64,000 bases of DNA from Bacteroidales bacterium (GTDB lineage: Bacteria; Bacteroidota; Bacteroidia; Bacteroidales; P3). The notes beneath the pieces were generated by a model. That model worked only from the letters and a program-made list of their open reading frames with translations, searched no databases and was not told the DNA's origin. The position numbers were made by a program, and so were the translations under genes. Shown piece by piece: positions 1 through 64,000 of the stretch. The stretch's first letter is position 1. Each line of letters begins with the position of its first letter. Where the stretch lies: the NCBI GenBank assembly GCA_017962445.1, contig JAGCVI010000018.1:62001-126000 (forward strand), written 5' to 3'.

Positions 1-3000
1 GGTTCCGTCAGGTGTGTTGGTCTTGTCAGGATCCCAGAAGTCCGAGTCGTGGAAGATGTTCTCTTTCTTGTAGATAAGTTTTCCCCAACGATCGTAGACC
101 CACAGGCAGTTGTAGTCGAAAATAGTAGCATCGAGCAGGTTGACTATGGCAAAGCGGTCGTTGATGCCGTCACCATTTGGGGTGACAGCATTGGGAAACC
201 GCAGCAGGATAACGCTGAGGTCAAGGTTCTGAATACTGTCGCAGCCGTTTATGTCAGTATACTCTAAACTGTAGAAACCAGTCTCGCTTTCGTTGAAATG
301 GTAGCCGATGTAGGTGTCGCCATAAAGGATTTCAGCCACGATGGTGTCGCGCCACACAGGGTTGCGGACAAAGTCAAGGTTATAGACGCTGTCGCAGCCC
401 CACACAGTAGTATAATAATGAGTATAGAAACCCGTGGAGTCCTCGTTGAACTCGTCGTTAATGAAGCTCTCGTCGCATACCACCGAAGTAACGGTATCGT
501 AATAGGCCGGGTGGATAGAGAGAGACAGCGTGGAGAGCGAATCACAACCGTTCATGTCGGTATTGATGTGGGTGAATACACCTGTAGTTGACTCATGAAA
601 GTCTATGGTATCGAGTTCACCAGGACAGGCATCGACGTAGAGCGTGTCGTTGTAGAACGGCATCACATGTATAGTATGATGCAGCGTGTCGCTGCACATG
701 AAAAAATTAGAGACGAGGCTCAGTATAGTGTCGGAAATGACGACAACCTGACGATTCATATCATGAGAGCCGTTATCCCAAGCAAAGCTGAACAGAGCCG
801 TGTCTGGCGGAGCTATCGACAAAGTCAGCGTATCGCCAAAACAAGCCACAGTGTCGCCCACAATCGTTTTGCGATGGTAGATATTCACCCATACCGAATC
901 GGTTAGGGTATCAGCGCAATATGAGTCGCTAAGTTTGCAGGACACCTTGATGTGGCAAAATCCGTTGTGGCGCAATTCGGCTTCGATAGTATCGCCATAA
1001 TATATGTCGCCGTCCACAAGCCAAGACACGCTGTCGATAGTCTGATGGACATAAGGCCTGAACGCCGAGTCAATGCTGACACTGCAGTCGCTGAAGAGCC
1101 TGATACGCTGTCCACAAGTATCTATTTCATAATGCATGGCAGCTAACGGGACTGGTAGCACAGCGAGTGAGTGGATAGAAAAACTGCATTCGGGCTTGCC
1201 CACAAAGGAGGCTCGGCAGCGATACTCAGTGAGGTCGGCCGGAACCTTGATTTCGTTCTGTGTAGAGAAGCAGGTTGTGTCGCTGCCATGAGTCCAGCAA
1301 TAGTCAAAGCCTAAAGGGGCACGTAGAGTGACCGAGTCGACCGACTCGCAGAGGTTGACCAAGTCGATGCGTTTGCTGTCGCAGTGAATATTGAAATATG
1401 CATAACCAAAATGGCCTCCATCAGCGCAATCGGTCGTGGTGAAACGAATCTTGATTTGCTGTCCATGATAGGGAGCGATGTCGATACCGACGGTCGACCA
1501 GTCCTTCCAAATAATATTGGTGCCCGGCACATTGTTCCAGCCCAAGTCACCGGCGGCATAGAAATCGGCATAGCAACAGGTTGTGTCGATAATATTGCCT
1601 GCAGCGTCGAGTAGTTCCATTGTAACATGCGGCTGGTTGATGCTGGTATGGTTTGAGTTCTGCATGACGACAGCATACTTCAATACAAGCATGTCCTTGT
1701 CGAGGCTGTCGACAAGGTAGTCGTACGTTATAGTCTCTCCCTGAGCCCCGACATTATCGTCGCCGAGCCGGAACGAGGCAACCTCGCCTGGCGGTATGCA
1801 TCGCAGCAGGTTGCCGGTGTGTGCATCACGCAGCGAAGTGTCGACAATGGCCACATGGCGGGACGCGTTGCCGAAAGTGTACATAGCCGGGTCGCTATAG
1901 GTACCCCACGTGCGGTGTACATTATCTTCGTCGTAAAGATTGATGAAGTCGATGCAGTTATCAAGTGTGGTGGCATAGTTGGCTGTCGACTGGGTGCATC
2001 CTAGCCTGCCGTCCGAGCAGAGCACATGCACAGTGAAAGTGTAGCCGGTGTGTGGATCGAGGCCATCCACAACGTATGTCGTCGAATCGTATGGAAGCGT
2101 GTCGACAATAATGTTGTACGACGACGGCTGTCCCTGGCGACGATAGTACAAAAGATAGCGAGCCTGTGGGTCTGCAACCTGGCCCCATGAAAGAGTTACT
2201 GAATGGCCGTTGCTGCCCAGCCGCTGTATTCCTCCGACATTATACAGACATCCGCCAACAGGAAGGTTGATATAAGCACCGTTGCAGTATTTGTCCACAC
2301 AGTTCCCTATAATGAATACCAACCGAGTTTCGCATGGGTAGTCATGAGGAATGGTAATATGCATGACGTTACCGTTCAGCACAGTGTCGATGCCAAGATG
2401 CGACACGATTACATGCCATAAGTTTGCCACCGTGTCAGTAGTCCAGACTATAGTGACACTGTCAGCCAGCTCAATAATTTGTATATTTTGCGGCATGATA
2501 CATGGACATGCTACTGGCGCAGAATACGCCGTCCCTGCCCCAATCTGTTGTTGCGGACATATCGACGAACTACTCGAATCGATAGAATAAATGCGGTACA
2601 CAAGATGATTCCCTACTGGCGAGACGTTGAATTCCCAATAGGTGGTATCGATTACGATAGATTGGAATAAAGTGCTGTCGGAGAAAACATCGGATGGTAG
2701 AATGCCTTCTCCCACAACGGCATAGTCAACTACCCACATAACAGGTGGATTGACAGGTAGCCACGAAAGGTAATAGGTATTGCTGTCAATATAGGCACCG
2801 ACAAGGTTCTGAGGCACATGGTTGTCAAATTCACATAGAATCACCTCGAAACCATCGGTTGGGTAATCGTCGTCGGAATTGAACACCAACGTCACAGTAC
2901 TGGAACTACTGTAATAAACAGCAGTATTATTTGGCGGCGATGTAACGAGATTAATCGAGTTGGTATCCCCATCCTTAATCTGCAGAAAGGCATTGCCTGA

Positions 3001-3276
3001 CGGGTGCGTCAGACTGCTAATGAGTTCTATATAGTATCGACCCGACGAACTGACGGTGTGAAAAGTATACGAGGAATTGCAGTTAGTTGAATATGCCCCA
3101 GTGGAACCGCCGTCGTCATATACCTCGGCATAACTCATCGTGGTGTCGGCATGGCCGTTGACAGGCATCAGCACCACCTGGGCATTCATAGCGACAGGAA
3201 TGAACAATAACAACAACAGCAGCCCCACCATCCTTAATAGCGGCAAAATGCTCTTGTATGTCATTCTAACGTTCAT
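1..3276 (-). CDS. T9SS type B sorting-domain surface protein (3' end outside window)
   Basis: The open frame begins at ATG 3276 (alternative in-frame ATG 3264) and runs without a stop to base 1, so only the last part of the C-terminus is missing. The first ~28 residues are a signal peptide ending in NAQ. Residues ~30-120 look like a CUB-like jelly roll (AEVYDDGG...GRYYIE). Then come fibronectin-III-like segments and repeated modules of the type 'D-x-G-CDS' (for example STGFYTHYY...WGCDS) as found in Bacteroidota adhesins. The visible end is the gliding-motility C-terminal domain: FPNAVTPNGDGINDRF, then VYDRWGKLIY and DPDKTNTPDGT. In this family that domain directs export by the type IX secretion system and surface attachment. 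The cargo role (adhesin, lectin or enzyme) cannot be told. The frame at base 1 matches the frame at the start, so I see no frameshift. Confidence 0.88.
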   Translation of the reverse strand, partial: MNVRMTYKSILPLLRMVGLLLLLLFIPVAMNAQVVLMPVNGHADTTMSYAEVYDDGGSTGAYSTNCNSSYTFHTVSSSGRYYIELISSLTHPSGNAFLQIKDGDTNSINLVTSPPNNTAVYYSSSSTVTLVFNSDDDYPTDGFEVILCEFDNHVPQNLVGAYIDSNTYYLSWLPVNPPVMWVVDYAVVGEGILPSDVFSDSTLFQSIVIDTTYWEFNVSPVGNHLVYRIYSIDSSSSSICPQQQIGAGTAYSAPVACPCIMPQNIQIIELADSVTIVWTTDTVANLWHVIVSHLGIDTVLNGNVMHITIPHDYPCETRLVFIIGNCVDKYCNGAYINLPVGGCLYNVGGIQRLGSNGHSVTLSWGQVADPQARYLLYYRRQGQPSSYNIIVDTLPYDSTTYVVDGLDPHTGYTFTVHVLCSDGRLGCTQSTANYATTLDNCIDFINLYDEDNVHRTWGTYSDPAMYTFGNASRHVAIVDTSLRDAHTGNLLRCIPPGEVASFRLGDDNVGAQGETITYDYLVDSLDKDMLVLKYAVVMQNSNHTSINQPHVTMELLDAAGNIIDTTCCYADFYAAGDLGWNNVPGTNIIWKDWSTVGIDIAPYHGQQIKIRFTTTDCADGGHFGYAYFNIHCDSKRIDLVNLCESVDSVTLRAPLGFDYCWTHGSDTTCFSTQNEIKVPADLTEYRCRASFVGKPECSFSIHSLAVLPVPLAAMHYEIDTCGQRIRLFSDCSVSIDSAFRPYVHQTIDSVSWLVDGDIYYGDTIEAELRHNGFCHIKVSCKLSDSYCADTLTDSVWVNIYHRKTIVGDTVACFGDTLTLSIAPPDTALFSFAWDNGSHDMNRQVVVISDTILSLVSNFFMCSDTLHHTIHVMPFYNDTLYVDACPGELDTIDFHESTTGVFTHINTDMNGCDSLSTLSLSIHPAYYDTVTSVVCDESFINDEFNEDSTGFYTHYYTTVWGCDSVYNLDFVRNPVWRDTIVAEILYGDTYIGYHFNESETGFYSLEYTDINGCDSIQNLDLSVILLRFPNAVTPNGDGINDRFAIVNLLDATIFDYNCLWVYDRWGKLIYKKENIFHDSDFWDPDKTNTPDGT

Positions 3277-3299
3277 CCGGTTTTTGTCAATAATGAAAC

Positions 3300-5159
3300 C
3301 TATTTACCAAACAATTCCTTCACGTATCGCCCGTTGTTCGACTTGAGCAGAGCCTGTCTGATTTGCGGCTGCAGCTCACGTTTATAGTAGAAGAACATCA
3401 TATTCTGCTCACGCTTCTCGTTCGGATGGCGTGCCACATATACCGGTTCCATAGTCTCGGGATTAAAGCCGGTATAGTACATCTCGGTGCTCAGCGTCAT
3501 CGGTGTCGGCGTGAAATCCTGTATCTGTTCCAGCCTGTAGCCCATCCTTTTCATCTGCACGGCGAGCTCGGCCATGTCCTGTAGTCTGCATCCCGGGTGC
3601 GAACTGATGAAATAAGGTATCAGCTGATAGCGGAGTCCCGCTTGACGGCAAATCGAGTCAAACTCCTGCTTTGTCTTCACAAACAGATTGAAACTTGGCT
3701 TGCGCATAAGCCTCAATACCTTGTCAGATGTATGCTCTGGAGCCACTTTAAGCCTGCCGCTGACATGATGCAGAACCACCTCACGGAAATAGTTCCAACC
3801 GTGGTTTTCCTTGGTGAAAAGGTCGCACCGTATTCCACTGCCTATGTAGATGTGCTTGATTCCAGAAATGGCAGCAACTTTGCGATAAAGGTCGAGCAAA
3901 GGACGGTGGTCGCTGTCGAGGTTGCGACACATCGAAGGATGTATGCAGCTGTAGCGGCTGCACTTGCCACATAATTCCTTGTCCCTGCCACCCATACGCC
4001 ACATATTGGCTGAAGGTCCGCCAAGGTCGGTGATAACACCATTAAAATCCTCGTTTTCTGTCAATTTCTTTACTTCGGCAAGAATGGAGCGTTCGCTGCG
4101 ACTGGCTATCTGCTTCCCCTGATGCGCCGAGATGGTGCAGAACGAACAGCCTCCAAAACAGCCACGATGGATATTCACCGAGTTTTTTATCATCTCGAAA
4201 GCAGGTATGGCACCGCGTTTTTTGTACTTCGGATGCGGCTGCCGCATATATGGCAAGTCGAAACTTGCGTCAATCTCATCGGTAGTCATCGGCGGCTCAG
4301 GAGGATTGACCACGACATAGCGGTCGCTGTGCTTTTGTACCAGCGTGGCTGCCTCTATCTTGTTGCTTTCCAGCTCAATGATATGATAGTTTTCTGCCTC
4401 GGCGCGCTTGCTTTTCAGGCACTCCTCAAAAGAGTGCAACTCAATAAACGAAGAGCTGTCAGTTTTCTGTTCTTCGCCACCTTCTGTGACGTTTCCTTGG
4501 CTCGGACTAGTAAACGGAGTTGCTTTCCTTTCGAGTTGCGAAATATTCTTCGTTCTATACGCCACCTGCGGCAATTCATGGCAGGCCTCTATGCCTTTAC
4601 CTTCGTCAAGAATCTTTGCTATCTTAAGTGTCGTCCTCTCCCCCATCCCATAGTTGAGCAGGTCGGCGGGAGCGTCCATCAGTATGCTTGGAAACAGGCG
4701 GTCGTCCCAGTAGTCATAGTGAGCCAGCCGGCGCATCGATGCCTCTATGCCAGCCATTACAACAGGCACATCTGGATATAATTGTTTCAGGATGCGTGAA
4801 TATACGTATGTAGCCCTATCTGGACGGAAACCAGCCTGACCGCCAGGAGTGTATGCATCGTCGTGGCGCAAGCGACGAGCGGCAGTATAGTGGTTCACCA
4901 TACTATCCATGGCTCCGCTGTTCACACCGAAGAAAAGCCTAGGCTTGCCGAACTTACGGAAATCACGCAAGTCGTCACGCCAGTTGGGCTGCGGGATAAT
5001 GGCCACACGGTAACCTGCTGCCTCGAGTGTTCGCCCGATAACAGCCGTGCCGAAAGACGGATGATCGACATATGCATCGCCAGTCACCAGAACCACATCG
5101 ACCTGCTCCCATCCCAGCCGCTTGACTTCATCCAGTGTTATGGGTAAGAAATGCGCCAT
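3300..5159 (-). CDS. YgiQ family radical SAM protein
   Basis: 619 residues, close to the usual length of YgiQ/UPF0313 proteins. The N-terminal ~190 residues hold the family's start (VLVTGDAYVDHPSFG, GVNSGAMDSMVNHY, VVMAGIEASMRRLAHYDYW). The radical SAM cluster motif CFGGCSFC (CxxxCxxC) sits near residue 330 and is preceded by HRG, as is typical. A second Cys-rich patch (CGKCSRYSCIHPSMC) follows about 75 residues later and is also a family trait. The region at residues ~210-265 is a low-conservation insert. The reaction is not established for the family. It starts ATG at 5159, divergent from cas9, and lies just downstream of the T9SS cargo gene, with only 23 bases between its stop and that gene's start. 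A TACTTTTG element at 5244-5251 on the minus strand is a plausible -7 box. Confidence 0.93.
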   Translation of the reverse strand: MAHFLPITLDEVKRLGWEQVDVVLVTGDAYVDHPSFGTAVIGRTLEAAGYRVAIIPQPNWRDDLRDFRKFGKPRLFFGVNSGAMDSMVNHYTAARRLRHDDAYTPGGQAGFRPDRATYVYSRILKQLYPDVPVVMAGIEASMRRLAHYDYWDDRLFPSILMDAPADLLNYGMGERTTLKIAKILDEGKGIEACHELPQVAYRTKNISQLERKATPFTSPSQGNVTEGGEEQKTDSSSFIELHSFEECLKSKRAEAENYHIIELESNKIEAATLVQKHSDRYVVVNPPEPPMTTDEIDASFDLPYMRQPHPKYKKRGAIPAFEMIKNSVNIHRGCFGGCSFCTISAHQGKQIASRSERSILAEVKKLTENEDFNGVITDLGGPSANMWRMGGRDKELCGKCSRYSCIHPSMCRNLDSDHRPLLDLYRKVAAISGIKHIYIGSGIRCDLFTKENHGWNYFREVVLHHVSGRLKVAPEHTSDKVLRLMRKPSFNLFVKTKQEFDSICRQAGLRYQLIPYFISSHPGCRLQDMAELAVQMKRMGYRLEQIQDFTPTPMTLSTEMYYTGFNPETMEPVYVARHPNEKREQNMMFFYYKRELQPQIRQALLKSNNGRYVKELFGK

Positions 5160-5219
5160 GGATTATTAGGTATAAAACGTCATGGTATGCAGTTTATTGC
5201 GCTCACATCAACTTTTTAG

Positions 5220-5231
5220 CACTATATAGTG
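5220..5231. promoter_or_regulatory. Perfect 12-bp palindrome in the ygiQ-cas9 divergent region
   Basis: CACTATATAGTG is a perfect palindrome about 60 bases upstream of the YgiQ start and about 190 bases upstream of the cas9 promoter. It could be an operator half-site pair, but no regulator gene is adjacent and nothing else supports this. The rest of 5160-5417 is AT-rich and I see no gene in it. Confidence 0.25.
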
Positions 5232-5417
5232 TTCATATACGTTCAAAAGTATTAATCATTTGGACTCCAGTATATTTTTTTCAAACGATTGTATAAAAAA
5301 ACTACAAACCAGGAAAATGATAAAGTGTATTGGGGTGGCTTACAGGTCTTTCCAAACCGATTAAACACAAATAATCAGATAACATTCAACGAATTACAAC
5401 ATTGCAGACACGTATAT

Positions 5418-5448
5418 TTTGTATATTCAAATAAAATTCATACCTTTG
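5418..5448 (+). promoter_or_regulatory. Predicted promoter of the cas9 operon
   Basis: A -33 element TTTG at 5418-5421 and a -7 element TACCTTTG at 5441-5448 are separated by exactly 19 bases, matching the Bacteroidota primary sigma consensus TTTG-N19-TAnnTTTG. Transcription would start near 5454, leaving a ~97-base leader before cas9. Confidence 0.75.
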
Positions 5449-5550
5449 CACTGATTTTACAAATAGATCCTATAACGGAAAGATTTAAAATAGGATAAGC
5501 CTAAAATCAGAAAAGATAACGATAAAAACACTCTTGATACATATAAAGAC

Positions 5551-8500
5551 ATGGCAAAAATCATAGGACTTGACTTAGGAACAAACAGCATCGGATGGGC
5601 TGTGATAGACAATGAAAAGAAATGTATTGAATCTGCAGGCTCACGCATTATTCCGATGGATGCAGGTATAATGGGTGATTTCGAAAGAGGTAATTCCATT
5701 TCTTTTACTGCCACACGCACTCAGTACCGAGGCATGCGACGTTTGCGTGAACGTTTTCTGTTACGCAGGGAACGTCTGTTGAGGACACTGCATATTATGG
5801 GTTTCCTGCCCGAGCATTTCAGTTCTCAACTGAATAGATACGGTCAACTGCCCGAAGGAAAAGAGCCCAAAATTGCCTGGCGCGAGAGTCCAGATGGAAA
5901 AATGGAGTTTATGTTCAAAGCCTCGTTCGAAGAAATGCTGACAGAATTCCATAATGCAGGAATAGACAAGAAAATCCCTTATGACTGGACAATATATTAT
6001 CTGCGACAGAAAGCCCTAAGCAAATCATTGACAAAGGAAGAATTGGCATGGGTGCTTATGCAGTTCAACCAAAAGAGAGGCTACAATCAACTGCGAGGCA
6101 AACTTGACGAACTTTCCGACACACAAGAAGCAAAAAGCATAGAAAAAGAGTACCACGAGTTGAAAGTGATAAAAGTTGAAGATACTGGTGAAACGAGAAA
6201 AGGCGGGGGGACATGGTTCAATATAACACTTGAGAACGGATGGGTATACCGCAGATCATGCCTCTCTGCTCCAGACTGGGAAGGCAAGACTCGTGCTTTT
6301 ATTGCATCTTTCAAACTCGATAAAGATGGACACCGCAAAGATGAGCAGCCTTCGCTCAGTGCACCAAACGAAGAAGATTGGGGTCTGCGAAAAATCAAAA
6401 CCGAGCACGATATTGAACAATCTGGGCTGACAATAGGCGCTTACATTTATAACAATTTGAAATCCAACCCTGACAGAAAAATCATTGGCGACCTTGTTCA
6501 AACAGTTGACCGCGAGTTATATGTCAACGAACTGCACAAAATACTTGACAAGCAACGCGAATTCATACCCGAATTAAAAGACCAAGAACTATATTGTCAA
6601 TGCATAGAAGCATTATACCCAAGCAATGATGCATATAGAAATAGTATTGCAAAGAGAAATTTCACCTACCTGCTTGCCGACGACATTCTTTTTCACCAGC
6701 GTCCACTTAAAAGTAAACGTTCACTTATTGACGACTGTCCCTATGAACAACGAAACGGAAAAGCTATAAAATGCATTGCCAAGTCACATCCGTTGTTTCA
6801 AGAATTTCGTCTATGGCAATTCCTCTCTAACCTTCGCATTTCTTGTGAAGAAATTGATGTTACTTCAATTCTACTACCCAACGATGAAGCATATGCAAAC
6901 CTATACGACCACCTCGCAAAGCAAAAAAGCATAGACCAAAAGACTCTTTTGAAATATTTCAACATAGGTAAAAACGAAATTCCAAAGTATCGTTGGAACT
7001 ATGTACAAGATAAAGAATATCCAGCAGGTGAGACAAGATCCATTCTTCTTGGAGGGCTCAAAAAAGCAGGGATTGACCTGGATTTCCTGACCTACGAGAA
7101 GGAATTGCAATTATGGCACATCCTTTATTCAGTTGACGATCCGATACAATATAAAAAAGCGTTACGCACATTTGCAGCCAAACAAAAATGGAATGAAAAC
7201 ACCATAGAATCATTCATCAAAGCATTTGAGCGTTTAACAGTTTACAAAGAACGCGACTATGGAGCTTATTCAGCCAAAGCCATCGGACGGCTGTTGCCAT
7301 TGATGCGTCGCGGCCATTACTGGAATATTACGGCTATCGATGAATCGACACGCAAGCGCATAGAACATTTGACGACAGGAGAAGTCGACGAAACTCTATC
7401 TATCTCACTCCGAGAAAGGTTCAAGAATATTGAAAGCGTAAATCAATGTCACGGTCTGAACACATGGCAGGCATGCTATCTCGTTTATGGTCGCCACTCT
7501 GAGGCTATAGAAGCCAAGAAATGGACACGCCCTGAGGATATAGACGAATATTTGAAACAATTCCGTCATAATTCGCTCAACAATCCCATTGTCGAACAGG
7601 TAGTCACAGAAAGTCTCCGTGTGGTGCGCGATATTTGGCAACAAACAGGCCGCATCGACGAAATACACATAGAACTGGGGCGTGAACTGCAAAAGACCAA
7701 AGCCGAACGCGAGAATCTATCAAAATCCATAGCAGAAGGCGAGGCAACAAACCAACGGATAAGACTACTGCTTACAGAACTAATGAATCCTGAATGCCAA
7801 GTAGAGAATGTACGTCCACAGTCCCCGTCACAACAAGAAATCCTTAAGATTTACGAGGAAGGAGTCCTCCGCAGCGGCATCACAATTCCAGATGAAATCA
7901 GCGACATACAGAAACGTTTCACGTCGGCAAAGAACCAACCAACTCATGCTGAGGTGATGCGCTATAAACTATGGCTCGACCAGAAATACATTTCGCCATA
8001 TACAGGCCGTCCTATTCCGTTGGCAAAACTCTTCACCCCTGCATACCAGATAGAGCATGTCATACCACAAAGCCGTTGGTTTGACGACTCAATGTCAAAT
8101 AAGGTAATATGCGAAGCTGAAGTAAACCAACTGAAAAACCGCGAACTCGGTCATGAATTCATTGTCAACCATCATGGTGAGCAAATACCGCTAAGCCTCG
8201 GAGGTACAGTGGAAATATTGTCTGTTGCAAAATATGAGGAACTCATAAAACAACTTTTTGCCAACAACACTTCCAAACGTAGAAAGCTGATGCTCGACGA
8301 TATCCCAGAGGAATTCAATTCTCGACAGATGAACGACAGCCGTTATATCAGCAAATTGATGATGCATCTGCTATCAAACATTGTTCGCTCCGAAGACGAA
8401 AATGGCAATCGTGAAGAAACTGTCACATCAAAGAATGTCATCCCCTGCAGCGGTGCGATAACCGACAGATTAAAACGAGATTGGGGTGTGAACGATGTAT

Positions 8501-10020
8501 GGAATCGGATAATACTTCCTCGGTTTGAACGTCTGAACACGTTGACCAACACAAACGACTATACTGCTAAAACAGCCGAAGGTCACACCATCCCTTCTGT
8601 ACCTCTCCACATGCGCCAAGGATTCAACAAAAAGCGTATCGACCATCGTCACCATGCCATGGATGCCATAGTAATAGCATGCTGCACACGCGACCATGTA
8701 AACCTGCTCAACAACGAGGCAGCAAATTCGGACAAGCAACGATATGACTTACAACACAAGCTTCGCAAAAACGACTACTATATTGACGAAAATGGTAAAC
8801 GACATGAACGATTCTCTGAGTTCATCAAACCCTGGCCAACGTTCAACGAAGATATATACCAGACACTACAGAGTATTATTGTCAGTTTCAAACAAAACCT
8901 GCGCGTAATTAACAAGACCTCGAATCATTACACAATAATACGCGATAGCAAACGAATAACCACGGCACAAAAGCAGGGCGACAGCTGGGCAATCAGAAAG
9001 CCCTTGCACAAAGAAACGGTATTTGGTGAAGTGAACTTGCAACTCAAAAAGAAAATCGCAATAAAGAAAGCCCTAACAAATGTAAACAGCATCGTTAATC
9101 GTGAGTTGAAAGCGAAAATAAAAGAAAAGAAATCATTAGGCTATACGGACAAACAAGTCTTTGAATACCTTGAAAAGAATAAAGACATATGGAGCGAAGC
9201 CTCTGACGGCAAAATTGAAGTGTACTACTACACAAAGGACACAAACGACCGTTACTTTGCCTCACGCAAGGATTTGATTTCGATAATGGAGGGATGCAGC
9301 ACAGTTGCTGCTGCCGAAAAAGCCTTCGACAGCATCACCGACAGCGGAATCCGTTCAATTCTTCGTGCACACCTTATTGCTGAAGATGGCAATCCAGCCG
9401 AAGCTTTCTCAGCCGATGGCCTGGAACGCATGAATCAAAATATCAAGCAACTGAATGGCGGAAAAGCGCACCAACCGATAAAAAAGGTTCGCGTTTTCGA
9501 GCAGGCCAACAAATTTAGTGTGGGTACCACTGGACAAAAAGCAACAAAGTTTGTTGAAGCAGCCAAAGGCACCAACCTGTTCTTTGTAATATACCTTAAC
9601 ACTGACGGCACACGAGGCTATTCAACAATACCTCTAAATATTGTGATTGAACTTCAGAAACAATTTGAGAAGAATTGGAAGGAACATCTAGCAGAACGTC
9701 TTTGCCAAGATGACCTTGTATTAATACCAAAAACAGCCACCATCTTACATATTCTTTCAATAAACGACTTGGTATATGTACCAGTCGGAAATAATACAAA
9801 AACCATCGATAAATGCTGTCATGATAGAATATACAAAGTTGTTTCAATGTCAGGAATTCAATTCATGTGTATTCAGCACAGGGTTTCATCTCCTATAGTA
9901 AATAAGATAGAATTCACCACTTCTAACAAAATGGAACGCGCAATTACAGGCGAAATGATCAAGGAAGTCTGCATCCCCATTCAAGTTGACAGACTTGGAA
10001 ATATTACCAAGATTGGATAA
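5551..10020 (+). CDS. cas9: CRISPR-associated endonuclease Cas9, type II-C
   Basis: 1489 residues, in the upper size range for Bacteroidota Cas9. RuvC-I is IGLDLGTNSIGW with catalytic Asp8. The arginine-rich bridge helix follows at ~50-75 (RGMRRLRERFLLRRERL). RuvC-II is IHIELGREL with Glu708. The HNH centre is IEHVIPQS with His836, and Asn859 is in the place of SpCas9 Asn863; the preceding acidic residue is Glu835 instead of the usual Asp. RuvC-III is HHRHHAMDA with His1035 and Asp1038. All nuclease residues are therefore present and the enzyme should cut both DNA strands guided by crRNA:tracrRNA. The last ~350 residues would hold the PAM-interacting part. No csn2 or cas4 is present, and the cas9-cas1-cas2 content defines type II-C, apart from the inserted toxin-antitoxin pair. 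The start at 5551 is fixed by the conserved MAKIIGLDLG N-terminus and the promoter at 5418-5448. Confidence 0.97.
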   Translation: MAKIIGLDLGTNSIGWAVIDNEKKCIESAGSRIIPMDAGIMGDFERGNSISFTATRTQYRGMRRLRERFLLRRERLLRTLHIMGFLPEHFSSQLNRYGQLPEGKEPKIAWRESPDGKMEFMFKASFEEMLTEFHNAGIDKKIPYDWTIYYLRQKALSKSLTKEELAWVLMQFNQKRGYNQLRGKLDELSDTQEAKSIEKEYHELKVIKVEDTGETRKGGGTWFNITLENGWVYRRSCLSAPDWEGKTRAFIASFKLDKDGHRKDEQPSLSAPNEEDWGLRKIKTEHDIEQSGLTIGAYIYNNLKSNPDRKIIGDLVQTVDRELYVNELHKILDKQREFIPELKDQELYCQCIEALYPSNDAYRNSIAKRNFTYLLADDILFHQRPLKSKRSLIDDCPYEQRNGKAIKCIAKSHPLFQEFRLWQFLSNLRISCEEIDVTSILLPNDEAYANLYDHLAKQKSIDQKTLLKYFNIGKNEIPKYRWNYVQDKEYPAGETRSILLGGLKKAGIDLDFLTYEKELQLWHILYSVDDPIQYKKALRTFAAKQKWNENTIESFIKAFERLTVYKERDYGAYSAKAIGRLLPLMRRGHYWNITAIDESTRKRIEHLTTGEVDETLSISLRERFKNIESVNQCHGLNTWQACYLVYGRHSEAIEAKKWTRPEDIDEYLKQFRHNSLNNPIVEQVVTESLRVVRDIWQQTGRIDEIHIELGRELQKTKAERENLSKSIAEGEATNQRIRLLLTELMNPECQVENVRPQSPSQQEILKIYEEGVLRSGITIPDEISDIQKRFTSAKNQPTHAEVMRYKLWLDQKYISPYTGRPIPLAKLFTPAYQIEHVIPQSRWFDDSMSNKVICEAEVNQLKNRELGHEFIVNHHGEQIPLSLGGTVEILSVAKYEELIKQLFANNTSKRRKLMLDDIPEEFNSRQMNDSRYISKLMMHLLSNIVRSEDENGNREETVTSKNVIPCSGAITDRLKRDWGVNDVWNRIILPRFERLNTLTNTNDYTAKTAEGHTIPSVPLHMRQGFNKKRIDHRHHAMDAIVIACCTRDHVNLLNNEAANSDKQRYDLQHKLRKNDYYIDENGKRHERFSEFIKPWPTFNEDIYQTLQSIIVSFKQNLRVINKTSNHYTIIRDSKRITTAQKQGDSWAIRKPLHKETVFGEVNLQLKKKIAIKKALTNVNSIVNRELKAKIKEKKSLGYTDKQVFEYLEKNKDIWSEASDGKIEVYYYTKDTNDRYFASRKDLISIMEGCSTVAAAEKAFDSITDSGIRSILRAHLIAEDGNPAEAFSADGLERMNQNIKQLNGGKAHQPIKKVRVFEQANKFSVGTTGQKATKFVEAAKGTNLFFVIYLNTDGTRGYSTIPLNIVIELQKQFEKNWKEHLAERLCQDDLVLIPKTATILHILSINDLVYVPVGNNTKTIDKCCHDRIYKVVSMSGIQFMCIQHRVSSPIVNKIEFTTSNKMERAITGEMIKEVCIPIQVDRLGNITKIG

Positions 10021-10064
10021 AGCACAATAAATTGAAAAAATAGACGTTATTAAAAACAAAAATC

Positions 10065-10310
10065 ATGATGACAGCCACACAACAAAACACCATGAACACT
10101 GAGCTATGGCAGAGTATCGGCTATATTGCCGACAACGACGTGCTTATGCGACGATTGACTCGTTATGCCAAGAAATTGGCCAAAGAGAAAGACCCAACAC
10201 TCATGACCAAAGAAGAGTTCTTTGCCCGTGTGGATGAAGCGAAAAAAGGCCCCACGTATGAACTCCAAGAGAATGAGACTATTGAGGATCTGCTTAAACG
10301 TGTCGGCTGA
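10065..10310 (+). CDS. Putative antitoxin of a YoeB-type module inside the cas operon
   Basis: 81 residues, 44 bases after cas9. An inner ATG (MNTELWQSIGYIADN) is an alternative start and would resemble other short Bacteroidota antitoxins. The centre is charged and helical (RRLTRYAKKLAKEKD), followed by LMTKEEFFARVDEA and an acidic C-terminus (QENETIEDLLKRVG) suited to wrap around a basic RNase toxin. I do not see a clear Phd/YefM DNA-binding motif, so family assignment rests on its partner. Its TGA overlaps the toxin ATG by one base (TGATG), the usual translational coupling of antitoxin and toxin. Confidence 0.75.
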   Translation: MMTATQQNTMNTELWQSIGYIADNDVLMRRLTRYAKKLAKEKDPTLMTKEEFFARVDEAKKGPTYELQENETIEDLLKRVG

Positions 10311-10585
10311 TGGCATACACAATCAAATATCAAAAACAGGCTGTCCTTGATGCTGCAAAACTGCAGAAGGACGAACCTAATGCTTTCAAGAAACTTCTGA
10401 AACTGGAAGCCGAATTGAGAGAGCATCCTCGTACCGGCACTGGCCATCCCGAACAGCTCAAAGGAAACAGAAGCAATCAATGGAGTCGCCGTATCACTGA
10501 AAAGCACCGTCTTATTTATGAAATCCATGATATCGAAGTCGTAGTGCTGATACTTACGACTTATGGCCATTATGAAGACCGATGA
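10310..10585 (+). CDS. yoeB: Txe/YoeB family mRNA interferase toxin
   Basis: 91 residues, matching the ~85-90 of YoeB. The conserved core is HPEQLKGNRSNQWSRRITEK followed by HRLIYEI and a C-terminal GHYED. Glu48, Arg67, His87 and Tyr88 fall where YoeB carries its catalytic Glu46, Arg65, His83 and Tyr84, so the protein should be an active ribosome-dependent endoribonuclease. The stop TGA overlaps the cas1 start in ATGA, so toxin and cas1 are translationally coupled. The gene is thus embedded between cas9 and cas1 on the same strand with no sign of its own terminator. Such toxins are usually found in stand-alone modules; their placement inside a type II cas operon is unusual. Confidence 0.9.
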   Translation: MAYTIKYQKQAVLDAAKLQKDEPNAFKKLLKLEAELREHPRTGTGHPEQLKGNRSNQWSRRITEKHRLIYEIHDIEVVVLILTTYGHYEDR

Positions 10586-11487
10586 TTAAACGAACACTCT
10601 GTTTCTCGAATCCCGCATACCTATCTCTACGCAACGGACAACTGGTAGTGAAGTTGGAAGCTCATGACAACGAGCCTGAACGACAGACCTCCATACCAAT
10701 CGAGGATATTGGAATCATAGTTCTCGATAATCGTCAAATAACACTTACTCACGGACTAATGTCCGCACTGCTTGACAACAACGCATCTGTTGTGACATGC
10801 AACGCATCGCACATGCCTGTCGGACTGATGCTACCACTCGAGGGGCACACTGTACAGCAGGAACGATTCCAAGACCAATTGTCAGCATCTGTACCACTAC
10901 GCAAACAGCTTTGGCAACAAACCATACAACAAAAAATTCTCAACCAAGCCTCTCTGCTTTTCAAACTACACGGTATCGAAGTAGGCAACATGCGGAAGTG
11001 GGCTTCCGAAGTGCATTCCGGTGACAGCACCAACCTTGAAGGACGTGCAGCCGCTTTCTATTGGAGTCATATATTCCCAAAAAGCAATGATTTTACTCGA
11101 GAGAGGGAAGGCGACTACCCTAACAACCTGCTCAATTATGGATACGCCATACTTAGAGCTATCATCGCACGTGCTTTAGTCAGTAGCGGTCTGCTACCCA
11201 CCATGGGCATTCATCACCACAACCGCTACAACGCCTACTGTCTTGCAGACGACGTGATGGAGCCCTATCGACCATTTGTAGACCGTCTGGTAATACAGAC
11301 AATGGCAGAATGTGAAGACACTGAACTAACAACAAACATCAAACGTCGTCTTCTCACGGTGCCGACACTTGAAGTACGTATCGGAGGACAGCGTAGTCCA
11401 CTGATGGTAGCAGCAAGTCAAACCACAGCTTCGTTAGCACGCTGCTATGCCGGTGAATGTCGGCGTATGACATATCCAGAACTATAG
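10582..11487 (+). CDS. cas1: CRISPR-associated Cas1 integrase, type II
   Basis: 301 residues, normal for type II Cas1. The N-terminal beta domain (SLRNGQLVVKL, IPIEDIGIIVLDN) is followed by the helical catalytic domain. The metal site residues are Glu153 in NLEGRAAAFYW, a His in IHHHNRYNAYC (211-213) and an acidic residue in ADDVMEPYRP (223-227). With Cas2 it integrates new spacers next to the array. It overlaps the preceding toxin stop by four bases and the cas2 GTG start by one base, so antitoxin, toxin, cas1 and cas2 form one coupled chain. Confidence 0.97.
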   Translation: MIKRTLCFSNPAYLSLRNGQLVVKLEAHDNEPERQTSIPIEDIGIIVLDNRQITLTHGLMSALLDNNASVVTCNASHMPVGLMLPLEGHTVQQERFQDQLSASVPLRKQLWQQTIQQKILNQASLLFKLHGIEVGNMRKWASEVHSGDSTNLEGRAAAFYWSHIFPKSNDFTREREGDYPNNLLNYGYAILRAIIARALVSSGLLPTMGIHHHNRYNAYCLADDVMEPYRPFVDRLVIQTMAECEDTELTTNIKRRLLTVPTLEVRIGGQRSPLMVAASQTTASLARCYAGECRRMTYPEL

Positions 11488-11819
11488 TGGACCGTTTTAG
11501 CGAATATCGCATTATGTGGATTCTTGTGTTCTTCGACCTGCCCACCGACACAAAAAAAGAGCGCAAGGCTGCAGCTACTTTTCGAAAGAATTTACTCGGT
11601 GACGGATTCACCATGTTTCAGTTCTCAATATATGTGCGCCATTGCGCAAGCCGCGAGAACGCCGATGTACATTTACGACGAGTCAAAGCATTCCTGCCAG
11701 AATACGGACAGGTTGGATTCCTCACAATCACTGACAAGCAGTTCTCAGAGATTGATTTGTTTATCAGTAGAAAGGAAGTAGCACCAAACGCACCAGGGCA
11801 ACAACTGGAACTATTTTAG
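11487..11819 (+). CDS. cas2: CRISPR-associated Cas2
   Basis: I choose the GTG at 11487, which overlaps the cas1 stop (TAGTG) and gives a start V/M-DRFSEYRIMW that matches type II-C Cas2 proteins; an upstream ATG at 11457 would add ten residues and overlap cas1 by 31 bases. The resulting protein is 110 residues. ILVFFDLPT carries the conserved Asp of the ferredoxin fold, followed by RKNLLGDGFTMFQFSIYVRH. Cas2 forms the central dimer of the Cas1-Cas2 spacer integration complex. It is the last gene of the operon, 25 bases before a hairpin terminator. Confidence 0.95.
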   Translation: MDRFSEYRIMWILVFFDLPTDTKKERKAAATFRKNLLGDGFTMFQFSIYVRHCASRENADVHLRRVKAFLPEYGQVGFLTITDKQFSEIDLFISRKEVAPNAPGQQLELF

Positions 11820-11844
11820 GATTCGAAAATTGATCCTCATTAAC

Positions 11845-11877
11845 AAAAAATCCCGCCCAAGAGGTCGGGATTTTTTT
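11845..11877. terminator. Bidirectional intrinsic terminator between cas2 and the CRISPR array
   Basis: A-tract, stem TCCCG/CGGGA around loop CCCAAGAGGT, then a run of seven T. Because both flanks are A/T tracts it can stop cas operon transcription on the plus strand and array transcription arriving from the minus strand. About 50 AT-rich bases separate it from the first repeat. Confidence 0.8.
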
Positions 11878-11928
11878 AGCCTTTGACTGCTAATATAACA
11901 TTGTATATCATTGTACTATTGACATCGT

Positions 11929-12514
11929 GATGTCAAAGGTCTATATCAATGTTTTCTTTTCAAGCAATTCACAACGAATGGAGGCTCTGGTAACGGATTT
12001 TACAAGATGTCAAAGGTCTATATCAATGTTTTCTTTTCAAGCAATTCACAACTGGTGGAAGTATATCTTGTTGTTAAATATTGATGTCAAAGGTCTATAT
12101 CAATGTTTTCTTTTCAAGCAATTCACAACCGGATGCAGGGCGGTCTCCCTGCCCTACAGATGTCAAAGGTCTATATCAATGTTTTCTTTTCAAGCAATTC
12201 ACAACAGAGTCTGCAAACTCATGAAAACAGCGATGGATGTCAAAGGTCTATATCAATGTTTTCTTTTCAAGCAATTCACAACAGCGTTGCAATTGCCTTG
12301 CCATCACGCATTGATGTCAAAGGTCTATATCAATGTTTTCTTTTCAAGCAATTCACAACGCGAAGATTCAAGCTAAAAAAGTGAGAAAAGATGTCAAAGG
12401 TCTATATCAATGTTTTCTTTTCAAGCAATTCACAACTATTTCTGTGCTTTCGCTTTCGTTTTCGCTTGATGTCAAAGGTCTATATCAATGTTTTCTTTTC
12501 AAGCAATTCAGTGG
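11929..12514 (-). CRISPR. CRISPR array, 8 repeats of 47 bp, 7 spacers, transcribed from the minus strand
   Basis: Repeats start at 11929, 12006, 12083, 12159, 12236, 12313, 12390 and 12468; on the plus strand each begins GATGTCAAAGGTC and ends AAGCAATTCACAAC. Spacers are 30, 30, 29, 30, 30, 30 and 31 bases. The first seven repeats look identical; the eighth matches over 43 bases and then reads GTGG instead of CAAC. In crRNA sense (minus strand) the repeat begins GTTGTGAATTGC, and the neighbouring tracrRNA anti-repeat can pair only with that strand, which fixes the direction. The degenerate repeat is therefore the first one transcribed and lies next to the tracrRNA. Spacer 3 (12130-12158) holds an inverted repeat GCAGGG/CCCTGC and spacer 7 (12437-12467) is low in complexity. 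No spacer was seen to match elsewhere in the window by eye. Confidence 0.98.
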
Positions 12515-12516
12515 TT

Positions 12517-12604
12517 TAAGAAATAAGGCGACGGGAGCTTATGCTCCCGCCCCCTTGATAGTTTTCACAACGGAATAATCCTTATTATGAATTGCTTAAA
12601 AAGT
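12517..12604 (-). ncRNA. tracrRNA
   Basis: On the minus strand the transcript would begin near 12604 with CUUUUUAAGCAAUUC, which pairs with GAAUUGCUUGAAAAG of the crRNA repeat over 15 bp with one G-U pair. It continues with AUAAUAAGGAUUAUUCCG and GUUGUGAAAAC, the bulge and nexus pattern of type II-C tracrRNAs, then ends in a strong hairpin (12527-12554; GGCGGGAGC AUAA GCUCCCG) followed by UUAUUUCUU. The promoter is at 12609-12639. The RNA lies directly upstream of the array on the same strand, so its 3' hairpin sits only about a dozen bases before the first repeat. Confidence 0.88.
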
Positions 12605-12608
12605 TCTG

Positions 12609-12639
12609 CAAAATTACAACTTTTTTTTCTATTGGCAAA
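12609..12639 (-). promoter_or_regulatory. Predicted tracrRNA promoter
   Basis: On the minus strand TTTG (12636-12639) and TAATTTTG (12609-12616) are 19 bases apart, a perfect Bacteroidota promoter. It places the start at about 12601-12604, at the first base of the anti-repeat. Confidence 0.78.
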
Positions 12640-13053
12640 ATTTATTTCATGTTATTTCCTTTTTTAAGGAATCTCTCACCTCAACACCTTCTCACTCAAA
12701 TAACTTATATGAATTTCACATCCAGAAAAAACAAAAGACGACATGCCTTGAAGTTCCTGAACGATTAAAAATCCGTGTATCCATTTTTATTGAGCAATGC
12801 ATTCTGTATTTCATTCATAGCCAAAAAATAAAAATTGCCGATTTAAAGACATCTTTTCATGAAGTCGACATAAGTATCATTTTGGTCATATTCGCTGTAG
12901 CTAAAGAGAACGCCATACATGCATTGACCAGAGTCTGAACATGTATGGCGTTAATAATTGTCAGGATGAGAGTGGTACCCCTCTCTACCGCAAGCAACAG
13001 CTCGTGCTAATTACTCATGTAAATTAAGGGTAGATCAACCTGTTATTGGATTG
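12640..13053. other. Non-coding stretch between tracrRNA promoter and pgk
   Basis: About 410 bases with short broken frames only. I see no gene in it. The one clear structure is the 13-bp perfect inverted repeat at 12909-12952, described separately. Confidence 0.6.
12909..12952 (-). terminator. Perfect 13-bp inverted repeat, probable pgk terminator
   Basis: AACGCCATACATG (12909-12921) and CATGTATGGCGTT (12940-12952) form a perfect stem with an 18-base loop. It lies ~100 bases downstream of the pgk stop, and on the minus strand it is followed by TCTCTTT, so a terminator insulating tracrRNA from pgk read-through is the likeliest role. A protein-binding operator is the alternative. Confidence 0.55.
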
Positions 13054-14250
13054 TTAGTCCTGGATGGCTTTGATGCCGGGAAGTACCTTGCCTTCGAGGT
13101 ATTCGAGCATGGCACCGCCACCGGTTGAGACATAGCTCATCTGGTCGGCGAGCTTCATCTGCTTGACTGCTGCCACGCTGTCGCCACCACCGACGGCTGC
13201 GAAGCAACCCTGCTTGCAGCTCTCTGCCACGCTCTGTGCGATGGCTTTAGTACCTTTTGCGAAGGTCTCGAGCTCGAAAACACCGGCAGGACCGTTCCAG
13301 AGGATAGTCTTGCTGTTCATGATGATGTCGTGGATGGCCTTGCAGCTCTCGGGGCCGCAGTCCATACTCTCCCAGCCGTCGGGAACCTCGCCGCTGGCGA
13401 CAATCTGAGTGTTAGCGTCGTTGCCGAACTTGTCACCGATGACGCTGTCGACCGGCAGGTAGTACTTCACACCCTTCTCGTCCATGCGGCGCATCAACTC
13501 ACGAGCCAGTTCGAGTTTGTCGTCCTCGCAAATGCTGTTGCCGATCTTGCCGCCGAGGGCCTTGGTGAAGGTGTAGCGCATACCGCCAATGATAATCATG
13601 TTGTCAACCTTGTCGAGAAGATTCTCAAGGATGCCAATCTTACTGCTGACCTTGCTGCCACCGATGATGGCGGTGAAGGGACGCGGAGGATTCTGCATCA
13701 GCTTTTCAAGGTTGCGGACCTCGTTCTCCATCAGGAAACCGAAATATTTGTCGTTGGGGAAGAACTTGGCGATAACAGCCGTGGAGCTGTGCTCACGGTG
13801 TGCTGCGCCGAAAGCATCGTTGATATAGCAATCACCCAGAGCGGCCAGCTGACGGGCGAGATCCTCGCCACCTTTGGTCTCTTCGGGATAGAAGCGGATG
13901 TTCTCGAGAAGCATAACCTCACCGCCTTTCAGCTCTTTGGCCATAGCCTCGGGCTTGCCGCTGCCAAGCAGCTCCTGGGTGAACTTCACCGGGCGGTTTA
14001 CAAGTGTTTCAAGATACTTGGCCACCGGCTCAAGGGTGAATTCAGGTTCAAAGCCACCTTTCTTGGGACGGCCGAAGTGTGCCATGATAATGACGGCGGC
14101 ACCGTCTTTCAGAAGTTTTTCGATGGTGGGCATCGACTCACGCATACGGGTGTCGTCGGTGATGTGCTTGTTGTCATCCATCGGGACATTGAAATCCACA
14201 CGGAGCAGGACCTTGCGGCCATTGAAATTTATGTCTTTAATTGATTTCAT
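13054..14250 (-). CDS. pgk: Phosphoglycerate kinase
   Basis: 398 residues, standard length. The substrate-binding N-terminus LLRVDFNVPMDDN, the basic-patch segment MAHFGRPKKGG, NDAFGAAHREHSS, the hinge region and the C-terminal nucleotide loop VGGGDSVAAVKQ with STGGGAMLEYLEG are all present. It makes ATP from 1,3-bisphosphoglycerate in glycolysis. It follows atpB by 33 bases on the same strand, so both probably share the atpB promoter at 15485-15515. Codon use appears biased to frequent codons, as expected for a highly expressed enzyme. Confidence 0.98.
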   Translation of the reverse strand: MKSIKDINFNGRKVLLRVDFNVPMDDNKHITDDTRMRESMPTIEKLLKDGAAVIIMAHFGRPKKGGFEPEFTLEPVAKYLETLVNRPVKFTQELLGSGKPEAMAKELKGGEVMLLENIRFYPEETKGGEDLARQLAALGDCYINDAFGAAHREHSSTAVIAKFFPNDKYFGFLMENEVRNLEKLMQNPPRPFTAIIGGSKVSSKIGILENLLDKVDNMIIIGGMRYTFTKALGGKIGNSICEDDKLELARELMRRMDEKGVKYYLPVDSVIGDKFGNDANTQIVASGEVPDGWESMDCGPESCKAIHDIIMNSKTILWNGPAGVFELETFAKGTKAIAQSVAESCKQGCFAAVGGGDSVAAVKQMKLADQMSYVSTGGGAMLEYLEGKVLPGIKAIQD

Positions 14251-14283
14251 TGTATTGAAGGTTTAAAGGATTACGCTATTAAA

Positions 14284-15447
14284 TCATGCCTCTTCAGGTT
14301 CTTCGACGGCCATGCTGATATAAAGTGCAGACAGCATGGTGAAGACAAACGCCTGGATATAAGCAACAAGACATTCAAGCAAGCTGATGAAGACGGCGAA
14401 AATCACCGACACTGCTGACACTGCACCACCAACAGCCATTCCCAGCGAGTTAGAGAGGATGAAAATTATTACCACAAAACCGAGTATGACGATATGGCCA
14501 GCCGTCATGTTGGCAAAAAGTCGTATCATCAGCACTATGGGTTTGGTAAAAACACCCACGAGCTCGACAAGCGGCATCAATGGGAAAATCTTCAGCCATG
14601 CGGGAACACCAGGAGTGTTAAAGATGTCTTTCCAGTAATGCTTGTTGCCCTTCAGGTTGGTGATGAAGAATGTTATCAGAGCCAAGATAGCCGTAACAGC
14701 AATATTGCCTGTGATGTTGGCACCGGCTGGGAAGATAGGTATCAGGCCCAGGATGTTGCAGAAGAAAATGAAGAAGAACAGTGTAAGCAGGTACGGCAGG
14801 AAACGTTTGGTGTTATGGCCAAGAATTGGTTCAACAATGCCGTCGCGGACATGAAGCACCAGAAGTTCGATGAGCGACTGCATGCCGTGCGGTGCCGACG
14901 TGGTGCCACGAACACGATATTTTTTTGCCGAGCCAAGGATAATTATAATCAAAAGGCTGACCGCTATAATGATAGCAGCTGCAGTTTTTGTAATGGAGAG
15001 GTCGACGGGCTTCACGACATTGCCTTCCGAGTCCTTGACCTTTGCATACTTGTGTCCTTCGCCATCGATAAAGATATCGGCATCGGATGAATTTCCTGCA
15101 AGAGGCTCAACACAGATGACCTCCTCCTTCTCAAGACCACCACCGACAAGGGCGTATGTATGGCTCTTGCCTTGATACACTTCATGTCCGTGATGAAAAT
15201 GCTTTGAAGAGAATATTTCGAGATGACCATCGTCAATAAGGATAATCGGCAAATTGATTGCCACGGTATGCTCGGCTCCGCTCGAGGACTTGAAGTCACA
15301 GATATGCCATGCGTGCGAGTCCGTCACGTGTCCTATAATTATCTTGCCGGAATCGACTTCCTGTTTCTCAGGCGACGAGCAACCCGCGAATGCAAAAGCG
15401 AATAAAGCTATAAGAATGGGTAATATCTTCAAACGTATCATTATCAA
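14284..15447 (-). CDS. atpB: F0F1 ATP synthase subunit a, with N-terminal extension
   Basis: 387 residues. The first ~20 form a lipoprotein-type signal (LIALFAFAFAGCSS) and residues ~25-150 are the extracytoplasmic His/acid-rich extension typical of Bacteroidota AtpB. The membrane part carries the essential arginine in VLMIRLFANMTAGH and the conserved LLECLVAYIQAFVFTML near the C-terminus, so the proton half-channels look intact. Five to six membrane helices are visible from residue ~165 on. It is unusual that no atpE, atpF, atpH, atpA or atpG flanks it; downstream is pgk and upstream a small unrelated gene. A perfect promoter (TTTG-N19-TAACTTTG) lies 38 bases upstream. Confidence 0.96.
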   Translation of the reverse strand: MIMIRLKILPILIALFAFAFAGCSSPEKQEVDSGKIIIGHVTDSHAWHICDFKSSSGAEHTVAINLPIILIDDGHLEIFSSKHFHHGHEVYQGKSHTYALVGGGLEKEEVICVEPLAGNSSDADIFIDGEGHKYAKVKDSEGNVVKPVDLSITKTAAAIIIAVSLLIIIILGSAKKYRVRGTTSAPHGMQSLIELLVLHVRDGIVEPILGHNTKRFLPYLLTLFFFIFFCNILGLIPIFPAGANITGNIAVTAILALITFFITNLKGNKHYWKDIFNTPGVPAWLKIFPLMPLVELVGVFTKPIVLMIRLFANMTAGHIVILGFVVIIFILSNSLGMAVGGAVSAVSVIFAVFISLLECLVAYIQAFVFTMLSALYISMAVEEPEEA

Positions 15448-15484
15448 TACTTTTTACTCTTTTTTCCTTTATACAACAAGTGAG

Positions 15485-15515
15485 CAAAGTTACATAAAAA
15501 TATTGGAACTGCAAA
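15485..15515 (-). promoter_or_regulatory. Predicted atpB-pgk promoter
   Basis: On the minus strand TTTG (15512-15515) and TAACTTTG (15485-15492) are separated by 19 bases. The start would be about 30 bases upstream of the atpB ATG. Confidence 0.75.
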
Positions 15516-15545
15516 GTAAAAGGCAAAACAAAAAACAGAGATTGG

Positions 15546-15797
15546 TTAATCCTCTGTTTTTGAAGTGCTATTGAAAATGTCAATTTGCAACGAATCGAAC
15601 AGACCCAATTGGTTTTTGGACACCAAACGCTGCTTTTCGACATGTAATGACGCCAATTGTTCCCGAATCAGTCGTTTTGCAGCAAGCGGCCGAGTAATAT
15701 TGTGAATTCGTGCATATTCTGTCAACTTAACAAAATCACGTTCCGACAATGTCATCGACAACTTCTTGCCTTTACTTTTTCGCTTTTTTGATTTCAT
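15546..15797 (-). CDS. Small basic protein, possible ribbon-helix-helix DNA-binding protein
   Basis: 83 residues. A lysine/arginine-rich start (KSKKRKSKGKK) is followed by LSMTLSERDFVKLTEYARIHNITRPLAAKRLIREQL, a beta strand then two helices as in MobC/CopG-like ribbon-helix-helix proteins, and a tail LGLFDSLQIDIF. I do not recognise a specific family. It stands between the FHA-FtsK operon and atpB on the same strand, 110 bases after the last gene of that operon, and could be its last member or a regulator. The assignment is tentative. Confidence 0.5.
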   Translation of the reverse strand: MKSKKRKSKGKKLSMTLSERDFVKLTEYARIHNITRPLAAKRLIREQLASLHVEKQRLVSKNQLGLFDSLQIDIFNSTSKTED

Positions 15798-15907
15798 AAT
15801 TATGGCTCATTTTATTGCTATGAAGGAAAGTCCCTTTTTTAGCAGCTTCGCTTTACTTTGATGAATAATTTGTATGGATTTTTTGAGTGAAGGGGCAAAT
15901 CAAACAA

Positions 15908-16348
15908 TCAACGTCCAAATGATTGAAACGGAGACTCCATCTCATTGCGCCTATCGTTCTCGCTGCGTTTTTCTTCTATATCGTGAACATCTTTTTGATC
16001 CAAATAAGAAGGATTAGGCACTGATGCATCAAAGCCCTCCATATTACGGTTAAGACAATCGTCGCAAACAGGATCAGAGTCACCAGTATAGTTTGGATTA
16101 GAGCAACCTGTTAGTTTTGACATTTCTTCTAATTTCCGTTCGAAGAATTCCAACAGGTCTTCCAGTCCTAAACCCGCAATATCCGGCCCACCACGTAGAT
16201 ATGTATTAATATCTTTATCGTAATCTTCTATAAAACTGCGGTAATAGCGTTCGGACACTTCATCCTGCCACATAGCCTTAGCTGTTTCAGCTTGTGCTAG
16301 TATATACCTTTGGATATCTAACATCTGTGGAACATAATCTACCTTCAT
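15908..16348 (-). CDS. Small helical protein of the FHA-FtsK operon, with CxxC motif
   Basis: 146 residues, unknown family. The N-terminal half is helical and contains AMWQDEVSERYYRSF, i.e. Trp followed by an acidic turn and an aromatic residue, the same pattern as in the two WXG100-like proteins upstream. Residues ~80-100 hold CSNPNY and VCDDC, a possible metal site. The C-terminus is charged and disordered-looking (EEKRSENDRRNE). There is no signal peptide or membrane helix. It is 15 bases downstream of the next gene on the same strand and is the last clear member of the operon. A substrate or chaperone of the putative export ATPase is the inference. Confidence 0.7.
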   Translation of the reverse strand: MKVDYVPQMLDIQRYILAQAETAKAMWQDEVSERYYRSFIEDYDKDINTYLRGGPDIAGLGLEDLLEFFERKLEEMSKLTGCSNPNYTGDSDPVCDDCLNRNMEGFDASVPNPSYLDQKDVHDIEEKRSENDRRNEMESPFQSFGR

Positions 16349-16363
16349 GGCATTTTTTTCGTT

Positions 16364-17152
16364 TTATCTACTTCTTTCAATTATGTGTTGACAGATACAC
16401 ACATTGACAGGACGTCCGCATCCAGGACAAACAGCCACTGCATCAGCACTATTAAAGCCCATTCCGCTCTGCTGGCGACGAATATACTCCGATGCCTCTT
16501 CAAATGCCGCCACTTTATCATTCTGTGTTTGATCAACATTTGCCGCTTCTATCTCTTCTATCTCTTTGAGACCAGCTTCATATTCCTGCATCTGTTCTGC
16601 ATTGCGTTCAATTACACCTTGAATACTGGACGGTGACGCGATATACTTAGTCACACACTCCTTTATTTGATCCAGTTTTTGACAAGCCTTATCTGTATGT
16701 CCCTTAGCCAAATACTCCATCATTTTTTCCCCACCCCAAGGTGTGAGAATCCCTGGAGTTTTACGATATTCCTCCAATTCGTGTTCACATTCATGTAAAA
16801 CATTTTTCGCCCTTTCCATACGTTTATTCAAGTCTTCACATGCTTCCTTACATTTATTAACGCAGTTTTCTTCACTATCACAGGACTGATGACATGAATT
16901 ATCATCATCGTCATATTCCCGGCTTGACAAACAATCATTGTAGTCACTTTCAGCCCTATCTAATTCTTCACGAGCAGCTTTTATTTGTTCTTCCAAAACA
17001 TCCAACTGCTGTTTCATTGCATCAACCATCGAGTCAAAGTATTCACTTGCATGAGCCACAGTTTTCAGAATGGAATCACTGACAAAATGCAAAGCTTCTT
17101 GCAATTCGTCCAATGAATGTGGATTACGTACAACGACTCTCGACCCTGCCAT
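16364..17152 (-). CDS. Coiled-coil protein with Cys-rich centre and C-terminal zinc-ribbon-like motif
   Basis: 262 residues, unknown family. Residues ~10-80 are a long helix pair (LHFVSDSILKTVAHASEYFDSM then EEQIKAAREELDRAESDYN), reminiscent of the N-terminal helical hairpins of long WXG/LXG proteins. A Cys-rich acidic segment at ~85-110 (SCHQSCDSEENCVNKCKEAC) is followed by another coiled coil. The C-terminus is CPGCGRPVNVCICQH, a CxxC-x6-CxC arrangement likely to bind zinc. No signal peptide. It lies between two helical-hairpin genes in the same operon with 6 and 15 base gaps. It could be a secreted substrate or an adaptor; the sequence does not decide. Confidence 0.7.
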   Translation of the reverse strand: MAGSRVVVRNPHSLDELQEALHFVSDSILKTVAHASEYFDSMVDAMKQQLDVLEEQIKAAREELDRAESDYNDCLSSREYDDDDNSCHQSCDSEENCVNKCKEACEDLNKRMERAKNVLHECEHELEEYRKTPGILTPWGGEKMMEYLAKGHTDKACQKLDQIKECVTKYIASPSSIQGVIERNAEQMQEYEAGLKEIEEIEAANVDQTQNDKVAAFEEASEYIRRQQSGMGFNSADAVAVCPGCGRPVNVCICQHIIERSR

Positions 17153-17158
17153 AGGTGA

Positions 17159-17452
17159 TTATCTTATTCCGGGATGTAGTTTCTCGTAGGATTCGGCATG
17201 TTCTATACGTGGCGGTAACCACTTTTCTGCCCATTCTTTATACTTCTCGGACAATTCAAGAACCATTTCCTTACTTGAACGAAATTCATTCACAAACTCT
17301 TCGTATTTTTCATCTTGCCAATCATCACTTGCTGCAGATATTGCATCATTAAGCACTTCATATAAATCCTTCAAATTATTTGATAGACTATTCAACTCCG
17401 TTTGTAATTCAATCAGAGCCTCCGATTTAACGTGTGTAAATTCTTCAACCAT
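17159..17452 (-). CDS. WXG100-like small helical hairpin protein (second copy)
   Basis: 97 residues. Helix 1 (EFTHVKSEALIELQTELNSL...ISAASDDW) ends in a Trp-turn, WQDEKYEEF, and helix 2 (VNEFRSSKEMVLELSEKYKEWAEKWL) follows. The turn has Trp-Gln-Asp instead of Trp-x-Gly but keeps the downstream YxxF, as in many divergent WXG100 proteins. Length and two-helix layout fit the ~100-residue type VII substrates. It is 17 bases downstream of the other small copy and 6 bases upstream of the coiled-coil gene. Export is inferred from the neighbouring FtsK/SpoIIIE ATPase and is not proven. Confidence 0.72.
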   Translation of the reverse strand: MVEEFTHVKSEALIELQTELNSLSNNLKDLYEVLNDAISAASDDWQDEKYEEFVNEFRSSKEMVLELSEKYKEWAEKWLPPRIEHAESYEKLHPGIR

Positions 17453-17469
17453 TATATTATAGTTTTAAA

Positions 17470-17742
17470 TTATAAATCCAAATATTCTTCCATGATTTTT
17501 TGAAGTGGGTATAATACCTCCTTCTCAAAATCCTCAATATCGTTGCATAACGGAGGTATTTTTTCCTTGTCTTCAGTAAACTCTTCGTTGTACTTTTGGA
17601 ATTGAGGATCTTTCCAGTCTTTTGCGACCGTTTCCATAGCAGATTCCGTTCTGCTTAATTGTTCTTTCAATCCATCTACTGTTTCAAGTAAATTGTCACG
17701 CAGTCGTTGAACAGTCTCAGGACTATTAATCATCGATGCCAT
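17470..17742 (-). CDS. WXG100-like small helical hairpin protein (first copy)
   Basis: 90 residues, two predicted helices around the turn KDWKDPQFQKYNEEF. Helix 1 (SPETVQRLRDNLLETVDGLKEQLSRTESAMETV) resembles the start of WXG100 proteins, and the Trp-Lys-Asp turn is a known variant of Trp-x-Gly. It begins 7 bases after the ATPase stop. The pairing of two different ~90-100-residue hairpin proteins is the pattern of EsxA/EsxB-type heterodimers. Similarity to its downstream neighbour is limited to the Trp turn and the spacing. Confidence 0.72.
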   Translation of the reverse strand: MASMINSPETVQRLRDNLLETVDGLKEQLSRTESAMETVAKDWKDPQFQKYNEEFTEDKEKIPPLCNDIEDFEKEVLYPLQKIMEEYLDL

Positions 17743-17749
17743 AATATTG

Positions 17750-20700
17750 TTATTTATACGGTTTAAACTTAATCATGATATTTCTGTCTTGGTCAAAATA
17801 GTATGCCCTGTACTTTGATGAGGGTCTGTTAATAACATAAAGTCTGTTGGCCACTGATGAATTATTCATCAATTTGATGGACTCATTCTCAGAGGACACC
17901 TGCAATACCACACGATAAGTAAAGCACGGCACAACCGAACCAATACGCAGCAAATTATCCAATTTGTCCACTTGCAACATAGTAAACACTCCCATTGCTG
18001 GCCCTTGTCTTAAAATATACTCTAACAACTGTCCTTCTTCAGATGTCGATGTTCCTGTACGCCCACCTTTTTCAAACACTGTTGCCAACTGGAATGCAAA
18101 GAATGAAAGGTAAATATGTGATAGCTTTCTTGTATTATCCTCTTTACGAGCATCAATTTCGTTCTTAACCTCAGAAAGAACAGACTTTACTTCTGACACT
18201 TTTTCTATTATTGTCACAGGGAATGGCATACCTGCAAAGTTCTCTGCTGGCAACGAATATTGAGGGTCTGTTGGTCGAATAAAATTGAACAAATAGAATC
18301 GTGCACTATCTTCTGTATGGAATAGTGTTGTAGATAGTGATGCATGTAGCAAAATATTCTGTGCCACATCTTTCTCACCGCCAATTACAAGAATGTTATT
18401 TGAAGTTTCTTTTCTCAGCACAGCGCAAACATCAGTTTCTGAAATGGATATAGACTGTCCAAATGATACAGGAACTTCGTTGGGCAATTCCTGCGTAGTC
18501 ATATATTTCTTTGGTAAACGTCGTTCTTTGAAGTCTGGTAAATCATTACCTCTAAAGACTAAAAGATTGTTTTTTTCATAACCTTGATCTTTTGCTTTTA
18601 TGCACAAGTCATCAACAAGTTTTTCAATTTCATTCAACGGCAAGAAAAACCCTTGTGCCTGCTTATTCGCATAAGCAGCACCAGATTCCGCATTATATAT
18701 ACATTGACCTGTTTTCAAGTTTGGCATAACATTTCCCTGATAGTTTGGTATTAGTGCAGCGAAGTCGTTAGGTGCACTCTTAAACACCACTCTATTGGCA
18801 ATTAAATCTTTAGGAAGCACAGACGAGGAAGGGATTTTTTGGGTTGCAAGAATCAGGTTGATACCGAATTTACGATATTCCTGTATAATAATATGAATAA
18901 TACTGTTTGCTTCTTTACTGATGTTATCATTATCTATTTCAAATATTTTTTGAAATTCATCAATAATCACAAACAATCTCGGCATTAGAGCATTAGGATT
19001 CTTTTTTCTATACTGAACAATACTGGTCACCTCGTTTTCGCGGCACAGAGTCATACGCCTTGCGCCCTCTTCTTTCAACTCCCTCAAAACACTCAATCCA
19101 AATTCTCGTTCTGCCTCTGGTGCAATAACGCGAGCATGTGGTAGATTGTGCTTGGCATATACATTAAATTCGACACCCGAAAAATCTAACAAATATAACT
19201 GCAACTCTTTGGGCGAATAGTGCGTCACGGCACTGGCAATTATAGTATGCAAAAATACGCTCTTTCCTGATCCTGGTATACCAATAACCACCGCGGAGTT
19301 TTGCCCACTTTCTTGTGTAATCTGAAGAGAAGTTGTCTTCATGTCAGACGACATGCCAAAAGGCAAGTCAATACGATTTGCGCTTTGCCCAGTCCACCAT
19401 TCTTTACTCGGAAGCATATAATCGGTGTAATTCAACACTGTATCTGTCTTAACTTCCATAGTCTGATTAACATACTTGACAACATTATCCATACTGTCTT
19501 TTGACAATATGTCGTATTCAAGCCAGTGATTTTTCACGGAATAACCGCTCGACTCCTCTTGTGTAATCAGATTAACTGTTTCGCAATGAACTCCTTTTAT
19601 GGCATTCTGCAAATTACTGAACCTTTTAAGCATATCCTCAGAGCCATTAACTGCTCCATCATTCACCATCACAATAACAGAGACCCCTGCTCGCGGTCCA
19701 TTACGCATTATATCAGCAAGTCTTAACCAAACCTCACCCCCGTATCCTATTGGAACATCTTTCAAAATAAGCACATGAAATGACTCTTTATTACTTTTTT
19801 CTTTATTGTATTCTGAAAGATTTGATATGTCACCTTTGAGTAGGTTTTGGATAATATTTTCAACATGAATAGACAGTTTAGCAATCTGTCTTGAAAAGTC
19901 ATCACTTCGGGTAATAACTTGGAAAATGTTTTTGTTCAAATTCTTAAACACATTGCCTGTGCCATCCATTTCATGAAAATCGACCATGTGGACATGAACA
20001 CCTCCATTGGGGGCAGACATCATCATTCGACAAACAAGAGTATTAACAACATCATAACAAGTTTTTCTTTGTTGTTCTCCGTATACAAACATCAGATCAC
20101 CTCCACAGAGTGTGTGTACATACGTCCTTATTTTCAAAGGAACATTCTCTTGGAAAAGTACAAAATTCAAAACATCCTCGCCAAGATACATTGTATTTTG
20201 AATATCCTGTACCAAAACTTTTTGTTCGCTCCACACCTCGGAATCTGCAGTTGCTAATTCAAAGCGATTAGGATAAAACGGAGGATTTTTATAATAAAAT
20301 GTTTCTATAACAGAACTGACGTCCGATATAACCTGCCGCTTGATTTGTTCATACAAATGCAAATACAGCTCTTTCCTATTCTCAACTTCTTTTATTGAAG
20401 CCACCATCTCCACATCCGAGTGCTGTGTAACCAACCTGTATTGGTATGTATTGTTCAGTTTTTTAATATCCTCATTGTATTCCTCAGACAAAAAAACACA
20501 CTCCCTCTCAATGTCATTCAAAACACCAACTATCTGAGCACAATCAGTCTGATACTGATCCAATAACACATCAAACAATTCCTCTGAATACTGTTTTGAC
20601 AGATGTTGACTTCTAACAAAACAGCGTGATTCTTTCAGTTGAATAATTAGCTGATTTATAGTTTTAGAATGATCCGCGAAGAACTTTTCTGTATCTTTTT

Positions 20701-21028
20701 TGAAGTTGTAAAATACTGAATCATTTTGTGGTATTTCATTCGATACCTTTTCAGGCATTTTATCTACACTATCGTCATGCTTGCTAATGATTTTTTCATA
20801 CCAATCAGAAATGACAGTCGTTACTATCACAACCCTATCCTTTGGTGTAATAGCTCTTTTCCCGACGACTCTTCGTCCATTTACAAAGGTACCGTTGCTA
20901 CTGTTTAAATCCTCTATCTCATATTTACCAGGTTCAATTTCATAAATGCGAGCATGTTCGCGCGAAGCCAAATCACTTTTTACAACAATGTCGTTTTCTG
21001 ACCGTCGTCCTATTGTAAGAATTTTCAT
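17750..21028 (-). CDS. FHA domain - FtsK/SpoIIIE ATPase, EssC/EccC-like
   Basis: 1092 residues. Residues 1-75 are a forkhead-associated domain (IGRRSENDIV, LASREHARI, LNSSNGTFVNGR) able to bind phosphothreonine. Residues ~110-270 are coiled coil. A first FtsK-like domain (~290-500) lacks a Walker A. The second has Walker A GIPGSGKS (Lys589), the FtsK core LLDFSGVEFNVY, and Walker B FVIIDEF (Asp690), and should be active. A third degenerate domain starts at NNILVIGGEKD. One FHA plus three tandem FtsK domains with downstream WXG100-like genes is the plan of the type VII ATPases EssC and EccC. I see no membrane helix, unlike those proteins, so a separate membrane partner would be needed; none is encoded beside it. 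A TAAATTTG -7 box lies ~100 bases upstream. Confidence 0.88.
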   Translation of the reverse strand: MKILTIGRRSENDIVVKSDLASREHARIYEIEPGKYEIEDLNSSNGTFVNGRRVVGKRAITPKDRVVIVTTVISDWYEKIISKHDDSVDKMPEKVSNEIPQNDSVFYNFKKDTEKFFADHSKTINQLIIQLKESRCFVRSQHLSKQYSEELFDVLLDQYQTDCAQIVGVLNDIERECVFLSEEYNEDIKKLNNTYQYRLVTQHSDVEMVASIKEVENRKELYLHLYEQIKRQVISDVSSVIETFYYKNPPFYPNRFELATADSEVWSEQKVLVQDIQNTMYLGEDVLNFVLFQENVPLKIRTYVHTLCGGDLMFVYGEQQRKTCYDVVNTLVCRMMMSAPNGGVHVHMVDFHEMDGTGNVFKNLNKNIFQVITRSDDFSRQIAKLSIHVENIIQNLLKGDISNLSEYNKEKSNKESFHVLILKDVPIGYGGEVWLRLADIMRNGPRAGVSVIVMVNDGAVNGSEDMLKRFSNLQNAIKGVHCETVNLITQEESSGYSVKNHWLEYDILSKDSMDNVVKYVNQTMEVKTDTVLNYTDYMLPSKEWWTGQSANRIDLPFGMSSDMKTTSLQITQESGQNSAVVIGIPGSGKSVFLHTIIASAVTHYSPKELQLYLLDFSGVEFNVYAKHNLPHARVIAPEAEREFGLSVLRELKEEGARRMTLCRENEVTSIVQYRKKNPNALMPRLFVIIDEFQKIFEIDNDNISKEANSIIHIIIQEYRKFGINLILATQKIPSSSVLPKDLIANRVVFKSAPNDFAALIPNYQGNVMPNLKTGQCIYNAESGAAYANKQAQGFFLPLNEIEKLVDDLCIKAKDQGYEKNNLLVFRGNDLPDFKERRLPKKYMTTQELPNEVPVSFGQSISISETDVCAVLRKETSNNILVIGGEKDVAQNILLHASLSTTLFHTEDSARFYLFNFIRPTDPQYSLPAENFAGMPFPVTIIEKVSEVKSVLSEVKNEIDARKEDNTRKLSHIYLSFFAFQLATVFEKGGRTGTSTSEEGQLLEYILRQGPAMGVFTMLQVDKLDNLLRIGSVVPCFTYRVVLQVSSENESIKLMNNSSVANRLYVINRPSSKYRAYYFDQDRNIMIKFKPYK

Positions 21029-21405
21029 ATATGTATTTTTTATCTTTTTCGAACTATCCTAATATTAATCGACTTTATTTCAATGAAAGACACATTGTAA
21101 AACAACTCGTGTCATTTTTGACTGCAAATTTACACATTTTTTCCATACTAAAACTTTTTACAGCAACACTAATTCACAAGCACGTACAAACCAACAATTT
21201 AACTATATAATATTTTTTTAATAATCATTATTCATCAACGTTATAACACTCATATCTCAATAAACTTGACACCTTATCCAATAAAAAAATTAGAAATTCT
21301 TAGAACTTTAATGGAGTCTAATTATCCAAAACCACTTATTTTTTTTATGTAATAGGGGTTCACAACTCCTTCTTTTGTTTTTTCCCCCATCAAGTTGTAA
21401 ACAAA
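21029..21405 (-). promoter_or_regulatory. AT-rich upstream region of the FHA-FtsK operon
   Basis: About 375 bases without a gene. The minus-strand TAAATTTG at 21125-21132 fits the -7 element TAnnTTTG; no exact TTTG sits 19-21 bases further up, so the promoter call is partial. The rest is very AT-rich with no other structure that I recognise. Confidence 0.4.
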
Positions 21406-21435
21406 GCGGGGTGGACGCACCTGCATCCACCCCGC
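21406..21435 (-). terminator. Intrinsic terminator of the DUF2723 gene
   Basis: GCGGGGTGGA and TCCACCCCGC form a perfect 10-bp GC-rich stem with a 10-base loop, 28 bases after the stop of the gene at 21464-25459; on the minus strand it is followed by TTTGTTT. Confidence 0.85.
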
Positions 21436-21463
21436 CGAGGGATTATGTCAGTTTAGTAAATGA

Positions 21464-24400
21464 CTACTTTTTTGCCATATCCTCCTTTGCCATCTGGACA
21501 AACATATTCACCTGCTTTGCGACATCCTCAAACTGCGGGTCGTTGAGGAGTCGGTCCATATTTGCCAGTCTTTCTGCATAGGCTCTGTTGGCAATGAAAC
21601 TATCCTCTCCCTTTTGAGTCAGAGGTGCAACGCCAATCATGCCATTACCAAGATTACTCGGCAAGCTAACATGCTGACGAAGGACAAACATCTGAATCAT
21701 TCCTCGCAATGCATTCTGAATCTCTTTTTCATTGGGAGTTGCCTCTTTATTCAGACTGACAAATCTGCCATAGTAGTAATCAAAGAGTTCACACAATGCA
21801 AGATATCCGCCCTCCTGACCCATATATTTTGCGCTTGCATAGACAACCAAAGGATCGGCACCCAAGTTGTCCAGTAAAGCCTCATAATCTATCGGGAAAT
21901 CATCTATAGCTTTAAGTTTGTCAGCATTTTTGGAGTCTGCGGCAATGAAAGCTTTTTCTCCAGCCTCAGTCAACCTTGCACCTGTGCTCATAAGACCCAA
22001 GAGGTGGCTTACATCAAACCCATCTCTGCCAAGCTTTATCAAAACAATCCTATTTACAGCTTCTGTGATCTTATGCTTGACATCTTTGGCCTTGTCCTTG
22101 TATTTCTCGAACTGTTCATAGTATTTAAGGTCCTGAGCATGCTTGTCAAACATATCGCACAGAAGAGTGTAGGCTTCAACCTGTTGGTCGGCAGCCGCGT
22201 AAGCAAAAACGCCGAACCAATCATAGTTATCGACCGGGAAATTCTTCTTGGGGAAATACTTATCACGAATCTCTAACAGAGCTCGTGCCGACTTGACATC
22301 GCCATTCATAGCGTTCTGGTATGCCAGCAATGCAAAATTCTGGCTCTGTGCCATACCCATGTTCTGGCTTATCGGGTCAACATAGATGTCACTGTTAAGA
22401 TTACCCCATTCCAGTGCTTTGTACTGTCCGTCCTTGTCTTTCATACCTTTGAGGTAGTAGTCCGTAGTGCGATCAGTGTACTTAGAGAAGCGTCCACCAC
22501 CGGTCGGATACGGAACAAGCAAAGAAACCATACCATCGTCAACACTATAGCGATCGACAACAGGGAAAACATCCTTGATATAGCCTACATTCATAATATT
22601 GATGTTACGCTCGAATTTGTTAGTACCCAAGATATCGAGCATCATCAATTGGTTACGATAGAGGCCCCAGAATCTTCTATTGTAATCCTTTTCATCGACT
22701 TTTATATCAAACTCTATAACATTTGACATTGAAGCAGCCTGTTCACTGGTTATAACACCATTAGCAACAAGTTTTTTCTTGTCAAGAGTTATTTTGAACT
22801 TGTTGGTCGGCAAGAAAATCATCTTATCCGCCGACAAATCCGAACCACGAGTATATTTCTCGGGATTATTTTTCACAAGTTCAAGAGCATCGGTTACTTC
22901 CATTCGAACAACATTGCCGAGAGCATCTCTTTCTCGCATGTCAATATATTCCGACTCTGGTATGTATGGTTCGCCATTTTGATCCCTTACTACAACAGGC
23001 TTATCTGTTTTCAGTAACCTGAATGCGAACTGATCTTTTCCGATACCATACATTTCCTTAGGCAATGTGAACGGCAGCGGGTCTGATTCATAGACCTTGT
23101 TGTAAAGCTGCTCCACATACCAATGCATGCCAGAGAGAGTATAGTTGAGGATTCGCACATCGGTACGGAAACCTTCAACCTCCTGAATGTACCACAGCGG
23201 GAAAGTATCGTTGTCACCGAATGTGATAAGGACACTGTTTTTATCCAGCAAGCCGAGGTAGTTCTTGGCGAAGTCGCGTGCAGCGTATTTCTCAGAGCGG
23301 TCGTGGTCGTCCCAGTTCTCGGCAGCCAATATTATCGGCACACTCATCGAAAGAACAAAGGCCAACGGCAAAGCCACCTTCTGCGGAATCTTCACAAAAG
23401 CAAGAATTGCCAGTACAACACCTATCATTGACAGGATGAACCATGCCCCATTGCCAATCAATCCTAAAAGCATGCAGGCTGCAGCGGCAATAAGGTAGCC
23501 ATTGCGTTCTTTCTTCTCAAATTTGGTCGTTAGCCAGTCGTACAATGCATACACACCGAGGCCTATCCAAACCGAGAAGAAATAGAACGAACCAACAAAG
23601 GCGTAGTCACGTTCACGAGGCTGATGCGGCGGCATGTTCAAGTATATGGCGATTGCAATACCCGTCATAAAGAACATGATGAAGGTGACGAAGGCATCCT
23701 TGCGGTTCTTAATGCAATGGTAAATAAGACCTATCATACCAAGCAGCAACGGCAGCATGAAATACTTGTTGCGTGCCTTGTTGTTTGCGAGATAGTCGGG
23801 CAGGTTATCCTGCGGTCCGAGACGATGCTCGTCAACAAACTTGATACCCGAAATCCAATGGCCATCAGTGTAGTTAACCACAGGCTTACCGCCTACGTTG
23901 TCATAATAATGGCCCTGTATGTCATTCTGACGACCGGCAAAGTTCCACATGAAGTAGCGCCAATACATCCAGCCCATCTGGTACTGGTTAAAGAACTTCA
24001 TGTTCTGGCCAAACGAAGGCTTTCCTTTGGTTGGTGCCTTGCCAGCCCAGAACTGGTAGAACGTCGGATGATGCCTTCCTGAACTTGCGTCTGCACTATA
24101 CATTCGCGGGAAGATACCACAATGCTTCTTGTCGTATACAGGTTTTTGAGAGTATGCGGCCAACTTGTACATGTCGCGGCCTTCCTTGTCGCTAGTACGT
24201 ATGTATTTAGGGTAATCATCCTCATATGACACCGGAGCGCCAGCCGTATAGTACGGTCCGTAAAGGAACGGGGTCTCACCATACTGCTCACGGCCAAGGT
24301 AAGCACGCATGGCCACAGCGTCCTTGGGTGCGTTCTCGTTAAGCGGCGTGTTGGTGTTGGCACGGATAACGAGAATAAAGAACGTGGAGTAACCGATGAC

Positions 24401-25459
24401 AAGCATCAGAAAACTCATCAGCGAAGCGTTGACGATAGCTTTGTTCTTGCCTCTGATGATAAAGAACGCAGCAGCACCGAGCATCAACAAAACGAAGAAG
24501 AATCCTAAGGTGAAGTTGCTCACACCAATCTTCACAATGAGGAGTATCAGGAATGCCACAGCAAGAAAAACAATATTGAGAGTCTTGGTCGGCTTCTTGA
24601 GGTTGGAATTGTTCCACACGCCCCATACAATGAAAAGAGCAATGAGCAGGAAGTAGAAGAATGTACCCGAGTTGAATCCCAGATGCAGGTTGTTGACGAA
24701 GAAGACATCAAAGTCTGACGAGAGGTTGACAATGCCAGGTATGATGCCCCACAACACAATAGCCAGAAGTGCAAGCGATATGGCACCACTGATAATGAAA
24801 CCTTTCAGGGTTGTCTTGGGATACTTCTTGAAATAGACCACATAGACGATAGCGGGAATCGTCAAGAGGTTCAAGAGGTGGACACCGATTGCTATACCGA
24901 CAAGGAAACTGATGAGAATAATCCACCGCAACGAGTGCTTGTCGTCGGCCTGCTCGTCCCATTTCAGCACAGCCCAGAACACGACAGCCGTGAAGAACGA
25001 GGACATGGCGTAGACCTCACCTTCGACAGCCGAGAACCAATAGGTGTCGGTGAAGGTATAAGCCAAAGCACCCACAACACCCGAGGCAAATACAGCCCAC
25101 ACCTTGGTGTTGTTGAGCGAAAGATCTTGAAGTTTAAGCAGTTTCTTGCCAAGCAGGGTAATGGTCCAATAGAGGAACATGATTCCCAGACCGCTGCAAA
25201 CAGCCGACATGATGTTGACAGCCTGCGCTGCATGGTATGGGTCGGTAAACAGGGTGAAGAGCCTACCGAAAATCTGGAAAGTCGGTGCTCCAGGAGGGTG
25301 TCCTACTTGAACTTTGTAAGCAGTGGCGATGTATTCGCCACAGTCCCACCACGAGGCTGTTGCCTCGGCAGTCATAATGTACACCGCACAGGCTATGATG
25401 CCTATAAGCCAGCCTATGGCGTTGTTCACTAAGTGATACCGTTTTTGTGTGTCATTCAT
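21464..25459 (-). CDS. DUF2723 (TMEM260-like) multi-pass membrane protein, putative protein O-glycosyltransferase
   Basis: 1331 residues. The N-terminal half has a dozen or more hydrophobic helices; the start carries the family signature ASWWDCGEYIATAYKVQVGHPPGAP with acidic Asp39 and Glu42, as in the DUF2723/TMEM260 family of GT-C fold enzymes, some of which O-mannosylate proteins in animals. Residues ~680 onward are extracytoplasmic (PPHQPRERDYAF, then ENWDDHDRSEKYAARDFAKNY and ITFGDNDTFPLWYIQ, both conserved in Bacteroidota members), and the C-terminus is helical and TPR-like. Acceptor and donor are unknown. It follows arcA by 36 bases and may be co-transcribed, though the functions are unrelated. 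Confidence 0.9.
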   Translation of the reverse strand: MNDTQKRYHLVNNAIGWLIGIIACAVYIMTAEATASWWDCGEYIATAYKVQVGHPPGAPTFQIFGRLFTLFTDPYHAAQAVNIMSAVCSGLGIMFLYWTITLLGKKLLKLQDLSLNNTKVWAVFASGVVGALAYTFTDTYWFSAVEGEVYAMSSFFTAVVFWAVLKWDEQADDKHSLRWIILISFLVGIAIGVHLLNLLTIPAIVYVVYFKKYPKTTLKGFIISGAISLALLAIVLWGIIPGIVNLSSDFDVFFVNNLHLGFNSGTFFYFLLIALFIVWGVWNNSNLKKPTKTLNIVFLAVAFLILLIVKIGVSNFTLGFFFVLLMLGAAAFFIIRGKNKAIVNASLMSFLMLVIGYSTFFILVIRANTNTPLNENAPKDAVAMRAYLGREQYGETPFLYGPYYTAGAPVSYEDDYPKYIRTSDKEGRDMYKLAAYSQKPVYDKKHCGIFPRMYSADASSGRHHPTFYQFWAGKAPTKGKPSFGQNMKFFNQYQMGWMYWRYFMWNFAGRQNDIQGHYYDNVGGKPVVNYTDGHWISGIKFVDEHRLGPQDNLPDYLANNKARNKYFMLPLLLGMIGLIYHCIKNRKDAFVTFIMFFMTGIAIAIYLNMPPHQPRERDYAFVGSFYFFSVWIGLGVYALYDWLTTKFEKKERNGYLIAAAACMLLGLIGNGAWFILSMIGVVLAILAFVKIPQKVALPLAFVLSMSVPIILAAENWDDHDRSEKYAARDFAKNYLGLLDKNSVLITFGDNDTFPLWYIQEVEGFRTDVRILNYTLSGMHWYVEQLYNKVYESDPLPFTLPKEMYGIGKDQFAFRLLKTDKPVVVRDQNGEPYIPESEYIDMRERDALGNVVRMEVTDALELVKNNPEKYTRGSDLSADKMIFLPTNKFKITLDKKKLVANGVITSEQAASMSNVIEFDIKVDEKDYNRRFWGLYRNQLMMLDILGTNKFERNINIMNVGYIKDVFPVVDRYSVDDGMVSLLVPYPTGGGRFSKYTDRTTDYYLKGMKDKDGQYKALEWGNLNSDIYVDPISQNMGMAQSQNFALLAYQNAMNGDVKSARALLEIRDKYFPKKNFPVDNYDWFGVFAYAAADQQVEAYTLLCDMFDKHAQDLKYYEQFEKYKDKAKDVKHKITEAVNRIVLIKLGRDGFDVSHLLGLMSTGARLTEAGEKAFIAADSKNADKLKAIDDFPIDYEALLDNLGADPLVVYASAKYMGQEGGYLALCELFDYYYGRFVSLNKEATPNEKEIQNALRGMIQMFVLRQHVSLPSNLGNGMIGVAPLTQKGEDSFIANRAYAERLANMDRLLNDPQFEDVAKQVNMFVQMAKEDMAKK

Positions 25460-25495
25460 AATATCTTGATTTACTTTTTTTTGTTTTCCAATTAA

Positions 25496-26758
25496 TTACC
25501 ATTGAACTGAATCGCGATTGACGGGCATTGTCATGCAGCGGGCACCGCCACCGGCACGGGGCAGCTCACTGGCTGCAAAGGTAACCACGCAACGATTGTA
25601 GTCGTCAATGCTGACACGACCTTCGGCAACATCCTCGGCCTTGAGCACTGCGAAGCCGGCCTTGTCGAGGGCATCAATAGTATGGCTGTTGCGACGGTAG
25701 CCTATGACCTTGCCGGGAGCGAGGGCGAAGAAGTTGGCGCCGCTGTGCCACTGCTCGCGCTGCTGCATCCACAAGTCGTCACCGCCACAGAAGACAGGCT
25801 CCATGTCGAGTCCTACATGCTTCAATGCCTCGAGCATGTCCTTGCAGTCGTGGTAATGAATCTTACCGTTGTCTATTTCAATCCAAGTGGTTGATTTTCC
25901 AGCAAACTCAGCCGTCTTGCGAAGCATTGGCTCGTACATCATGCAGCGGTCGCGGTCGAGGAAAGTGTAGACCATGTCGAGATGTATGAACGATTCCGGC
26001 TCGAGCGGCAACTGCTGGACAATGATGTTGAATTTGGGTCTGTCCTTGAAGGTTTGTGCTAGAAACTCTATACCCTTGGCGTTGGTGCGGATACCTTCGC
26101 CGATGCAGAGCAGGTCGTCGCGACCAATCTGCACATCGCCACCTTCGGTGCGTGCCGAATGGTTCCAATCCTGCGCGTTGATTGTCTCACAACCAAAGCC
26201 GTGCTTAAATATGCTCTTGTATATCAAGTTCTCGCGTTTGCGGACATCGAACGACATAGAGTTGACAAGCACCTTGTCGTACACCGACGACGAAGCGTCA
26301 CGGGTGAAGAAAAGATTGTAAAGTGGACGCAGCACATAGCGACGAGAGGCGAACCGTTCTGGGTCTTTGCCCTCTCGGTAACGGAAGCCCTCAATCAGCT
26401 CGGAAGCAAGAGTCTTGATATCGTGCGACATCAGTTCGTCTACAAGGTATTCACAGTCCTCCATCTTGCAACTCTGAGTAACGAGCGAATTGCAGAGGTC
26501 GTCGTCTTCGAGCAGCATCTCCAATACGTCCTTGACGTAGAACACATTCGTCACTTTCTCAAACACACCGCAGAAATAACGATATTCCTCGTCAACAATG
26601 GATTTGTTAAGGATGTCACTATATAAAGCCTCGGCAGCATTCTGCGGAGTCATCCGCTCTATCTCTATACCGGGACGATGCAACAAAACAGCGTTAAGCC
26701 GTCCGATTTCAGAACTTACATTGACGTTAATTTTTGTCTTATTCTCAAAGATTCTCAT
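25496..26758 (-). CDS. arcA: Arginine deiminase
   Basis: 420 residues, the usual length. It converts arginine to citrulline and ammonia. The GDVQIGRDDLLCIGEG segment, His259 in HLDMVYTFLD, the Asp-bearing GGDDLWMQQREQW and the nucleophile Cys408 in GGARCMTMPVNR are all in place. The start VNVSSEIGRLNAVLLHRPG matches the family. No arcB or arcC lies beside it, so the citrulline must be used elsewhere. A TATATTTG -7 box at 26836-26843 is ~80 bases upstream. Further on, aguA belongs to the same guanidino-modifying superfamily but acts on agmatine. Confidence 0.95.
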   Translation of the reverse strand: MRIFENKTKINVNVSSEIGRLNAVLLHRPGIEIERMTPQNAAEALYSDILNKSIVDEEYRYFCGVFEKVTNVFYVKDVLEMLLEDDDLCNSLVTQSCKMEDCEYLVDELMSHDIKTLASELIEGFRYREGKDPERFASRRYVLRPLYNLFFTRDASSSVYDKVLVNSMSFDVRKRENLIYKSIFKHGFGCETINAQDWNHSARTEGGDVQIGRDDLLCIGEGIRTNAKGIEFLAQTFKDRPKFNIIVQQLPLEPESFIHLDMVYTFLDRDRCMMYEPMLRKTAEFAGKSTTWIEIDNGKIHYHDCKDMLEALKHVGLDMEPVFCGGDDLWMQQREQWHSGANFFALAPGKVIGYRRNSHTIDALDKAGFAVLKAEDVAEGRVSIDDYNRCVVTFAASELPRAGGGARCMTMPVNRDSVQW

Positions 26759-26835
26759 ATAAAAAATATAACCTCACACTTTATCTCCCTATCATACAAC
26801 GAGATTGAGAGCATAAAGCACAAATACCAAAAGTG

Positions 26836-26843
26836 CAAATATA
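26836..26843 (-). promoter_or_regulatory. Possible -7 element of arcA
   Basis: TATATTTG on the minus strand fits TAnnTTTG; no exact -33 TTTG was found at the proper distance. Confidence 0.4.
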
Positions 26844-26894
26844 CACTTTTTTAGGGAATCTGCCTGATTTTGTTAAAAAAATCGCTGAAAAGGA

Positions 26895-27479
26895 CTATTC
26901 AAGCACATAGGAGATTGGTGTCTTCCGATATCCTTCCTCGCCGAGGATCGGGCTTAAGAATCCGAACATCGGCTCAGCCATATTGATAACCACGTGGCTG
27001 GGGTCGGGGAATGTAGCATCGGCACCACGGTCAATATACTTCAGTTCATGCGTCAAGAGATTTGCTGTGAACACAACGGTTGCCGTAGTGTAGTCGGTCT
27101 CCGGAGCACGGTTCTCAGCGGCAAAGGCGGCAAGAGTGCCAGAACAGGTCCAATCTTGTATTGCACCGACAATGAGCAACTTGGTATCGCAGTATATGCC
27201 GTTATCACCGCCGAACAACACCGAAGTGGTCAACGTCTCCAGATCATAGATATAGCACGACGGAGTGCGACTCTTCTCGAAATAATAGATGTAATGGTTG
27301 GTATCGTCTATTAGGGTTGCAATGACAACCTTGTCGGACGGGAGATATTTTATATAATCTTCAGCAACCTGGCTGTAGTATTCCAAATCAGTGACAGAAT
27401 CCTCATCCACCACCTCTTCCTGCTGGAGCGGCGGTGGAGGTGCAACAGGCGACGGACGGTTCAAAAAGAAGATTGCCAT
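26895..27479 (-). CDS. Unknown protein, probably membrane-anchored at the N-terminus
   Basis: 194 residues from ATG 27479. I do not recognise the family. After a proline-rich stretch (RPSPVAPPPPLQQ) the body looks like a small beta-rich extracytoplasmic domain (DKVVIATLIDDTNHYIYYFEK, YIYDLETLTTSVLFGGDN). The frame stays open for about 24 codons upstream of the ATG and there encodes a hydrophobic helix (INIPIVSAVATLSAISMAIF) that would make a good membrane anchor, but the only upstream starts are non-canonical (ATT, ATC, ATA). Either a rare start codon is used or the annotated ATG yields a protein with half a helix. It lies 97 bases downstream of the protease gene, on the same strand. Confidence 0.65.
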   Translation of the reverse strand: MAIFFLNRPSPVAPPPPLQQEEVVDEDSVTDLEYYSQVAEDYIKYLPSDKVVIATLIDDTNHYIYYFEKSRTPSCYIYDLETLTTSVLFGGDNGIYCDTKLLIVGAIQDWTCSGTLAAFAAENRAPETDYTTATVVFTANLLTHELKYIDRGADATFPDPSHVVINMAEPMFGFLSPILGEEGYRKTPISYVLE

Positions 27480-27576
27480 CGAAATCGCGCTAAGTGTTGC
27501 AACAGCTGATACTATCGGTATGTTAATTCTATGGTTGATGGGGGCAGGTGTTTAAAGTTCAAAATATTCAGGGGTT

Positions 27577-29376
27577 TTAAGGCAGTTTTATTTTCTTGAC
27601 TTCCCTGATGGCCTGAAGCAGAGCCTCATCCTCGTCTTTCATCACACGGTAGTAGTATTCCACACCCAAAAGATTGCGGGCAATCAGAGCCTTGATGAGG
27701 TAGCCCATATAAACCTCACTATGATTGTTTATCATGATACTGCGGGCATCTTCTGTCTTTGCTTTTTCCTTGAGATTGTTTACGAAGGACTCGTTGTCGA
27801 GCAAAAGGTCAAGATACTCAGTATAACTGTCAGCATGTATTTTGTTTGTGGTGTCGGCCACAGCCTTGCGAGCCTGCTCATTCAGCCAATTGGCCACCCA
27901 ATCGCCTTTCACATCGCTGTGCGAAATATTCTTAGAGCCTGCATACTTGGCAAACTCTTTGGCCACGGCCAACGAATCATAGTTCTGCAAAAAAAGCGGG
28001 AAAGTGGCATACATCGAGTCGCCACGATGCTGGTCTGCCCAATTGAGGGCGAATGTATTGAATACATTTGCCGAACGCAGATTGAGGAAATAGTCAGACA
28101 AACGGATAGTGTCGATAGGCACAAACACATCAGGCATAATACCACCACCGCCGTACACCACACGTCCATTTGCAGTGTAGTATTTCAGTGAGTCGGGATA
28201 ATTGATGGAATCGACCGACACAAGTTCATTGTGCTCGTAGCGACGCTGCATCTCGTTATTGTATTCATCGCTGCCTTCTGAATAGGGGCGCTGTATGCAA
28301 CGTCCCGACGGAGTGTAGTAGCGAGCTGTAGTGAGACGAATCTGTGCACCGTCGTATATGTTGTACATGCGCTGCACCAAGCCTTTGCCAAACGAGCGGC
28401 GACCAACCAATACACCTCTGTCCCAATCCTGTATAGCACCCGAGACAATCTCGGAAGCCGATGCCGAATACTCGTCAATAAGTACAACAAGAGGTCCTGA
28501 AGTGTATGAACCACCGCGGCGAGAACGATAATCGGTGCGTGGCGACTTCTGACCCTCGGTGTAAACAATGAGTCTGTTGGCGTCAAGGAACTCATTGGCA
28601 ATATAGAATGCAATATCGAGATAACCGCCGCTGTTGCCTCGCAGGTCGAAAACAAGGCGTTTCATACCTTCATCCTTAAGTGACTGAATAGCTTTGCGGA
28701 CTTCGTTGTGCGATGTGCGCGCAAAACGAGTGAGCCTGATATAACCGACCTCATCGTCGAGCATGAAATAGGTGTCGACCGAATTGATAGGAATCTTATC
28801 ACGTATAATGGTAAAGACTATTGGATCGCTGGCTCCTGCACGTTTAACCGTCAGCATAACCTGGGTTCCTTTCTTGCCACGCAGATGTCTGAAAACAAAA
28901 TTATTGTTCACACCTTTGTAGGTCGCCACAGTATCATCGATTTTGAGAATTTTGTCGCCAATCAACAAGCCAACTTTTTCCGACGGGCCACCGACAATAA
29001 CATCGGTGATGGATATAGTATCGCTGACAATCTGAAAAGTAACTCCAACTCCCTCGAAATTAGCCTCAAGACCTTCATTTGCACGTTGAACATCCTTGGC
29101 AGCAATGTAAATGCTATGAGGGTCCAACGATGTGAGAACCGACGAGACAGCATCCTCAGTAATCTTCAGGTAGTCAGGTTCCTCAACATAGTATTTGTTA
29201 ATATAGCCGCATACCTGCTCCAAGCGACGGAAATGTGAACTATATGTCGTGTCCTCCACCTTTTTGTTCTTGCCAAATATTCGGCTAATAAGGCCATTCT
29301 TTTCACCGTCAGACTGGGCCATGACACTTGTGACGCCTAACGCCAGCATTGCAACTATGACGAGAGTTCTTTTCAT
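27577..29376 (-). CDS. S41 family C-terminal processing peptidase (CtpA/Prc type)
   Basis: 599 residues with a signal peptide ending in VMAQ. The order is an N-terminal helical region (VCGYINKYYVEEPDYLKI), a PDZ domain at ~100-190 (GVGVTFQIVSDTISITDVIVGGPSEKVGL), and the protease core: the Ser motif YSASASEIVSGAIQDW near residue 305 and the Lys motif GRRSFGKGLVQ near 329, forming the Ser-Lys dyad. The C-terminal ~170 residues are a helical extension common in Bacteroidota. It acts in the periplasm and trims or degrades proteins from their C-terminus. It is divergent from sppA, another Ser-Lys protease, across a 214-base gap. Confidence 0.95.
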   Translation of the reverse strand: MKRTLVIVAMLALGVTSVMAQSDGEKNGLISRIFGKNKKVEDTTYSSHFRRLEQVCGYINKYYVEEPDYLKITEDAVSSVLTSLDPHSIYIAAKDVQRANEGLEANFEGVGVTFQIVSDTISITDVIVGGPSEKVGLLIGDKILKIDDTVATYKGVNNNFVFRHLRGKKGTQVMLTVKRAGASDPIVFTIIRDKIPINSVDTYFMLDDEVGYIRLTRFARTSHNEVRKAIQSLKDEGMKRLVFDLRGNSGGYLDIAFYIANEFLDANRLIVYTEGQKSPRTDYRSRRGGSYTSGPLVVLIDEYSASASEIVSGAIQDWDRGVLVGRRSFGKGLVQRMYNIYDGAQIRLTTARYYTPSGRCIQRPYSEGSDEYNNEMQRRYEHNELVSVDSINYPDSLKYYTANGRVVYGGGGIMPDVFVPIDTIRLSDYFLNLRSANVFNTFALNWADQHRGDSMYATFPLFLQNYDSLAVAKEFAKYAGSKNISHSDVKGDWVANWLNEQARKAVADTTNKIHADSYTEYLDLLLDNESFVNNLKEKAKTEDARSIMINNHSEVYMGYLIKALIARNLLGVEYYYRVMKDEDEALLQAIREVKKIKLP

Positions 29377-29590
29377 TTGAGAGTTTGAAGTTTTATGGTT
29401 TATTCTTTAAGTCTTATTGTTTAGGGTTACGGAGTTCTTAGGGCTTTATAATCTAAATTAGGACATGAAGTCCAATGGCACTCAGTTCTCCGCTCTTCGT
29501 AACGAGGTTTTCAGAATATTATTTTGTACGATAAAAAAAATAAAAAGGAAGGATAGACGTTATACCTTTTTAAATTCTAAAAGCTATAAA

Positions 29591-31612
29591 ATGTCTGACA
29601 CTCCAGAAATCAATTCAGAGTTTTTTAACGGCGAAAACTCATTTGAGAACAACGCCAACAACGAAACCGCGAAAGAACAGCAGTCTTTTGCAACACAGAC
29701 CACTCCACTGCCCAAAACTCGCAAAGAAAGAAGAAAAGAGCGGAAAGAGAGAAAGGCGATGGAGAAGATGGAAAAGAGGAGAGAAAAGAATGAGAACAAA
29801 AGCACCTCGTTCGGGAAAATAATGCTTGCATCCGCCGTGGGTGCCCTGATTGCACTGGTTTTGGTAGGAATATTCAAGTTGCTGATGCTGATAGGCATTA
29901 TCGGAGCCATCGGATCAGGCGTTCCGGAAGTGGCCGACAACTCTTTCCTGAAAATTGATCTCACAAAACCAATGACAGAGCGCTCGCCGAGCGACCTCAC
30001 ATCTCTGATTTCGAAGAACAGCGACGTAGGGTTCAGCGATGTGCTCCGCAGCATATCGTCGGCTGCCGACGACAAGCGAATCAAAGGAATCTACCTGTAT
30101 ATGGGCAGCGGCTACTCCCTGTCGTGGGGACGCAGCGCAGAGCTTAGAGAGGCTCTCGCCGACTTTGCCAAAAGCGGAAAACCAATATTCGTATACGCCG
30201 ACTATTATAGTCAACAGGGTTATTTCACTGCATCGGTCGCCGACAGCATCTATCTCAACCCGTCAGGACTTGTCGAGTTCCGCGGCATTGGTGCCGAGGG
30301 CATGTTCTTCAAAGAGATGCTCGACCGTCTGGCTGTGAACATGACGCTTGTCCGTCCTAAGAGCAACAGTTTCAAGAGTGCCGGTGAGACATACACGATG
30401 AACCACTACAGCGACTCGAACAAGACACAGCTGCGTGAGTACATCTCAAGCATCTGGCAATACGCGCTCGAAAGCATATCTAAAAGCCGCAACATCAGCA
30501 TCTCACAGCTCAACACCTATGCCGACAGTCTTTCAGCGGCCATGCCGACCGATGCACTTAAAAACCGCCTCGTTGACCGCCTGTGCTTCGAAAGCGACAT
30601 AAAAGCCACAATGAAAGAAAAATACGGCAGCGAACAGACTGTAGATGTCAGTGACTATATTGCAAACGTCAAGAGCCAACAGAAGAAGCCTAAAAAGAAC
30701 GACAACCGCATCGCCGTGATTTATGCCGAAGGCGACGTGGTGACCGGCTCAGGGCTCAACACCGCCGTTTATTCAGACAAAATAACCATGGCGCTCGAGA
30801 AAGCAGCCGAAGACGACAATATCAAAGCCATCGTTCTGCGCGTCAACTCACCAGGCGGTGCCGTGACAGCATCCGAAATCATGACCAATGCCGTGAAGGA
30901 AGCCAAAAAACGCAAGCCTGTCATCGTATCGATGGGCGATGTGGCAGCCTCGGCAGGATATGAGATATCGTGCAATGCCGACTATATTGTCGCCGAACCG
31001 ACAACAATAACCGGCAGCATCGGCGTGTTTGCGACAATACCGGAAGTGGGAGGAACCTTGAAGAAATATCTGGGCATTACCACCGACACCATAAAGACCA
31101 ACGCCAACTCAACAGCTCTGAGTATCATGCGTCCCATGTCGCCACGCACATTAGAACTGATGCAGCGCAACGTGGAGGATTTCTACAAAGTGTTTGTAGA
31201 CCGTGTGGCAAAAGGCCGCGGACTGTCGTATGATTTTGTCGACAGCATAGCACGTGGACGAGTCTGGACAGGACGCGACGCGCTGAAACTAGGACTGGTA
31301 GACGAACTTGGTGGTCTTGACGATGCCATCCGCATTGCCGCCGAACGTGCCAACATAAGTCAATACATAGTTGTCGACTTCCCCGAAGACGAATCCTTCC
31401 TCGAGGAACTGAAAGAACGTAGCAAAGAGTCGTCCGGCACAGCAAAAGCTGATGCCATCAAGCTGCCCACCAGCGACATGCCCGTCTCGACCCTGCCACA
31501 TGCCGGCGACGGTGTATGGATGAGCGGCAACATAATGATGGATGTGCTCAACAATATTCTCGACACTCAAGGCCTTCAGGCTCGCGTCGAATTCTTTATT
31601 ATCACCGAATAA
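29591..31612 (+). CDS. sppA: Signal peptide peptidase SppA, 67K type
   Basis: I take ATG 29591 (MSDTPEINSEFF); an upstream in-frame ATG at 29465 adds 42 low-quality residues. The protein is 673 residues. A lysine-rich segment (ERRKERKERKAMEKMEKRREKN) is followed by one membrane helix at ~75-105 and two tandem S49 domains. Lys262 in SFKSAGETY from the first domain and Ser454 in GDVAASAGYEI from the second are the expected dyad of tandem-domain SppA. It would digest remnant signal peptides in the inner membrane. The next gene starts 4 bases after its stop. The run of basic residues before the helix is longer than usual. Confidence 0.94.
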   Translation: MSDTPEINSEFFNGENSFENNANNETAKEQQSFATQTTPLPKTRKERRKERKERKAMEKMEKRREKNENKSTSFGKIMLASAVGALIALVLVGIFKLLMLIGIIGAIGSGVPEVADNSFLKIDLTKPMTERSPSDLTSLISKNSDVGFSDVLRSISSAADDKRIKGIYLYMGSGYSLSWGRSAELREALADFAKSGKPIFVYADYYSQQGYFTASVADSIYLNPSGLVEFRGIGAEGMFFKEMLDRLAVNMTLVRPKSNSFKSAGETYTMNHYSDSNKTQLREYISSIWQYALESISKSRNISISQLNTYADSLSAAMPTDALKNRLVDRLCFESDIKATMKEKYGSEQTVDVSDYIANVKSQQKKPKKNDNRIAVIYAEGDVVTGSGLNTAVYSDKITMALEKAAEDDNIKAIVLRVNSPGGAVTASEIMTNAVKEAKKRKPVIVSMGDVAASAGYEISCNADYIVAEPTTITGSIGVFATIPEVGGTLKKYLGITTDTIKTNANSTALSIMRPMSPRTLELMQRNVEDFYKVFVDRVAKGRGLSYDFVDSIARGRVWTGRDALKLGLVDELGGLDDAIRIAAERANISQYIVVDFPEDESFLEELKERSKESSGTAKADAIKLPTSDMPVSTLPHAGDGVWMSGNIMMDVLNNILDTQGLQARVEFFIITE

Positions 31613-31616
31613 CTCC

Positions 31617-32336
31617 ATGATGCTGAACATCCGAAAGGCCATCCTTGCCACATTGCTGTTCCTGTCACCCCTTATAGCGACAGGGCAGAACCCGGTGCTG
31701 AACAACCACAGTGACGGTATCGACACCAAGCTGCGCGAGTACAGGTTGCACTGGGTGTGTCTGGGCGACACTCTCGGATGCGACACTACCGACAACGGCT
31801 CAATAAGATACCTTATCGATGGAATATGGGCGACCTGTCAGGAAATGACTCAGGATGTATGGAACTTCTATATGACCTGCAACCCCTCGCCTGTGAAAAA
31901 CGACAGCCTGCCGCTGACAGGTGCAACACCCGAGCAGGTGGACTCCTTCCTTGTCATTTTCAGCAAGATGACAGGCCGCGAATGGCGCCTGCCGACACGC
32001 GAGGAATGGCTTTTCATCTACCATGGCGGACTCTTTAGCGAAGGCTACAGATTCTGCGGCAGCGACCGTCCCGAATGGGTGGCATGGTATAGTGGCAATA
32101 GCCACGGCAAGCTACAGCCGATAGAACAACGCATCCCTAACGAGGTGTACATGTACGACATGCTCGGCAACGCCGCCGAGATGGCTACCGACGGCGACAG
32201 GATAGTGATGATGGGCGGCTGCTACCTCGACCCCTACCCTGCCGACAACCCTGAGCACCTGACGACAAATCCGCCGTTAAAGGCTTGTGGATTCAGGCCT
32301 GTGTGCCATAAAGCACAATGGTTCTACAAAGAATAA
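31617..32336 (+). CDS. Secreted SUMF1/FGE-fold protein
   Basis: 239 residues from ATG 31617 (or 31620), directly after sppA. A signal peptide (RKAILATLLFLSPLIATGQ) precedes a formylglycine-generating-enzyme-like domain: IWATCQEMTQDVWNFYM, EWRLPTREEWLFIYHGG, YMYDMLGNAAEMATDGDRIVMMGG and final CGFRPVCHK. The paired catalytic cysteines of true FGE are not in the expected GGS-x-x-C context, so a binding role is more likely than sulfatase activation. It is a distant relative of the five SUMF1-fold proteins at 49871-56017. Co-transcription with sppA is likely. Confidence 0.82.
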   Translation: MMLNIRKAILATLLFLSPLIATGQNPVLNNHSDGIDTKLREYRLHWVCLGDTLGCDTTDNGSIRYLIDGIWATCQEMTQDVWNFYMTCNPSPVKNDSLPLTGATPEQVDSFLVIFSKMTGREWRLPTREEWLFIYHGGLFSEGYRFCGSDRPEWVAWYSGNSHGKLQPIEQRIPNEVYMYDMLGNAAEMATDGDRIVMMGGCYLDPYPADNPEHLTTNPPLKACGFRPVCHKAQWFYKE

Positions 32337-32394
32337 TTTACACACAGACAAAATAAGCAGACACAATAATCGTTTAATTCAGAAAAACAACATC

Positions 32395-33264
32395 ATGTCC
32401 AGAAAAGTAAAAGTCGGCTTAGCCCAGATGAGCTGCGGCCCTGACAAAGAGGCCAACATAGCACGATACACAGAGAAGGTACGCCAACTGGCTGCAGACG
32501 GAGCACAGATAATCTGCCTCCAGGAGCTTTTTGCTTCGCTCTACTTCTGCGATGTAGAGGACTACCATAACTTCCGCTATGCCGAGACTATTCCAGACGG
32601 CCCAACGACGCAGCATTTCATGGCTCTGGCCAAAGAACTCGGAGTTGTCATCATCTGCTCCATGTTCGAGAAACGCGCCGAGGGTCTATACCACAACACC
32701 ACGGCAGTTATCGATGCCGACGGAAGCTATCTGGGCAAATATCGCAAGATGCATATCCCCGACGACCCCGGATACTATGAAAAGTTCTACTTCACTCCAG
32801 GCGACCTCGGATACAAAGTCTTCCATACCCGCTTTGCACGTATCGGCGTGCTTATCTGCTGGGACCAATGGTACCCCGAGGCCTCGCGCATAACAGCCCT
32901 TATGGGTGCGGAAATACTCTTCTACCCAACCGCCATAGGCTGGGCCACCGACCAAGACGAGGCCACCAACGACGAACAATATCAATCATGGCAAACTATA
33001 CAACGCAGCCATGCCGTGGCCAACGGAGTGCCTGTGGTCAGTGTCAACCGCACCGGCATGGAAGGCAACATGCAGTTCTGGGGCGGCTCATTTGTGACCA
33101 ACGCTTTCGGACGTGTGCTGTGGCAAGCCCCACATCTTGAAGAATGTACACACATCGAAGAACTTGACCTGACAGACAGTGACCGCTATCGCCGCCACTG
33201 GCCCTATCTGCGTGACCGTCGCATCGACAGCTACGAACCAATACTGAAACGATTCATTGACTAA
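32395..33264 (+). CDS. aguB: N-carbamoylputrescine amidohydrolase
   Basis: 289 residues from ATG 32395 (MSRKVKVGLAQMSCG). It is a nitrilase-superfamily enzyme with the Glu-Lys-Cys triad at Glu44 (CLQELFAS), Lys118 (YRKMHIPDDPGYYEKFYFTPGD) and Cys155 (LICWDQWYPEASR). The stretch IPDDPGYYEKFYFTPGDLGY is the hallmark of plant- and bacterial-type AguB. It hydrolyses N-carbamoylputrescine to putrescine, CO2 and ammonia. The next gene, 21 bases on, encodes the preceding enzyme of the route, so the pair completes agmatine to putrescine. Confidence 0.96.
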   Translation: MSRKVKVGLAQMSCGPDKEANIARYTEKVRQLAADGAQIICLQELFASLYFCDVEDYHNFRYAETIPDGPTTQHFMALAKELGVVIICSMFEKRAEGLYHNTTAVIDADGSYLGKYRKMHIPDDPGYYEKFYFTPGDLGYKVFHTRFARIGVLICWDQWYPEASRITALMGAEILFYPTAIGWATDQDEATNDEQYQSWQTIQRSHAVANGVPVVSVNRTGMEGNMQFWGGSFVTNAFGRVLWQAPHLEECTHIEELDLTDSDRYRRHWPYLRDRRIDSYEPILKRFID

Positions 33265-33285
33265 ACAACCTATCAATACTATACT

Positions 33286-34329
33286 ATGATTACAAAACCA
33301 TCACCAAAAGACCGTGGATTCTACATGCCTGCAGAATGGGAGAAACACGAGGCCACCTGGCTCAGTTACCCCCACAATGAAGACTCCTGGCCCGGGAAAA
33401 TCGAAACCATCTTCCCTTCATACCATCTCTTCATCAAAACTCTAACCGAGGTAGAGACCGTTCATATCAACGTTCAGGACGAAGCGATGGAACAACATGT
33501 GCGCCAGGCTCTCAAAGAGGCTGACGCCTTCATGGTAAATGTCGAGTTTCACCGTTTTCCGACCAACGACGCTTGGTGCCGCGATCACGGTCCGGCATTC
33601 CTGCTCAACCACAAGGTGCACGGCATGAGGGCATTGATAAACTGGAACCACAATGCATGGGGCGGAAAATACCCCTACGATCTCGACACAAAGATTCCCG
33701 TACAAATAGCCGATTATCTGGGAATGAACATGTTCGAACCAGGTATAGTGATGGAGGGTGGCTCAATAGACGTAAATGGCAAAGGCGACCTGCTAACCAC
33801 CGAATCGTGCCTGTTGAACCCCAACCGCAACCCTAACCTAACAAAAGAACAGATTGAAGAACACCTGCGCGCCTATTATGGCGTGGACAACATAATATGG
33901 CTCGGCGACGGCATAGTTGGCGACGACACTGACGGCCATGTCGATGACCTGAGCCGTTTTGTTGACGAAGAGACAATTATAACTGCTGTCGAAAGCAACA
34001 AAAACGATGAAAACTACGAACCGCTGCAGGAAAACCTGAAGCTTTTGAAGAGATGCCGACTTGCGAACGGCAAACAGCCAACCATTGTAGAGCTGCCAAT
34101 GCCCTCGCCTGTCTACTGGGAGGACCAGCGTCTCCCGGCATCCTACGCCAACTTCTACATATGCAACGGGCTGGTGGTCTTCCCGACATACAAATGCGAC
34201 AACGATACCCGTGCGGCTTACATCCTCGAGGAATGCTTCCCCACACGCGAAATTGTCGGCATAGACAGCACAGACATCATCTGGGGCCTTGGCTCGTTCC
34301 ATTGCCTCAGCCAGCAGATGCCCGTCTGA
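33286..34329 (+). CDS. aguA: Agmatine deiminase
   Basis: 347 residues, usual size. The family motifs are FYMPAEWEKHEATWLSYPHN, WCRDHGPAFL, VMEGGSIDVNGKGDLLTTESCLLNPNRNP, DGHVDDLSRFV and the nucleophile Cys340 in FHCLSQQMP. It turns agmatine into N-carbamoylputrescine, which AguB next door converts to putrescine. No speA (arginine decarboxylase) is in the window, so agmatine comes from elsewhere or from outside. The stop is followed within 15 bases by a palindromic element. Confidence 0.97.
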   Translation: MITKPSPKDRGFYMPAEWEKHEATWLSYPHNEDSWPGKIETIFPSYHLFIKTLTEVETVHINVQDEAMEQHVRQALKEADAFMVNVEFHRFPTNDAWCRDHGPAFLLNHKVHGMRALINWNHNAWGGKYPYDLDTKIPVQIADYLGMNMFEPGIVMEGGSIDVNGKGDLLTTESCLLNPNRNPNLTKEQIEEHLRAYYGVDNIIWLGDGIVGDDTDGHVDDLSRFVDEETIITAVESNKNDENYEPLQENLKLLKRCRLANGKQPTIVELPMPSPVYWEDQRLPASYANFYICNGLVVFPTYKCDNDTRAAYILEECFPTREIVGIDSTDIIWGLGSFHCLSQQMPV

Positions 34330-34343
34330 AGCATTAGTCATTT

Positions 34344-34507
34344 AGAAACTGTTTTGGTTTTGTCAATGAGATTTATTGGGCTTATTGACGAGGGATTTTT
34401 TTGCGGATTTGAGAGCGCAATGGGGTACCATTGTAACCGAAAATCCGTAAAAAAAGCGCCGTCTATATGGCATAAGAAAGCCATTAGACAAATTCAAAAC
34501 AGTTTCT
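34344..34507. repeat. 164-bp palindromic MITE-like element
   Basis: Terminal inverted repeats AGAAACTGTTTTG (34344-34356) and CAAAACAGTTTCT (34495-34507) are perfect over 13 bp and continue imperfectly (TTTGTC/GACAAA). Inside, ATTTTTTTGCGGATTT pairs with AAATCCGTAAAAAAA, and the centre is CAATGGGGTACCATTG, so almost the whole element is one palindrome. It fills the gap between the convergent aguA and MATE genes, and its right end abuts the stop codon of the latter. A non-autonomous mobile element or a very long bidirectional terminator are both possible; no transposase is nearby. Confidence 0.65.
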
Positions 34508-35907
34508 TAACCATTCATATTCTGTAATTTGCGGTTTATCCACACCGCGAAAGGCACCGAAAGCATGAACGTGCACACATCGGCCACTGCTTGTGCCATC
34601 TCCACACCCTTGAGTCCTAAAAACATAGGCAGCAACAAGATGGCCGGAATAAAAAACAAGCCCTGCCGCCCTATAGACAACAGGGTTGAACGGATAGGCA
34701 TACGTATGTTCTGGAAAAGCATATTCGTCGCTGTACTCAGCGTAACCAGCGGAAAGACAAGGCACTGCCACCGCAATGCGGAAACTCCGATTTCTATCAT
34801 CAATGGGTCTTTGTCGCGGAAAACAGCAATGATTTCTGGCGCGAAGAGATATCCCAGTGCTGAAAGCACAATGAGCATGAGTGTCGACACAGAGTAGGCG
34901 AACAGGTACGATTGCCGCACCCTGCCATATTTGTGGGCTCCATAGTTGAAGCCGCACACTGGCTGGAAACCCTGCGTAAAACCAAGGATAAGTGAGAAAG
35001 CGAACATAGTGGTTCGCGACACCACAGCGAAGGCTGCCACAGACGAAGCCTCCTGACCGGCAGGAGCATAACGAGAAGCAGCATAGTTAAGCATTATGGC
35101 CGCGATGCAGTTAAAAGCCTGACGGCATAGCGAAGGAAGACCGCCAGCTAAAATCTCACGGTAAGAAAACCACGAAGGTTTGAAATTTGAAAAAGCGATA
35201 TGCACCGACTCGCGCAACGTTGTGCCCCACAGCAGCAGGCACCATGCAAAGAACTGGCTGATAGCCGTCGCCAACGAAGCACCGGTAACGCCCAGATCCA
35301 AACCAAAGATAAGTATGGGATCCAGAACTATGTTAAGCACCGCTCCGCTCACAATGCCTATCATTCCGAAACGGGCGTTGCCTTGCAGTCGCAACTGGTT
35401 GTTGAGCGTCAGTGCCGACATCATAAAGGGCGATGCTATCAGAATGAACCTCAGATAGTCGCATCCGTATGGAACCACATTGGCAGGAGCGCCAAGCAAC
35501 CTTACCATTTGCGGCAGCAGCGGCAGCCCCACAAGGGCAGCCACCACACCCAACAGCAGCGGAGTGAAAAAACCCACCGATGCCATAACGCCTGCATCCT
35601 CATAGCGGCGGGCACCAAGGGCACGCGAGATATGGTTGCCCGAGCCATGACCGAAAAAGAAACCGACAGCCTGGATAAAGGTCATATAGGCAAACGAAAT
35701 GCCGATGCCTGCCGTAGCCTCAGTAGAAAGATGACCCACGAAGGCTGCATCAACCACGTTGTACAACGCCGTCACAACCATGCTTATCATGGAAGGGATG
35801 GCCAACCGCAACACCAATCGCGGGACCGGTGTCTCGGTCATCTCGCGGTACTTGCTGTCAAGGCCTCGCGGATTGTCCAATTGTGGCTGATGGTGACGGA
35901 ATGTCAT
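34507..35907 (-). CDS. MATE family efflux transporter
   Basis: 466 residues with twelve hydrophobic segments. The MATE signature is seen as LAIPSMISMVVTALYNVVDAAFVGHLS in the first helices and in repeat form in the second half (GGLPSLCRQAFNCIAAIMLNYAA). GFTQGFQPVCGFNYGAHKYGRVRQ is the conserved loop of the Bacteroidota NorM-like branch. It would export cationic drugs or metabolites using Na+ or H+. The ATG overlaps the stop of htrA (ATGA), so both are translated from one mRNA. The stop codon TAA is partly made by the end of the palindromic element at 34344-34507. Confidence 0.94.
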   Translation of the reverse strand: MTFRHHQPQLDNPRGLDSKYREMTETPVPRLVLRLAIPSMISMVVTALYNVVDAAFVGHLSTEATAGIGISFAYMTFIQAVGFFFGHGSGNHISRALGARRYEDAGVMASVGFFTPLLLGVVAALVGLPLLPQMVRLLGAPANVVPYGCDYLRFILIASPFMMSALTLNNQLRLQGNARFGMIGIVSGAVLNIVLDPILIFGLDLGVTGASLATAISQFFAWCLLLWGTTLRESVHIAFSNFKPSWFSYREILAGGLPSLCRQAFNCIAAIMLNYAASRYAPAGQEASSVAAFAVVSRTTMFAFSLILGFTQGFQPVCGFNYGAHKYGRVRQSYLFAYSVSTLMLIVLSALGYLFAPEIIAVFRDKDPLMIEIGVSALRWQCLVFPLVTLSTATNMLFQNIRMPIRSTLLSIGRQGLFFIPAILLLPMFLGLKGVEMAQAVADVCTFMLSVPFAVWINRKLQNMNG

Positions 35908-36986
35908 TTCTCGGTGCTAACCTGTGTTGTCCCTTTTGAATTAAGAAGTGTAAGAACGGCTGAATATTCCTTGCCGTCCCTGAGAAAAGTCACCTTAACC
36001 TTGTCGCCAGGATAAAACAGAGCCACCTCTTCCATCATCGAGGCATACGAGCTTACATCCACCCCATTGACAGTCAACAGTACGTCGCCGTCTTTCATAC
36101 CTGCTTTGGCGGCGGCGCAGTTCGGTATAACTCTAGAGATATAAAGTCCCCTGGGCTCGTTCATATTAATCTTTATGGCGATATCATTGGTCACATCAGT
36201 GACGCTGACACCCAGATAGCCGCGTTGCACCACACCGTACGTGCGCAGGTCGTGTGTCACCTTGCGGGCTATGTTCGACGGAATGGCAAACGAGTAGCCG
36301 GTGTAGTAGCCGTCGCCGCTGGCAATGGCCGTGTTTATGCCTATGAGTTCTCCACGGGTATTCACCAGAGCACCACCTGAGTTTCCACTATTGACAGCAG
36401 CGTCAGTCTGGATAAAAGACTCTATGGTGCTCTCCACGCCAGGGTTTTGGATGATATTCATATTTCTGGCCTTGGCCGAGATGATGCCGGCCGTCACCGT
36501 AGAAGTGAGGTTGAATGGGTTGCCGATGGCCATCACCGGCTCGCCTATGCGCGCCGAGTCAGAGTTGCCGAACGGTATGGTTTGCAGATTTCTGGCATCG
36601 ATTTTTATTAATGCAAGGTCTGTTGCAGGGTCGGTACCGATAATGCGTGCCGGAAGTACCTTCTTGTTGTTGAGCGTAACAGTCACCTTCTCGGCATCCT
36701 GCACCACATGGTTGTTGGTTACGATATAGCCGTCCTGCGAGATGATGACACCCGAGCCATAGGCATTGTATGTCTGACGGCGCACTCTACGGTCTATCAC
36801 GATTCCGTAAAAAGTCTGGTAGAGAGGTGTGAGCTTGGTCATCTCAGTCTTGATATGCACCACAGCGTCTATTGTTCGTGCAGCCACATCGGTAAAATCA
36901 GTCTGTACCACGCGAGTCTGCGACATGACCGGGTTAGGTATAGCCATCGCAAATAACAGAATCAAAAACAAGGATATCTTTTTCAT
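35904..36986 (-). CDS. HtrA/DegP-like periplasmic serine protease with one PDZ domain
   Basis: 360 residues, signal peptide ending in VMSQ. Catalytic triad His93 (VTNNHVV), Asp123 (ATDLALIKID) and Ser203 (NSGNSGGAL) are intact. A single PDZ domain (~255-345: RGYLGVSVTD, AAKAGMKDGDVLLTVNGVDV) follows, so it resembles DegS/HtrA-type proteins with one PDZ rather than DegP with two. Quality control of envelope proteins is the expected role. It is translationally coupled to the MATE gene downstream and divergent from the glycosyltransferase gene. Confidence 0.94.
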   Translation of the reverse strand: MKKISLFLILLFAMAIPNPVMSQTRVVQTDFTDVAARTIDAVVHIKTEMTKLTPLYQTFYGIVIDRRVRRQTYNAYGSGVIISQDGYIVTNNHVVQDAEKVTVTLNNKKVLPARIIGTDPATDLALIKIDARNLQTIPFGNSDSARIGEPVMAIGNPFNLTSTVTAGIISAKARNMNIIQNPGVESTIESFIQTDAAVNSGNSGGALVNTRGELIGINTAIASGDGYYTGYSFAIPSNIARKVTHDLRTYGVVQRGYLGVSVTDVTNDIAIKINMNEPRGLYISRVIPNCAAAKAGMKDGDVLLTVNGVDVSSYASMMEEVALFYPGDKVKVTFLRDGKEYSAVLTLLNSKGTTQVSTEK

Positions 36987-37069
36987 TGGTATTTACTTTT
37001 AATCGGTATTTATCGACGGTAAAAACTCCAAAAAATGGTTTTTATTATAATAATGTTGATTTTTATTTG

Positions 37070-37077
37070 TAACTTTG
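37070..37077 (+). promoter_or_regulatory. Predicted -7 element of the glycosyltransferase-heptose operon
   Basis: TAACTTTG followed by CA matches TAnnTTTG and lies 37 bases upstream of the ATG at 37114. No exact TTTG was found 19-21 bases upstream. Confidence 0.55.
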
Positions 37078-37113
37078 CATTCTTAAAACCGCTTCGGCGT
37101 AAATGATTACTAC

Positions 37114-38241
37114 ATGAAAATCATTATAGTAGGAACTGCTTATCCGTATCGTGGGGGCTTGAGTGCCTTCAACGAACGGCTGGCATACGAGTATCAGCAG
37201 AGGGGCGACGATGTCGAGATATACACTTTCAAGCTGCAATATCCTTCATTCCTGTTCCCCGGCAAGACGCAGTACAGCGACGAGCCGGCACCTGCAGGGT
37301 TGACAATACACCGTCGCGTCAATTCCATAAATCCTCTGAACTGGCTGCGTGTAGGCCGTGAGATAGCGAAGAAACGCCCCGACATACTGATAACCAAGTA
37401 TTGGCTGCCTTTCATGGCTCCCTGCCTAGGAACCATCGAACGCTGTGTGCGACGCAAGGGAAATACACGTATTGTGGCCATTCTGGACAATATCATTCCA
37501 CACGAACACCGCATTGGTGACCGCATGTTCTCCCGCTATTTTGTAAAATCGACCGATGCCTTTGTGGCTATGTCGCAGTCGGTGCTTAACGATCTCGGAC
37601 AATTCGACACCAAGAAGCCACGCTGCTTCTGCCCCCACCCGCTCTACGACCACTACGGCGAACTGGTGGACAAAAGCGAGGCGCGCAAAGTGTTGAATCT
37701 GGATGCTGATGGCCGCTATGTTCTGTTTTTCGGATTCATACGCAAATACAAAGGTCTCGACCTGCTGCTTGACGCCATGGCCGACAGCCGCATGAAGGAA
37801 CGTGGCATTAAGTTGGTTGTGGCTGGCGAGTTCTACGGCGACGCCAAGCCTTATATGGAACAGATCGAACGACTTGGAATAGCCGACCGTGTGGTGCTCT
37901 GCACCGACTTCATCCCCGACAGCAAGGTGAACAATTATTTCAGAGCATGCGACCTTGTGGCTCAGCCCTACAAAAGCGCGACACAGAGCGGCGTGACGCA
38001 GATTGCCTTCCATTTCGAGAAACCGATGCTGGTGACTGACGTTGGCGGTCTTGCGGAGATTGTTCACGACGGCGAGATGGGCTATGTTGTGCAACCCGAC
38101 GGCAAGGAGATTGCCGACGCAATAGTGCGCTACTACGACGAAGGCCGCGAAGAGGCCTTCAGCGATGCGGTACGTGAAGAGAAAAAGAAATATGGCTGGG
38201 ATAAAATGACCGAAGCTATAGAGAAATTGAAAAACGAATAA
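37114..38241 (+). CDS. Glycosyltransferase family 4
   Basis: 375 residues, GT-B fold. The N-terminal Rossmann half starts IIIVGTAYPYRGGLSAFNERLA, the second half carries FFGFIRKYKGLDLLLDAM, KLVVAGEFYGD and the nucleotide-sugar site QSGVTQIAFHFEKPMLVTDVGGLAEIV, with the EX7E-like motif typical of GT4. Donor sugar is unknown; the three downstream genes for activated heptose make a heptosyl- or related transferase possible. It is probably the first gene of a four-gene operon with hddA, gmhA and hddC. There is no membrane segment. Confidence 0.9.
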   Translation: MKIIIVGTAYPYRGGLSAFNERLAYEYQQRGDDVEIYTFKLQYPSFLFPGKTQYSDEPAPAGLTIHRRVNSINPLNWLRVGREIAKKRPDILITKYWLPFMAPCLGTIERCVRRKGNTRIVAILDNIIPHEHRIGDRMFSRYFVKSTDAFVAMSQSVLNDLGQFDTKKPRCFCPHPLYDHYGELVDKSEARKVLNLDADGRYVLFFGFIRKYKGLDLLLDAMADSRMKERGIKLVVAGEFYGDAKPYMEQIERLGIADRVVLCTDFIPDSKVNNYFRACDLVAQPYKSATQSGVTQIAFHFEKPMLVTDVGGLAEIVHDGEMGYVVQPDGKEIADAIVRYYDEGREEAFSDAVREEKKKYGWDKMTEAIEKLKNE

Positions 38242-38265
38242 TAAACAAAATAAATCTTTCTAACC

Positions 38266-39285
38266 TTGATAATCAGAAGCAAAGCACCTTTAAGACTTGG
38301 ACTGGCCGGAGGAGGCACCGATGTGTCGCCCTACTCGGACATCTACGGCGGAGCAATCCTTAACGCCACAGTGGACATGTTCGCCTACACCACAATCGAG
38401 CCGACCGACGACGGCAAGGTCGTTTTCATTGCCCCCGACAAGCATCTGACAGAAGAGTACAGCAACGCCACCGAGGTGGACACCGATGGATATTTCATAC
38501 TCCACAAGGGCGTTTACAACCGCATTGTGCGTCAGTTCACCCACCATCCGCTGTCAATGCGCATCGCCTCGTTTGTCGATGTGCCGGCAGGTAGCGGCAT
38601 GGGAACATCGTCAACACTGGTTGTCAGCATATTGGGAGCATACGTAGAATGGCTGAAATTGCCGTTGGGCGAATATGACATTGCACGTCTGGCCTACGAG
38701 ATTGAACGTGTAGACCTTGGATTGGCAGGTGGCAAGCAGGACCAGTATGCAGCCACCTTCGGAGGATTCAACTTCATGGAATTCAAAGATGACAATGTGA
38801 TTGTCAACCCTCTGCGCATCCGTCAGCGTTACCAGGACGAGCTGTGCCACAACCTGCTGCTATACTACACCGACACAAGCCATGTGAGTGCCGACATTAT
38901 CAAGGAGCAGCAGCAGAATGTCAAGGCCAAGAACAACAGCAGCATTGAATCAATGCACAAACTAAAGGAACAGGCAATCCAGATGAAAGAGGCGTTGCTG
39001 AAAGGCGACATCGACCACATTGGCGAGATTCTCGATTTTGGATGGCGATACAAGAAGCAGATGGCCAAAAGCATAAGCAATCCTCGCATCGACGCCATTT
39101 ATGAAGCAGCGCGCAACGCAGGTGCCAGCGGCGGCAAGATAAGCGGCGCCGGCGGCGGCGGATTCATGTTCTTCTACTGTCCCGGCCTGACACGCCACAG
39201 CGTCGCCGACGCGCTGATGCAGTTCGGCGGAATCGTGCACCGCTACGAGTTCACCACCGAAGGACTGAAAGCATGGACGAACTAA
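38266..39285 (+). CDS. hddA: D-glycero-alpha-D-manno-heptose-7-phosphate kinase
   Basis: 339 residues starting at TTG 38266, chosen because the family begins directly with IIRSKAPLRLGLAGGGTDVSPY and no ATG lies in place. GHMP-kinase motifs are LRLGLAGGGTD, the ATP loop VPAGSGMGTSSTL and the C-terminal SGAGGGGFMFFY. It phosphorylates D-glycero-D-manno-heptose 7-phosphate at C1 with alpha configuration, leading to GDP-heptose. gmhA and hddC, the step before and the last step, follow. The phosphatase GmhB is not in the cluster. Confidence 0.93.
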   Translation: MIIRSKAPLRLGLAGGGTDVSPYSDIYGGAILNATVDMFAYTTIEPTDDGKVVFIAPDKHLTEEYSNATEVDTDGYFILHKGVYNRIVRQFTHHPLSMRIASFVDVPAGSGMGTSSTLVVSILGAYVEWLKLPLGEYDIARLAYEIERVDLGLAGGKQDQYAATFGGFNFMEFKDDNVIVNPLRIRQRYQDELCHNLLLYYTDTSHVSADIIKEQQQNVKAKNNSSIESMHKLKEQAIQMKEALLKGDIDHIGEILDFGWRYKKQMAKSISNPRIDAIYEAARNAGASGGKISGAGGGGFMFFYCPGLTRHSVADALMQFGGIVHRYEFTTEGLKAWTN

Positions 39286-39302
39286 CAAAAAAGCAAAACA
39301 TC

Positions 39303-39334
39303 GTTATAACGAAATAACAGCATAACGTTATAAG
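39303..39334. repeat. Octamer tandem repeat between hddA and gmhA
   Basis: Four adjacent 8-mers of form NNNATAAC (GTTATAAC, GAAATAAC, AGCATAAC, GTTATAAG). The same type of repeat stands in the next gene gap at 39950-39981. Confidence 0.7.
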
Positions 39335-39362
39335 AAAACAAACCCTTAAAACCGAACCAATC

Positions 39363-39941
39363 ATGTCCCCCAGAATAAAAGAATCGATAATACAGAGCAT
39401 TGCTGCCAAGCAGACGATTGCTGACGACACTGATTTCATGCAGCGTATCGAAAAGGCTGCAGAAATAATCACCAACACATTGAAAGCCGGCGGAAAGATA
39501 CATTTCTGCGGCAATGGCGGCAGCGCAGCAGACGCACAGCATCTGGCCGCTGAACTCAGCGGACGCTTCTACTACGACCGTCCTCCGCTGAACGCAGAGG
39601 CCCTGCACTGCAACAGTTCGTATCTTACGGCAGTAGGCAACGACTACGGATACGAATATGTCTTTGCTCGTCTGCTGAGAGGAACAGCCAAGCGTGGCGA
39701 CGTGCTGGTTGGAATCAGCACCTCCGGCAATTCTAAGAACATTTTGAAAGCCTACGAGGTATGCAAGGAAATGGGCATCCACATTATCTCTCTGACCGGC
39801 ATGACTGGCGGAGCAATGAAGGAAGACAGCGAGATACTGCTCAACGTTCCCTCCACCGACACACCCCGAATCCAGGAAAGCCACATCATGATTGGCCACA
39901 TCATCTGCGAACTGGTTGAAGCTGCAATATTCCCTCGTTAA
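39363..39941 (+). CDS. gmhA: Sedoheptulose 7-phosphate isomerase
   Basis: 192 residues, as in GmhA. SIS-fold sugar isomerase with the substrate loop FCGNGGSAADAQHLAAEL, ALHCNSSYLTAVGNDYGYE, GISTSGNSKNILKA and HIICELVE at the end. It makes D-glycero-D-manno-heptose 7-phosphate from sedoheptulose 7-phosphate and so feeds HddA. It lies between hddA and hddC on the plus strand, with octamer repeats in both gaps. Confidence 0.96.
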   Translation: MSPRIKESIIQSIAAKQTIADDTDFMQRIEKAAEIITNTLKAGGKIHFCGNGGSAADAQHLAAELSGRFYYDRPPLNAEALHCNSSYLTAVGNDYGYEYVFARLLRGTAKRGDVLVGISTSGNSKNILKAYEVCKEMGIHIISLTGMTGGAMKEDSEILLNVPSTDTPRIQESHIMIGHIICELVEAAIFPR

Positions 39942-39949
39942 CAGAAATC

Positions 39950-39981
39950 ATAATAACGTTATAACGAAATAACGATATAAC
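39950..39981. repeat. Octamer tandem repeat between gmhA and hddC
   Basis: Four adjacent 8-mers ATAATAAC, GTTATAAC, GAAATAAC, GATATAAC; the middle two are identical to the first two units at 39303. Confidence 0.7.
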
Positions 39982-40016
39982 GACCCCATTAACCCCTATA
40001 ATCCCTAAAACCTATC

Positions 40017-40715
40017 ATGGAAGCAATTATTTTGGCAGGAGGATTTGGCACACGGCTTCGCAGCGTAGTGAGTGACGTTCCCAAACCCATGGCGCCCATC
40101 AACGGCAGGCCGTTCCTCGAGTTGCTTCTCGATTATATGAAGGGCTACGGGTTCGACCACATAGTGTTGTCGACAGGCTACATGCACGAAAAAATCGAAT
40201 CGCATTTCGGCAACAGCTATCGCGGCATTCGTCTGTCGTATGCCGTCGAGGAGAATCCGCTGGGCACTGGTGGCGGTATGCGCAACGCTTTAGAACACTG
40301 CAGCGAGGATGAAGTCATCGTTCTAAACGGCGATACCCTGTTCCACATCGACTATAACGAGCTCCGCACCTTCTTCCACAGCCACCCGACACGTCTTGCT
40401 GTGGTGCTGCGACAGGTTGCCGACACAAGTCGCTACGGCTCGATGTCGGTAGATTGTTGCGACCGCATCGACCGCTTCACCGAGAAATCGGATGCCGGCG
40501 GATTCGGTTCTATAAACGGCGGCATCTACATGATGAACCGCAGCCTTCTGGAAGAATGGCCGCTAGGCACGCCGTTCTCGTTCGAAAAGGATATACTGCA
40601 AAAGGTATACACCTCAGAGGCTTTCTTTGCCTACATCTCCTCGGGCTACTTTATCGACATCGGAATCCCCGAGGACTACCAAAAACTAATTAATGACTCC
40701 CGACTGAAAGCTTGA
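40017..40715 (+). CDS. hddC: D-glycero-alpha-D-manno-heptose 1-phosphate guanylyltransferase
   Basis: 232 residues. Nucleotidyltransferase motif ILAGGFGTRLRSVVSDVPKPMAPINGRPFLELLL, then GTGGGMRNAL, LNGDTLFHID with the metal-binding Asp, and GYFIDIGIPEDYQK. Together with hddA and gmhA upstream the likely substrate is heptose 1-phosphate, giving GDP-D-glycero-alpha-D-manno-heptose for surface glycans. On sequence alone it could also act on mannose 1-phosphate. Its last 26 bases overlap the end of the convergent M16 gene. Confidence 0.9.
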   Translation: MEAIILAGGFGTRLRSVVSDVPKPMAPINGRPFLELLLDYMKGYGFDHIVLSTGYMHEKIESHFGNSYRGIRLSYAVEENPLGTGGGMRNALEHCSEDEVIVLNGDTLFHIDYNELRTFFHSHPTRLAVVLRQVADTSRYGSMSVDCCDRIDRFTEKSDAGGFGSINGGIYMMNRSLLEEWPLGTPFSFEKDILQKVYTSEAFFAYISSGYFIDIGIPEDYQKLINDSRLKA

Positions 40716-42000
40716 CTAAATCATCGGGGCGCAACAGCGTCCGTGCAAGCTCACTGAGGCGTTCTGGAGTGACGGCATAAGGACTGTTGTCGGACAGCAC
40801 AGCAAAATAGTTGTCAGTGAAGGTTTCGTCCATCCCTGATTCAATCATCTGTCCGAAATGCTCACCACGCTCGAACACGCCATCGACACTGCGCAGAAAA
40901 TCGCCAATCATGCAGTTGCGCACCACATGCAGCTCGTCGGCCGACACAGGCTCGTTGGCAACACGATCAATCACATTCAGTATCTCATCCATAGCCACGT
41001 CGGCCTTGTCGGCTGCGACATCAGTGATTATGCTGAAGACCAGAGTGCCACGATTTTCAGATGTTATGGAATAGATGCCATACGTATAGCCTTTCTCTTC
41101 ACGTAGACTCGACATGAGTCGCGACCCAAAATAGCCGCCGAGCAATGTTGAAAGCACCTTGAACTGGGCGTACTCGATATCGTTCCACGCAAACGGCAGC
41201 AAGCGTCCGACACGCAGTGTGTTCTGCACAGCGTTGGGCATCGGGACCTTGATGACTGATGGAAATGATGTGGCAAGCGGTTCTGGAGTTGGCAGCACCA
41301 GCCTTTCATGTTCTATATAACAATCAGTAGACAAACAATCGTCGACAATTCGCAAAATGTCGTCGGTGACATTGCCACTGATGATAATTGTAGCCTCGTT
41401 CAACTTCATATACTTGCTGTTGAACAGCCTCACATCGTTGATCGAAAGCAAGTCTAAATCCTGAGGCAAAGCATATCTTCCAATTGGATGGTCTGTTCCG
41501 TACAAATTCTCGTAGAAAAGGTTTCTCGCAACATATGATGTCTCCTGAAACTTGGTCTGCAATTTCTGCCGCCGTTTCGAGACAAGGATGTCAAACTCAT
41601 TCTGAGGATATATCGGTTCGGTGATGATTTCGCGAAGCATCGGCAACAGCTCACCTATATGACGTGAATGAGTATAGACCGTCAGCGTAGAGCCTACAAC
41701 CTCGCACTTCGTCTCAGCAATAATGCCTCTGTAATCCATGAAGTCGGCAATCTCAGTCGCCGTATGGTGTCTTGTACCCTCAGTCAGGAGCTTTGTCGCC
41801 ATAAAAGCCTGCAGCTTCTTGCTCTGCTTTGCCGACCCCGCCTCGAAAACGATGTCAATCCTGATTAAATCAAAATGATTGTCAACAAAATAATAGATTG
41901 GTTGACCATTCTTCATCATGTATTTCTCAGGCTTCAGACCCGAACGGTCAATGTCGGAAGGGGCAAGAGCTTCTGATACAGGGTTTTTATCGGATACCAT
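40690..42000 (-). CDS. M16 family protein lacking the zinc-binding motif
   Basis: 436 residues with the two-domain M16B layout: KNGQPIYYFVDNHFDLIRIDIVFEAGS at the start, and REEKGYTYGIYS in the second half, the conserved Arg-Tyr segment. The HxxEH zinc motif that should follow FEAGS is absent (here FMATKLLTEGTRHHTATEIAD), so it is probably the non-catalytic partner of an M16 pair. No active partner is next to it. There is no signal peptide. It is 10 bases downstream of the TonB-dependent receptor gene and may be co-transcribed. Confidence 0.88.
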   Translation of the reverse strand: MVSDKNPVSEALAPSDIDRSGLKPEKYMMKNGQPIYYFVDNHFDLIRIDIVFEAGSAKQSKKLQAFMATKLLTEGTRHHTATEIADFMDYRGIIAETKCEVVGSTLTVYTHSRHIGELLPMLREIITEPIYPQNEFDILVSKRRQKLQTKFQETSYVARNLFYENLYGTDHPIGRYALPQDLDLLSINDVRLFNSKYMKLNEATIIISGNVTDDILRIVDDCLSTDCYIEHERLVLPTPEPLATSFPSVIKVPMPNAVQNTLRVGRLLPFAWNDIEYAQFKVLSTLLGGYFGSRLMSSLREEKGYTYGIYSITSENRGTLVFSIITDVAADKADVAMDEILNVIDRVANEPVSADELHVVRNCMIGDFLRSVDGVFERGEHFGQMIESGMDETFTDNYFAVLSDNSPYAVTPERLSELARTLLRPDDLVKLSVGSH

Positions 42001-42010
42001 AACTATAGTT

Positions 42011-44509
42011 TTAGAACAGAACCGTGACCTTTAAATTCAATTGTCGCGAAGTCAGGTAATTGGGGACAGGATAATATTGATTGTTGTAGTCGGCAACCCA
42101 GATGTAGGACACCACGTTCTTGTAGTCGAAAAGGTTGAACACCTCGAACGAGAGGAGTATATCGTCGATATGTCTGAACAGCGGGCTGTCCTTTAGGCGG
42201 TCGAATCGCGACAGCTGCACCGTGTTGCCCCAGTCCACTCGGAAATAGGCAGGATAGTAGTGTTCGTTGCTGAAATCCTTCTGTTGAGGACTGGTGAACG
42301 GCATACCGCTACCAACCAAGAAGTTGAGCGACATGCGCCAGAACGGCACATTGGGCACATAGTCCTGGAAGAATACCTTGAAACTGATGCGCTGGTCTGT
42401 GGGGCGTGCCAACCAGCCGTAGCCGTCACCTTCTATGTCTTGCTGTGTCTTCATCAGCGACAGCGAAGCCCACGACTCGAGGCCTTCCACCACCTCGCCA
42501 CTGAGCCTCAGCGAGAGACCCGCAGCATAGCCCACAGCGTTATTGTGAGCATCATAGCGAATCCTCAGATTGTCGATGCGGTACGGCACCAGATCATCAA
42601 TATACTTATAATACAGGTCGGCGGTAAACTTGAATGGACTGTTGCCGATGTGGAAGTTCCAATCGAACGTACCGACGGCCTGATACGATTTCTGGGCCTT
42701 TATCGAGGGGTTCAGCGTGCCGTCGTCACGTCGGTATTCGCGATAGAACGGAGCCTGGCTATAGACACCCGTTGCAAGACGGAAGAGCATGTCATGATTC
42801 CATTTGGGCTTGTAGTTCAAGCTAACGCGCGGCGAGAAAAGCAGGCCGTCGTTGGTCATGCCGTCGCCGTCCTCGAACAATATGTCATACCACTGCATGC
42901 GTGCGCCGGCCACCAGTCTGAACAGGTCGCCACGCGAGGTGTAGAAGTCGAAATTGCGTTGCAGATAGCCGTTCAGACGCGTCGTCGACACGTCATGGTT
43001 CGAGCGGCAGAAGAGCTGCAGGACCGGAGTGTGGGGCGTGTTGGTGCTGTCGCCCGGTATAGGGTACATCGTCGGCATGGCATATCCGGCCGAGTCAATC
43101 CATTTCCACTCCCTCATGTGGTCGGACACCTGCTCGTGCTGAAACTTGACACCCCAGTACCAGTTGCCGAGTTCGGCATAGTGCTGACCCTTGAGTTCGG
43201 TTGAAAAGATATTGGTCTGCATACGGTTACGGGCATGTTCAAGGAACGAGCCCACTCCCCTGTCGAAACGCTCCGTGTTGCCGTCCTCGTCAATAGCTCC
43301 CAGATTAAGCTCATATAGCCAGAACTGACTTAGTATGTCGTAGTTCTCGTTTTCATTATTTGCCTGGAACGACGTGGTCCACTGCAGTTTCATGGTCTCT
43401 GTCGGATGCCAGTCGGCAGTCAATGCCACCATTGAGGTGCGGTAGCTGTCGCTCTCCTCGCCTTCGTAGAACACCTCGAACTCCATGGCTTCCATAAAGC
43501 CGCCGAACGTGGTGGTCTGCGATTCCGGGATAAGTCCGTAGACATTGTGCGAGAGTATCGTGAGCAGACGCAGGTCGAGATTGTCGTTGATGCGGTATGA
43601 CACCAACGCCTGAAAGTCGCTATAGGCAGTCTTGTAGTTGCCTTTGGTGTCGAGCGAGCGGAAAAGGTAACGGTTCGAATGGCGACGCAAGCCCAGCGAG
43701 TATCCAATCCTGTCGCCTGCCGTGCCGCGCAGTGACAGCGACGCACCGAGGAACGATGCCGACGCACGGCCTTCAAACCCATCGTGGCGTCCGTAGGTGA
43801 TGTCGAGCACCGACGCCATCCTGTCGCCGTAGGTGGCATCGAAGCCTCCCGGCGAAAAGTCAATGCGGTCCACAAGGTCGGGGTTTATTATCGAGGTACC
43901 TTCCTGCTGGCCGTTGCGCACAAGCATTGGCCTATACAATTCCACTCCGTTGATATACACAAGGTTCTCGTCGAACGAACCGCCGCGCACCGAGTACTGC
44001 GACGACATCTCGTTGTTAGAGCTCACGTCTGGCAGCGTCTTCAAAAGCGATTCCACACCCTCCTGCGGACCTACACTGCTTTCCAAACGCTCCACATTGA
44101 TGGTGGTGAATGTCGTGTTGCGTGTTTTCTCGCCCGAGATGGTCACCGGACCCAGACGCCTGTCGTTGCTTCGCATATCGACAGTCAGCGCCAGTGCCTC
44201 ACCTTTTGCTATGCGCAGCGTCGTGTCGACCTGCGACAGGCTTGCGTATTTAATCCTGATTGCCACATTCGAGTCGGCAGGAATCGTAAGGCTGAACGTG
44301 CCGTCCTCCGCCGTGACCGTGCTCTTGACAGGATCCAGACTTACAGCGGCGACCTGCACAAACTGCAGCGGTTTGCCCTCGATGGTCACCCTGCCGACGA
44401 GCGTAGCAACGTCCTGCGCACCCGCCTTGCCGCAAAGAGCAAGCAGAACAGCCACCGCAATAAGGCGGAACAGACTTTTGATCATTCCCGAAATGTTACT
44501 CATAAACAA
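42011..44509 (-). CDS. TonB-dependent receptor with carboxypeptidase-regulatory-like N-terminal domain
   Basis: 832 residues. Signal peptide (LFRLIAVAVLLALCGKAGAQ), a CarboxypepD-regulatory-like domain at ~32-115 (TLVGRVTIEGKPLQFVQVAAVS), a plug domain with GVESLLKTLPDVSSNNEMSSQYSVRGGSFDEN, and a 22-strand-type barrel ending in a terminal aromatic (LNLKVTVLF). It should import a siderophore, glycan or other ligand through the outer membrane. No SusD-like partner is beside it, which speaks against a classical polysaccharide locus. It is divergent from the small secreted protein at 44603. Confidence 0.94.
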   Translation of the reverse strand: MFMSNISGMIKSLFRLIAVAVLLALCGKAGAQDVATLVGRVTIEGKPLQFVQVAAVSLDPVKSTVTAEDGTFSLTIPADSNVAIRIKYASLSQVDTTLRIAKGEALALTVDMRSNDRRLGPVTISGEKTRNTTFTTINVERLESSVGPQEGVESLLKTLPDVSSNNEMSSQYSVRGGSFDENLVYINGVELYRPMLVRNGQQEGTSIINPDLVDRIDFSPGGFDATYGDRMASVLDITYGRHDGFEGRASASFLGASLSLRGTAGDRIGYSLGLRRHSNRYLFRSLDTKGNYKTAYSDFQALVSYRINDNLDLRLLTILSHNVYGLIPESQTTTFGGFMEAMEFEVFYEGEESDSYRTSMVALTADWHPTETMKLQWTTSFQANNENENYDILSQFWLYELNLGAIDEDGNTERFDRGVGSFLEHARNRMQTNIFSTELKGQHYAELGNWYWGVKFQHEQVSDHMREWKWIDSAGYAMPTMYPIPGDSTNTPHTPVLQLFCRSNHDVSTTRLNGYLQRNFDFYTSRGDLFRLVAGARMQWYDILFEDGDGMTNDGLLFSPRVSLNYKPKWNHDMLFRLATGVYSQAPFYREYRRDDGTLNPSIKAQKSYQAVGTFDWNFHIGNSPFKFTADLYYKYIDDLVPYRIDNLRIRYDAHNNAVGYAAGLSLRLSGEVVEGLESWASLSLMKTQQDIEGDGYGWLARPTDQRISFKVFFQDYVPNVPFWRMSLNFLVGSGMPFTSPQQKDFSNEHYYPAYFRVDWGNTVQLSRFDRLKDSPLFRHIDDILLSFEVFNLFDYKNVVSYIWVADYNNQYYPVPNYLTSRQLNLKVTVLF

Positions 44510-44602
44510 ATTCCAAAACTCATATTCGCCGTTTTTATTGTACCAAGCTCGGTTTTTCGAAACAATAATTTATATGTAGCGACGTTATTGAAAAAAAATA
44601 TC

Positions 44603-45094
44603 ATGAAAAGAGTCATTTTTGCCGTATTGCTGGTTTTCTGTGCAACTGCAATCAAGGCGCAGGACATGTCGCTGACATTCACGTCGGTGACCGATGCCAA
44701 GTTTTACGTATACTTGAACGGCGTGCTGCAGAACCAGAAATCGTCTGGCATGGTCACCCTTAAAGGACTTGAAGAGAAAGAATACCATGTCCGCATCGTC
44801 GTCGACGACCCTTTCATGGTGGCCACGACACGCAAGATAAAGCCCGACAAGAAGCATAGCGAATACACCGTCCGTTTCAACGCTGTCAAGGAGCGTGTGG
44901 ACTTGAAGCTCGCAAAGAACAGCGATAACGAATACACCGAATGGCAACCAGCCGAGACTTCCGAGCAGCCCGCAGCCGAGCCAGAGCCATCACAGTCCAA
45001 TACACCAAAGGTCAGCATCCGCAAGACCGACACCGGCGACACCGCAACTCAGCGTATCGTCAACCGCCTCCGCACAGAGATTGTAGTTGAATAG
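44603..45094 (+). CDS. Small secreted protein with PEGA-like domain
   Basis: 163 residues from ATG 44603 (KRVIFAVLLVFCATAIKAQ signal peptide). The frame stays open far upstream, but that part is antisense to the TonB-receptor gene and is not coding. Residues 20-105 (FTSVTDAKFYVYLNGVLQNQ, VTLKGLEEKEYHVRIVVDDPF) resemble the beta-sandwich found before DUF4476 in Bacteroidota. The rest is a Pro/Glu-rich tail with no DUF4476. Function unknown. It points towards the PP2C gene, with a heptamer repeat and a terminator between. Confidence 0.78.
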   Translation: MKRVIFAVLLVFCATAIKAQDMSLTFTSVTDAKFYVYLNGVLQNQKSSGMVTLKGLEEKEYHVRIVVDDPFMVATTRKIKPDKKHSEYTVRFNAVKERVDLKLAKNSDNEYTEWQPAETSEQPAAEPEPSQSNTPKVSIRKTDTGDTATQRIVNRLRTEIVVE

Positions 45095-45098
45095 GGTT

Positions 45099-45147
45099 GT
45101 GATGCGTGATGGGTGATGTATGATGTATGATGGGTGATGGGTGATCT
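45099..45147. repeat. Heptamer tandem repeat, seven units
   Basis: Seven adjacent 7-mers of form RTGATGN (GTGATGC, GTGATGG, GTGATGT, ATGATGT, ATGATGG, GTGATGG, GTGATCT), lying in the gap between two convergent genes. Confidence 0.8.
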
Positions 45148-45157
45148 GTGAAATAAA

Positions 45158-45180
45158 AAAAGCCCCGATGGGGCTTTATT
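45158..45180. terminator. Bidirectional intrinsic terminator
   Basis: AAAAAGCCCC GAT GGGGCTTTATTT between convergent genes; the A/T flanks allow it to work both ways. Confidence 0.85.
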
Positions 45181-46256
45181 TATTTGGTGCTTACGGCTTC
45201 TGTGGCTGTGGTGTCATTACCGTTACCCGAATCCGCCGATTTCGAACACCTGCCGATAAAAAAACAGGCAACCGCAACAATAACAAGCAATAAAAGAATT
45301 GGCAGAATTCTTATCCTGCGTCTTCTCGAACCATTCTTTTTGACTGGCTCAGAAGCTTCTTTTTCTTTGTCTGCCTCGTCTTCGTCAATCTCTGCAACTT
45401 TATCTTCTTCCTGATGCGCCTCAATGGCCGTTACCTCTTCCTGCTCTTTCTTCGGCTCTGAAGGAATGTCAGATGTGTGCTCCACAAGCAGTACCGTGAC
45501 ATTGTCGCGTCCGCCGGCATTTTTGGCCGCATCCACAAGATTGCAGCAGCATTTCTTCAAATCCTTGCCCTTGCTCAGTATTGCAGTCATCTGAGCCGAG
45601 GTTATCATGTCGCACAAGCCGTCGGAGCAGAACATAAGGACACTTCTGCCCGTCAGTTGGAACGTAGCCGACTCGACAAATTCCGTCGTCTCCTGGTATT
45701 CCGAGCCCACATCGCGGCTTATGATGTTGCGTTGCGGATGGTGCATAGCCTCTTCCTCGGTGAGGTCGCCCACCTCTTCGCGATAGCCCACCAGCGAGTG
45801 GTCGTGCGACAGCTTTTTCAGCACGCCGTCAGCGAAAAGATACAGTCTGGTGTCGCCCACATGAGCCATGAACACCTTGCTGCGGCGGCTGTCGATGATG
45901 GCGGCGGTGAGCACACAGCTCATGTACGACAGCTTTGGTTCCTTGGCGCGTTGTTCAAAGATGTCGTTGTTGGCCTGTTGCACAGCCTGGCACAACAGCT
46001 CGAGAGGCTCGCCGTTTTTGTAGGTGTCGAGGAACGTTGGTATCGACTGTGCGGCAATGGCGGCAGCGACCTCACCGCCCTCCTGCCCCCCGACGCCGTC
46101 AATAGCTACAGCGAGCATGTAATTGTCAGTCCACAGCCTACGCAGCACCATATTGTCCTCGTTGTTCGAGCGCACGCATCCCACGTCGCTGACACCAACG
46201 CCTGACAACTTTGTTGCCTCGGCAGCAATTTCCTTATGATTGTCCATTATTTCCAT
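45180..46256 (-). CDS. PP2C-type protein phosphatase with C-terminal membrane anchor
   Basis: 358 residues. Residues ~15-265 form the PP2C domain with the metal-binding motifs SNNEDNMV, IDGVGGQEGG, VFMAHVGDTRLY, FCSDGLCDM and GGRDNVTVLLVEH. An acidic linker (~270-310) leads to a basic stretch and a membrane helix (ILPILLLLVIVAVACFFIG) near the C-terminus, with a short tail outside. The layout equals that of actinobacterial PstP. It should dephosphorylate Ser/Thr phosphoproteins, presumably those made by the two kinases of the same strand. It is 16 bases after the FhaA-like gene and is the last gene of the run. Confidence 0.95.
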   Translation of the reverse strand: MEIMDNHKEIAAEATKLSGVGVSDVGCVRSNNEDNMVLRRLWTDNYMLAVAIDGVGGQEGGEVAAAIAAQSIPTFLDTYKNGEPLELLCQAVQQANNDIFEQRAKEPKLSYMSCVLTAAIIDSRRSKVFMAHVGDTRLYLFADGVLKKLSHDHSLVGYREEVGDLTEEEAMHHPQRNIISRDVGSEYQETTEFVESATFQLTGRSVLMFCSDGLCDMITSAQMTAILSKGKDLKKCCCNLVDAAKNAGGRDNVTVLLVEHTSDIPSEPKKEQEEVTAIEAHQEEDKVAEIDEDEADKEKEASEPVKKNGSRRRRIRILPILLLLVIVAVACFFIGRCSKSADSGNGNDTTATEAVSTK

Positions 46257-46272
46257 ATTCCAAGCCAGTCTA

Positions 46273-47286
46273 TTACGATTCTTTTATTTTGTTTTGAGTA
46301 TATGTAAGTCCCACACCGTCGCCAAGCAGGAACGATGCCTTCGCCGAGACGCGGTACCACACAGGCTCGTCGGTGGTGCTCAGCTTTAGGCGGCGTTCGT
46401 TGAGCACCGTGTAGCCGTAAGCGGCCACCTCGAAACAGTCGTCGTCCTCTTTGTATCTGAAAGCCAGATGGCCCACGGCGACGCTGGCGTCGGGCAGCAC
46501 CAGCACGTTGTACTGCTTGCGCTGGTCGGCGGCACCCGACACAAAGAACGTCCTGTCCTTCACAGTATATGTAGCGTTGCCACCCTCTGCCTTGAATTCT
46601 AATTTAGCGAAGCCATGGGCGCCATACACCTCGGTGCGGCTCACCGACTGACCGATTTTGGTGTAGTCGAACGGCTGGCTGAAAGCTCCGCCGAGCGACT
46701 CGATGCCGAGGATAAGGTCCTTGTTGACATTCATATCCTTCGTAACGTTGGAGTTCTGTGGACGGAACGAGAGCGTCACGTTGGCTTGCTGCTGCACATT
46801 CGACCAGGCGCGGTTCATCGAGTGGAATGTCGAGCTGATGATGAATTCACCTTTCTTCAGATTGACAATCTCATCAATGCCGTCGCCGGTGTTGTCTTTT
46901 GTCACTATGTCGGTCGGCGTAATCTGGAAGAACCAGTCGGTCGAGGCAGGCACACATTTCGGGTAGTATCTGCTTTGTTCCTTGATAATGTCGTAGAAGC
47001 CGTCGACAACCTCAGGCACAATAACAATCAGCTCGTCGCGCAGGGCTGCGTAGTCCGAAGGCTCGAGCCAGACGATATAGCCCATGTGGAACACCATGCG
47101 TTTGCCCACCGAGCGTTCGACTATGATATCCTTGAAATAGGAAATCATCGACTCGTAGAACTTCTTTTCTATCGAGCGTTTGTCGACCTGTTTGTTTTTC
47201 ACCTTGGTCTCTTTACTGCCATCGTCCACCTTGGCATGGTTCAGAAGCTTTTCAAAAAAAGACTTTATTTTCATTAGTATCTTCAT
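46273..47286 (-). CDS. FhaA-like protein: possible DUF3662 N-terminal domain and degenerate FHA
   Basis: 337 residues. Residues ~40-130 (FYESMISYFKDIIVERSVGK, then YIVWLEPSDYAALRDELIVIVPEVVDGF) resemble the N-terminal DUF3662 domain of FhaA, which has the pattern 'F-x-V-x-L-S-P-x-D-Y-x-x-L' followed by a helix. The C-terminal third (VLVLPDASVAVGHLAFRYKEDDDCFEVAAYGYTVLNERRL) reads like an FHA fold with altered binding residues. No signal peptide or membrane helix. This is a remote-homology judgement from reading; a family search could overturn it. Neighbours on the same strand are the FHA protein and the PP2C phosphatase. The 108-base gap before it holds an octamer repeat. Confidence 0.6.
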   Translation of the reverse strand: MKILMKIKSFFEKLLNHAKVDDGSKETKVKNKQVDKRSIEKKFYESMISYFKDIIVERSVGKRMVFHMGYIVWLEPSDYAALRDELIVIVPEVVDGFYDIIKEQSRYYPKCVPASTDWFFQITPTDIVTKDNTGDGIDEIVNLKKGEFIISSTFHSMNRAWSNVQQQANVTLSFRPQNSNVTKDMNVNKDLILGIESLGGAFSQPFDYTKIGQSVSRTEVYGAHGFAKLEFKAEGGNATYTVKDRTFFVSGAADQRKQYNVLVLPDASVAVGHLAFRYKEDDDCFEVAAYGYTVLNERRLKLSTTDEPVWYRVSAKASFLLGDGVGLTYTQNKIKES

Positions 47287-47340
47287 TTTCTTATTATTCC
47301 ATTATTATAACCTCTCTCAATTGCCCTATGGCCTTTTCAC

Positions 47341-47388
47341 CCTCAAACCCTTAAACCCTCAAACTCTCAAACCCTTAAACTCTTAAAC
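47341..47388. repeat. Octamer tandem repeat, six units
   Basis: Six adjacent 8-mers of form YCTYAAAC (CCTCAAAC, CCTTAAAC, CCTCAAAC, TCTCAAAC, CCTTAAAC, TCTTAAAC), in the 5' leader of the FhaA-like gene. Confidence 0.85.
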
Positions 47389-47394
47389 TTTTTT

Positions 47395-48168
47395 TTATTT
47401 CGTTTTCCATTCCAGCTCCACGCTCTTGCCCAGCACGATGATATCGCCGTCCCGCAGCGGCACAGCCTGCTTGGGGTTGTCCAGTTCCAACACGCCGCCA
47501 TTGCGGAACAGCTGAGTGCGGCTGTTGCCGAAAACGCGTGTGCCGTCGTACTCCACAAAGAGGCAGAAGCCCACGCCTCCGACGAAGGCTATGTTTGCAT
47601 GGCGGCTGCGTACATACTTGTTCAGCTCGTAGTTAGGGTCGCCTGGGTCACCCACAATGCCTATACTGTTTTCGCCATTTGCGTCGCGGCCTATGTTGTA
47701 TCTGCCCCCGTTGGCTGTCAGCGAGTATTCCGGTTTAAGCAATGAGCCTTTGCCGTTGTGAATCGTGATTGTCGCCTTTTCACCGTCGTTGCCCGTCAAT
47801 GGTGTCGATTCACCGACCGTGAAGGCGTAGCCGTCGTAAAACTCGGTGGCGTTGGTTGGTATCGGACCTCCCTTCATAGCCACATCGGCAACAGGCATGC
47901 CACAATCGTCCCTCAGGCTTGTCAGCAGCCTGTCGTGGCACTGGCCCAGCAGTTTGCGTTTGTTGTCGTCCACAACCCAGATGTATAGTGTCTCGCCTGT
48001 CAGTTCGTTGCGACGGCCGGCGTAGAACTTCCTGAGCTGTGCAGACAGGTTGCCCACCACCTCGTCGACATACTGGAAAGCGTCGTCCGGTTCCTTCTTC
48101 ACCGGTGTCTCCTTCTGCGGCTCAGAAATGGGAGAGAATATTTCCTTTATAATCTTTTTTAAACCCAT
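47395..48168 (-). CDS. FHA domain protein
   Basis: 257 residues. Residues ~55-115 (ETLYIWVVDDNKRKLLGQCHDRLL) form a first domain I do not recognise. Residues ~150-255 are a forkhead-associated domain: GGRYNIGRDANGENSIGI with the Gly-Arg, YVRSRHANIAF with the Ser-Arg-x-His phosphothreonine-binding motif, and PLRDGDIIVLGKSVELEW as last strands. It should bind a phosphothreonine made by the adjacent kinase; its start is only 13 bases after that kinase's stop. Cytoplasmic. Confidence 0.82.
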   Translation of the reverse strand: MGLKKIIKEIFSPISEPQKETPVKKEPDDAFQYVDEVVGNLSAQLRKFYAGRRNELTGETLYIWVVDDNKRKLLGQCHDRLLTSLRDDCGMPVADVAMKGGPIPTNATEFYDGYAFTVGESTPLTGNDGEKATITIHNGKGSLLKPEYSLTANGGRYNIGRDANGENSIGIVGDPGDPNYELNKYVRSRHANIAFVGGVGFCLFVEYDGTRVFGNSRTQLFRNGGVLELDNPKQAVPLRDGDIIVLGKSVELEWKTK

Positions 48169-48181
48169 ATTATCGGACTTT

Positions 48182-49774
48182 CTATTTGTTGAAATCTTTT
48201 CCTTTCAAAATTCCAAGTTGAAATTTCTGTTTTATATCATCTATCTTCCTTTCGAGTCTAGCCTTTTCACTATTTATAGCCTCGATTCTTGATTTAAGGC
48301 TGGCAATCTCATCATTTAGTGCCGCAATATTCTTATTGGAATTACTCAAGTCAGAAACCTTTTTCGATAATTCTTCATTCTCCTTTTGCAGGTCATTGAT
48401 TTTGTTGTTCAGCCTGTCAACGCTGTCGGAGGGTATCCCTGTGGTTTTTGCCGCTGCAGTCTCCTGCTTCGGCATCATGGATTGTGTTGCAAGCACGGCA
48501 ATGGCCACACCCGCAATCAGTAAGAGAACAAACAACAGCCACGAAGGGCGATGTTGTTTGTTCTTTTTGTTATTTTTCTTCAGCCAGTCATTTTCCACCT
48601 GCAGTTTGTCGACATCGACAGTCAAAGTCTTGTTTTGGTTTGACTTCTCGTCGAGCATCTTCAGCAGGTATTCGCCCGACTTCTTCTCTTTGTCGTACAT
48701 CAAATGCAGGTCGTCGAGGTTCTTGGCAAGCGACTGTTTTTCTTTTTCCAACAAGTCGATTTTCTCGGCCATCTCCTTTTTCTCAGCGGCCAAGGCTTCG
48801 GCTTTGCCTGCCGTTGCTGACTCCATGTTGCGGACTATCTCTTGGTACAGCTCGTAGCCGTCGGCATAGCGTTCTGCCGGATTCTTGGCCAGGCAGCGCA
48901 TGGTCATGTCGACAAGCCACTGCGGGACGTCGTCACGCTCTATAGCCGGCGGCTGCTTGTCGCGGTGAGCCAGAAACACACGGCATATCTCCGCCTCGGT
49001 AAGTGTCGTGGCATTGCCCTCAACGGGGAATGGAGGTTTGCCTGTCAGCATGGCGTAAAGCACACAGCCAAAGCTATAGATATCATCCTGCGGCGTGGGA
49101 TCGAGGCCGTTCGAGCGGTCAGGCGACTTGAATTCGATGGCGCCCTGCTTCTTGCGGCTGCTGCCGACGACGTCCGACTTGCCGTCCACAGCCAAGCCGA
49201 AATCGAGAAGGATATAGGTGCCGTCACTGCGGCGCATGATATTGCCGGTGTGTATGTCGTTGTGGACAACGCGATACTTTTCTATCAAACGACGCTCCAC
49301 CTCGGGAGTTATCAGTGCCGAGCCGTCGTCGGCATCCTCGAGGCTGTCGCTCTCGCGGTCGTAGCACACCTTGTAGATGTCGTGATGGCAGTAAGCCAAT
49401 GCTGATCCTATTTCGCGGAGCATACGCAAAGTCTCGTCGATGGGCACCTTGCCGTCGTATTGCTCTATCAGCTTACGAAGGTCAACGCCGTCGACCCAGT
49501 CCATCTCAACAAAGGCGCGACCTGCCACATGACGAGGCTGGTACACTCGCACAATGTTTGTATGGCAGCCGTTGCCAAGCCTCAGCAGCACACGGCATTC
49601 GTGCAGGAAGTTCTGAAAAATCTTGTCGCTCTCCTTCTCCACATGGGCGTTGAGCACACGGATAGCACGGATATAGCCATATTTCAAGCTCTTGGCCTTG
49701 TATACGGTGGCATACCCGCCCTCGCCGAGCTCTTTCAGAAGAAGATATTCATCACCTAATTTATCGTATTGCAT
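48182..49774 (-). CDS. Membrane-anchored Ser/Thr protein kinase (copy 1)
   Basis: 530 residues. The kinase domain (1-~310) has the glycine loop GEGGYATVYKAK, alpha-C Glu59, HND-type catalytic loop with Asp173 and Asn178, DFG (Asp191) and SPDR in the activation segment. The beta-3 lysine position is Arg39 (YIRAIRVLN), which is atypical. About 37 residues are inserted before the catalytic loop (residues ~132-168). Then come a coiled coil, one membrane helix (LLFVLLLIAGVAIAVLAT, ~415-435) and an outer coiled coil to the end. There are no PASTA repeats. Kinase domain plus a single helix plus outer sensor is the PknB plan. It lies directly before the FHA gene. Confidence 0.93.
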   Translation of the reverse strand: MQYDKLGDEYLLLKELGEGGYATVYKAKSLKYGYIRAIRVLNAHVEKESDKIFQNFLHECRVLLRLGNGCHTNIVRVYQPRHVAGRAFVEMDWVDGVDLRKLIEQYDGKVPIDETLRMLREIGSALAYCHHDIYKVCYDRESDSLEDADDGSALITPEVERRLIEKYRVVHNDIHTGNIMRRSDGTYILLDFGLAVDGKSDVVGSSRKKQGAIEFKSPDRSNGLDPTPQDDIYSFGCVLYAMLTGKPPFPVEGNATTLTEAEICRVFLAHRDKQPPAIERDDVPQWLVDMTMRCLAKNPAERYADGYELYQEIVRNMESATAGKAEALAAEKKEMAEKIDLLEKEKQSLAKNLDDLHLMYDKEKKSGEYLLKMLDEKSNQNKTLTVDVDKLQVENDWLKKNNKKNKQHRPSWLLFVLLLIAGVAIAVLATQSMMPKQETAAAKTTGIPSDSVDRLNNKINDLQKENEELSKKVSDLSNSNKNIAALNDEIASLKSRIEAINSEKARLERKIDDIKQKFQLGILKGKDFNK

Positions 49775-49801
49775 AAGAACTTTTTTATTTCATGTTAACT
49801 C

Positions 49802-49904
49802 GTAACGGCTCGGCTCCGCTTCTCGCCGTTTACAAGCCTTCTCTGTTAGGTTTCTCCCTTTTGACATAAACTACTGGACAAGGACCAGGCGGAAGCCCAA
49901 GTAG
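49802..49904. repeat. 103-bp duplicated block, copy A
   Basis: Identical over 103 bases to 54977-55079. It covers the last ~11 codons of a SUMF1-fold gene and its downstream spacer, including the hairpin AACGGC...GCCGTT. See the finding. Confidence 0.9.
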
Positions 49905-51055
49905 CTGCCGCGGTACGATGCGAGGATGAAGTCGCGACTCGACACACGGCAGCCCCTCGCGTAGTAGTCCCAGCTCCCGCCACGAATCACACGGTACGAG
50001 CCAGAATCGCCATAGTGTTTAGGATCGCGCTCCGCTGAACTGCCGTAGTGGTACCATGCATCCGAGCACCACTCCCAGACGTTGCCGCTCATGTCGTACA
50101 ACCCGAGTTCGTTGGCTTTCTTGGTTTTTACCGGATGTGTCTTATCTCCGCTGTTGTCCCAATACCATGCCACATCGTCTCTCGTATTGCTGCCACTGTA
50201 CTTGTAGCCATTGCTCTTGCTGCCACCACGCGCCGCATACTCCCACTCCGCCTCGGTCGGCAACTGGAATGTGCGACCTGTCTTGCGGTTCAACTCGCTA
50301 ATGAATGTCTGCACATCGTCCCAACTGACATTCTCAACCGGCAAATCATCACCCTTGTAATAGCTCGGATTATAGCCCATCACAGCCTTCCACAACGCCT
50401 GCGTCACCTCCGTCTCACCAATGCTGTAGCTGCTCAACGTCACCTGATGCGCCGGCTTCTCATAACTCCAACAATCACTTCCCTGTTCGCCGGTGCACCC
50501 CATGGTGAAGGTGCCGCCCTCGACATAGACCATCTTGAAACTGACACCGTTGACTGTAATGGTCTGGTCCTTACTCGCTGGAGAACTAGATGTACTACCT
50601 TTCTGCACTGGTTGATTTGGGGGCTTTACATCTTCTGCACTAGACGCTGTAGTTGTATTGTTTGGTATTTCATCATTACTTTTTTTACCACTTTGATTTT
50701 TACCATCTTTTTTTGTAGAAGGCTTATTTGTGTCAGATGCTTGCTTGCTATTATCCTGTTTAGCTTGTTGGTTTTGCTTATTCTTCTGATTATTACTTGT
50801 TGTACCAGTTGTTGATGTCTTTGTTTTTTTGCGCTCAGCTATCTTCAGTTCGATATTCTTGTCGCGTGAACATTTACGTTCGCCTAAATAAGTATTGTTA
50901 TAGAAAGTCTCCACTTGTTTGTAGTTGCCTTCTTTCCATGCTTGTTCCATATTTTTCTTGGCTCTGTTGCACCAGTCGTCCTGCGCCTGCAACGGCATCA
51001 CAAGCACACAAAGAGTAAACAGCAGAACACTATGAATCAATGTATTTATCCTCAT
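49871..51055 (-). CDS. Secreted SUMF1/C-type-lectin-fold protein (tandem copy 1)
   Basis: I take ATG 51055 (MRINTLIHSVLL), because the promoter at 51077-51107 puts the mRNA start near 51070; ATG 51067 would be almost leaderless. 394 residues: signal peptide ending in LQAQ, a conserved ~45-residue helical module (NRAKKNMEQAWKEGNYKQVE...RDKNIELKIAE), a long Lys/Asn/Ser-rich linker (~75-160), then an FGE-type domain (GVSFKMVYVEGGTFTMGC, EVTQALWKAVMG, LPTEAEWEYAARGG, GLYDMSGNVWEW, RGGSW, GFRLVLVQ). The Cys pair of true FGE is incomplete, so binding rather than catalysis is likely. Located between kinase copy 1 and four paralogues. Confidence 0.88.
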   Translation of the reverse strand: MRINTLIHSVLLFTLCVLVMPLQAQDDWCNRAKKNMEQAWKEGNYKQVETFYNNTYLGERKCSRDKNIELKIAERKKTKTSTTGTTSNNQKNKQNQQAKQDNSKQASDTNKPSTKKDGKNQSGKKSNDEIPNNTTTASSAEDVKPPNQPVQKGSTSSSPASKDQTITVNGVSFKMVYVEGGTFTMGCTGEQGSDCWSYEKPAHQVTLSSYSIGETEVTQALWKAVMGYNPSYYKGDDLPVENVSWDDVQTFISELNRKTGRTFQLPTEAEWEYAARGGSKSNGYKYSGSNTRDDVAWYWDNSGDKTHPVKTKKANELGLYDMSGNVWEWCSDAWYHYGSSAERDPKHYGDSGSYRVIRGGSWDYYARGCRVSSRDFILASYRGSYLGFRLVLVQ

Positions 51056-51076
51056 AACATATATCAATTATAAATG

Positions 51077-51107
51077 CAAAATTACAAAGAAATTATTGAA
51101 TAACAAA
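51077..51107 (-). promoter_or_regulatory. Predicted promoter of SUMF1-fold gene copy 1
   Basis: TTTG (51104-51107) and TAATTTTG (51077-51084) on the minus strand are 19 bases apart, a perfect match. Two copies of AATTTGTGGATTTC (around 51131 and 51170) lie just upstream; a similar AATGTGGATTTCTCC stands upstream of copy 4 near 54914. Confidence 0.72.
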
Positions 51108-51499
51108 CCTTTCATGCAAAAACAAAATATAAATTTGTGGATTTCTCCTGTTTTTAACGAAAAAAATTTGTGGATTTCCCCTTTTATTCCACTAAAAACA
51201 ATGACTATCTGCACTTTACAGAAACATTCCATTAAAGGTTTCCTTTGGCAACTTCTATTTATTGTCCATAGGGCAATTCTTTTAATAGCAGAAAACACCA
51301 CACCATTCACCCTAAAAGAACATTTCATGCTTTTGCCCTTTCTGGACGTGATAATTTGGCTTTCAACACCCAGGGCGATGCCCTGGGCTGGGTAATTAAG
51401 CCCTTTCTGGAAGTTTTTTTATAAACAAAACCTAATCAGTCACTTAAAAAATCCCTACGAAATAACCATTTCCACAAAACAATTTCTGGGAAATGCAGA
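51108..51499. other. Intergenic region between SUMF1-fold copies 1 and 2, with a 7-bp-stem palindrome
   Basis: About 390 bases. CCCAGGG CGATG CCCTGGG at 51369-51387 is a possible terminator for copy 2, ~110 bases after its stop. CCCTTTCTGG occurs on both sides of it. A 99-codon plus-strand frame (51096-51395) has no family features and I do not call it a gene. Confidence 0.5.
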
Positions 51500-52360
51500 C
51501 TACTGGACAAGCACCAGGCGGAAGCCCAAGTCGAAGTCATAGGTTAAATCCTTGCAGCTTGCGCGATACGACACACGACAATTACTTGGGTAATGGCCCC
51601 AACTTCCTCCACGAGTCACATGATATGAGTCAAAATAAGGATTGCGTTTTGCAGAACTGTCATAGCTGTACCAAACATCTTCACACCACTCCCATACGTT
51701 GCCGCTCATATCATAAATACCAAGTTCGTTGGCTTTTTTTGTTTTTACAGGTTGTGAATGTGTTCCATGTTCAATATTGCGATTATACCATGCCACCTCG
51801 CCTATTTCATTGCTGCCGCTGTACTTGTATTCCTTGCTCTTGTTTCCACCCCGGGCAGCATACTCCCACTCCGCCTCGGTTGGCAACCTGAATGTGCGGC
51901 CCGTCATGCGGTTCAACTCACGGATAAACCTCTGCACATCAATCCAACTGACACAGTAGGCAGGAATATTGTCACCGAGGCCATAAATCGTATTCCAACC
52001 ATGACCATCTATCGGCACACTCCCCATCACCGCCTTCCACAACGCCTGCGTCACCTCCGTCTCGCCGATACTATAGCTGCTCACTGTCACCTGATGCGTC
52101 GGCTTCTCATCTTTTATACAATCTCCACCCTGCTCTGAGGTACATCCCATTGTGAAGGTGCCGCCTTCGACATAAATCATCTTGAAACTGACACCGTTGA
52201 CAGTAATGGTTTGTTCTCTCTTTATTTGCGCTGTTTCATTGTTTTTCTCAACTTCACTGTTTTTGTTTGCATTACTGCCTGTCAGTCGCCATATCATAAA
52301 TATAGCACCAGCGAGAACCAAAAAAGACAGAACACTATAAATCAATACATTTCTTTTCAT
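51500..52360 (-). CDS. Secreted or anchored SUMF1/C-type-lectin-fold protein (tandem copy 2)
   Basis: 286 residues, the shortest of the five. The N-terminus (NVLIYSVLSFLVLAGAIFMIW) is an uncleaved-looking membrane helix rather than a clear signal peptide, and the helical module of the other copies is absent. The FGE-type domain (~50-286) is complete: GVSFKMIYVEGGTFTMGC, EVTQALWKAVMG, LPTEAEWEYAARGG, GIYDMSGNVWEW, RGGSW, NCRVSYR, GFRLVLVQ. A TATATTTG -7 box sits at 52381-52388. It is likely displayed on the periplasmic side of the inner membrane. Confidence 0.87.
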   Translation of the reverse strand: MKRNVLIYSVLSFLVLAGAIFMIWRLTGSNANKNSEVEKNNETAQIKREQTITVNGVSFKMIYVEGGTFTMGCTSEQGGDCIKDEKPTHQVTVSSYSIGETEVTQALWKAVMGSVPIDGHGWNTIYGLGDNIPAYCVSWIDVQRFIRELNRMTGRTFRLPTEAEWEYAARGGNKSKEYKYSGSNEIGEVAWYNRNIEHGTHSQPVKTKKANELGIYDMSGNVWEWCEDVWYSYDSSAKRNPYFDSYHVTRGGSWGHYPSNCRVSYRASCKDLTYDFDLGFRLVLVQ

Positions 52361-52436
52361 AACTTCTTTATTTTAGATTGCAAATATACAAAAAACACAT
52401 GCTTAAACCATTCGAAAAATAGTTTTTTATACTACT

Positions 52437-53699
52437 TTACCATTGCTTTATATTAATATCCTCTTTGTACCAAGACCTAATATGCTTGTACAAGGCTTCT
52501 GCAGCTGTCTTACTTGCTGCACTACCCATGCTGACATAGTATAGACCATCACGATTGATAATATAAGAATCGCAACCACTTGCTTTAAGTTCTCTACATA
52601 ATTGATCTGCATTTCCCTTATTTGCAAACACCCCCGCTATAATATCAAATCCTTGTTTCGATTCAGAAACAATTTTGCTTAAAACAGGACTATTTTTCCC
52701 GTTTTTTTCATTTCCAACTTCAAGAACCAGGCGGAAGCCCATGCCATCATAACAGAACGACTGCTCGAAATTGTCACGATTCGACACACGGCAACTCCTC
52801 GACTTATAGTTCCAGCTTCCGCCACGACGCACACGGCCCGAGCCATAAGAAGGTCCCTGGGGATTAGTTTGACTTGCATTGTCATAGACTTCATACATAT
52901 CATAGCACCATTCCCATACGTTGCCGCTCATGTCGTACAGCCCAAGCTCGTTAGCTTTCTTGGTTTTTACTGGATGCGTTTTCCCCTCACTGTTTTCTTT
53001 ATACCATGCAACCTCGTCAATTACATTACTGCCGCTATACTTGTAGCCTTGACTCTTGCTGCCGCCACGTGCCGCATACTCCCACTCCGCCTCGGTGGGC
53101 AGGCGGAAAGTGAGACCTGTCTGGCGGTTCAACTCCCGGATAAACCTCTGCACATCGTCCCAACTGACCTTGTAGGCAGGATAGTTTTTGCCGCGACCGT
53201 ATTCTTTTGTCCAGCCATCCTTATATGTTGGCTCACTTCCCATCACCGCCCGCCACAATGCTTGCGTAACCTCTGTCTCGCCTATACTGTAGCTGCTCAG
53301 TGTCACCTTATGTGCCGGCTTTTCGTCATCATCATAATCTCCCTCCTGCTCCGAGGTGCAGCCCATCGTAAAGGTGCCGCCCTCAACATAGACCATCTTG
53401 AAACTAACGCCGTTGACGGTAATGGTCTGGTCTTTGCCAGTGGGCTGTGTGGGTGTTGTCGGCTTTGGTTTTGGTTTGGGTGTATTATCCTTACCACAAT
53501 TGGCTATCTTCAATTCAATTTTCTTGTCGCGTGGACAATTATATTCCTTTAAATATATGGAATTATAGAAGGATTCGACTTGCTTGCAATTGCCTACTTT
53601 CAACGCTTCCACCATGTTGTTCTTGGCATTGTTGCAGTCCTGCGCTCGCATCGGTACAAAAACAAAAACTATTATTATTAGAACCAGCAGATTTTTCAT
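52437..53699 (-). CDS. Secreted SUMF1-fold protein with C-terminal SPOR-like domain (tandem copy 3)
   Basis: I start at ATG 53699 (MKNLLVLIIIVFVF); ATG 53726 lies inside the predicted promoter -7 box. 420 residues: signal peptide ending in PMRAQ, the helical module (NNAKNNMVEALKVGNCKQVESFYNS), a short Pro-rich linker, the FGE-type domain to GFRLVLEV, and then ~75 residues reading FDIIAGVFANKGNADQLCRE...DSYIINRDGLYYVSMGS, which has the beta-alpha-beta layout of SPOR domains. SPOR domains bind peptidoglycan stripped of stem peptides at division septa. Of the five copies only this one has it. It fits the SEDS-PBP gene in the same cluster. Confidence 0.86.
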   Translation of the reverse strand: MKNLLVLIIIVFVFVPMRAQDCNNAKNNMVEALKVGNCKQVESFYNSIYLKEYNCPRDKKIELKIANCGKDNTPKPKPKPTTPTQPTGKDQTITVNGVSFKMVYVEGGTFTMGCTSEQEGDYDDDEKPAHKVTLSSYSIGETEVTQALWRAVMGSEPTYKDGWTKEYGRGKNYPAYKVSWDDVQRFIRELNRQTGLTFRLPTEAEWEYAARGGSKSQGYKYSGSNVIDEVAWYKENSEGKTHPVKTKKANELGLYDMSGNVWEWCYDMYEVYDNASQTNPQGPSYGSGRVRRGGSWNYKSRSCRVSNRDNFEQSFCYDGMGFRLVLEVGNEKNGKNSPVLSKIVSESKQGFDIIAGVFANKGNADQLCRELKASGCDSYIINRDGLYYVSMGSAASKTAAEALYKHIRSWYKEDINIKQW

Positions 53700-53723
53700 T
53701 ATGATGATTTTTCTACTAATTAT

Positions 53724-53752
53724 CAAACATACAGAAGTTATTAAATATCAAA
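53724..53752 (-). promoter_or_regulatory. Possible promoter of SUMF1-fold gene copy 3
   Basis: TATGTTTG (53724-53731) fits the -7 element and TTTG (53749-53752) lies 17 bases upstream, slightly short. It supports the start at 53699. Confidence 0.5.
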
Positions 53753-53832
53753 GATTAAAAACCTTTATTTCAATCAATTAAATAAAAAAAATCAACAACC
53801 ATGTTTTCTTTTAAAATCATTATTAAAAATCA

Positions 53833-54831
53833 TTATTGGTCAAGTACCAAGCGAAAGCCTAAGGAGTGGGAACCTTTTTCTTCACTTTCACCTCTATCAT
53901 ACCTTCGATTGCGATACGACACACGACATTTTTCTGCTTCACAATCCCAGCAACCACCACGCACCACGTAGTCGTAGCTATATTTTTTATAGCCTTCTGG
54001 ATTTGTCACTTGATAGCTTGAGTATTCTACATACACATCATTGCACCATTCTGCCACATTACCACTCATATCGTATAAACCAAGTTCGTTTGCTTTCTTG
54101 CTTTTGACAGGACTTGTTTTTCCTGGACTATTGTTCCAATACCACGCCACTTCATTGATATCATTACTGCCACTATACTTATTTCCTTCACTATTTTTGC
54201 CGCCTCGTGCAGCATACTCCCATTCTGCCTCGGTAGGCAAACGAAACTTGAGTCCTGTCTTTTCATTAAGTTTTCTGATAAACTGTGAAATATCATAACG
54301 ATTGATATAATAGACAGGGTAATCGTCACCAAGACCATATCCTACCGTCCATCTATACGGTTTACTTTCCATCACTTCACACCATAATGCCTGGGTTACT
54401 TCCGTCTCACCTATATAGTAGCCACTCAACATCACTCCGTGTGATGGTTTTTCATCATCATTACAATCATTACCTTGCTCAGAAGTACAACCCATAGTGA
54501 AGGCACCACCTTCAACGTATACCATCGTAAAACTAACCTTGTTTACTTTGATAGTACGGCTTTTTGGCGAAGGTTGAGGTTGATCTTCTATTTTAGATTC
54601 TCTGCATTTGTTAATTTTTAATTCAAGGTTTTTATCTCGAGGACACTTGTACTCATTTAAATATATTGAATAGTAAAATTTTTTTACTTGCATGCAGTTG
54701 CCCCCGTTCAAAGCCTCCTCCATGTTGTTCTTGGCATTGTTACACTTGTCGTTCTGCGCTTGCAGCGGCAATACAGCCACCGCAAGGAACACAAGAAGCA
54801 GAACACTATGAATCAATGTATTTCTCTTCAT
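53833..54831 (-). CDS. Secreted SUMF1/C-type-lectin-fold protein (tandem copy 4)
   Basis: 332 residues: signal peptide (LIHSVLLLVFLAVAVLPLQAQ), helical module (NNAKNNMEEALNGGNCMQVKKFY), short linker, FGE-type domain. It is the most diverged copy: the codon usage is more AT-rich, RGGSW is RGGCW, and the C-terminal loop is longer (RYDRGESEEKGSHSLGFRLVLDQ). It reads GCWDCEAEKC, so it has two cysteines in the variable loop. The promoter lies at 54853-54882. Likely periplasmic or exported. Confidence 0.87.
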   Translation of the reverse strand: MKRNTLIHSVLLLVFLAVAVLPLQAQNDKCNNAKNNMEEALNGGNCMQVKKFYYSIYLNEYKCPRDKNLELKINKCRESKIEDQPQPSPKSRTIKVNKVSFTMVYVEGGAFTMGCTSEQGNDCNDDEKPSHGVMLSGYYIGETEVTQALWCEVMESKPYRWTVGYGLGDDYPVYYINRYDISQFIRKLNEKTGLKFRLPTEAEWEYAARGGKNSEGNKYSGSNDINEVAWYWNNSPGKTSPVKSKKANELGLYDMSGNVAEWCNDVYVEYSSYQVTNPEGYKKYSYDYVVRGGCWDCEAEKCRVSYRNRRYDRGESEEKGSHSLGFRLVLDQ

Positions 54832-54852
54832 AAAAACAATTTATTAAGATTG

Positions 54853-54882
54853 CAAATATACTCAAAAATATTGAATCACAAA
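54853..54882 (-). promoter_or_regulatory. Predicted promoter of SUMF1-fold gene copy 4
   Basis: TTTG (54879-54882) and TATATTTG (54853-54860) on the minus strand, 18 bases apart; start would be ~15 bases upstream of the ATG. Confidence 0.65.
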
Positions 54883-54976
54883 TCCTTCTTGCGAGAATAA
54901 TCCTGACAAAAAAAATGTGGATTTCTCCATTTTCTCCCAATGAATTTGCATTATCGTTTTTTTCCGAGAAGGCTTA

Positions 54977-55079
54977 GTAACGGCTCGGCTCCGCTTCTCG
55001 CCGTTTACAAGCCTTCTCTGTTAGGTTTCTCCCTTTTGACATAAACTACTGGACAAGGACCAGGCGGAAGCCCAAGTAG
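54977..55079. repeat. 103-bp duplicated block, copy B
   Basis: Exact copy of 49802-49904, here covering the 3' end of SUMF1-fold copy 5 and its downstream spacer. In this copy the hairpin is extended by GAAGGCTT (54968-54975)/AAGCCTTC on the outside, giving a longer stem. Confidence 0.9.
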
Positions 55080-56017
55080 GAGCCGCGGGGCAGGGGCAAG
55101 GCGAAGTCGTCGCTGCGAAACGACACACGGCAGAACCAAGCGCTGTCGAGCCAGCTTCCGCCACGATACACACGGCGCGAGCCAGTAGAAGGACCCTTAG
55201 GATTGGTCTGGCTTGCACTGCCATAACTGCCGTACCAGTCTTCACACCATTCATACACGTTGCCGCTCATGTCGTATAGTCCAAGTTCGTTGGGCTTCTT
55301 GGTCTTTACCGGTTGTGTCTTTTTTCCGCTGATGTCCCAATACCATGCCACATCTCCTATCGTATTGCTGCCACTGTACTTGTAGCCACGGCTCTTGTTG
55401 CCGCCCCGTGCAGCGTACTCCCACTCCGCCTCGGTAGGCAACCGAAACGTGCGCCCCGTCTTGCGATTCAGCTCGCTAATGAATGTCTGCACATCGTCCC
55501 AACTGACATTCTCAACCGGCAAATAATCTCCCTTGTAATAGCTCGGATTATAGCCCATCACAGCCTTCCACAACGCCTGCGTCACCTCCGTCTCACCTAT
55601 GCTGTAGCTGCTCAACGTCACCTGATGCGCCGGTTTTTCATCATAATCACATCCTCCCTGCTCCGAGGTGCAGCCCATCGTGAACGTACCTCCCTCAACA
55701 TAAACCATCTTGAAACTAACGCCGTTGACAGTTATGGTCTGGTCCTTGCTCGTGGGCTGTGTGGGTGGTGTCGGCTTTGGCTTTGGTTTGGGTGTATTAT
55801 CCTTACCACAATTGGCTATCTTCAATTCAATGTTCTTGTCGCGTGGACACTTATATTCCTTTAAATATATGGAATTATAGAAGGATTCGACTTGCTTGCA
55901 GTTGCCCACTTTCAATGCCTCCTCCATGTTGTTCTTGGCATTGTTACACTTGTCGTTCTGCGCCCGCAATGGCAGAATAGCAACAATCATTATTACTGTA
56001 ATCAATAATTTCTTCAT
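55046..56017 (-). CDS. Secreted SUMF1/C-type-lectin-fold protein (tandem copy 5)
   Basis: 323 residues: signal peptide (LLITVIMIVAILPLRAQ), helical module (NNAKNNMEEALKVGNCKQVESFYNSIY) nearly identical to copy 3, Pro/Lys linker, and the FGE-type domain nearly identical to copy 1 up to RGGSW. After that the loop differs strongly (LDSAWF-CRVSF-RSDDFALPLP) before GFRLVLVQ. The chimeric likeness to copies 3 and 1 suggests recombination among paralogues. It stands next to kinase copy 2, just as copy 1 stands next to kinase copy 1. Confidence 0.88.
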   Translation of the reverse strand: MKKLLITVIMIVAILPLRAQNDKCNNAKNNMEEALKVGNCKQVESFYNSIYLKEYKCPRDKNIELKIANCGKDNTPKPKPKPTPPTQPTSKDQTITVNGVSFKMVYVEGGTFTMGCTSEQGGCDYDEKPAHQVTLSSYSIGETEVTQALWKAVMGYNPSYYKGDYLPVENVSWDDVQTFISELNRKTGRTFRLPTEAEWEYAARGGNKSRGYKYSGSNTIGDVAWYWDISGKKTQPVKTKKPNELGLYDMSGNVYEWCEDWYGSYGSASQTNPKGPSTGSRRVYRGGSWLDSAWFCRVSFRSDDFALPLPRGSYLGFRLVLVQ

Positions 56018-56103
56018 GTAGTTTTTTTTTGAATATGCAGATTCCTATATAACACTGTTTTATTATCATTTCTAAACTGGTGAGCAGAGACCCTTTAGCC
56101 ACA

Positions 56104-57465
56104 TCATTTCCATGCTGTGCGGTTCCCGTTGGCAGGTGGATTGCTCCTCCTCTTCAACATGTCGAGTTCTCTCTGCAGTATACTAATTTTGCTTTTCAGG
56201 TTGATGACACTTTCGGTCAACACATTGACACGATCGTTTTTTTCCTTGAGCGCCACAAGCAATTCAGACTCTTTGGCTTTTGATTTTTTCAACTGCGAGA
56301 ACAGGTCTTCGAGATTTCTTGTAAGAGCCCTCTTGTCCTTTTCCAATCTTACTATCCTTTTCTTCAAGTCATTCAATTCATCTATTGTGGATGGTGAGAC
56401 AATCGTATCTGGCTTATGGACAGGAACTGTGACAGGGGCAACAGCAGGTGCAGGTTCATGGACAGGAACTGTGACAGGGGCGACAACAGATGCGGGAACC
56501 TGTGAGGCTTGCTTCATATTGCCAAGCACTTCCTGATACAGCTCGTAGCCATCGGCGTAGCGGTCGGCAGGATTTTTAGCGAGGCAACGCATGGTCATAT
56601 CGACAAGCCACTTAGGAGCGTCGTCGCGGTGTATGACTGGTGGCTGGTCATCGCGATGGGCCTTGAAGACACGGAATATTTCTTCGTCGGACAACACTTT
56701 GGCATCGCTGCGTACCGGGAACGGCGGCCTGCCTGTCAACATGGCGTAGAGTACACATCCGAAGCTGTAGATGTCGTCCTGCGGTGTGGGGTCAAGACCC
56801 TTTGACCGCTCCGGCGACTTGAACTCGATGGCGCCCTGCTTCTTGCGGCTGCTTCCCACCACATCGGTATTGCCGTCCACTGCCAAGCCGAAATCGAGAA
56901 GTATATAGGTGCCATCGCTGCGACGCATGATATTGCCTGTGTGTATGTCGTTGTGGATAACACGATACTTTTCTATCAAACAGCGCTCCACTTCTGAAGT
57001 TATCAGCGGCGAGCCGTCGTCGGCATCGTCAAGGTTGTCACTCTCGCGGTCGTAGCACACCTTGTAGATGTCGTGGTGACAGTAAGCCAATGCTGAGCCT
57101 ATTTCGCGGAGCATACGCAGGGTCTCGTCGATAGGGACCTTGCCTCCGTATTGCTCTATCAGCTTGCGAAGGTCGATGCCGTCGACCCAGTCCATCTCGA
57201 CAAATGCGCGACCCGCCACATGACGAGGCTGGTACATTCTGACGATATTGTTGTGGCAGCCGTTGCCGAGGCGCAGCAACAAACGGCACTCATGCAGGAA
57301 GCTCTGATAAATCTTGTCGCTCTCCTTCTCCACATGGGCGTTGAGCACACGGATGGCACGAATGTAGCCGTACTTGACGTTCTTTGCCTTGTACACCGTA
57401 GCATAACCGCCCTCGCCAAGCTCTTTCAGCAGAAGATATTCGTCGCCTAATTTATCGTATTGCAT
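56104..57465 (-). CDS. Ser/Thr protein kinase with coiled-coil tail (copy 2)
   Basis: 453 residues. The first ~310 are nearly the same as kinase copy 1: GEGGYATVYKAK, Arg at the beta-3 lysine position (YIRAIRVLN), the insertion before VIHNDIHTGN, DFG and SPER. After that it diverges: a Pro/Val-rich linker with two APVTVPVH units, then a coiled coil (~350-440) and a short tail. There is no membrane helix, so unlike copy 1 it is cytosolic unless held by a partner. It is 48 bases downstream of the SEDS-PBP fusion on the same strand, the likely substrate or partner in analogy to PknA/PknB. Confidence 0.93.
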   Translation of the reverse strand: MQYDKLGDEYLLLKELGEGGYATVYKAKNVKYGYIRAIRVLNAHVEKESDKIYQSFLHECRLLLRLGNGCHNNIVRMYQPRHVAGRAFVEMDWVDGIDLRKLIEQYGGKVPIDETLRMLREIGSALAYCHHDIYKVCYDRESDNLDDADDGSPLITSEVERCLIEKYRVIHNDIHTGNIMRRSDGTYILLDFGLAVDGNTDVVGSSRKKQGAIEFKSPERSKGLDPTPQDDIYSFGCVLYAMLTGRPPFPVRSDAKVLSDEEIFRVFKAHRDDQPPVIHRDDAPKWLVDMTMRCLAKNPADRYADGYELYQEVLGNMKQASQVPASVVAPVTVPVHEPAPAVAPVTVPVHKPDTIVSPSTIDELNDLKKRIVRLEKDKRALTRNLEDLFSQLKKSKAKESELLVALKEKNDRVNVLTESVINLKSKISILQRELDMLKRRSNPPANGNRTAWK

Positions 57466-57513
57466 AACCTTATTTTTTCATTATACCATAGCAACTACAC
57501 AATACCATCAATT

Positions 57514-60500
57514 TCATTGTTTATAGTATTCCAATTCTCTAAGCACTTTCAATACCGCATCGCGACTGAACGCCATTGCCAGTCCCGAGCCTTCGTCGTT
57601 CAGACGTTCCATGCGAACAGCCACAGCCAAAGAATGCTTTTCGTTGTAGCCAGGCACATTACATCCGTCAACATAGAAGATAAACCAGCCGTCGTTTATT
57701 TTCCGACCCTTGACAAGATCACGTTCAGGCGTACCTGTCTTGCCACCGACAGCATCGTCAGAGATGGCATTAACCGAAACACCGTTTTCTTTGTTACCAT
57801 GCAGCGACATAGTATGCATATAGCCTTTCAAAAGAGATGCCTCTTTGCTACCGACAATAGGTATACCCTCTTCGTATGGGTCGTTAAGGCAGAAACGAGT
57901 CTTAGGCATCACACCGCCGTTGGCAACCACCGACACCACACGCGCCATGCTGAGCGGAGTAGCAGAGAGCGTTCCCTGTCCCCATGCCCACATCCATTCT
58001 CTCTTACCCAAGGATTCTGGCTTGATGTCACGTGTGGACATATACTTCTTGTATTCGGCAATGCCGACACTATGTTTTTCGCTGACTATACCTTTCCAAA
58101 AAGAGCGTCTTCTACCGAGCATAGGCGAGTAACGGAAAAAGTAGGGCGTTATGCTTTCTATCTTGTCATCATATCCAAGCATGACTCCAACAGAAGCATA
58201 GATGCTGTCGAGATTGGAATAGAGGTCCAGTTGGTTCATCAGGTTGACGAAATAGCAGTTGGAAGAATATGCTATTGCACGTTCCATGGTTACGACACCT
58301 TGAGGCTCTTTGATTATTCCGTTTTTCACTTCGATATACTCTTTATCGTACATCTTATATTTATTTTCAGATGCCTTCAATCCATATTTCTGAAGGCCCG
58401 CCAAGGCTGTCATCACCTTGGCTGTTGAGCCTGGCATGGTGGGATAGACAAGACCAAGGTCTCGGTCAGTGTAGGCATGTCTCAAATTCTTGTCCTTGTA
58501 AAAGTTTTCATCGGAGTGAAGGCGTACGGTATCCTTGTTTACAGGAGGGTAGACGGCCGAGGCCAGCATGTCGCCTCTCTCGGCGTCAAGCACCACAACC
58601 GAAACACGCAGCAGGTTCTTGTTTTTGTATATATTCTTATTTTCCCTTTGGATATAGTCAATTATTTCATCCTGCAAACGGCATTGCAGTTTGGCATCGA
58701 GTGTCAGATAAAGATCCTGAGGATTGATGAATCGCGATTTGCGGTTGTTGACTTTTTCTATCCTGCCGCTGCGACGACCTGCTTTCAGGAGTGGCAGCAA
58801 GGCGCTGTAGTCGCGCAGCACCACCTGTTCTGAATAGAGTTCGACAGGAGGCTGGTAGCGGTCGGCGACGTAGCGACTGGACATCACATCGATTTTCACA
58901 GGTTTGGTGTGGGCGCTGTCGGCATAGAGCACATTGTCGAAGCCTCGCAGATAAGACATGTGCTGCCATTCGGCCATATAGCCAAGATTGGTTGACGAGA
59001 CGGCAGTGCCAGGATTGGCATCGCCCACCATAAACAACAGGCGGTCGCCCAAGGGATAGTAGCGACGTGTGCGGTGGGAACGCAAATTCTGCAATTCCTG
59101 TTCGCTGACACCCATTTCGACATAATTCTTGTAATTGATACTGTCGAGCGTGCTTGTGGCCAGCAGTATGCCGTTGCGGTCGTAGATATTGCCAGCCTGC
59201 AAAGCCCACTGGATATCGTTGATACGAGGATTGTACTGCACCAAGTTTTCGCCAGTCACCGAAGTGACATACAAAGGCCGTATCAACGTGTCGTTGCGCT
59301 TGAACACCATGGTGCGGACAAAGACAAAAAGCACAAACATCGAAAGGGCAAACCATGCCAAGCGCGTCACCGCCACCGGAGCGCCATAGGGGCGGAATAG
59401 GTTGTCGGCGGCACGGTCGGCGGCATTGTCTTCGCGTGGGGCGAAGGTGTGCGCCTCGACACTGAGCACAAGTCCGAAAGCCATCAGTGTCATTATCATG
59501 CTCACACGCCCGTAGCTCAAAAGCGGCACAGCGACGCCAGTCAACGGGATGACACCAGTACTGCCAAGTGCTATGACAGTGAACTGCACGGCAGTGACAA
59601 CAGCGATGCCGAGACAAACAAAGAAGGCGAAATGGTTGCGAGAGCGGTAGCCCACAGCAACGGTATGGTGAAGTATTGCCAGAAGCAGCATCACGACAAC
59701 AAGCAGTCCAAGCCAGCCCATCTGTTCGCCAAGGCTGGAAAGCACCATGTCGGTATGGAACGCAGGGATATAATTCGGCGAGCCATTACCGAAACCCTGT
59801 CCAAACAAGCCCCCCGAGGCAAGACCCCAGAGGCCTTCGGCCACCTGGCTGTTGGCCACGGGATGGAGATCGGCACCGTCGAGGCCAAGCTCGCCCCACG
59901 GATTGGAACACATGTCGCTGCGCATGGCGAAACGCTCGCCGATGCTGCCCGGCAAGTTACGGGCGAAGACAAAGACAGAGATGACGGCGTTGGCCATCAT
60001 AGGCGACTCGATAATCTGACGTTTGGTGACAACCCACCATATAATCCACAACACAAACCACAAGATTGCAAAGAGGCCTGCAGAATAGACCTTGCCGCCG
60101 ATCCACACGACAAGCAGAAATGAGAGCACACCGACAAAAAGAAGGAAGATGTCGCTCCTTATAGCACTCGACATAAAGCTACGCTCAGCACCACCCCAAC
60201 TGCCTTTAGACTTGATGACAGAATAGATGACTATGAACGAGAAAAGGAGCACAAGGCCAGGTCCCATATCGCCCAAAACAAGGTATATCAACAACATGCA
60301 GAACAAGGCAATGAAAATGCCCGACACATGACGTAGCTTGTTCCAAGTAAGGGAGATATTACCCTCGGAGGAATAGCCGACAAGGCTGTCTGCCTTGCGG
60401 CAGAACCACGCCGACATGAAGAACACTATCAGGTACTTGGCTATCTCGCTCGGCTGGAATGTCAGCGGACCGATTTTAAGATTGACTCCCATGCCGCCGA

Positions 60501-61758
60501 CACTGCGTCCCAGAGGTGAGAACAGCAGGAGTGTGAGCAGCAAAGCTATCAAATAATAACCCAGGCCTTTGCTTTTGAGCATTGTGCCGACACGGTCGAA
60601 CCACGGGCTGCGGAAGAACATCTTCAAATCGACGAACTGCAGCACCGCCATGGCAACAACACCAGCGACAACACCTTTTAGATAGTCGACAGCTATAAGA
60701 TTGTCGACCAACGGGTCGTTGAACGAAAACATGCCAAGCAGACCGATGCCCGTAACACCCATGAAAGCCGCCACAGGCCAGTAGACAGCCTCCTTGCGGC
60801 GACGCAGCCACATCACACCGCACAAAGCGAACCAGCTTACGAGGAACAGCACCGCCGACCTCGAGACAAGCCCTTTCCACTGGTTCGGAGTGCGAAGGGT
60901 GAAAGAGTGGTCGTCGCGGATGACACGAAGTGTGGCATCGTCGAAGATGGAAACACGCAACGGCTGCTGATGGAATGTAAAATGCAGATTGCCATAGCTC
61001 TTTTTGAAAAACGACATCAACCGGTCTTTCAAACCCGACGGAGCGTTAGCTGTACGTCCCAATGTGCCACCGGTGGTGCCTTGCGAACGACCGTACTCAT
61101 AGCCTTCACGCACAGGCAACACGCTGTAAGAGGCCGCAGTGTCGAGCCCCACAAACGAGGCCTCGCCCTGGGCGGACGTTATGGCGATGGCGACGACAGT
61201 GCTTTGCGGCAAAGCGTTGGAATCGAAGGTGTGCAGGCAAAGGTTGACCGATACACCTGCAACGGCAGCGTCCTTATCCATGACACGCACAGAGATGCTT
61301 CCATTGCCCGATGCCAGATTGACCTTCGAAGATGAGTCGCACAAAACCGAGTCGGATATGAAATCGAAGTCCGAAACGACACTCCTCGCCTTGCTGGCCA
61401 TAGCAGTGAGTTTGCTACGATTACTATCCAGCCCTTCCAATATTGAAACCGGCAGCTTCCAGCTGTTCATCCGAAGGCTGTAGAGTGACGCCAAATCGCG
61501 GCCGGGGCCTTTTAAAGAATCGGAAAGGAATTTCGCCACAAGCCTGGCATCGGCAGTGTCGGAAAAATAATTCCTGTTGAGCAGAACACTCTCAATGTCA
61601 CGTGCCTCGACATTGCGGTCCAGATTGACAGAGAGGTAACTTTTATAGTCCTCCTCAACATCTGAGAAATCAGCACGATAGGCACGAACCAACCTGGCGC
61701 ACAGCAAAATGAAGCATACGGTGACTATCAGTATTGAGAACTTGCGCAGAATTTTCAT
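57514..61758 (-). CDS. SEDS glycosyltransferase (FtsW/RodA) fused to class B penicillin-binding protein
   Basis: 1414 residues. One N-terminal membrane helix (~8-25) and a ~270-residue extracytoplasmic domain come first. Residues ~300-790 are a SEDS polymerase: LGRSVGGMGVNLKIGPLTFQP, GDMGPGLVLL, and FHTDMVLSSLGEQMG with Asp670 in the place of the conserved SEDS aspartate. Another helix (~810) precedes the PBP: dimerisation region (AGNIYDRNGILLA), then the transpeptidase with SxxK at Ser1111-Lys1114 (PGSTAKVMTAL), SxN at 1165-1167 (SSN) and KTG at Lys1340 (GGKTGTPE). Both polymerase and crosslinking sites look intact, so one chain could make and crosslink glycan strands. Normally the two are separate genes (ftsW-ftsI, rodA-pbp2). 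A TACTTTTG -7 box is at 61779-61786. Confidence 0.95.
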   Translation of the reverse strand: MKILRKFSILIVTVCFILLCARLVRAYRADFSDVEEDYKSYLSVNLDRNVEARDIESVLLNRNYFSDTADARLVAKFLSDSLKGPGRDLASLYSLRMNSWKLPVSILEGLDSNRSKLTAMASKARSVVSDFDFISDSVLCDSSSKVNLASGNGSISVRVMDKDAAVAGVSVNLCLHTFDSNALPQSTVVAIAITSAQGEASFVGLDTAASYSVLPVREGYEYGRSQGTTGGTLGRTANAPSGLKDRLMSFFKKSYGNLHFTFHQQPLRVSIFDDATLRVIRDDHSFTLRTPNQWKGLVSRSAVLFLVSWFALCGVMWLRRRKEAVYWPVAAFMGVTGIGLLGMFSFNDPLVDNLIAVDYLKGVVAGVVAMAVLQFVDLKMFFRSPWFDRVGTMLKSKGLGYYLIALLLTLLLFSPLGRSVGGMGVNLKIGPLTFQPSEIAKYLIVFFMSAWFCRKADSLVGYSSEGNISLTWNKLRHVSGIFIALFCMLLIYLVLGDMGPGLVLLFSFIVIYSVIKSKGSWGGAERSFMSSAIRSDIFLLFVGVLSFLLVVWIGGKVYSAGLFAILWFVLWIIWWVVTKRQIIESPMMANAVISVFVFARNLPGSIGERFAMRSDMCSNPWGELGLDGADLHPVANSQVAEGLWGLASGGLFGQGFGNGSPNYIPAFHTDMVLSSLGEQMGWLGLLVVVMLLLAILHHTVAVGYRSRNHFAFFVCLGIAVVTAVQFTVIALGSTGVIPLTGVAVPLLSYGRVSMIMTLMAFGLVLSVEAHTFAPREDNAADRAADNLFRPYGAPVAVTRLAWFALSMFVLFVFVRTMVFKRNDTLIRPLYVTSVTGENLVQYNPRINDIQWALQAGNIYDRNGILLATSTLDSINYKNYVEMGVSEQELQNLRSHRTRRYYPLGDRLLFMVGDANPGTAVSSTNLGYMAEWQHMSYLRGFDNVLYADSAHTKPVKIDVMSSRYVADRYQPPVELYSEQVVLRDYSALLPLLKAGRRSGRIEKVNNRKSRFINPQDLYLTLDAKLQCRLQDEIIDYIQRENKNIYKNKNLLRVSVVVLDAERGDMLASAVYPPVNKDTVRLHSDENFYKDKNLRHAYTDRDLGLVYPTMPGSTAKVMTALAGLQKYGLKASENKYKMYDKEYIEVKNGIIKEPQGVVTMERAIAYSSNCYFVNLMNQLDLYSNLDSIYASVGVMLGYDDKIESITPYFFRYSPMLGRRRSFWKGIVSEKHSVGIAEYKKYMSTRDIKPESLGKREWMWAWGQGTLSATPLSMARVVSVVANGGVMPKTRFCLNDPYEEGIPIVGSKEASLLKGYMHTMSLHGNKENGVSVNAISDDAVGGKTGTPERDLVKGRKINDGWFIFYVDGCNVPGYNEKHSLAVAVRMERLNDEGSGLAMAFSRDAVLKVLRELEYYKQ

Positions 61759-61778
61759 ATATTATTCAATTTGAGGTG

Positions 61779-61786
61779 CAAAAGTA
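61779..61786 (-). promoter_or_regulatory. Possible -7 element of the SEDS-PBP gene
   Basis: TACTTTTG on the minus strand, 21 bases upstream of the ATG; no exact -33 element at the usual distance. As the first gene of the minus run it needs a promoter here. Confidence 0.45.
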
Positions 61787-61957
61787 CACATTTTTTTATA
61801 AATGGTTACATTAAATATTATTGCATTATATAAAAGTCGCTGTAACAGCAATTTGCAGACAAAGACAACCTTGATTGGCGTCGTAATCATCTGAACTTGA
61901 AACGATATTCCTTAAAAAATAAAGGTTACATAACACAATAATATGAAGGCTTGTGAG

Positions 61958-61970
61958 TTATCAGTGATAA
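61958..61970. promoter_or_regulatory. 13-bp palindrome upstream of the Sel1-repeat gene
   Basis: TTATCAGTGATAA is a perfect palindrome about 29 bases before the ATG; possible operator in the divergent region between the SEDS-PBP and Sel1 genes. No regulator is known. Confidence 0.3.
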
Positions 61971-61998
61971 TTATATCAGAAACAACAAAAATCAAATA

Positions 61999-62979
61999 AT
62001 GATGAAAAAGCTATTTGCCTTAGTACTTCTGGGAGTAATCACAATGATTGCCGTGCCTGCCGAGGCGCAGACACCTCAGGAGAAATTCATGAAATACAAA
62101 ACCGCCGCCGAACAGGGCGATCCCTACTATCAATACGTGCTTGCCCAGTGCTACGAGTTCGGAACTGGAGTGGAGAAGAACATGGATCTGGCCGTGAAAT
62201 GGTATACGAAAGCCGCCGAGAATGGCGATGTCGACGCCCAATACGACCTTGCTTTTTTATACTACGACGGATACGGAGTGGAACAGAACTCAACGAAGGC
62301 ATTTGAATGGTTTATGAAAGCCTCCCTACAGGGCGACCCTGATGCACAATACTATCTTGCCGAATGCTACATGTATGGCGAGGGCGTTGAACAGGACAAA
62401 GCCAAGGCTATAGAATGGCTGACACGATCCGCAGCGCTAGACTCGAAATATTCTCAATTCGAACTTGGCTACTGCTACTATTTCGGAAAAGAAGTGACCA
62501 AAGACTACAACAAAGCATTCAATTTGTTCCTGAAATCAGCCGAACAAGATTATGACGAGGCTCAGTACTATCTCGGAGCATGCTACTATTACGGGAATGG
62601 CGTGGCAAAAAACTACACCAAAGCCTTCGAATGGTTCATGAAAGCCGCCGAACAAGGCCATGTCGAATCTATGTATGAAGTTGCGATATGCTATGAAGAC
62701 GGGGAAGGCGTGGCAAAAGACCAGGTAAAAGCCGTCGAATGGTACACCAAGGCCGCAAAGCTAGGATATGCCTCTGCACAAAATAACCTCGGGTGGTGCT
62801 ACAAAAATGGCCTCGGTGTGGCCAAGGACCTGACCAAGGCTGTGGAATTGTTCACCAAGGCCGCCAACAACGGAGACACCCTAGCCATGAAGAATCTGGC
62901 CGACTGCTATGAAAACGGCGAGGGCGTGGCCAAAGACCTCGAAAAAGCCAGATACTGGAGAAACAAAGCCAATGAATAG
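61999..62979 (+). CDS. Secreted Sel1-like repeat protein
   Basis: 326 residues, signal peptide ending in PAEAQ. Eight Sel1 units of 36 residues follow without interruption (pattern AxYxLAxCYxxGxGVxKDxxKAxEWxxKAAxxG), forming a helical solenoid for protein binding. The repeats are regular, which suggests recent expansion. It is divergent from the SEDS-PBP gene. In other bacteria secreted Sel1 proteins act as scaffolds in signalling and envelope assembly; a link to the cluster is an inference from position only. Confidence 0.93.
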   Translation: MMKKLFALVLLGVITMIAVPAEAQTPQEKFMKYKTAAEQGDPYYQYVLAQCYEFGTGVEKNMDLAVKWYTKAAENGDVDAQYDLAFLYYDGYGVEQNSTKAFEWFMKASLQGDPDAQYYLAECYMYGEGVEQDKAKAIEWLTRSAALDSKYSQFELGYCYYFGKEVTKDYNKAFNLFLKSAEQDYDEAQYYLGACYYYGNGVAKNYTKAFEWFMKAAEQGHVESMYEVAICYEDGEGVAKDQVKAVEWYTKAAKLGYASAQNNLGWCYKNGLGVAKDLTKAVELFTKAANNGDTLAMKNLADCYENGEGVAKDLEKARYWRNKANE

Positions 62980-63017
62980 CAACCAACGCAACATCATCAC
63001 AGTTTCTCAAAAATACG

Positions 63018-63025
63018 TAACTTTG
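63018..63025 (+). promoter_or_regulatory. Predicted -7 element of the MORN-like gene
   Basis: TAACTTTG, 28 bases upstream of ATG 63053; no exact -33 partner. Confidence 0.5.
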
Positions 63026-63052
63026 CAAACTAAAACGATATAAGCAAGCATT

Positions 63053-64000
63053 ATGAAATTTAGACTTATCGTACTGATTCTTTTGTGCTTGGGATTCACC
63101 TGCAACGCACAGAACAAAAGAGACAACATGGGTCGCCGCCAAGGCAAATGGATTAAGACCGACAAAGACGGAAGCCGCATCTTTGAAGGCGAATTCAAAG
63201 ACGACAAGGAAATCGGAGTCTTCAACTACTACTACCCCGACGGAACCCTTAAAATCCGCAACACCTATACCATCCCCGGCCGCTACTGCCGCCACGAGGC
63301 TTACGACAGACAAGGTCACCTGCTGGCCACCGGCTTCTTCGACCAGAAGAACCGCGACAGCGTGTGGCATTTCTATAACGAACAGGGGCGACTGGTTAAA
63401 ACCGCCGGCTACCGCATGGGCATCAAGCAGGGTGCACATATAATCTTCACTGCCACGGGCGACACAGCCGAGATCTCGAATTGGGACGACAACCGCCGCC
63501 ACGGCCGCTGGTGGAAACGCATTGGCGAAAAAGGCTGGATTTCCGGAAAATACATCAACGGCCTGATGCAGGGCAAGCTGGTTGAATATGCCGACAACGG
63601 ACAGAAAGTGCGCGAAGGCAACTACAAGGACGGCATGAAAGACGGCAAATACCAGTACTTCGAGAACGGCAGCGTCACCGTGGACGAGACATGGCAGACC
63701 GGTACGCTCACAGACCGCAAGATAAGGATTAACGTCAACAACAGCATCCGCATGCAGTCGGTGTTCGGCATAGCCTATTTCCTCCCCAAGGGCAGCAACG
63801 GCACCATTGTTTTTCTCAACGACGGCAGCAAACTGATGTGCAGCGACCAGTTTGAAACCATCAACGAACGTGTGGGCCGCGACCTCTTCGTTATCGTCGA
63901 CCGCAACAGCCGCCTGATGGCAAACATCGGCAACATCATCGACATAGTCCCCGACGACGACGGCAGGCCGACACTCGAGCTCGAGCCTAAGCCGCCATTC
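63053..64000 (+). CDS. Secreted MORN/YwqK-like repeat protein (3' end outside window)
   Basis: 316 codons are visible, with no stop before the window end. The signal peptide (LIVLILLCLGFTCNAQ) is followed by repeats of the type GxxxxYYPDGTLKxRNTY, VWHFYNEQGRLVKTAGY, GKLVEYADNGQKVREGNYKDGMKDGKYQYFENG, as in YwqK-family and MORN proteins. From residue ~230 another domain begins (VFGIAYFLPKGSNGTIVFLNDGSKL), unrecognised. Function unknown. Confidence 0.88.
   Translation, partial: MKFRLIVLILLCLGFTCNAQNKRDNMGRRQGKWIKTDKDGSRIFEGEFKDDKEIGVFNYYYPDGTLKIRNTYTIPGRYCRHEAYDRQGHLLATGFFDQKNRDSVWHFYNEQGRLVKTAGYRMGIKQGAHIIFTATGDTAEISNWDDNRRHGRWWKRIGEKGWISGKYINGLMQGKLVEYADNGQKVREGNYKDGMKDGKYQYFENGSVTVDETWQTGTLTDRKIRINVNNSIRMQSVFGIAYFLPKGSNGTIVFLNDGSKLMCSDQFETINERVGRDLFVIVDRNSRLMANIGNIIDIVPDDDGRPTLELEPKPPF

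Follow-up and report, generated by a model that had tools for sequence, protein, structure and literature searches.

A conserved gene cluster of Bacteroidota that links a SEDS-transpeptidase fusion with Ser/Thr kinases, a PP2C phosphatase and FHA-fold proteins and resembles the actinobacterial pknAB locus

The stretch of DNA analysed, hereafter the window, comprises 64,000 nt of a Bacteroidales bacterium (GCA_017962445.1, contig JAGCVI010000018.1, positions 62,001-126,000, forward strand). Eleven genes on a single strand had been predicted near its end, and the open reading frame check bears this out. Indeed, all eleven are present and intact, lie on the minus strand and are separated by gaps of 13-432 bp:

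57514..61758, minus strand, SEDS-transpeptidase fusion, 1414 aa (Pfam, kept catalytic residues, trees)
56104..57465, minus strand, Ser/Thr kinase 1, 453 aa (Pkinase, 6.9e-36)
55046..56017, minus strand, SUMF1/FGE-fold protein 1, 323 aa, with a signal-peptide-like N-terminus in its sequence (FGE-sulfatase, 6.6e-51)
53833..54831, minus strand, SUMF1/FGE-fold protein 2, 332 aa (FGE-sulfatase, 3.4e-44)
52437..53726, minus strand, SUMF1/FGE-fold protein 3, 429 aa, with a C-terminal SPOR domain (FGE-sulfatase, 4.3e-51; SPOR, 1.5e-7)
51500..52360, minus strand, SUMF1/FGE-fold protein 4, 286 aa (FGE-sulfatase, 1.9e-50)
49871..51067, minus strand, SUMF1/FGE-fold protein 5, 398 aa (FGE-sulfatase, 1.9e-49)
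48182..49774, minus strand, Ser/Thr kinase 2, 530 aa (Pkinase, 1.1e-34)
47395..48168, minus strand, FHA protein, 257 aa (FHA matched by 36/37 family members; structure model)
46273..47286, minus strand, FhaA-like protein, 337 aa (FHA fold in the AlphaFold model)
45180..46256, minus strand, PP2C phosphatase, 358 aa (PP2C_2, 7.7e-14)

The kinase, PP2C, FTSW_RODA_SPOVE, Transpeptidase and FGE-sulfatase assignments of the original prediction were all recovered in the Pfam search. The core of the cluster consists of the fusion, the two Ser/Thr kinases, the membrane PP2C and two FHA-type proteins, the FHA protein itself and 46273-47286, which has the same fold.

That the functions of rodA and pbpA would reside in one gene proved correct, since FTSW_RODA_SPOVE (4.4e-36) and Transpeptidase (6e-20) both match the single reading frame 57514-61758. 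The protein displays a transmembrane (TM) segment and a ~270-aa N-terminal extracytoplasmic stretch, a SEDS domain at ~385-780 and a class B PBP at ~816-1414. Catalytic residues are kept in 10/10 aligned fusions (SEDS D670; transpeptidase S1111/K1114, S1165/N1167 and K1340-T-G), and in two loci, L120 and L130, the PP2C is joined to the synthase in one protein. Given that all 17 other genomes examined also hold two separate SEDS genes, the fusion is an accessory, third SEDS.

The kinase domains of the two window kinases are 86% identical. By crude hydropathy kinase 1 shows no TM segment and kinase 2 a single one near residue 409, with a coiled-coil tail past it; one such segment is found in 105/122 kinases of the family. 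Both window kinases carry Arg in place of the beta-3 Lys, a change found in 8 of 120 family members and shared with six other kinases from five other loci; the HxD motif and the DFG Asp are kept. Across the family the kinase Asp is retained in 119/120 and the DFG Asp in 120/120. Wall-type domains in the outer part were observed in few of the eight kinases scanned (SH3_3 in two, Big_2 in one), and PASTA is absent from kinase 1 (22/22 Pfam families) and eight relatives, with none among the matches listed (25 of 47) for kinase 2. Kinases from different lineages sit in separate clades of the tree, so that kinases have been exchanged.

The phosphatase also matches the Stp1/IreP model (8.5e-61), at 205 bits and thus below the cut-off of 230, and has one TM segment near residue 313, as do 62/74 PP2C proteins of the family by crude hydropathy. 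The Asp residues of the metal site are kept in 11/11 aligned sequences. In the PP2C tree the operon proteins form a clade of their own, with long branches around the placement of PstP; two PP2C_2 genes were counted across the whole genome to which the window belongs.

Searched alone, the FHA protein matches FHA below the cut-off of 20.7 (E 0.0018, 19.1 bits), and in the genome search it reaches 21.2 bits. It consists of an N-terminal alpha/beta domain and an FHA domain, and its model (pLDDT 86.5) retrieves the FHA fold at E 2.5e-5 or better; residue 187 is Arg in the window and Ser in the family. For 46273-47286 a relation to FHA and DUF3662 had been proposed, and only its first half held. The AlphaFold model places an FHA domain at ~220-337, behind an N-terminal alpha/beta domain and with the pocket residues lost; the sequence searched alone has no Pfam or NCBIfam match, and an FHA match at E <= 0.1 is seen in 14/38 family members. 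FhaA_N (DUF3662), on the other hand, was found in 0/38 and 0/37 family members and nowhere in the own genome, with a positive Corynebacterium control. With hhalign, the N-terminal part against one FhaA gave a probability of 1.4, and with two FhaA sequences the FHA part alone aligns (E 1.3e-4, probability 54; E 4.9e-4, probability 32). The VIA list for this protein is filled by FHA chains and barely covers the N-terminal fold. A single-protein search of 149 family genomes with 46273-47286 found only itself; two of these genomes do carry relatives at 19-20% identity, hence the miss reflects sensitivity. None of 83 FHA or 64 FhaA-like proteins shows a TM segment by crude hydropathy. Considering the beta-3 Arg of the kinases, Arg 187 of the FHA protein and the degenerate FHA site of the FhaA-like protein, signalling in the window copy may be altered.

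Neighbourhood comparison of related genomes shows that the genes are kept together and are not merely scattered. Within seven open reading frames of the fusion, 80 public loci hold FHA in 77 cases, a kinase in 75, PP2C in 74 and a 46273-type protein in 70, and the core genes share one strand in all 80. In 61 public loci, flanks of 8 kb are available to the left and to the right of the fusion; all four partner classes occur inside that distance in 57 of them, and four are without one or more. The linked core genes also occur in three genomes from a different genus within the family, in 9/9 class-mates from the phylum sample and, in one case, on a Spirosoma plasmid; in six stretches from other classes, FHA and FhaA-like genes were found in five, PP2C in two and a kinase in one. 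Some carriers are soil species that are cultured and harmless. As background, nine fusion genomes supplied 17 stretches with a separate FtsW/RodA gene, and 0/17 hold any of the four partner classes; an 18th, the rodA/pbp2 locus of the own genome, does contain kinase matches. Set against these stretches, the partner counts in the 80 loci indicate linkage beyond chance. In three genomes (G403, G450 and G038) the sole FHA match adjoins the fusion; a fourth, G288, has no FHA match above the limit, so Pfam misses the operon FHA gene there. Second-round profiles pick up the FHA gene in L113 and, in L116-L120, several genes; these profiles were partly built from L107, L109 and L112-L115, on which their scores are not independent. 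Hence the eleven-gene cluster is real, chance adjacency is ruled out, and many Bacteroidota carry a conserved set of a one-piece extra synthase with kinases, a phosphatase and phosphate-reading proteins. The original prediction named no earlier description of such a locus in this phylum, and none turned up in searches of the open-access literature.

The SUMF1-fold set had been proposed as the outer, ligand-facing part of the system. All five genes of the window match FGE-sulfatase but FGE is present in just 5/80 public fusion loci, which does not bear out the set as a general component; the five genes are a local or lineage add-on to the core. The G+C content of this block is 0.42-0.45 vs 0.49-0.53 around it. 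A diversity-generating retroelement acting on the set was considered and rejected: the one reverse transcriptase of the own genome lies on contig C5, with no FGE match there.

In the maximum-likelihood tree the SEDS domain of the fusion forms a clade (support 100/99) with RodA proteins of actinobacteria, three in number, and one SEDS of a clostridium whose gene lies next to an FHA gene, apart from FtsW and canonical RodA. Forcing it with Bacteroidota RodA (p-AU 0.0004) or with FtsW (0.001) was rejected, as were the rival groupings under the mixture model (0.0001), and the clade survives dropping three rows. Since an mre-linked Collinsella RodA and a Rhodococcus FtsW are placed outside it, the clade does not reflect phylum signal. 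The transpeptidase, PP2C and kinase trees display no such link to the actinobacterial locus. Indeed, the transpeptidase can be held with PbpA (p-AU 0.379) or with PBP2 (0.251) and joins FtsI at just 70/36, and common descent of the whole cassette is unsupported by this tree, by PP2C with its long branches and by the kinases, which fall into at least two clades.

The resemblance to the pknAB locus that had been proposed is nevertheless upheld by the SEDS grouping and by gene order. The actinobacterial locus, which acts in wall growth according to PMC11898655 and PMC6554272, has the same functional classes in one run, fhaA-fhaB-pstP-rodA-pbpA-pknA-pknB (reference Tsukamurella, L224, with PstP found by profile at L224:6537-7511). 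The order FhaA-like - PP2C - SEDS - PBP equals fhaA-(fhaB)-pstP-rodA-pbpA in that reference, and a membrane PP2C is common to both. Because the SEDS groups with actinobacterial RodA and the order is shared, a likeness that goes beyond similar parts is supported by these sequence comparisons. The differences are that rodA and pbpA are separate in the actinobacterial locus and are merged in Bacteroidota into a single gene that also encodes an additional N-terminal domain, that the fusion, unlike the actinobacterial locus, is accessory to two separate SEDS genes, that FhaA_N is without a match and no PASTA was seen (for kinase 2, among the matches listed), and that the operon kinases are not sister to PknA and PknB, nor did the operon PP2C join PstP in a tree with long branches. 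In the clostridium Monoglobus pectinilyticus (NZ_OY725743.1), FHA, FtsW/RodA/SpoVE and PBP are likewise adjacent, with a SEDS of the same clade, but as separate genes, and the annotation shows neither a kinase nor a PP2C within 10 kb. Natural single-ORF SEDS-PBP fusions exist (PMC10449877), and the passages of that paper on them describe no kinase, FHA or phosphatase context.

Taken together, the core is probably a dedicated phosphorylation-controlled peptidoglycan synthase beside the FtsW/FtsI and RodA/PBP2 machines. From the observed gene content, conserved linkage, catalytic residues, FHA folds, third-SEDS status and SEDS phylogeny we infer its enzyme activity, the kinase-phosphatase control, the phosphorylated sites and the signal. 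A glycan polymerase and a cross-linker would form one polypeptide with an added N-terminal extracytoplasmic domain; a membrane-anchored kinase and PP2C with short outer parts would govern how far cytoplasmic sites of the synthase, or of its partners, are phosphorylated; reading of the phosphothreonine would fall to the FHA protein and the FhaA-like protein could serve as scaffold, so that an envelope signal would recruit or gate the synthase. In the window lineage exported SUMF1-fold proteins, one with SPOR, would have been added, probably on the outer side.

Independent assembly of the same classes in Bacteroidota, by which the likeness would be analogy and the tree link a drift of SEDS sequence, is rather unlikely. 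It draws on the missing FhaA_N and PASTA (with the scope given above), on the kinases and PP2C not grouping with PknA/PknB/PstP, on a transpeptidase compatible with more than one placement, and on a SEDS tree with few actinobacterial rows, among which a full locus is demonstrated for the Tsukamurella RodA only; the well-supported SEDS clade, the position of the Collinsella and Rhodococcus sequences outside it and the shared gene order speak against it. Convergence apart, the window copy could be decaying or rewired, with pseudokinases or scaffolds and a cluster serving the SUMF1 proteins instead of wall synthesis. The Arg kinases, the changed phosphothreonine pockets, the kinase and SUMF1 genes duplicated in tandem and the lower G+C of the SUMF1 block would fit, but the intact reading frames, the retained kinase, SEDS, transpeptidase and PP2C residues and the same Arg in other loci render this improbable.

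A KKP-like kinase-kinase-phosphatase defence module, linked to the synthase by accident, appears very improbable. Some fusion loci do carry consecutive genes for PP2C and two kinases, in the Spirosoma type with PP2C first, the kinases match the PADLOC models PD-T4-6 and mad6, and KKP is known from prophages, some in Bacteroidetes, according to PMC11341870. The same source describes cold-shock (PfkA) and FHA (PfkB) domains on the KKP kinases; neither was seen by Pfam in kinase 1 or eight relatives, nor among the matches listed (25 of 47) for kinase 2. Furthermore, PADLOC matches are limited to kinase models, which match kinase domains generally, no match is seen for the fusion or for either FHA protein, and the wall synthase is the constant partner. 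A defence reading was rejected.

Returning to the phosphorylation-controlled synthase, work on how Ser/Thr kinases control wall synthesis has dealt chiefly with Gram-positive phyla. A widespread conserved operon of the same make-up in Gram-negative Bacteroidota provides a second system for studies of kinase, phosphatase and FHA gating of a SEDS-PBP synthase, in which the fusion fixes the SEDS:PBP stoichiometry. We lean, with caution, towards a third great SEDS branch apart from FtsW and RodA, residing in kinase/FHA/phosphatase modules of at least three phyla; it would include the actinobacterial polar-growth 'RodA', which would not be the counterpart of E. coli RodA, and in Bacteroidota it would be retained as an additional synthase, gated by a signal and joined to its PBP in one protein. 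Judging by the SEDS tree, actinobacterial RodA and the RodA of other rods do not seem to be counterparts of each other, and if so, the comparison of polar with lateral elongation would change.

The SEDS-transpeptidase fusion (window 57514-61758, minus strand, 1414 aa), whose transpeptidase part is a class B PBP, was found in 15 of the 395 genomes of the phylum sample, our own counted (E <= 1e-60), and FHA, FhaA-like, PP2C and kinase genes adjoin it in 9/9 class-mates. In the other classes FHA and FhaA-like genes flank the fusion on either side in 5/6 stretches, while PP2C is present in two of the six, one of them fused to the synthase, and a kinase in one. A scan of named genomes gave 351 fusion relatives, and the best 80, retained for neighbourhood counts, span gut Bacteroidales, Spirosoma, Larkinella, Mucilaginibacter, Pedobacter, Niastella and one Flavobacterium. 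Within seven ORFs of the fusion, these best 80 of 351 loci display FHA in 77, kinase in 75, PP2C in 74, FhaA-like in 70 and a SUMF1-fold (FGE) gene in 5. All four partner classes are present in 57 of the 61 loci having 8 kb either side of the fusion, the exceptions being L140 and L153, without an FhaA-like gene, and L143 and L154, without FhaA-like, PP2C and kinase genes. Around the separate FtsW/RodA genes of nine fusion-bearing genomes, none of the four classes was observed in any background stretch (0/17), our own rodA/pbp2 locus being counted apart. In this 18th stretch, rodA and pbp2 adjoin a kinase-FGE fusion of 603 aa and an FGE protein of 438 aa (L077 8921-12155, G000:C35), which is a further link of kinase, SUMF1 and wall genes in this genome; another ORF of the stretch also matches kinase, though more weakly. 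The entire core cassette is also carried by Spirosoma oryzicola plasmid NZ_CP089545.1 (L205 5232-15788, 137-kb record), hence it may be able to move between genomes.

Our assembly (2.04 Mb, 80% complete) comes from a family of Bacteroidales that most likely live in the gut or rumen. Among the matches listed for 119 genomes, the full fusion was found within the genus only in our genome, the others being partial (<=60 bits, 22-34% identity) and including some longer open frames of up to 958 aa. Three genomes from another genus of the family hold close relatives of the window kinases and preserve the cluster with a different gene order and one FGE gene; in one of these, G028, the fusion is cut off by the contig end. 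The G+C of the window SUMF1 block (49871-56017) is 0.42-0.45 vs 0.49-0.53 in the core genes either side. A second signalling cluster of this genome (L078, G000:C29:1-14000) displays nine FHA matches, several kinases and PP2C in 14 kb. Other window features are:

5551-10020, plus strand: 1489-aa ORF with Cas9 domains (RuvC_III 2.4e-59, HNH_4 5.6e-18)
17750-21028, minus strand: 1092-aa protein with N-terminal FHA domain and FtsK/SpoIIIE ATPase, an architecture resembling EssC of type VII secretion
61999-62979, plus strand: Sel1-repeat protein, divergent neighbour of the fusion

A PF01098 search gave two separate SEDS genes (378-473 aa) besides the fusion in 17/17 other genomes and one (435 aa) in our assembly, as expected because the genome is incomplete. 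Judged from gene content, the fusion is a predicted additional synthase beside these genes. The catalytic residues of SEDS and transpeptidase are preserved in 10/10 fusions and the metal-site Asp of PP2C in 11/11. PP2C, SEDS and transpeptidase are joined in one ORF at two loci:

L120 6762-10916: 1384 aa
L130 9050-13966: 1638 aa

In an unrooted SEDS tree of 45 rows with long branches, a branch with 100/99 support separates the 13 fusions, three actinobacterial RodA and the Monoglobus SEDS that lies beside an FHA gene from all other rows. The RodA rows are from Tsukamurella (full fhaA-pknB locus), Embleya (kinase gene upstream) and Streptantibioticus (no kinase match within 6 kb). Constraining the fusions to Bacteroidota RodA (p-AU 0.00037) or FtsW (p-AU 0.00104), or actinobacterial RodA to canonical RodA (p-AU 0.00013), was rejected, and the clade persists after removal of the Monoglobus, Collinsella and Rhodococcus rows. 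The mre-linked Collinsella RodA groups with canonical RodA, so the clade is not explained by a phylum effect. The transpeptidase-part tree gave no resolved placement of the fusions; operon PP2C form a clade of their own, separate from the second PP2C of L122; and operon kinases fall into at least two clades, none shown as sister to PknA/PknB. Dysgonamonadaceae locus L122 (37-11140) has two PP2C genes, the second on a very long branch. Since these three trees give no such grouping, the apparent kinship with the actinobacterial locus is carried by the SEDS part and not by the whole cassette.

According to crude hydropathy, one TM segment is present in 105/122 kinases (a set including two window and two Tsukamurella kinases) and 62/74 PP2C, and none in FHA or FhaA-like proteins. 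The outer kinase parts show SH3_3 in 2/8 and Big_2 in 1/8; among the window SUMF1 proteins, one bears SPOR, a domain that binds peptidoglycan. Both window kinases have Arg instead of the beta-3 Lys (Arg in 8/120, Lys in the remainder); residue 187 of the window FHA protein, Ser in at least 90% of the family, is Arg, and the FHA domain of the window FhaA-like copy (46273-47286) has lost its pocket residues.

The actinobacterial locus is already known, its growth function being treated in PMC11898655 and PMC6554272, and PMC10449877 states that SEDS-PBP fusions exist. In searches of open-access literature we found no description of the Bacteroidota operon or of the joint SEDS branch of fusions and actinobacterial RodA. 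In the proposed mechanism, an envelope signal would act as input, kinase and PP2C would set phosphothreonine marks, and the FHA proteins would gate or place the synthase.
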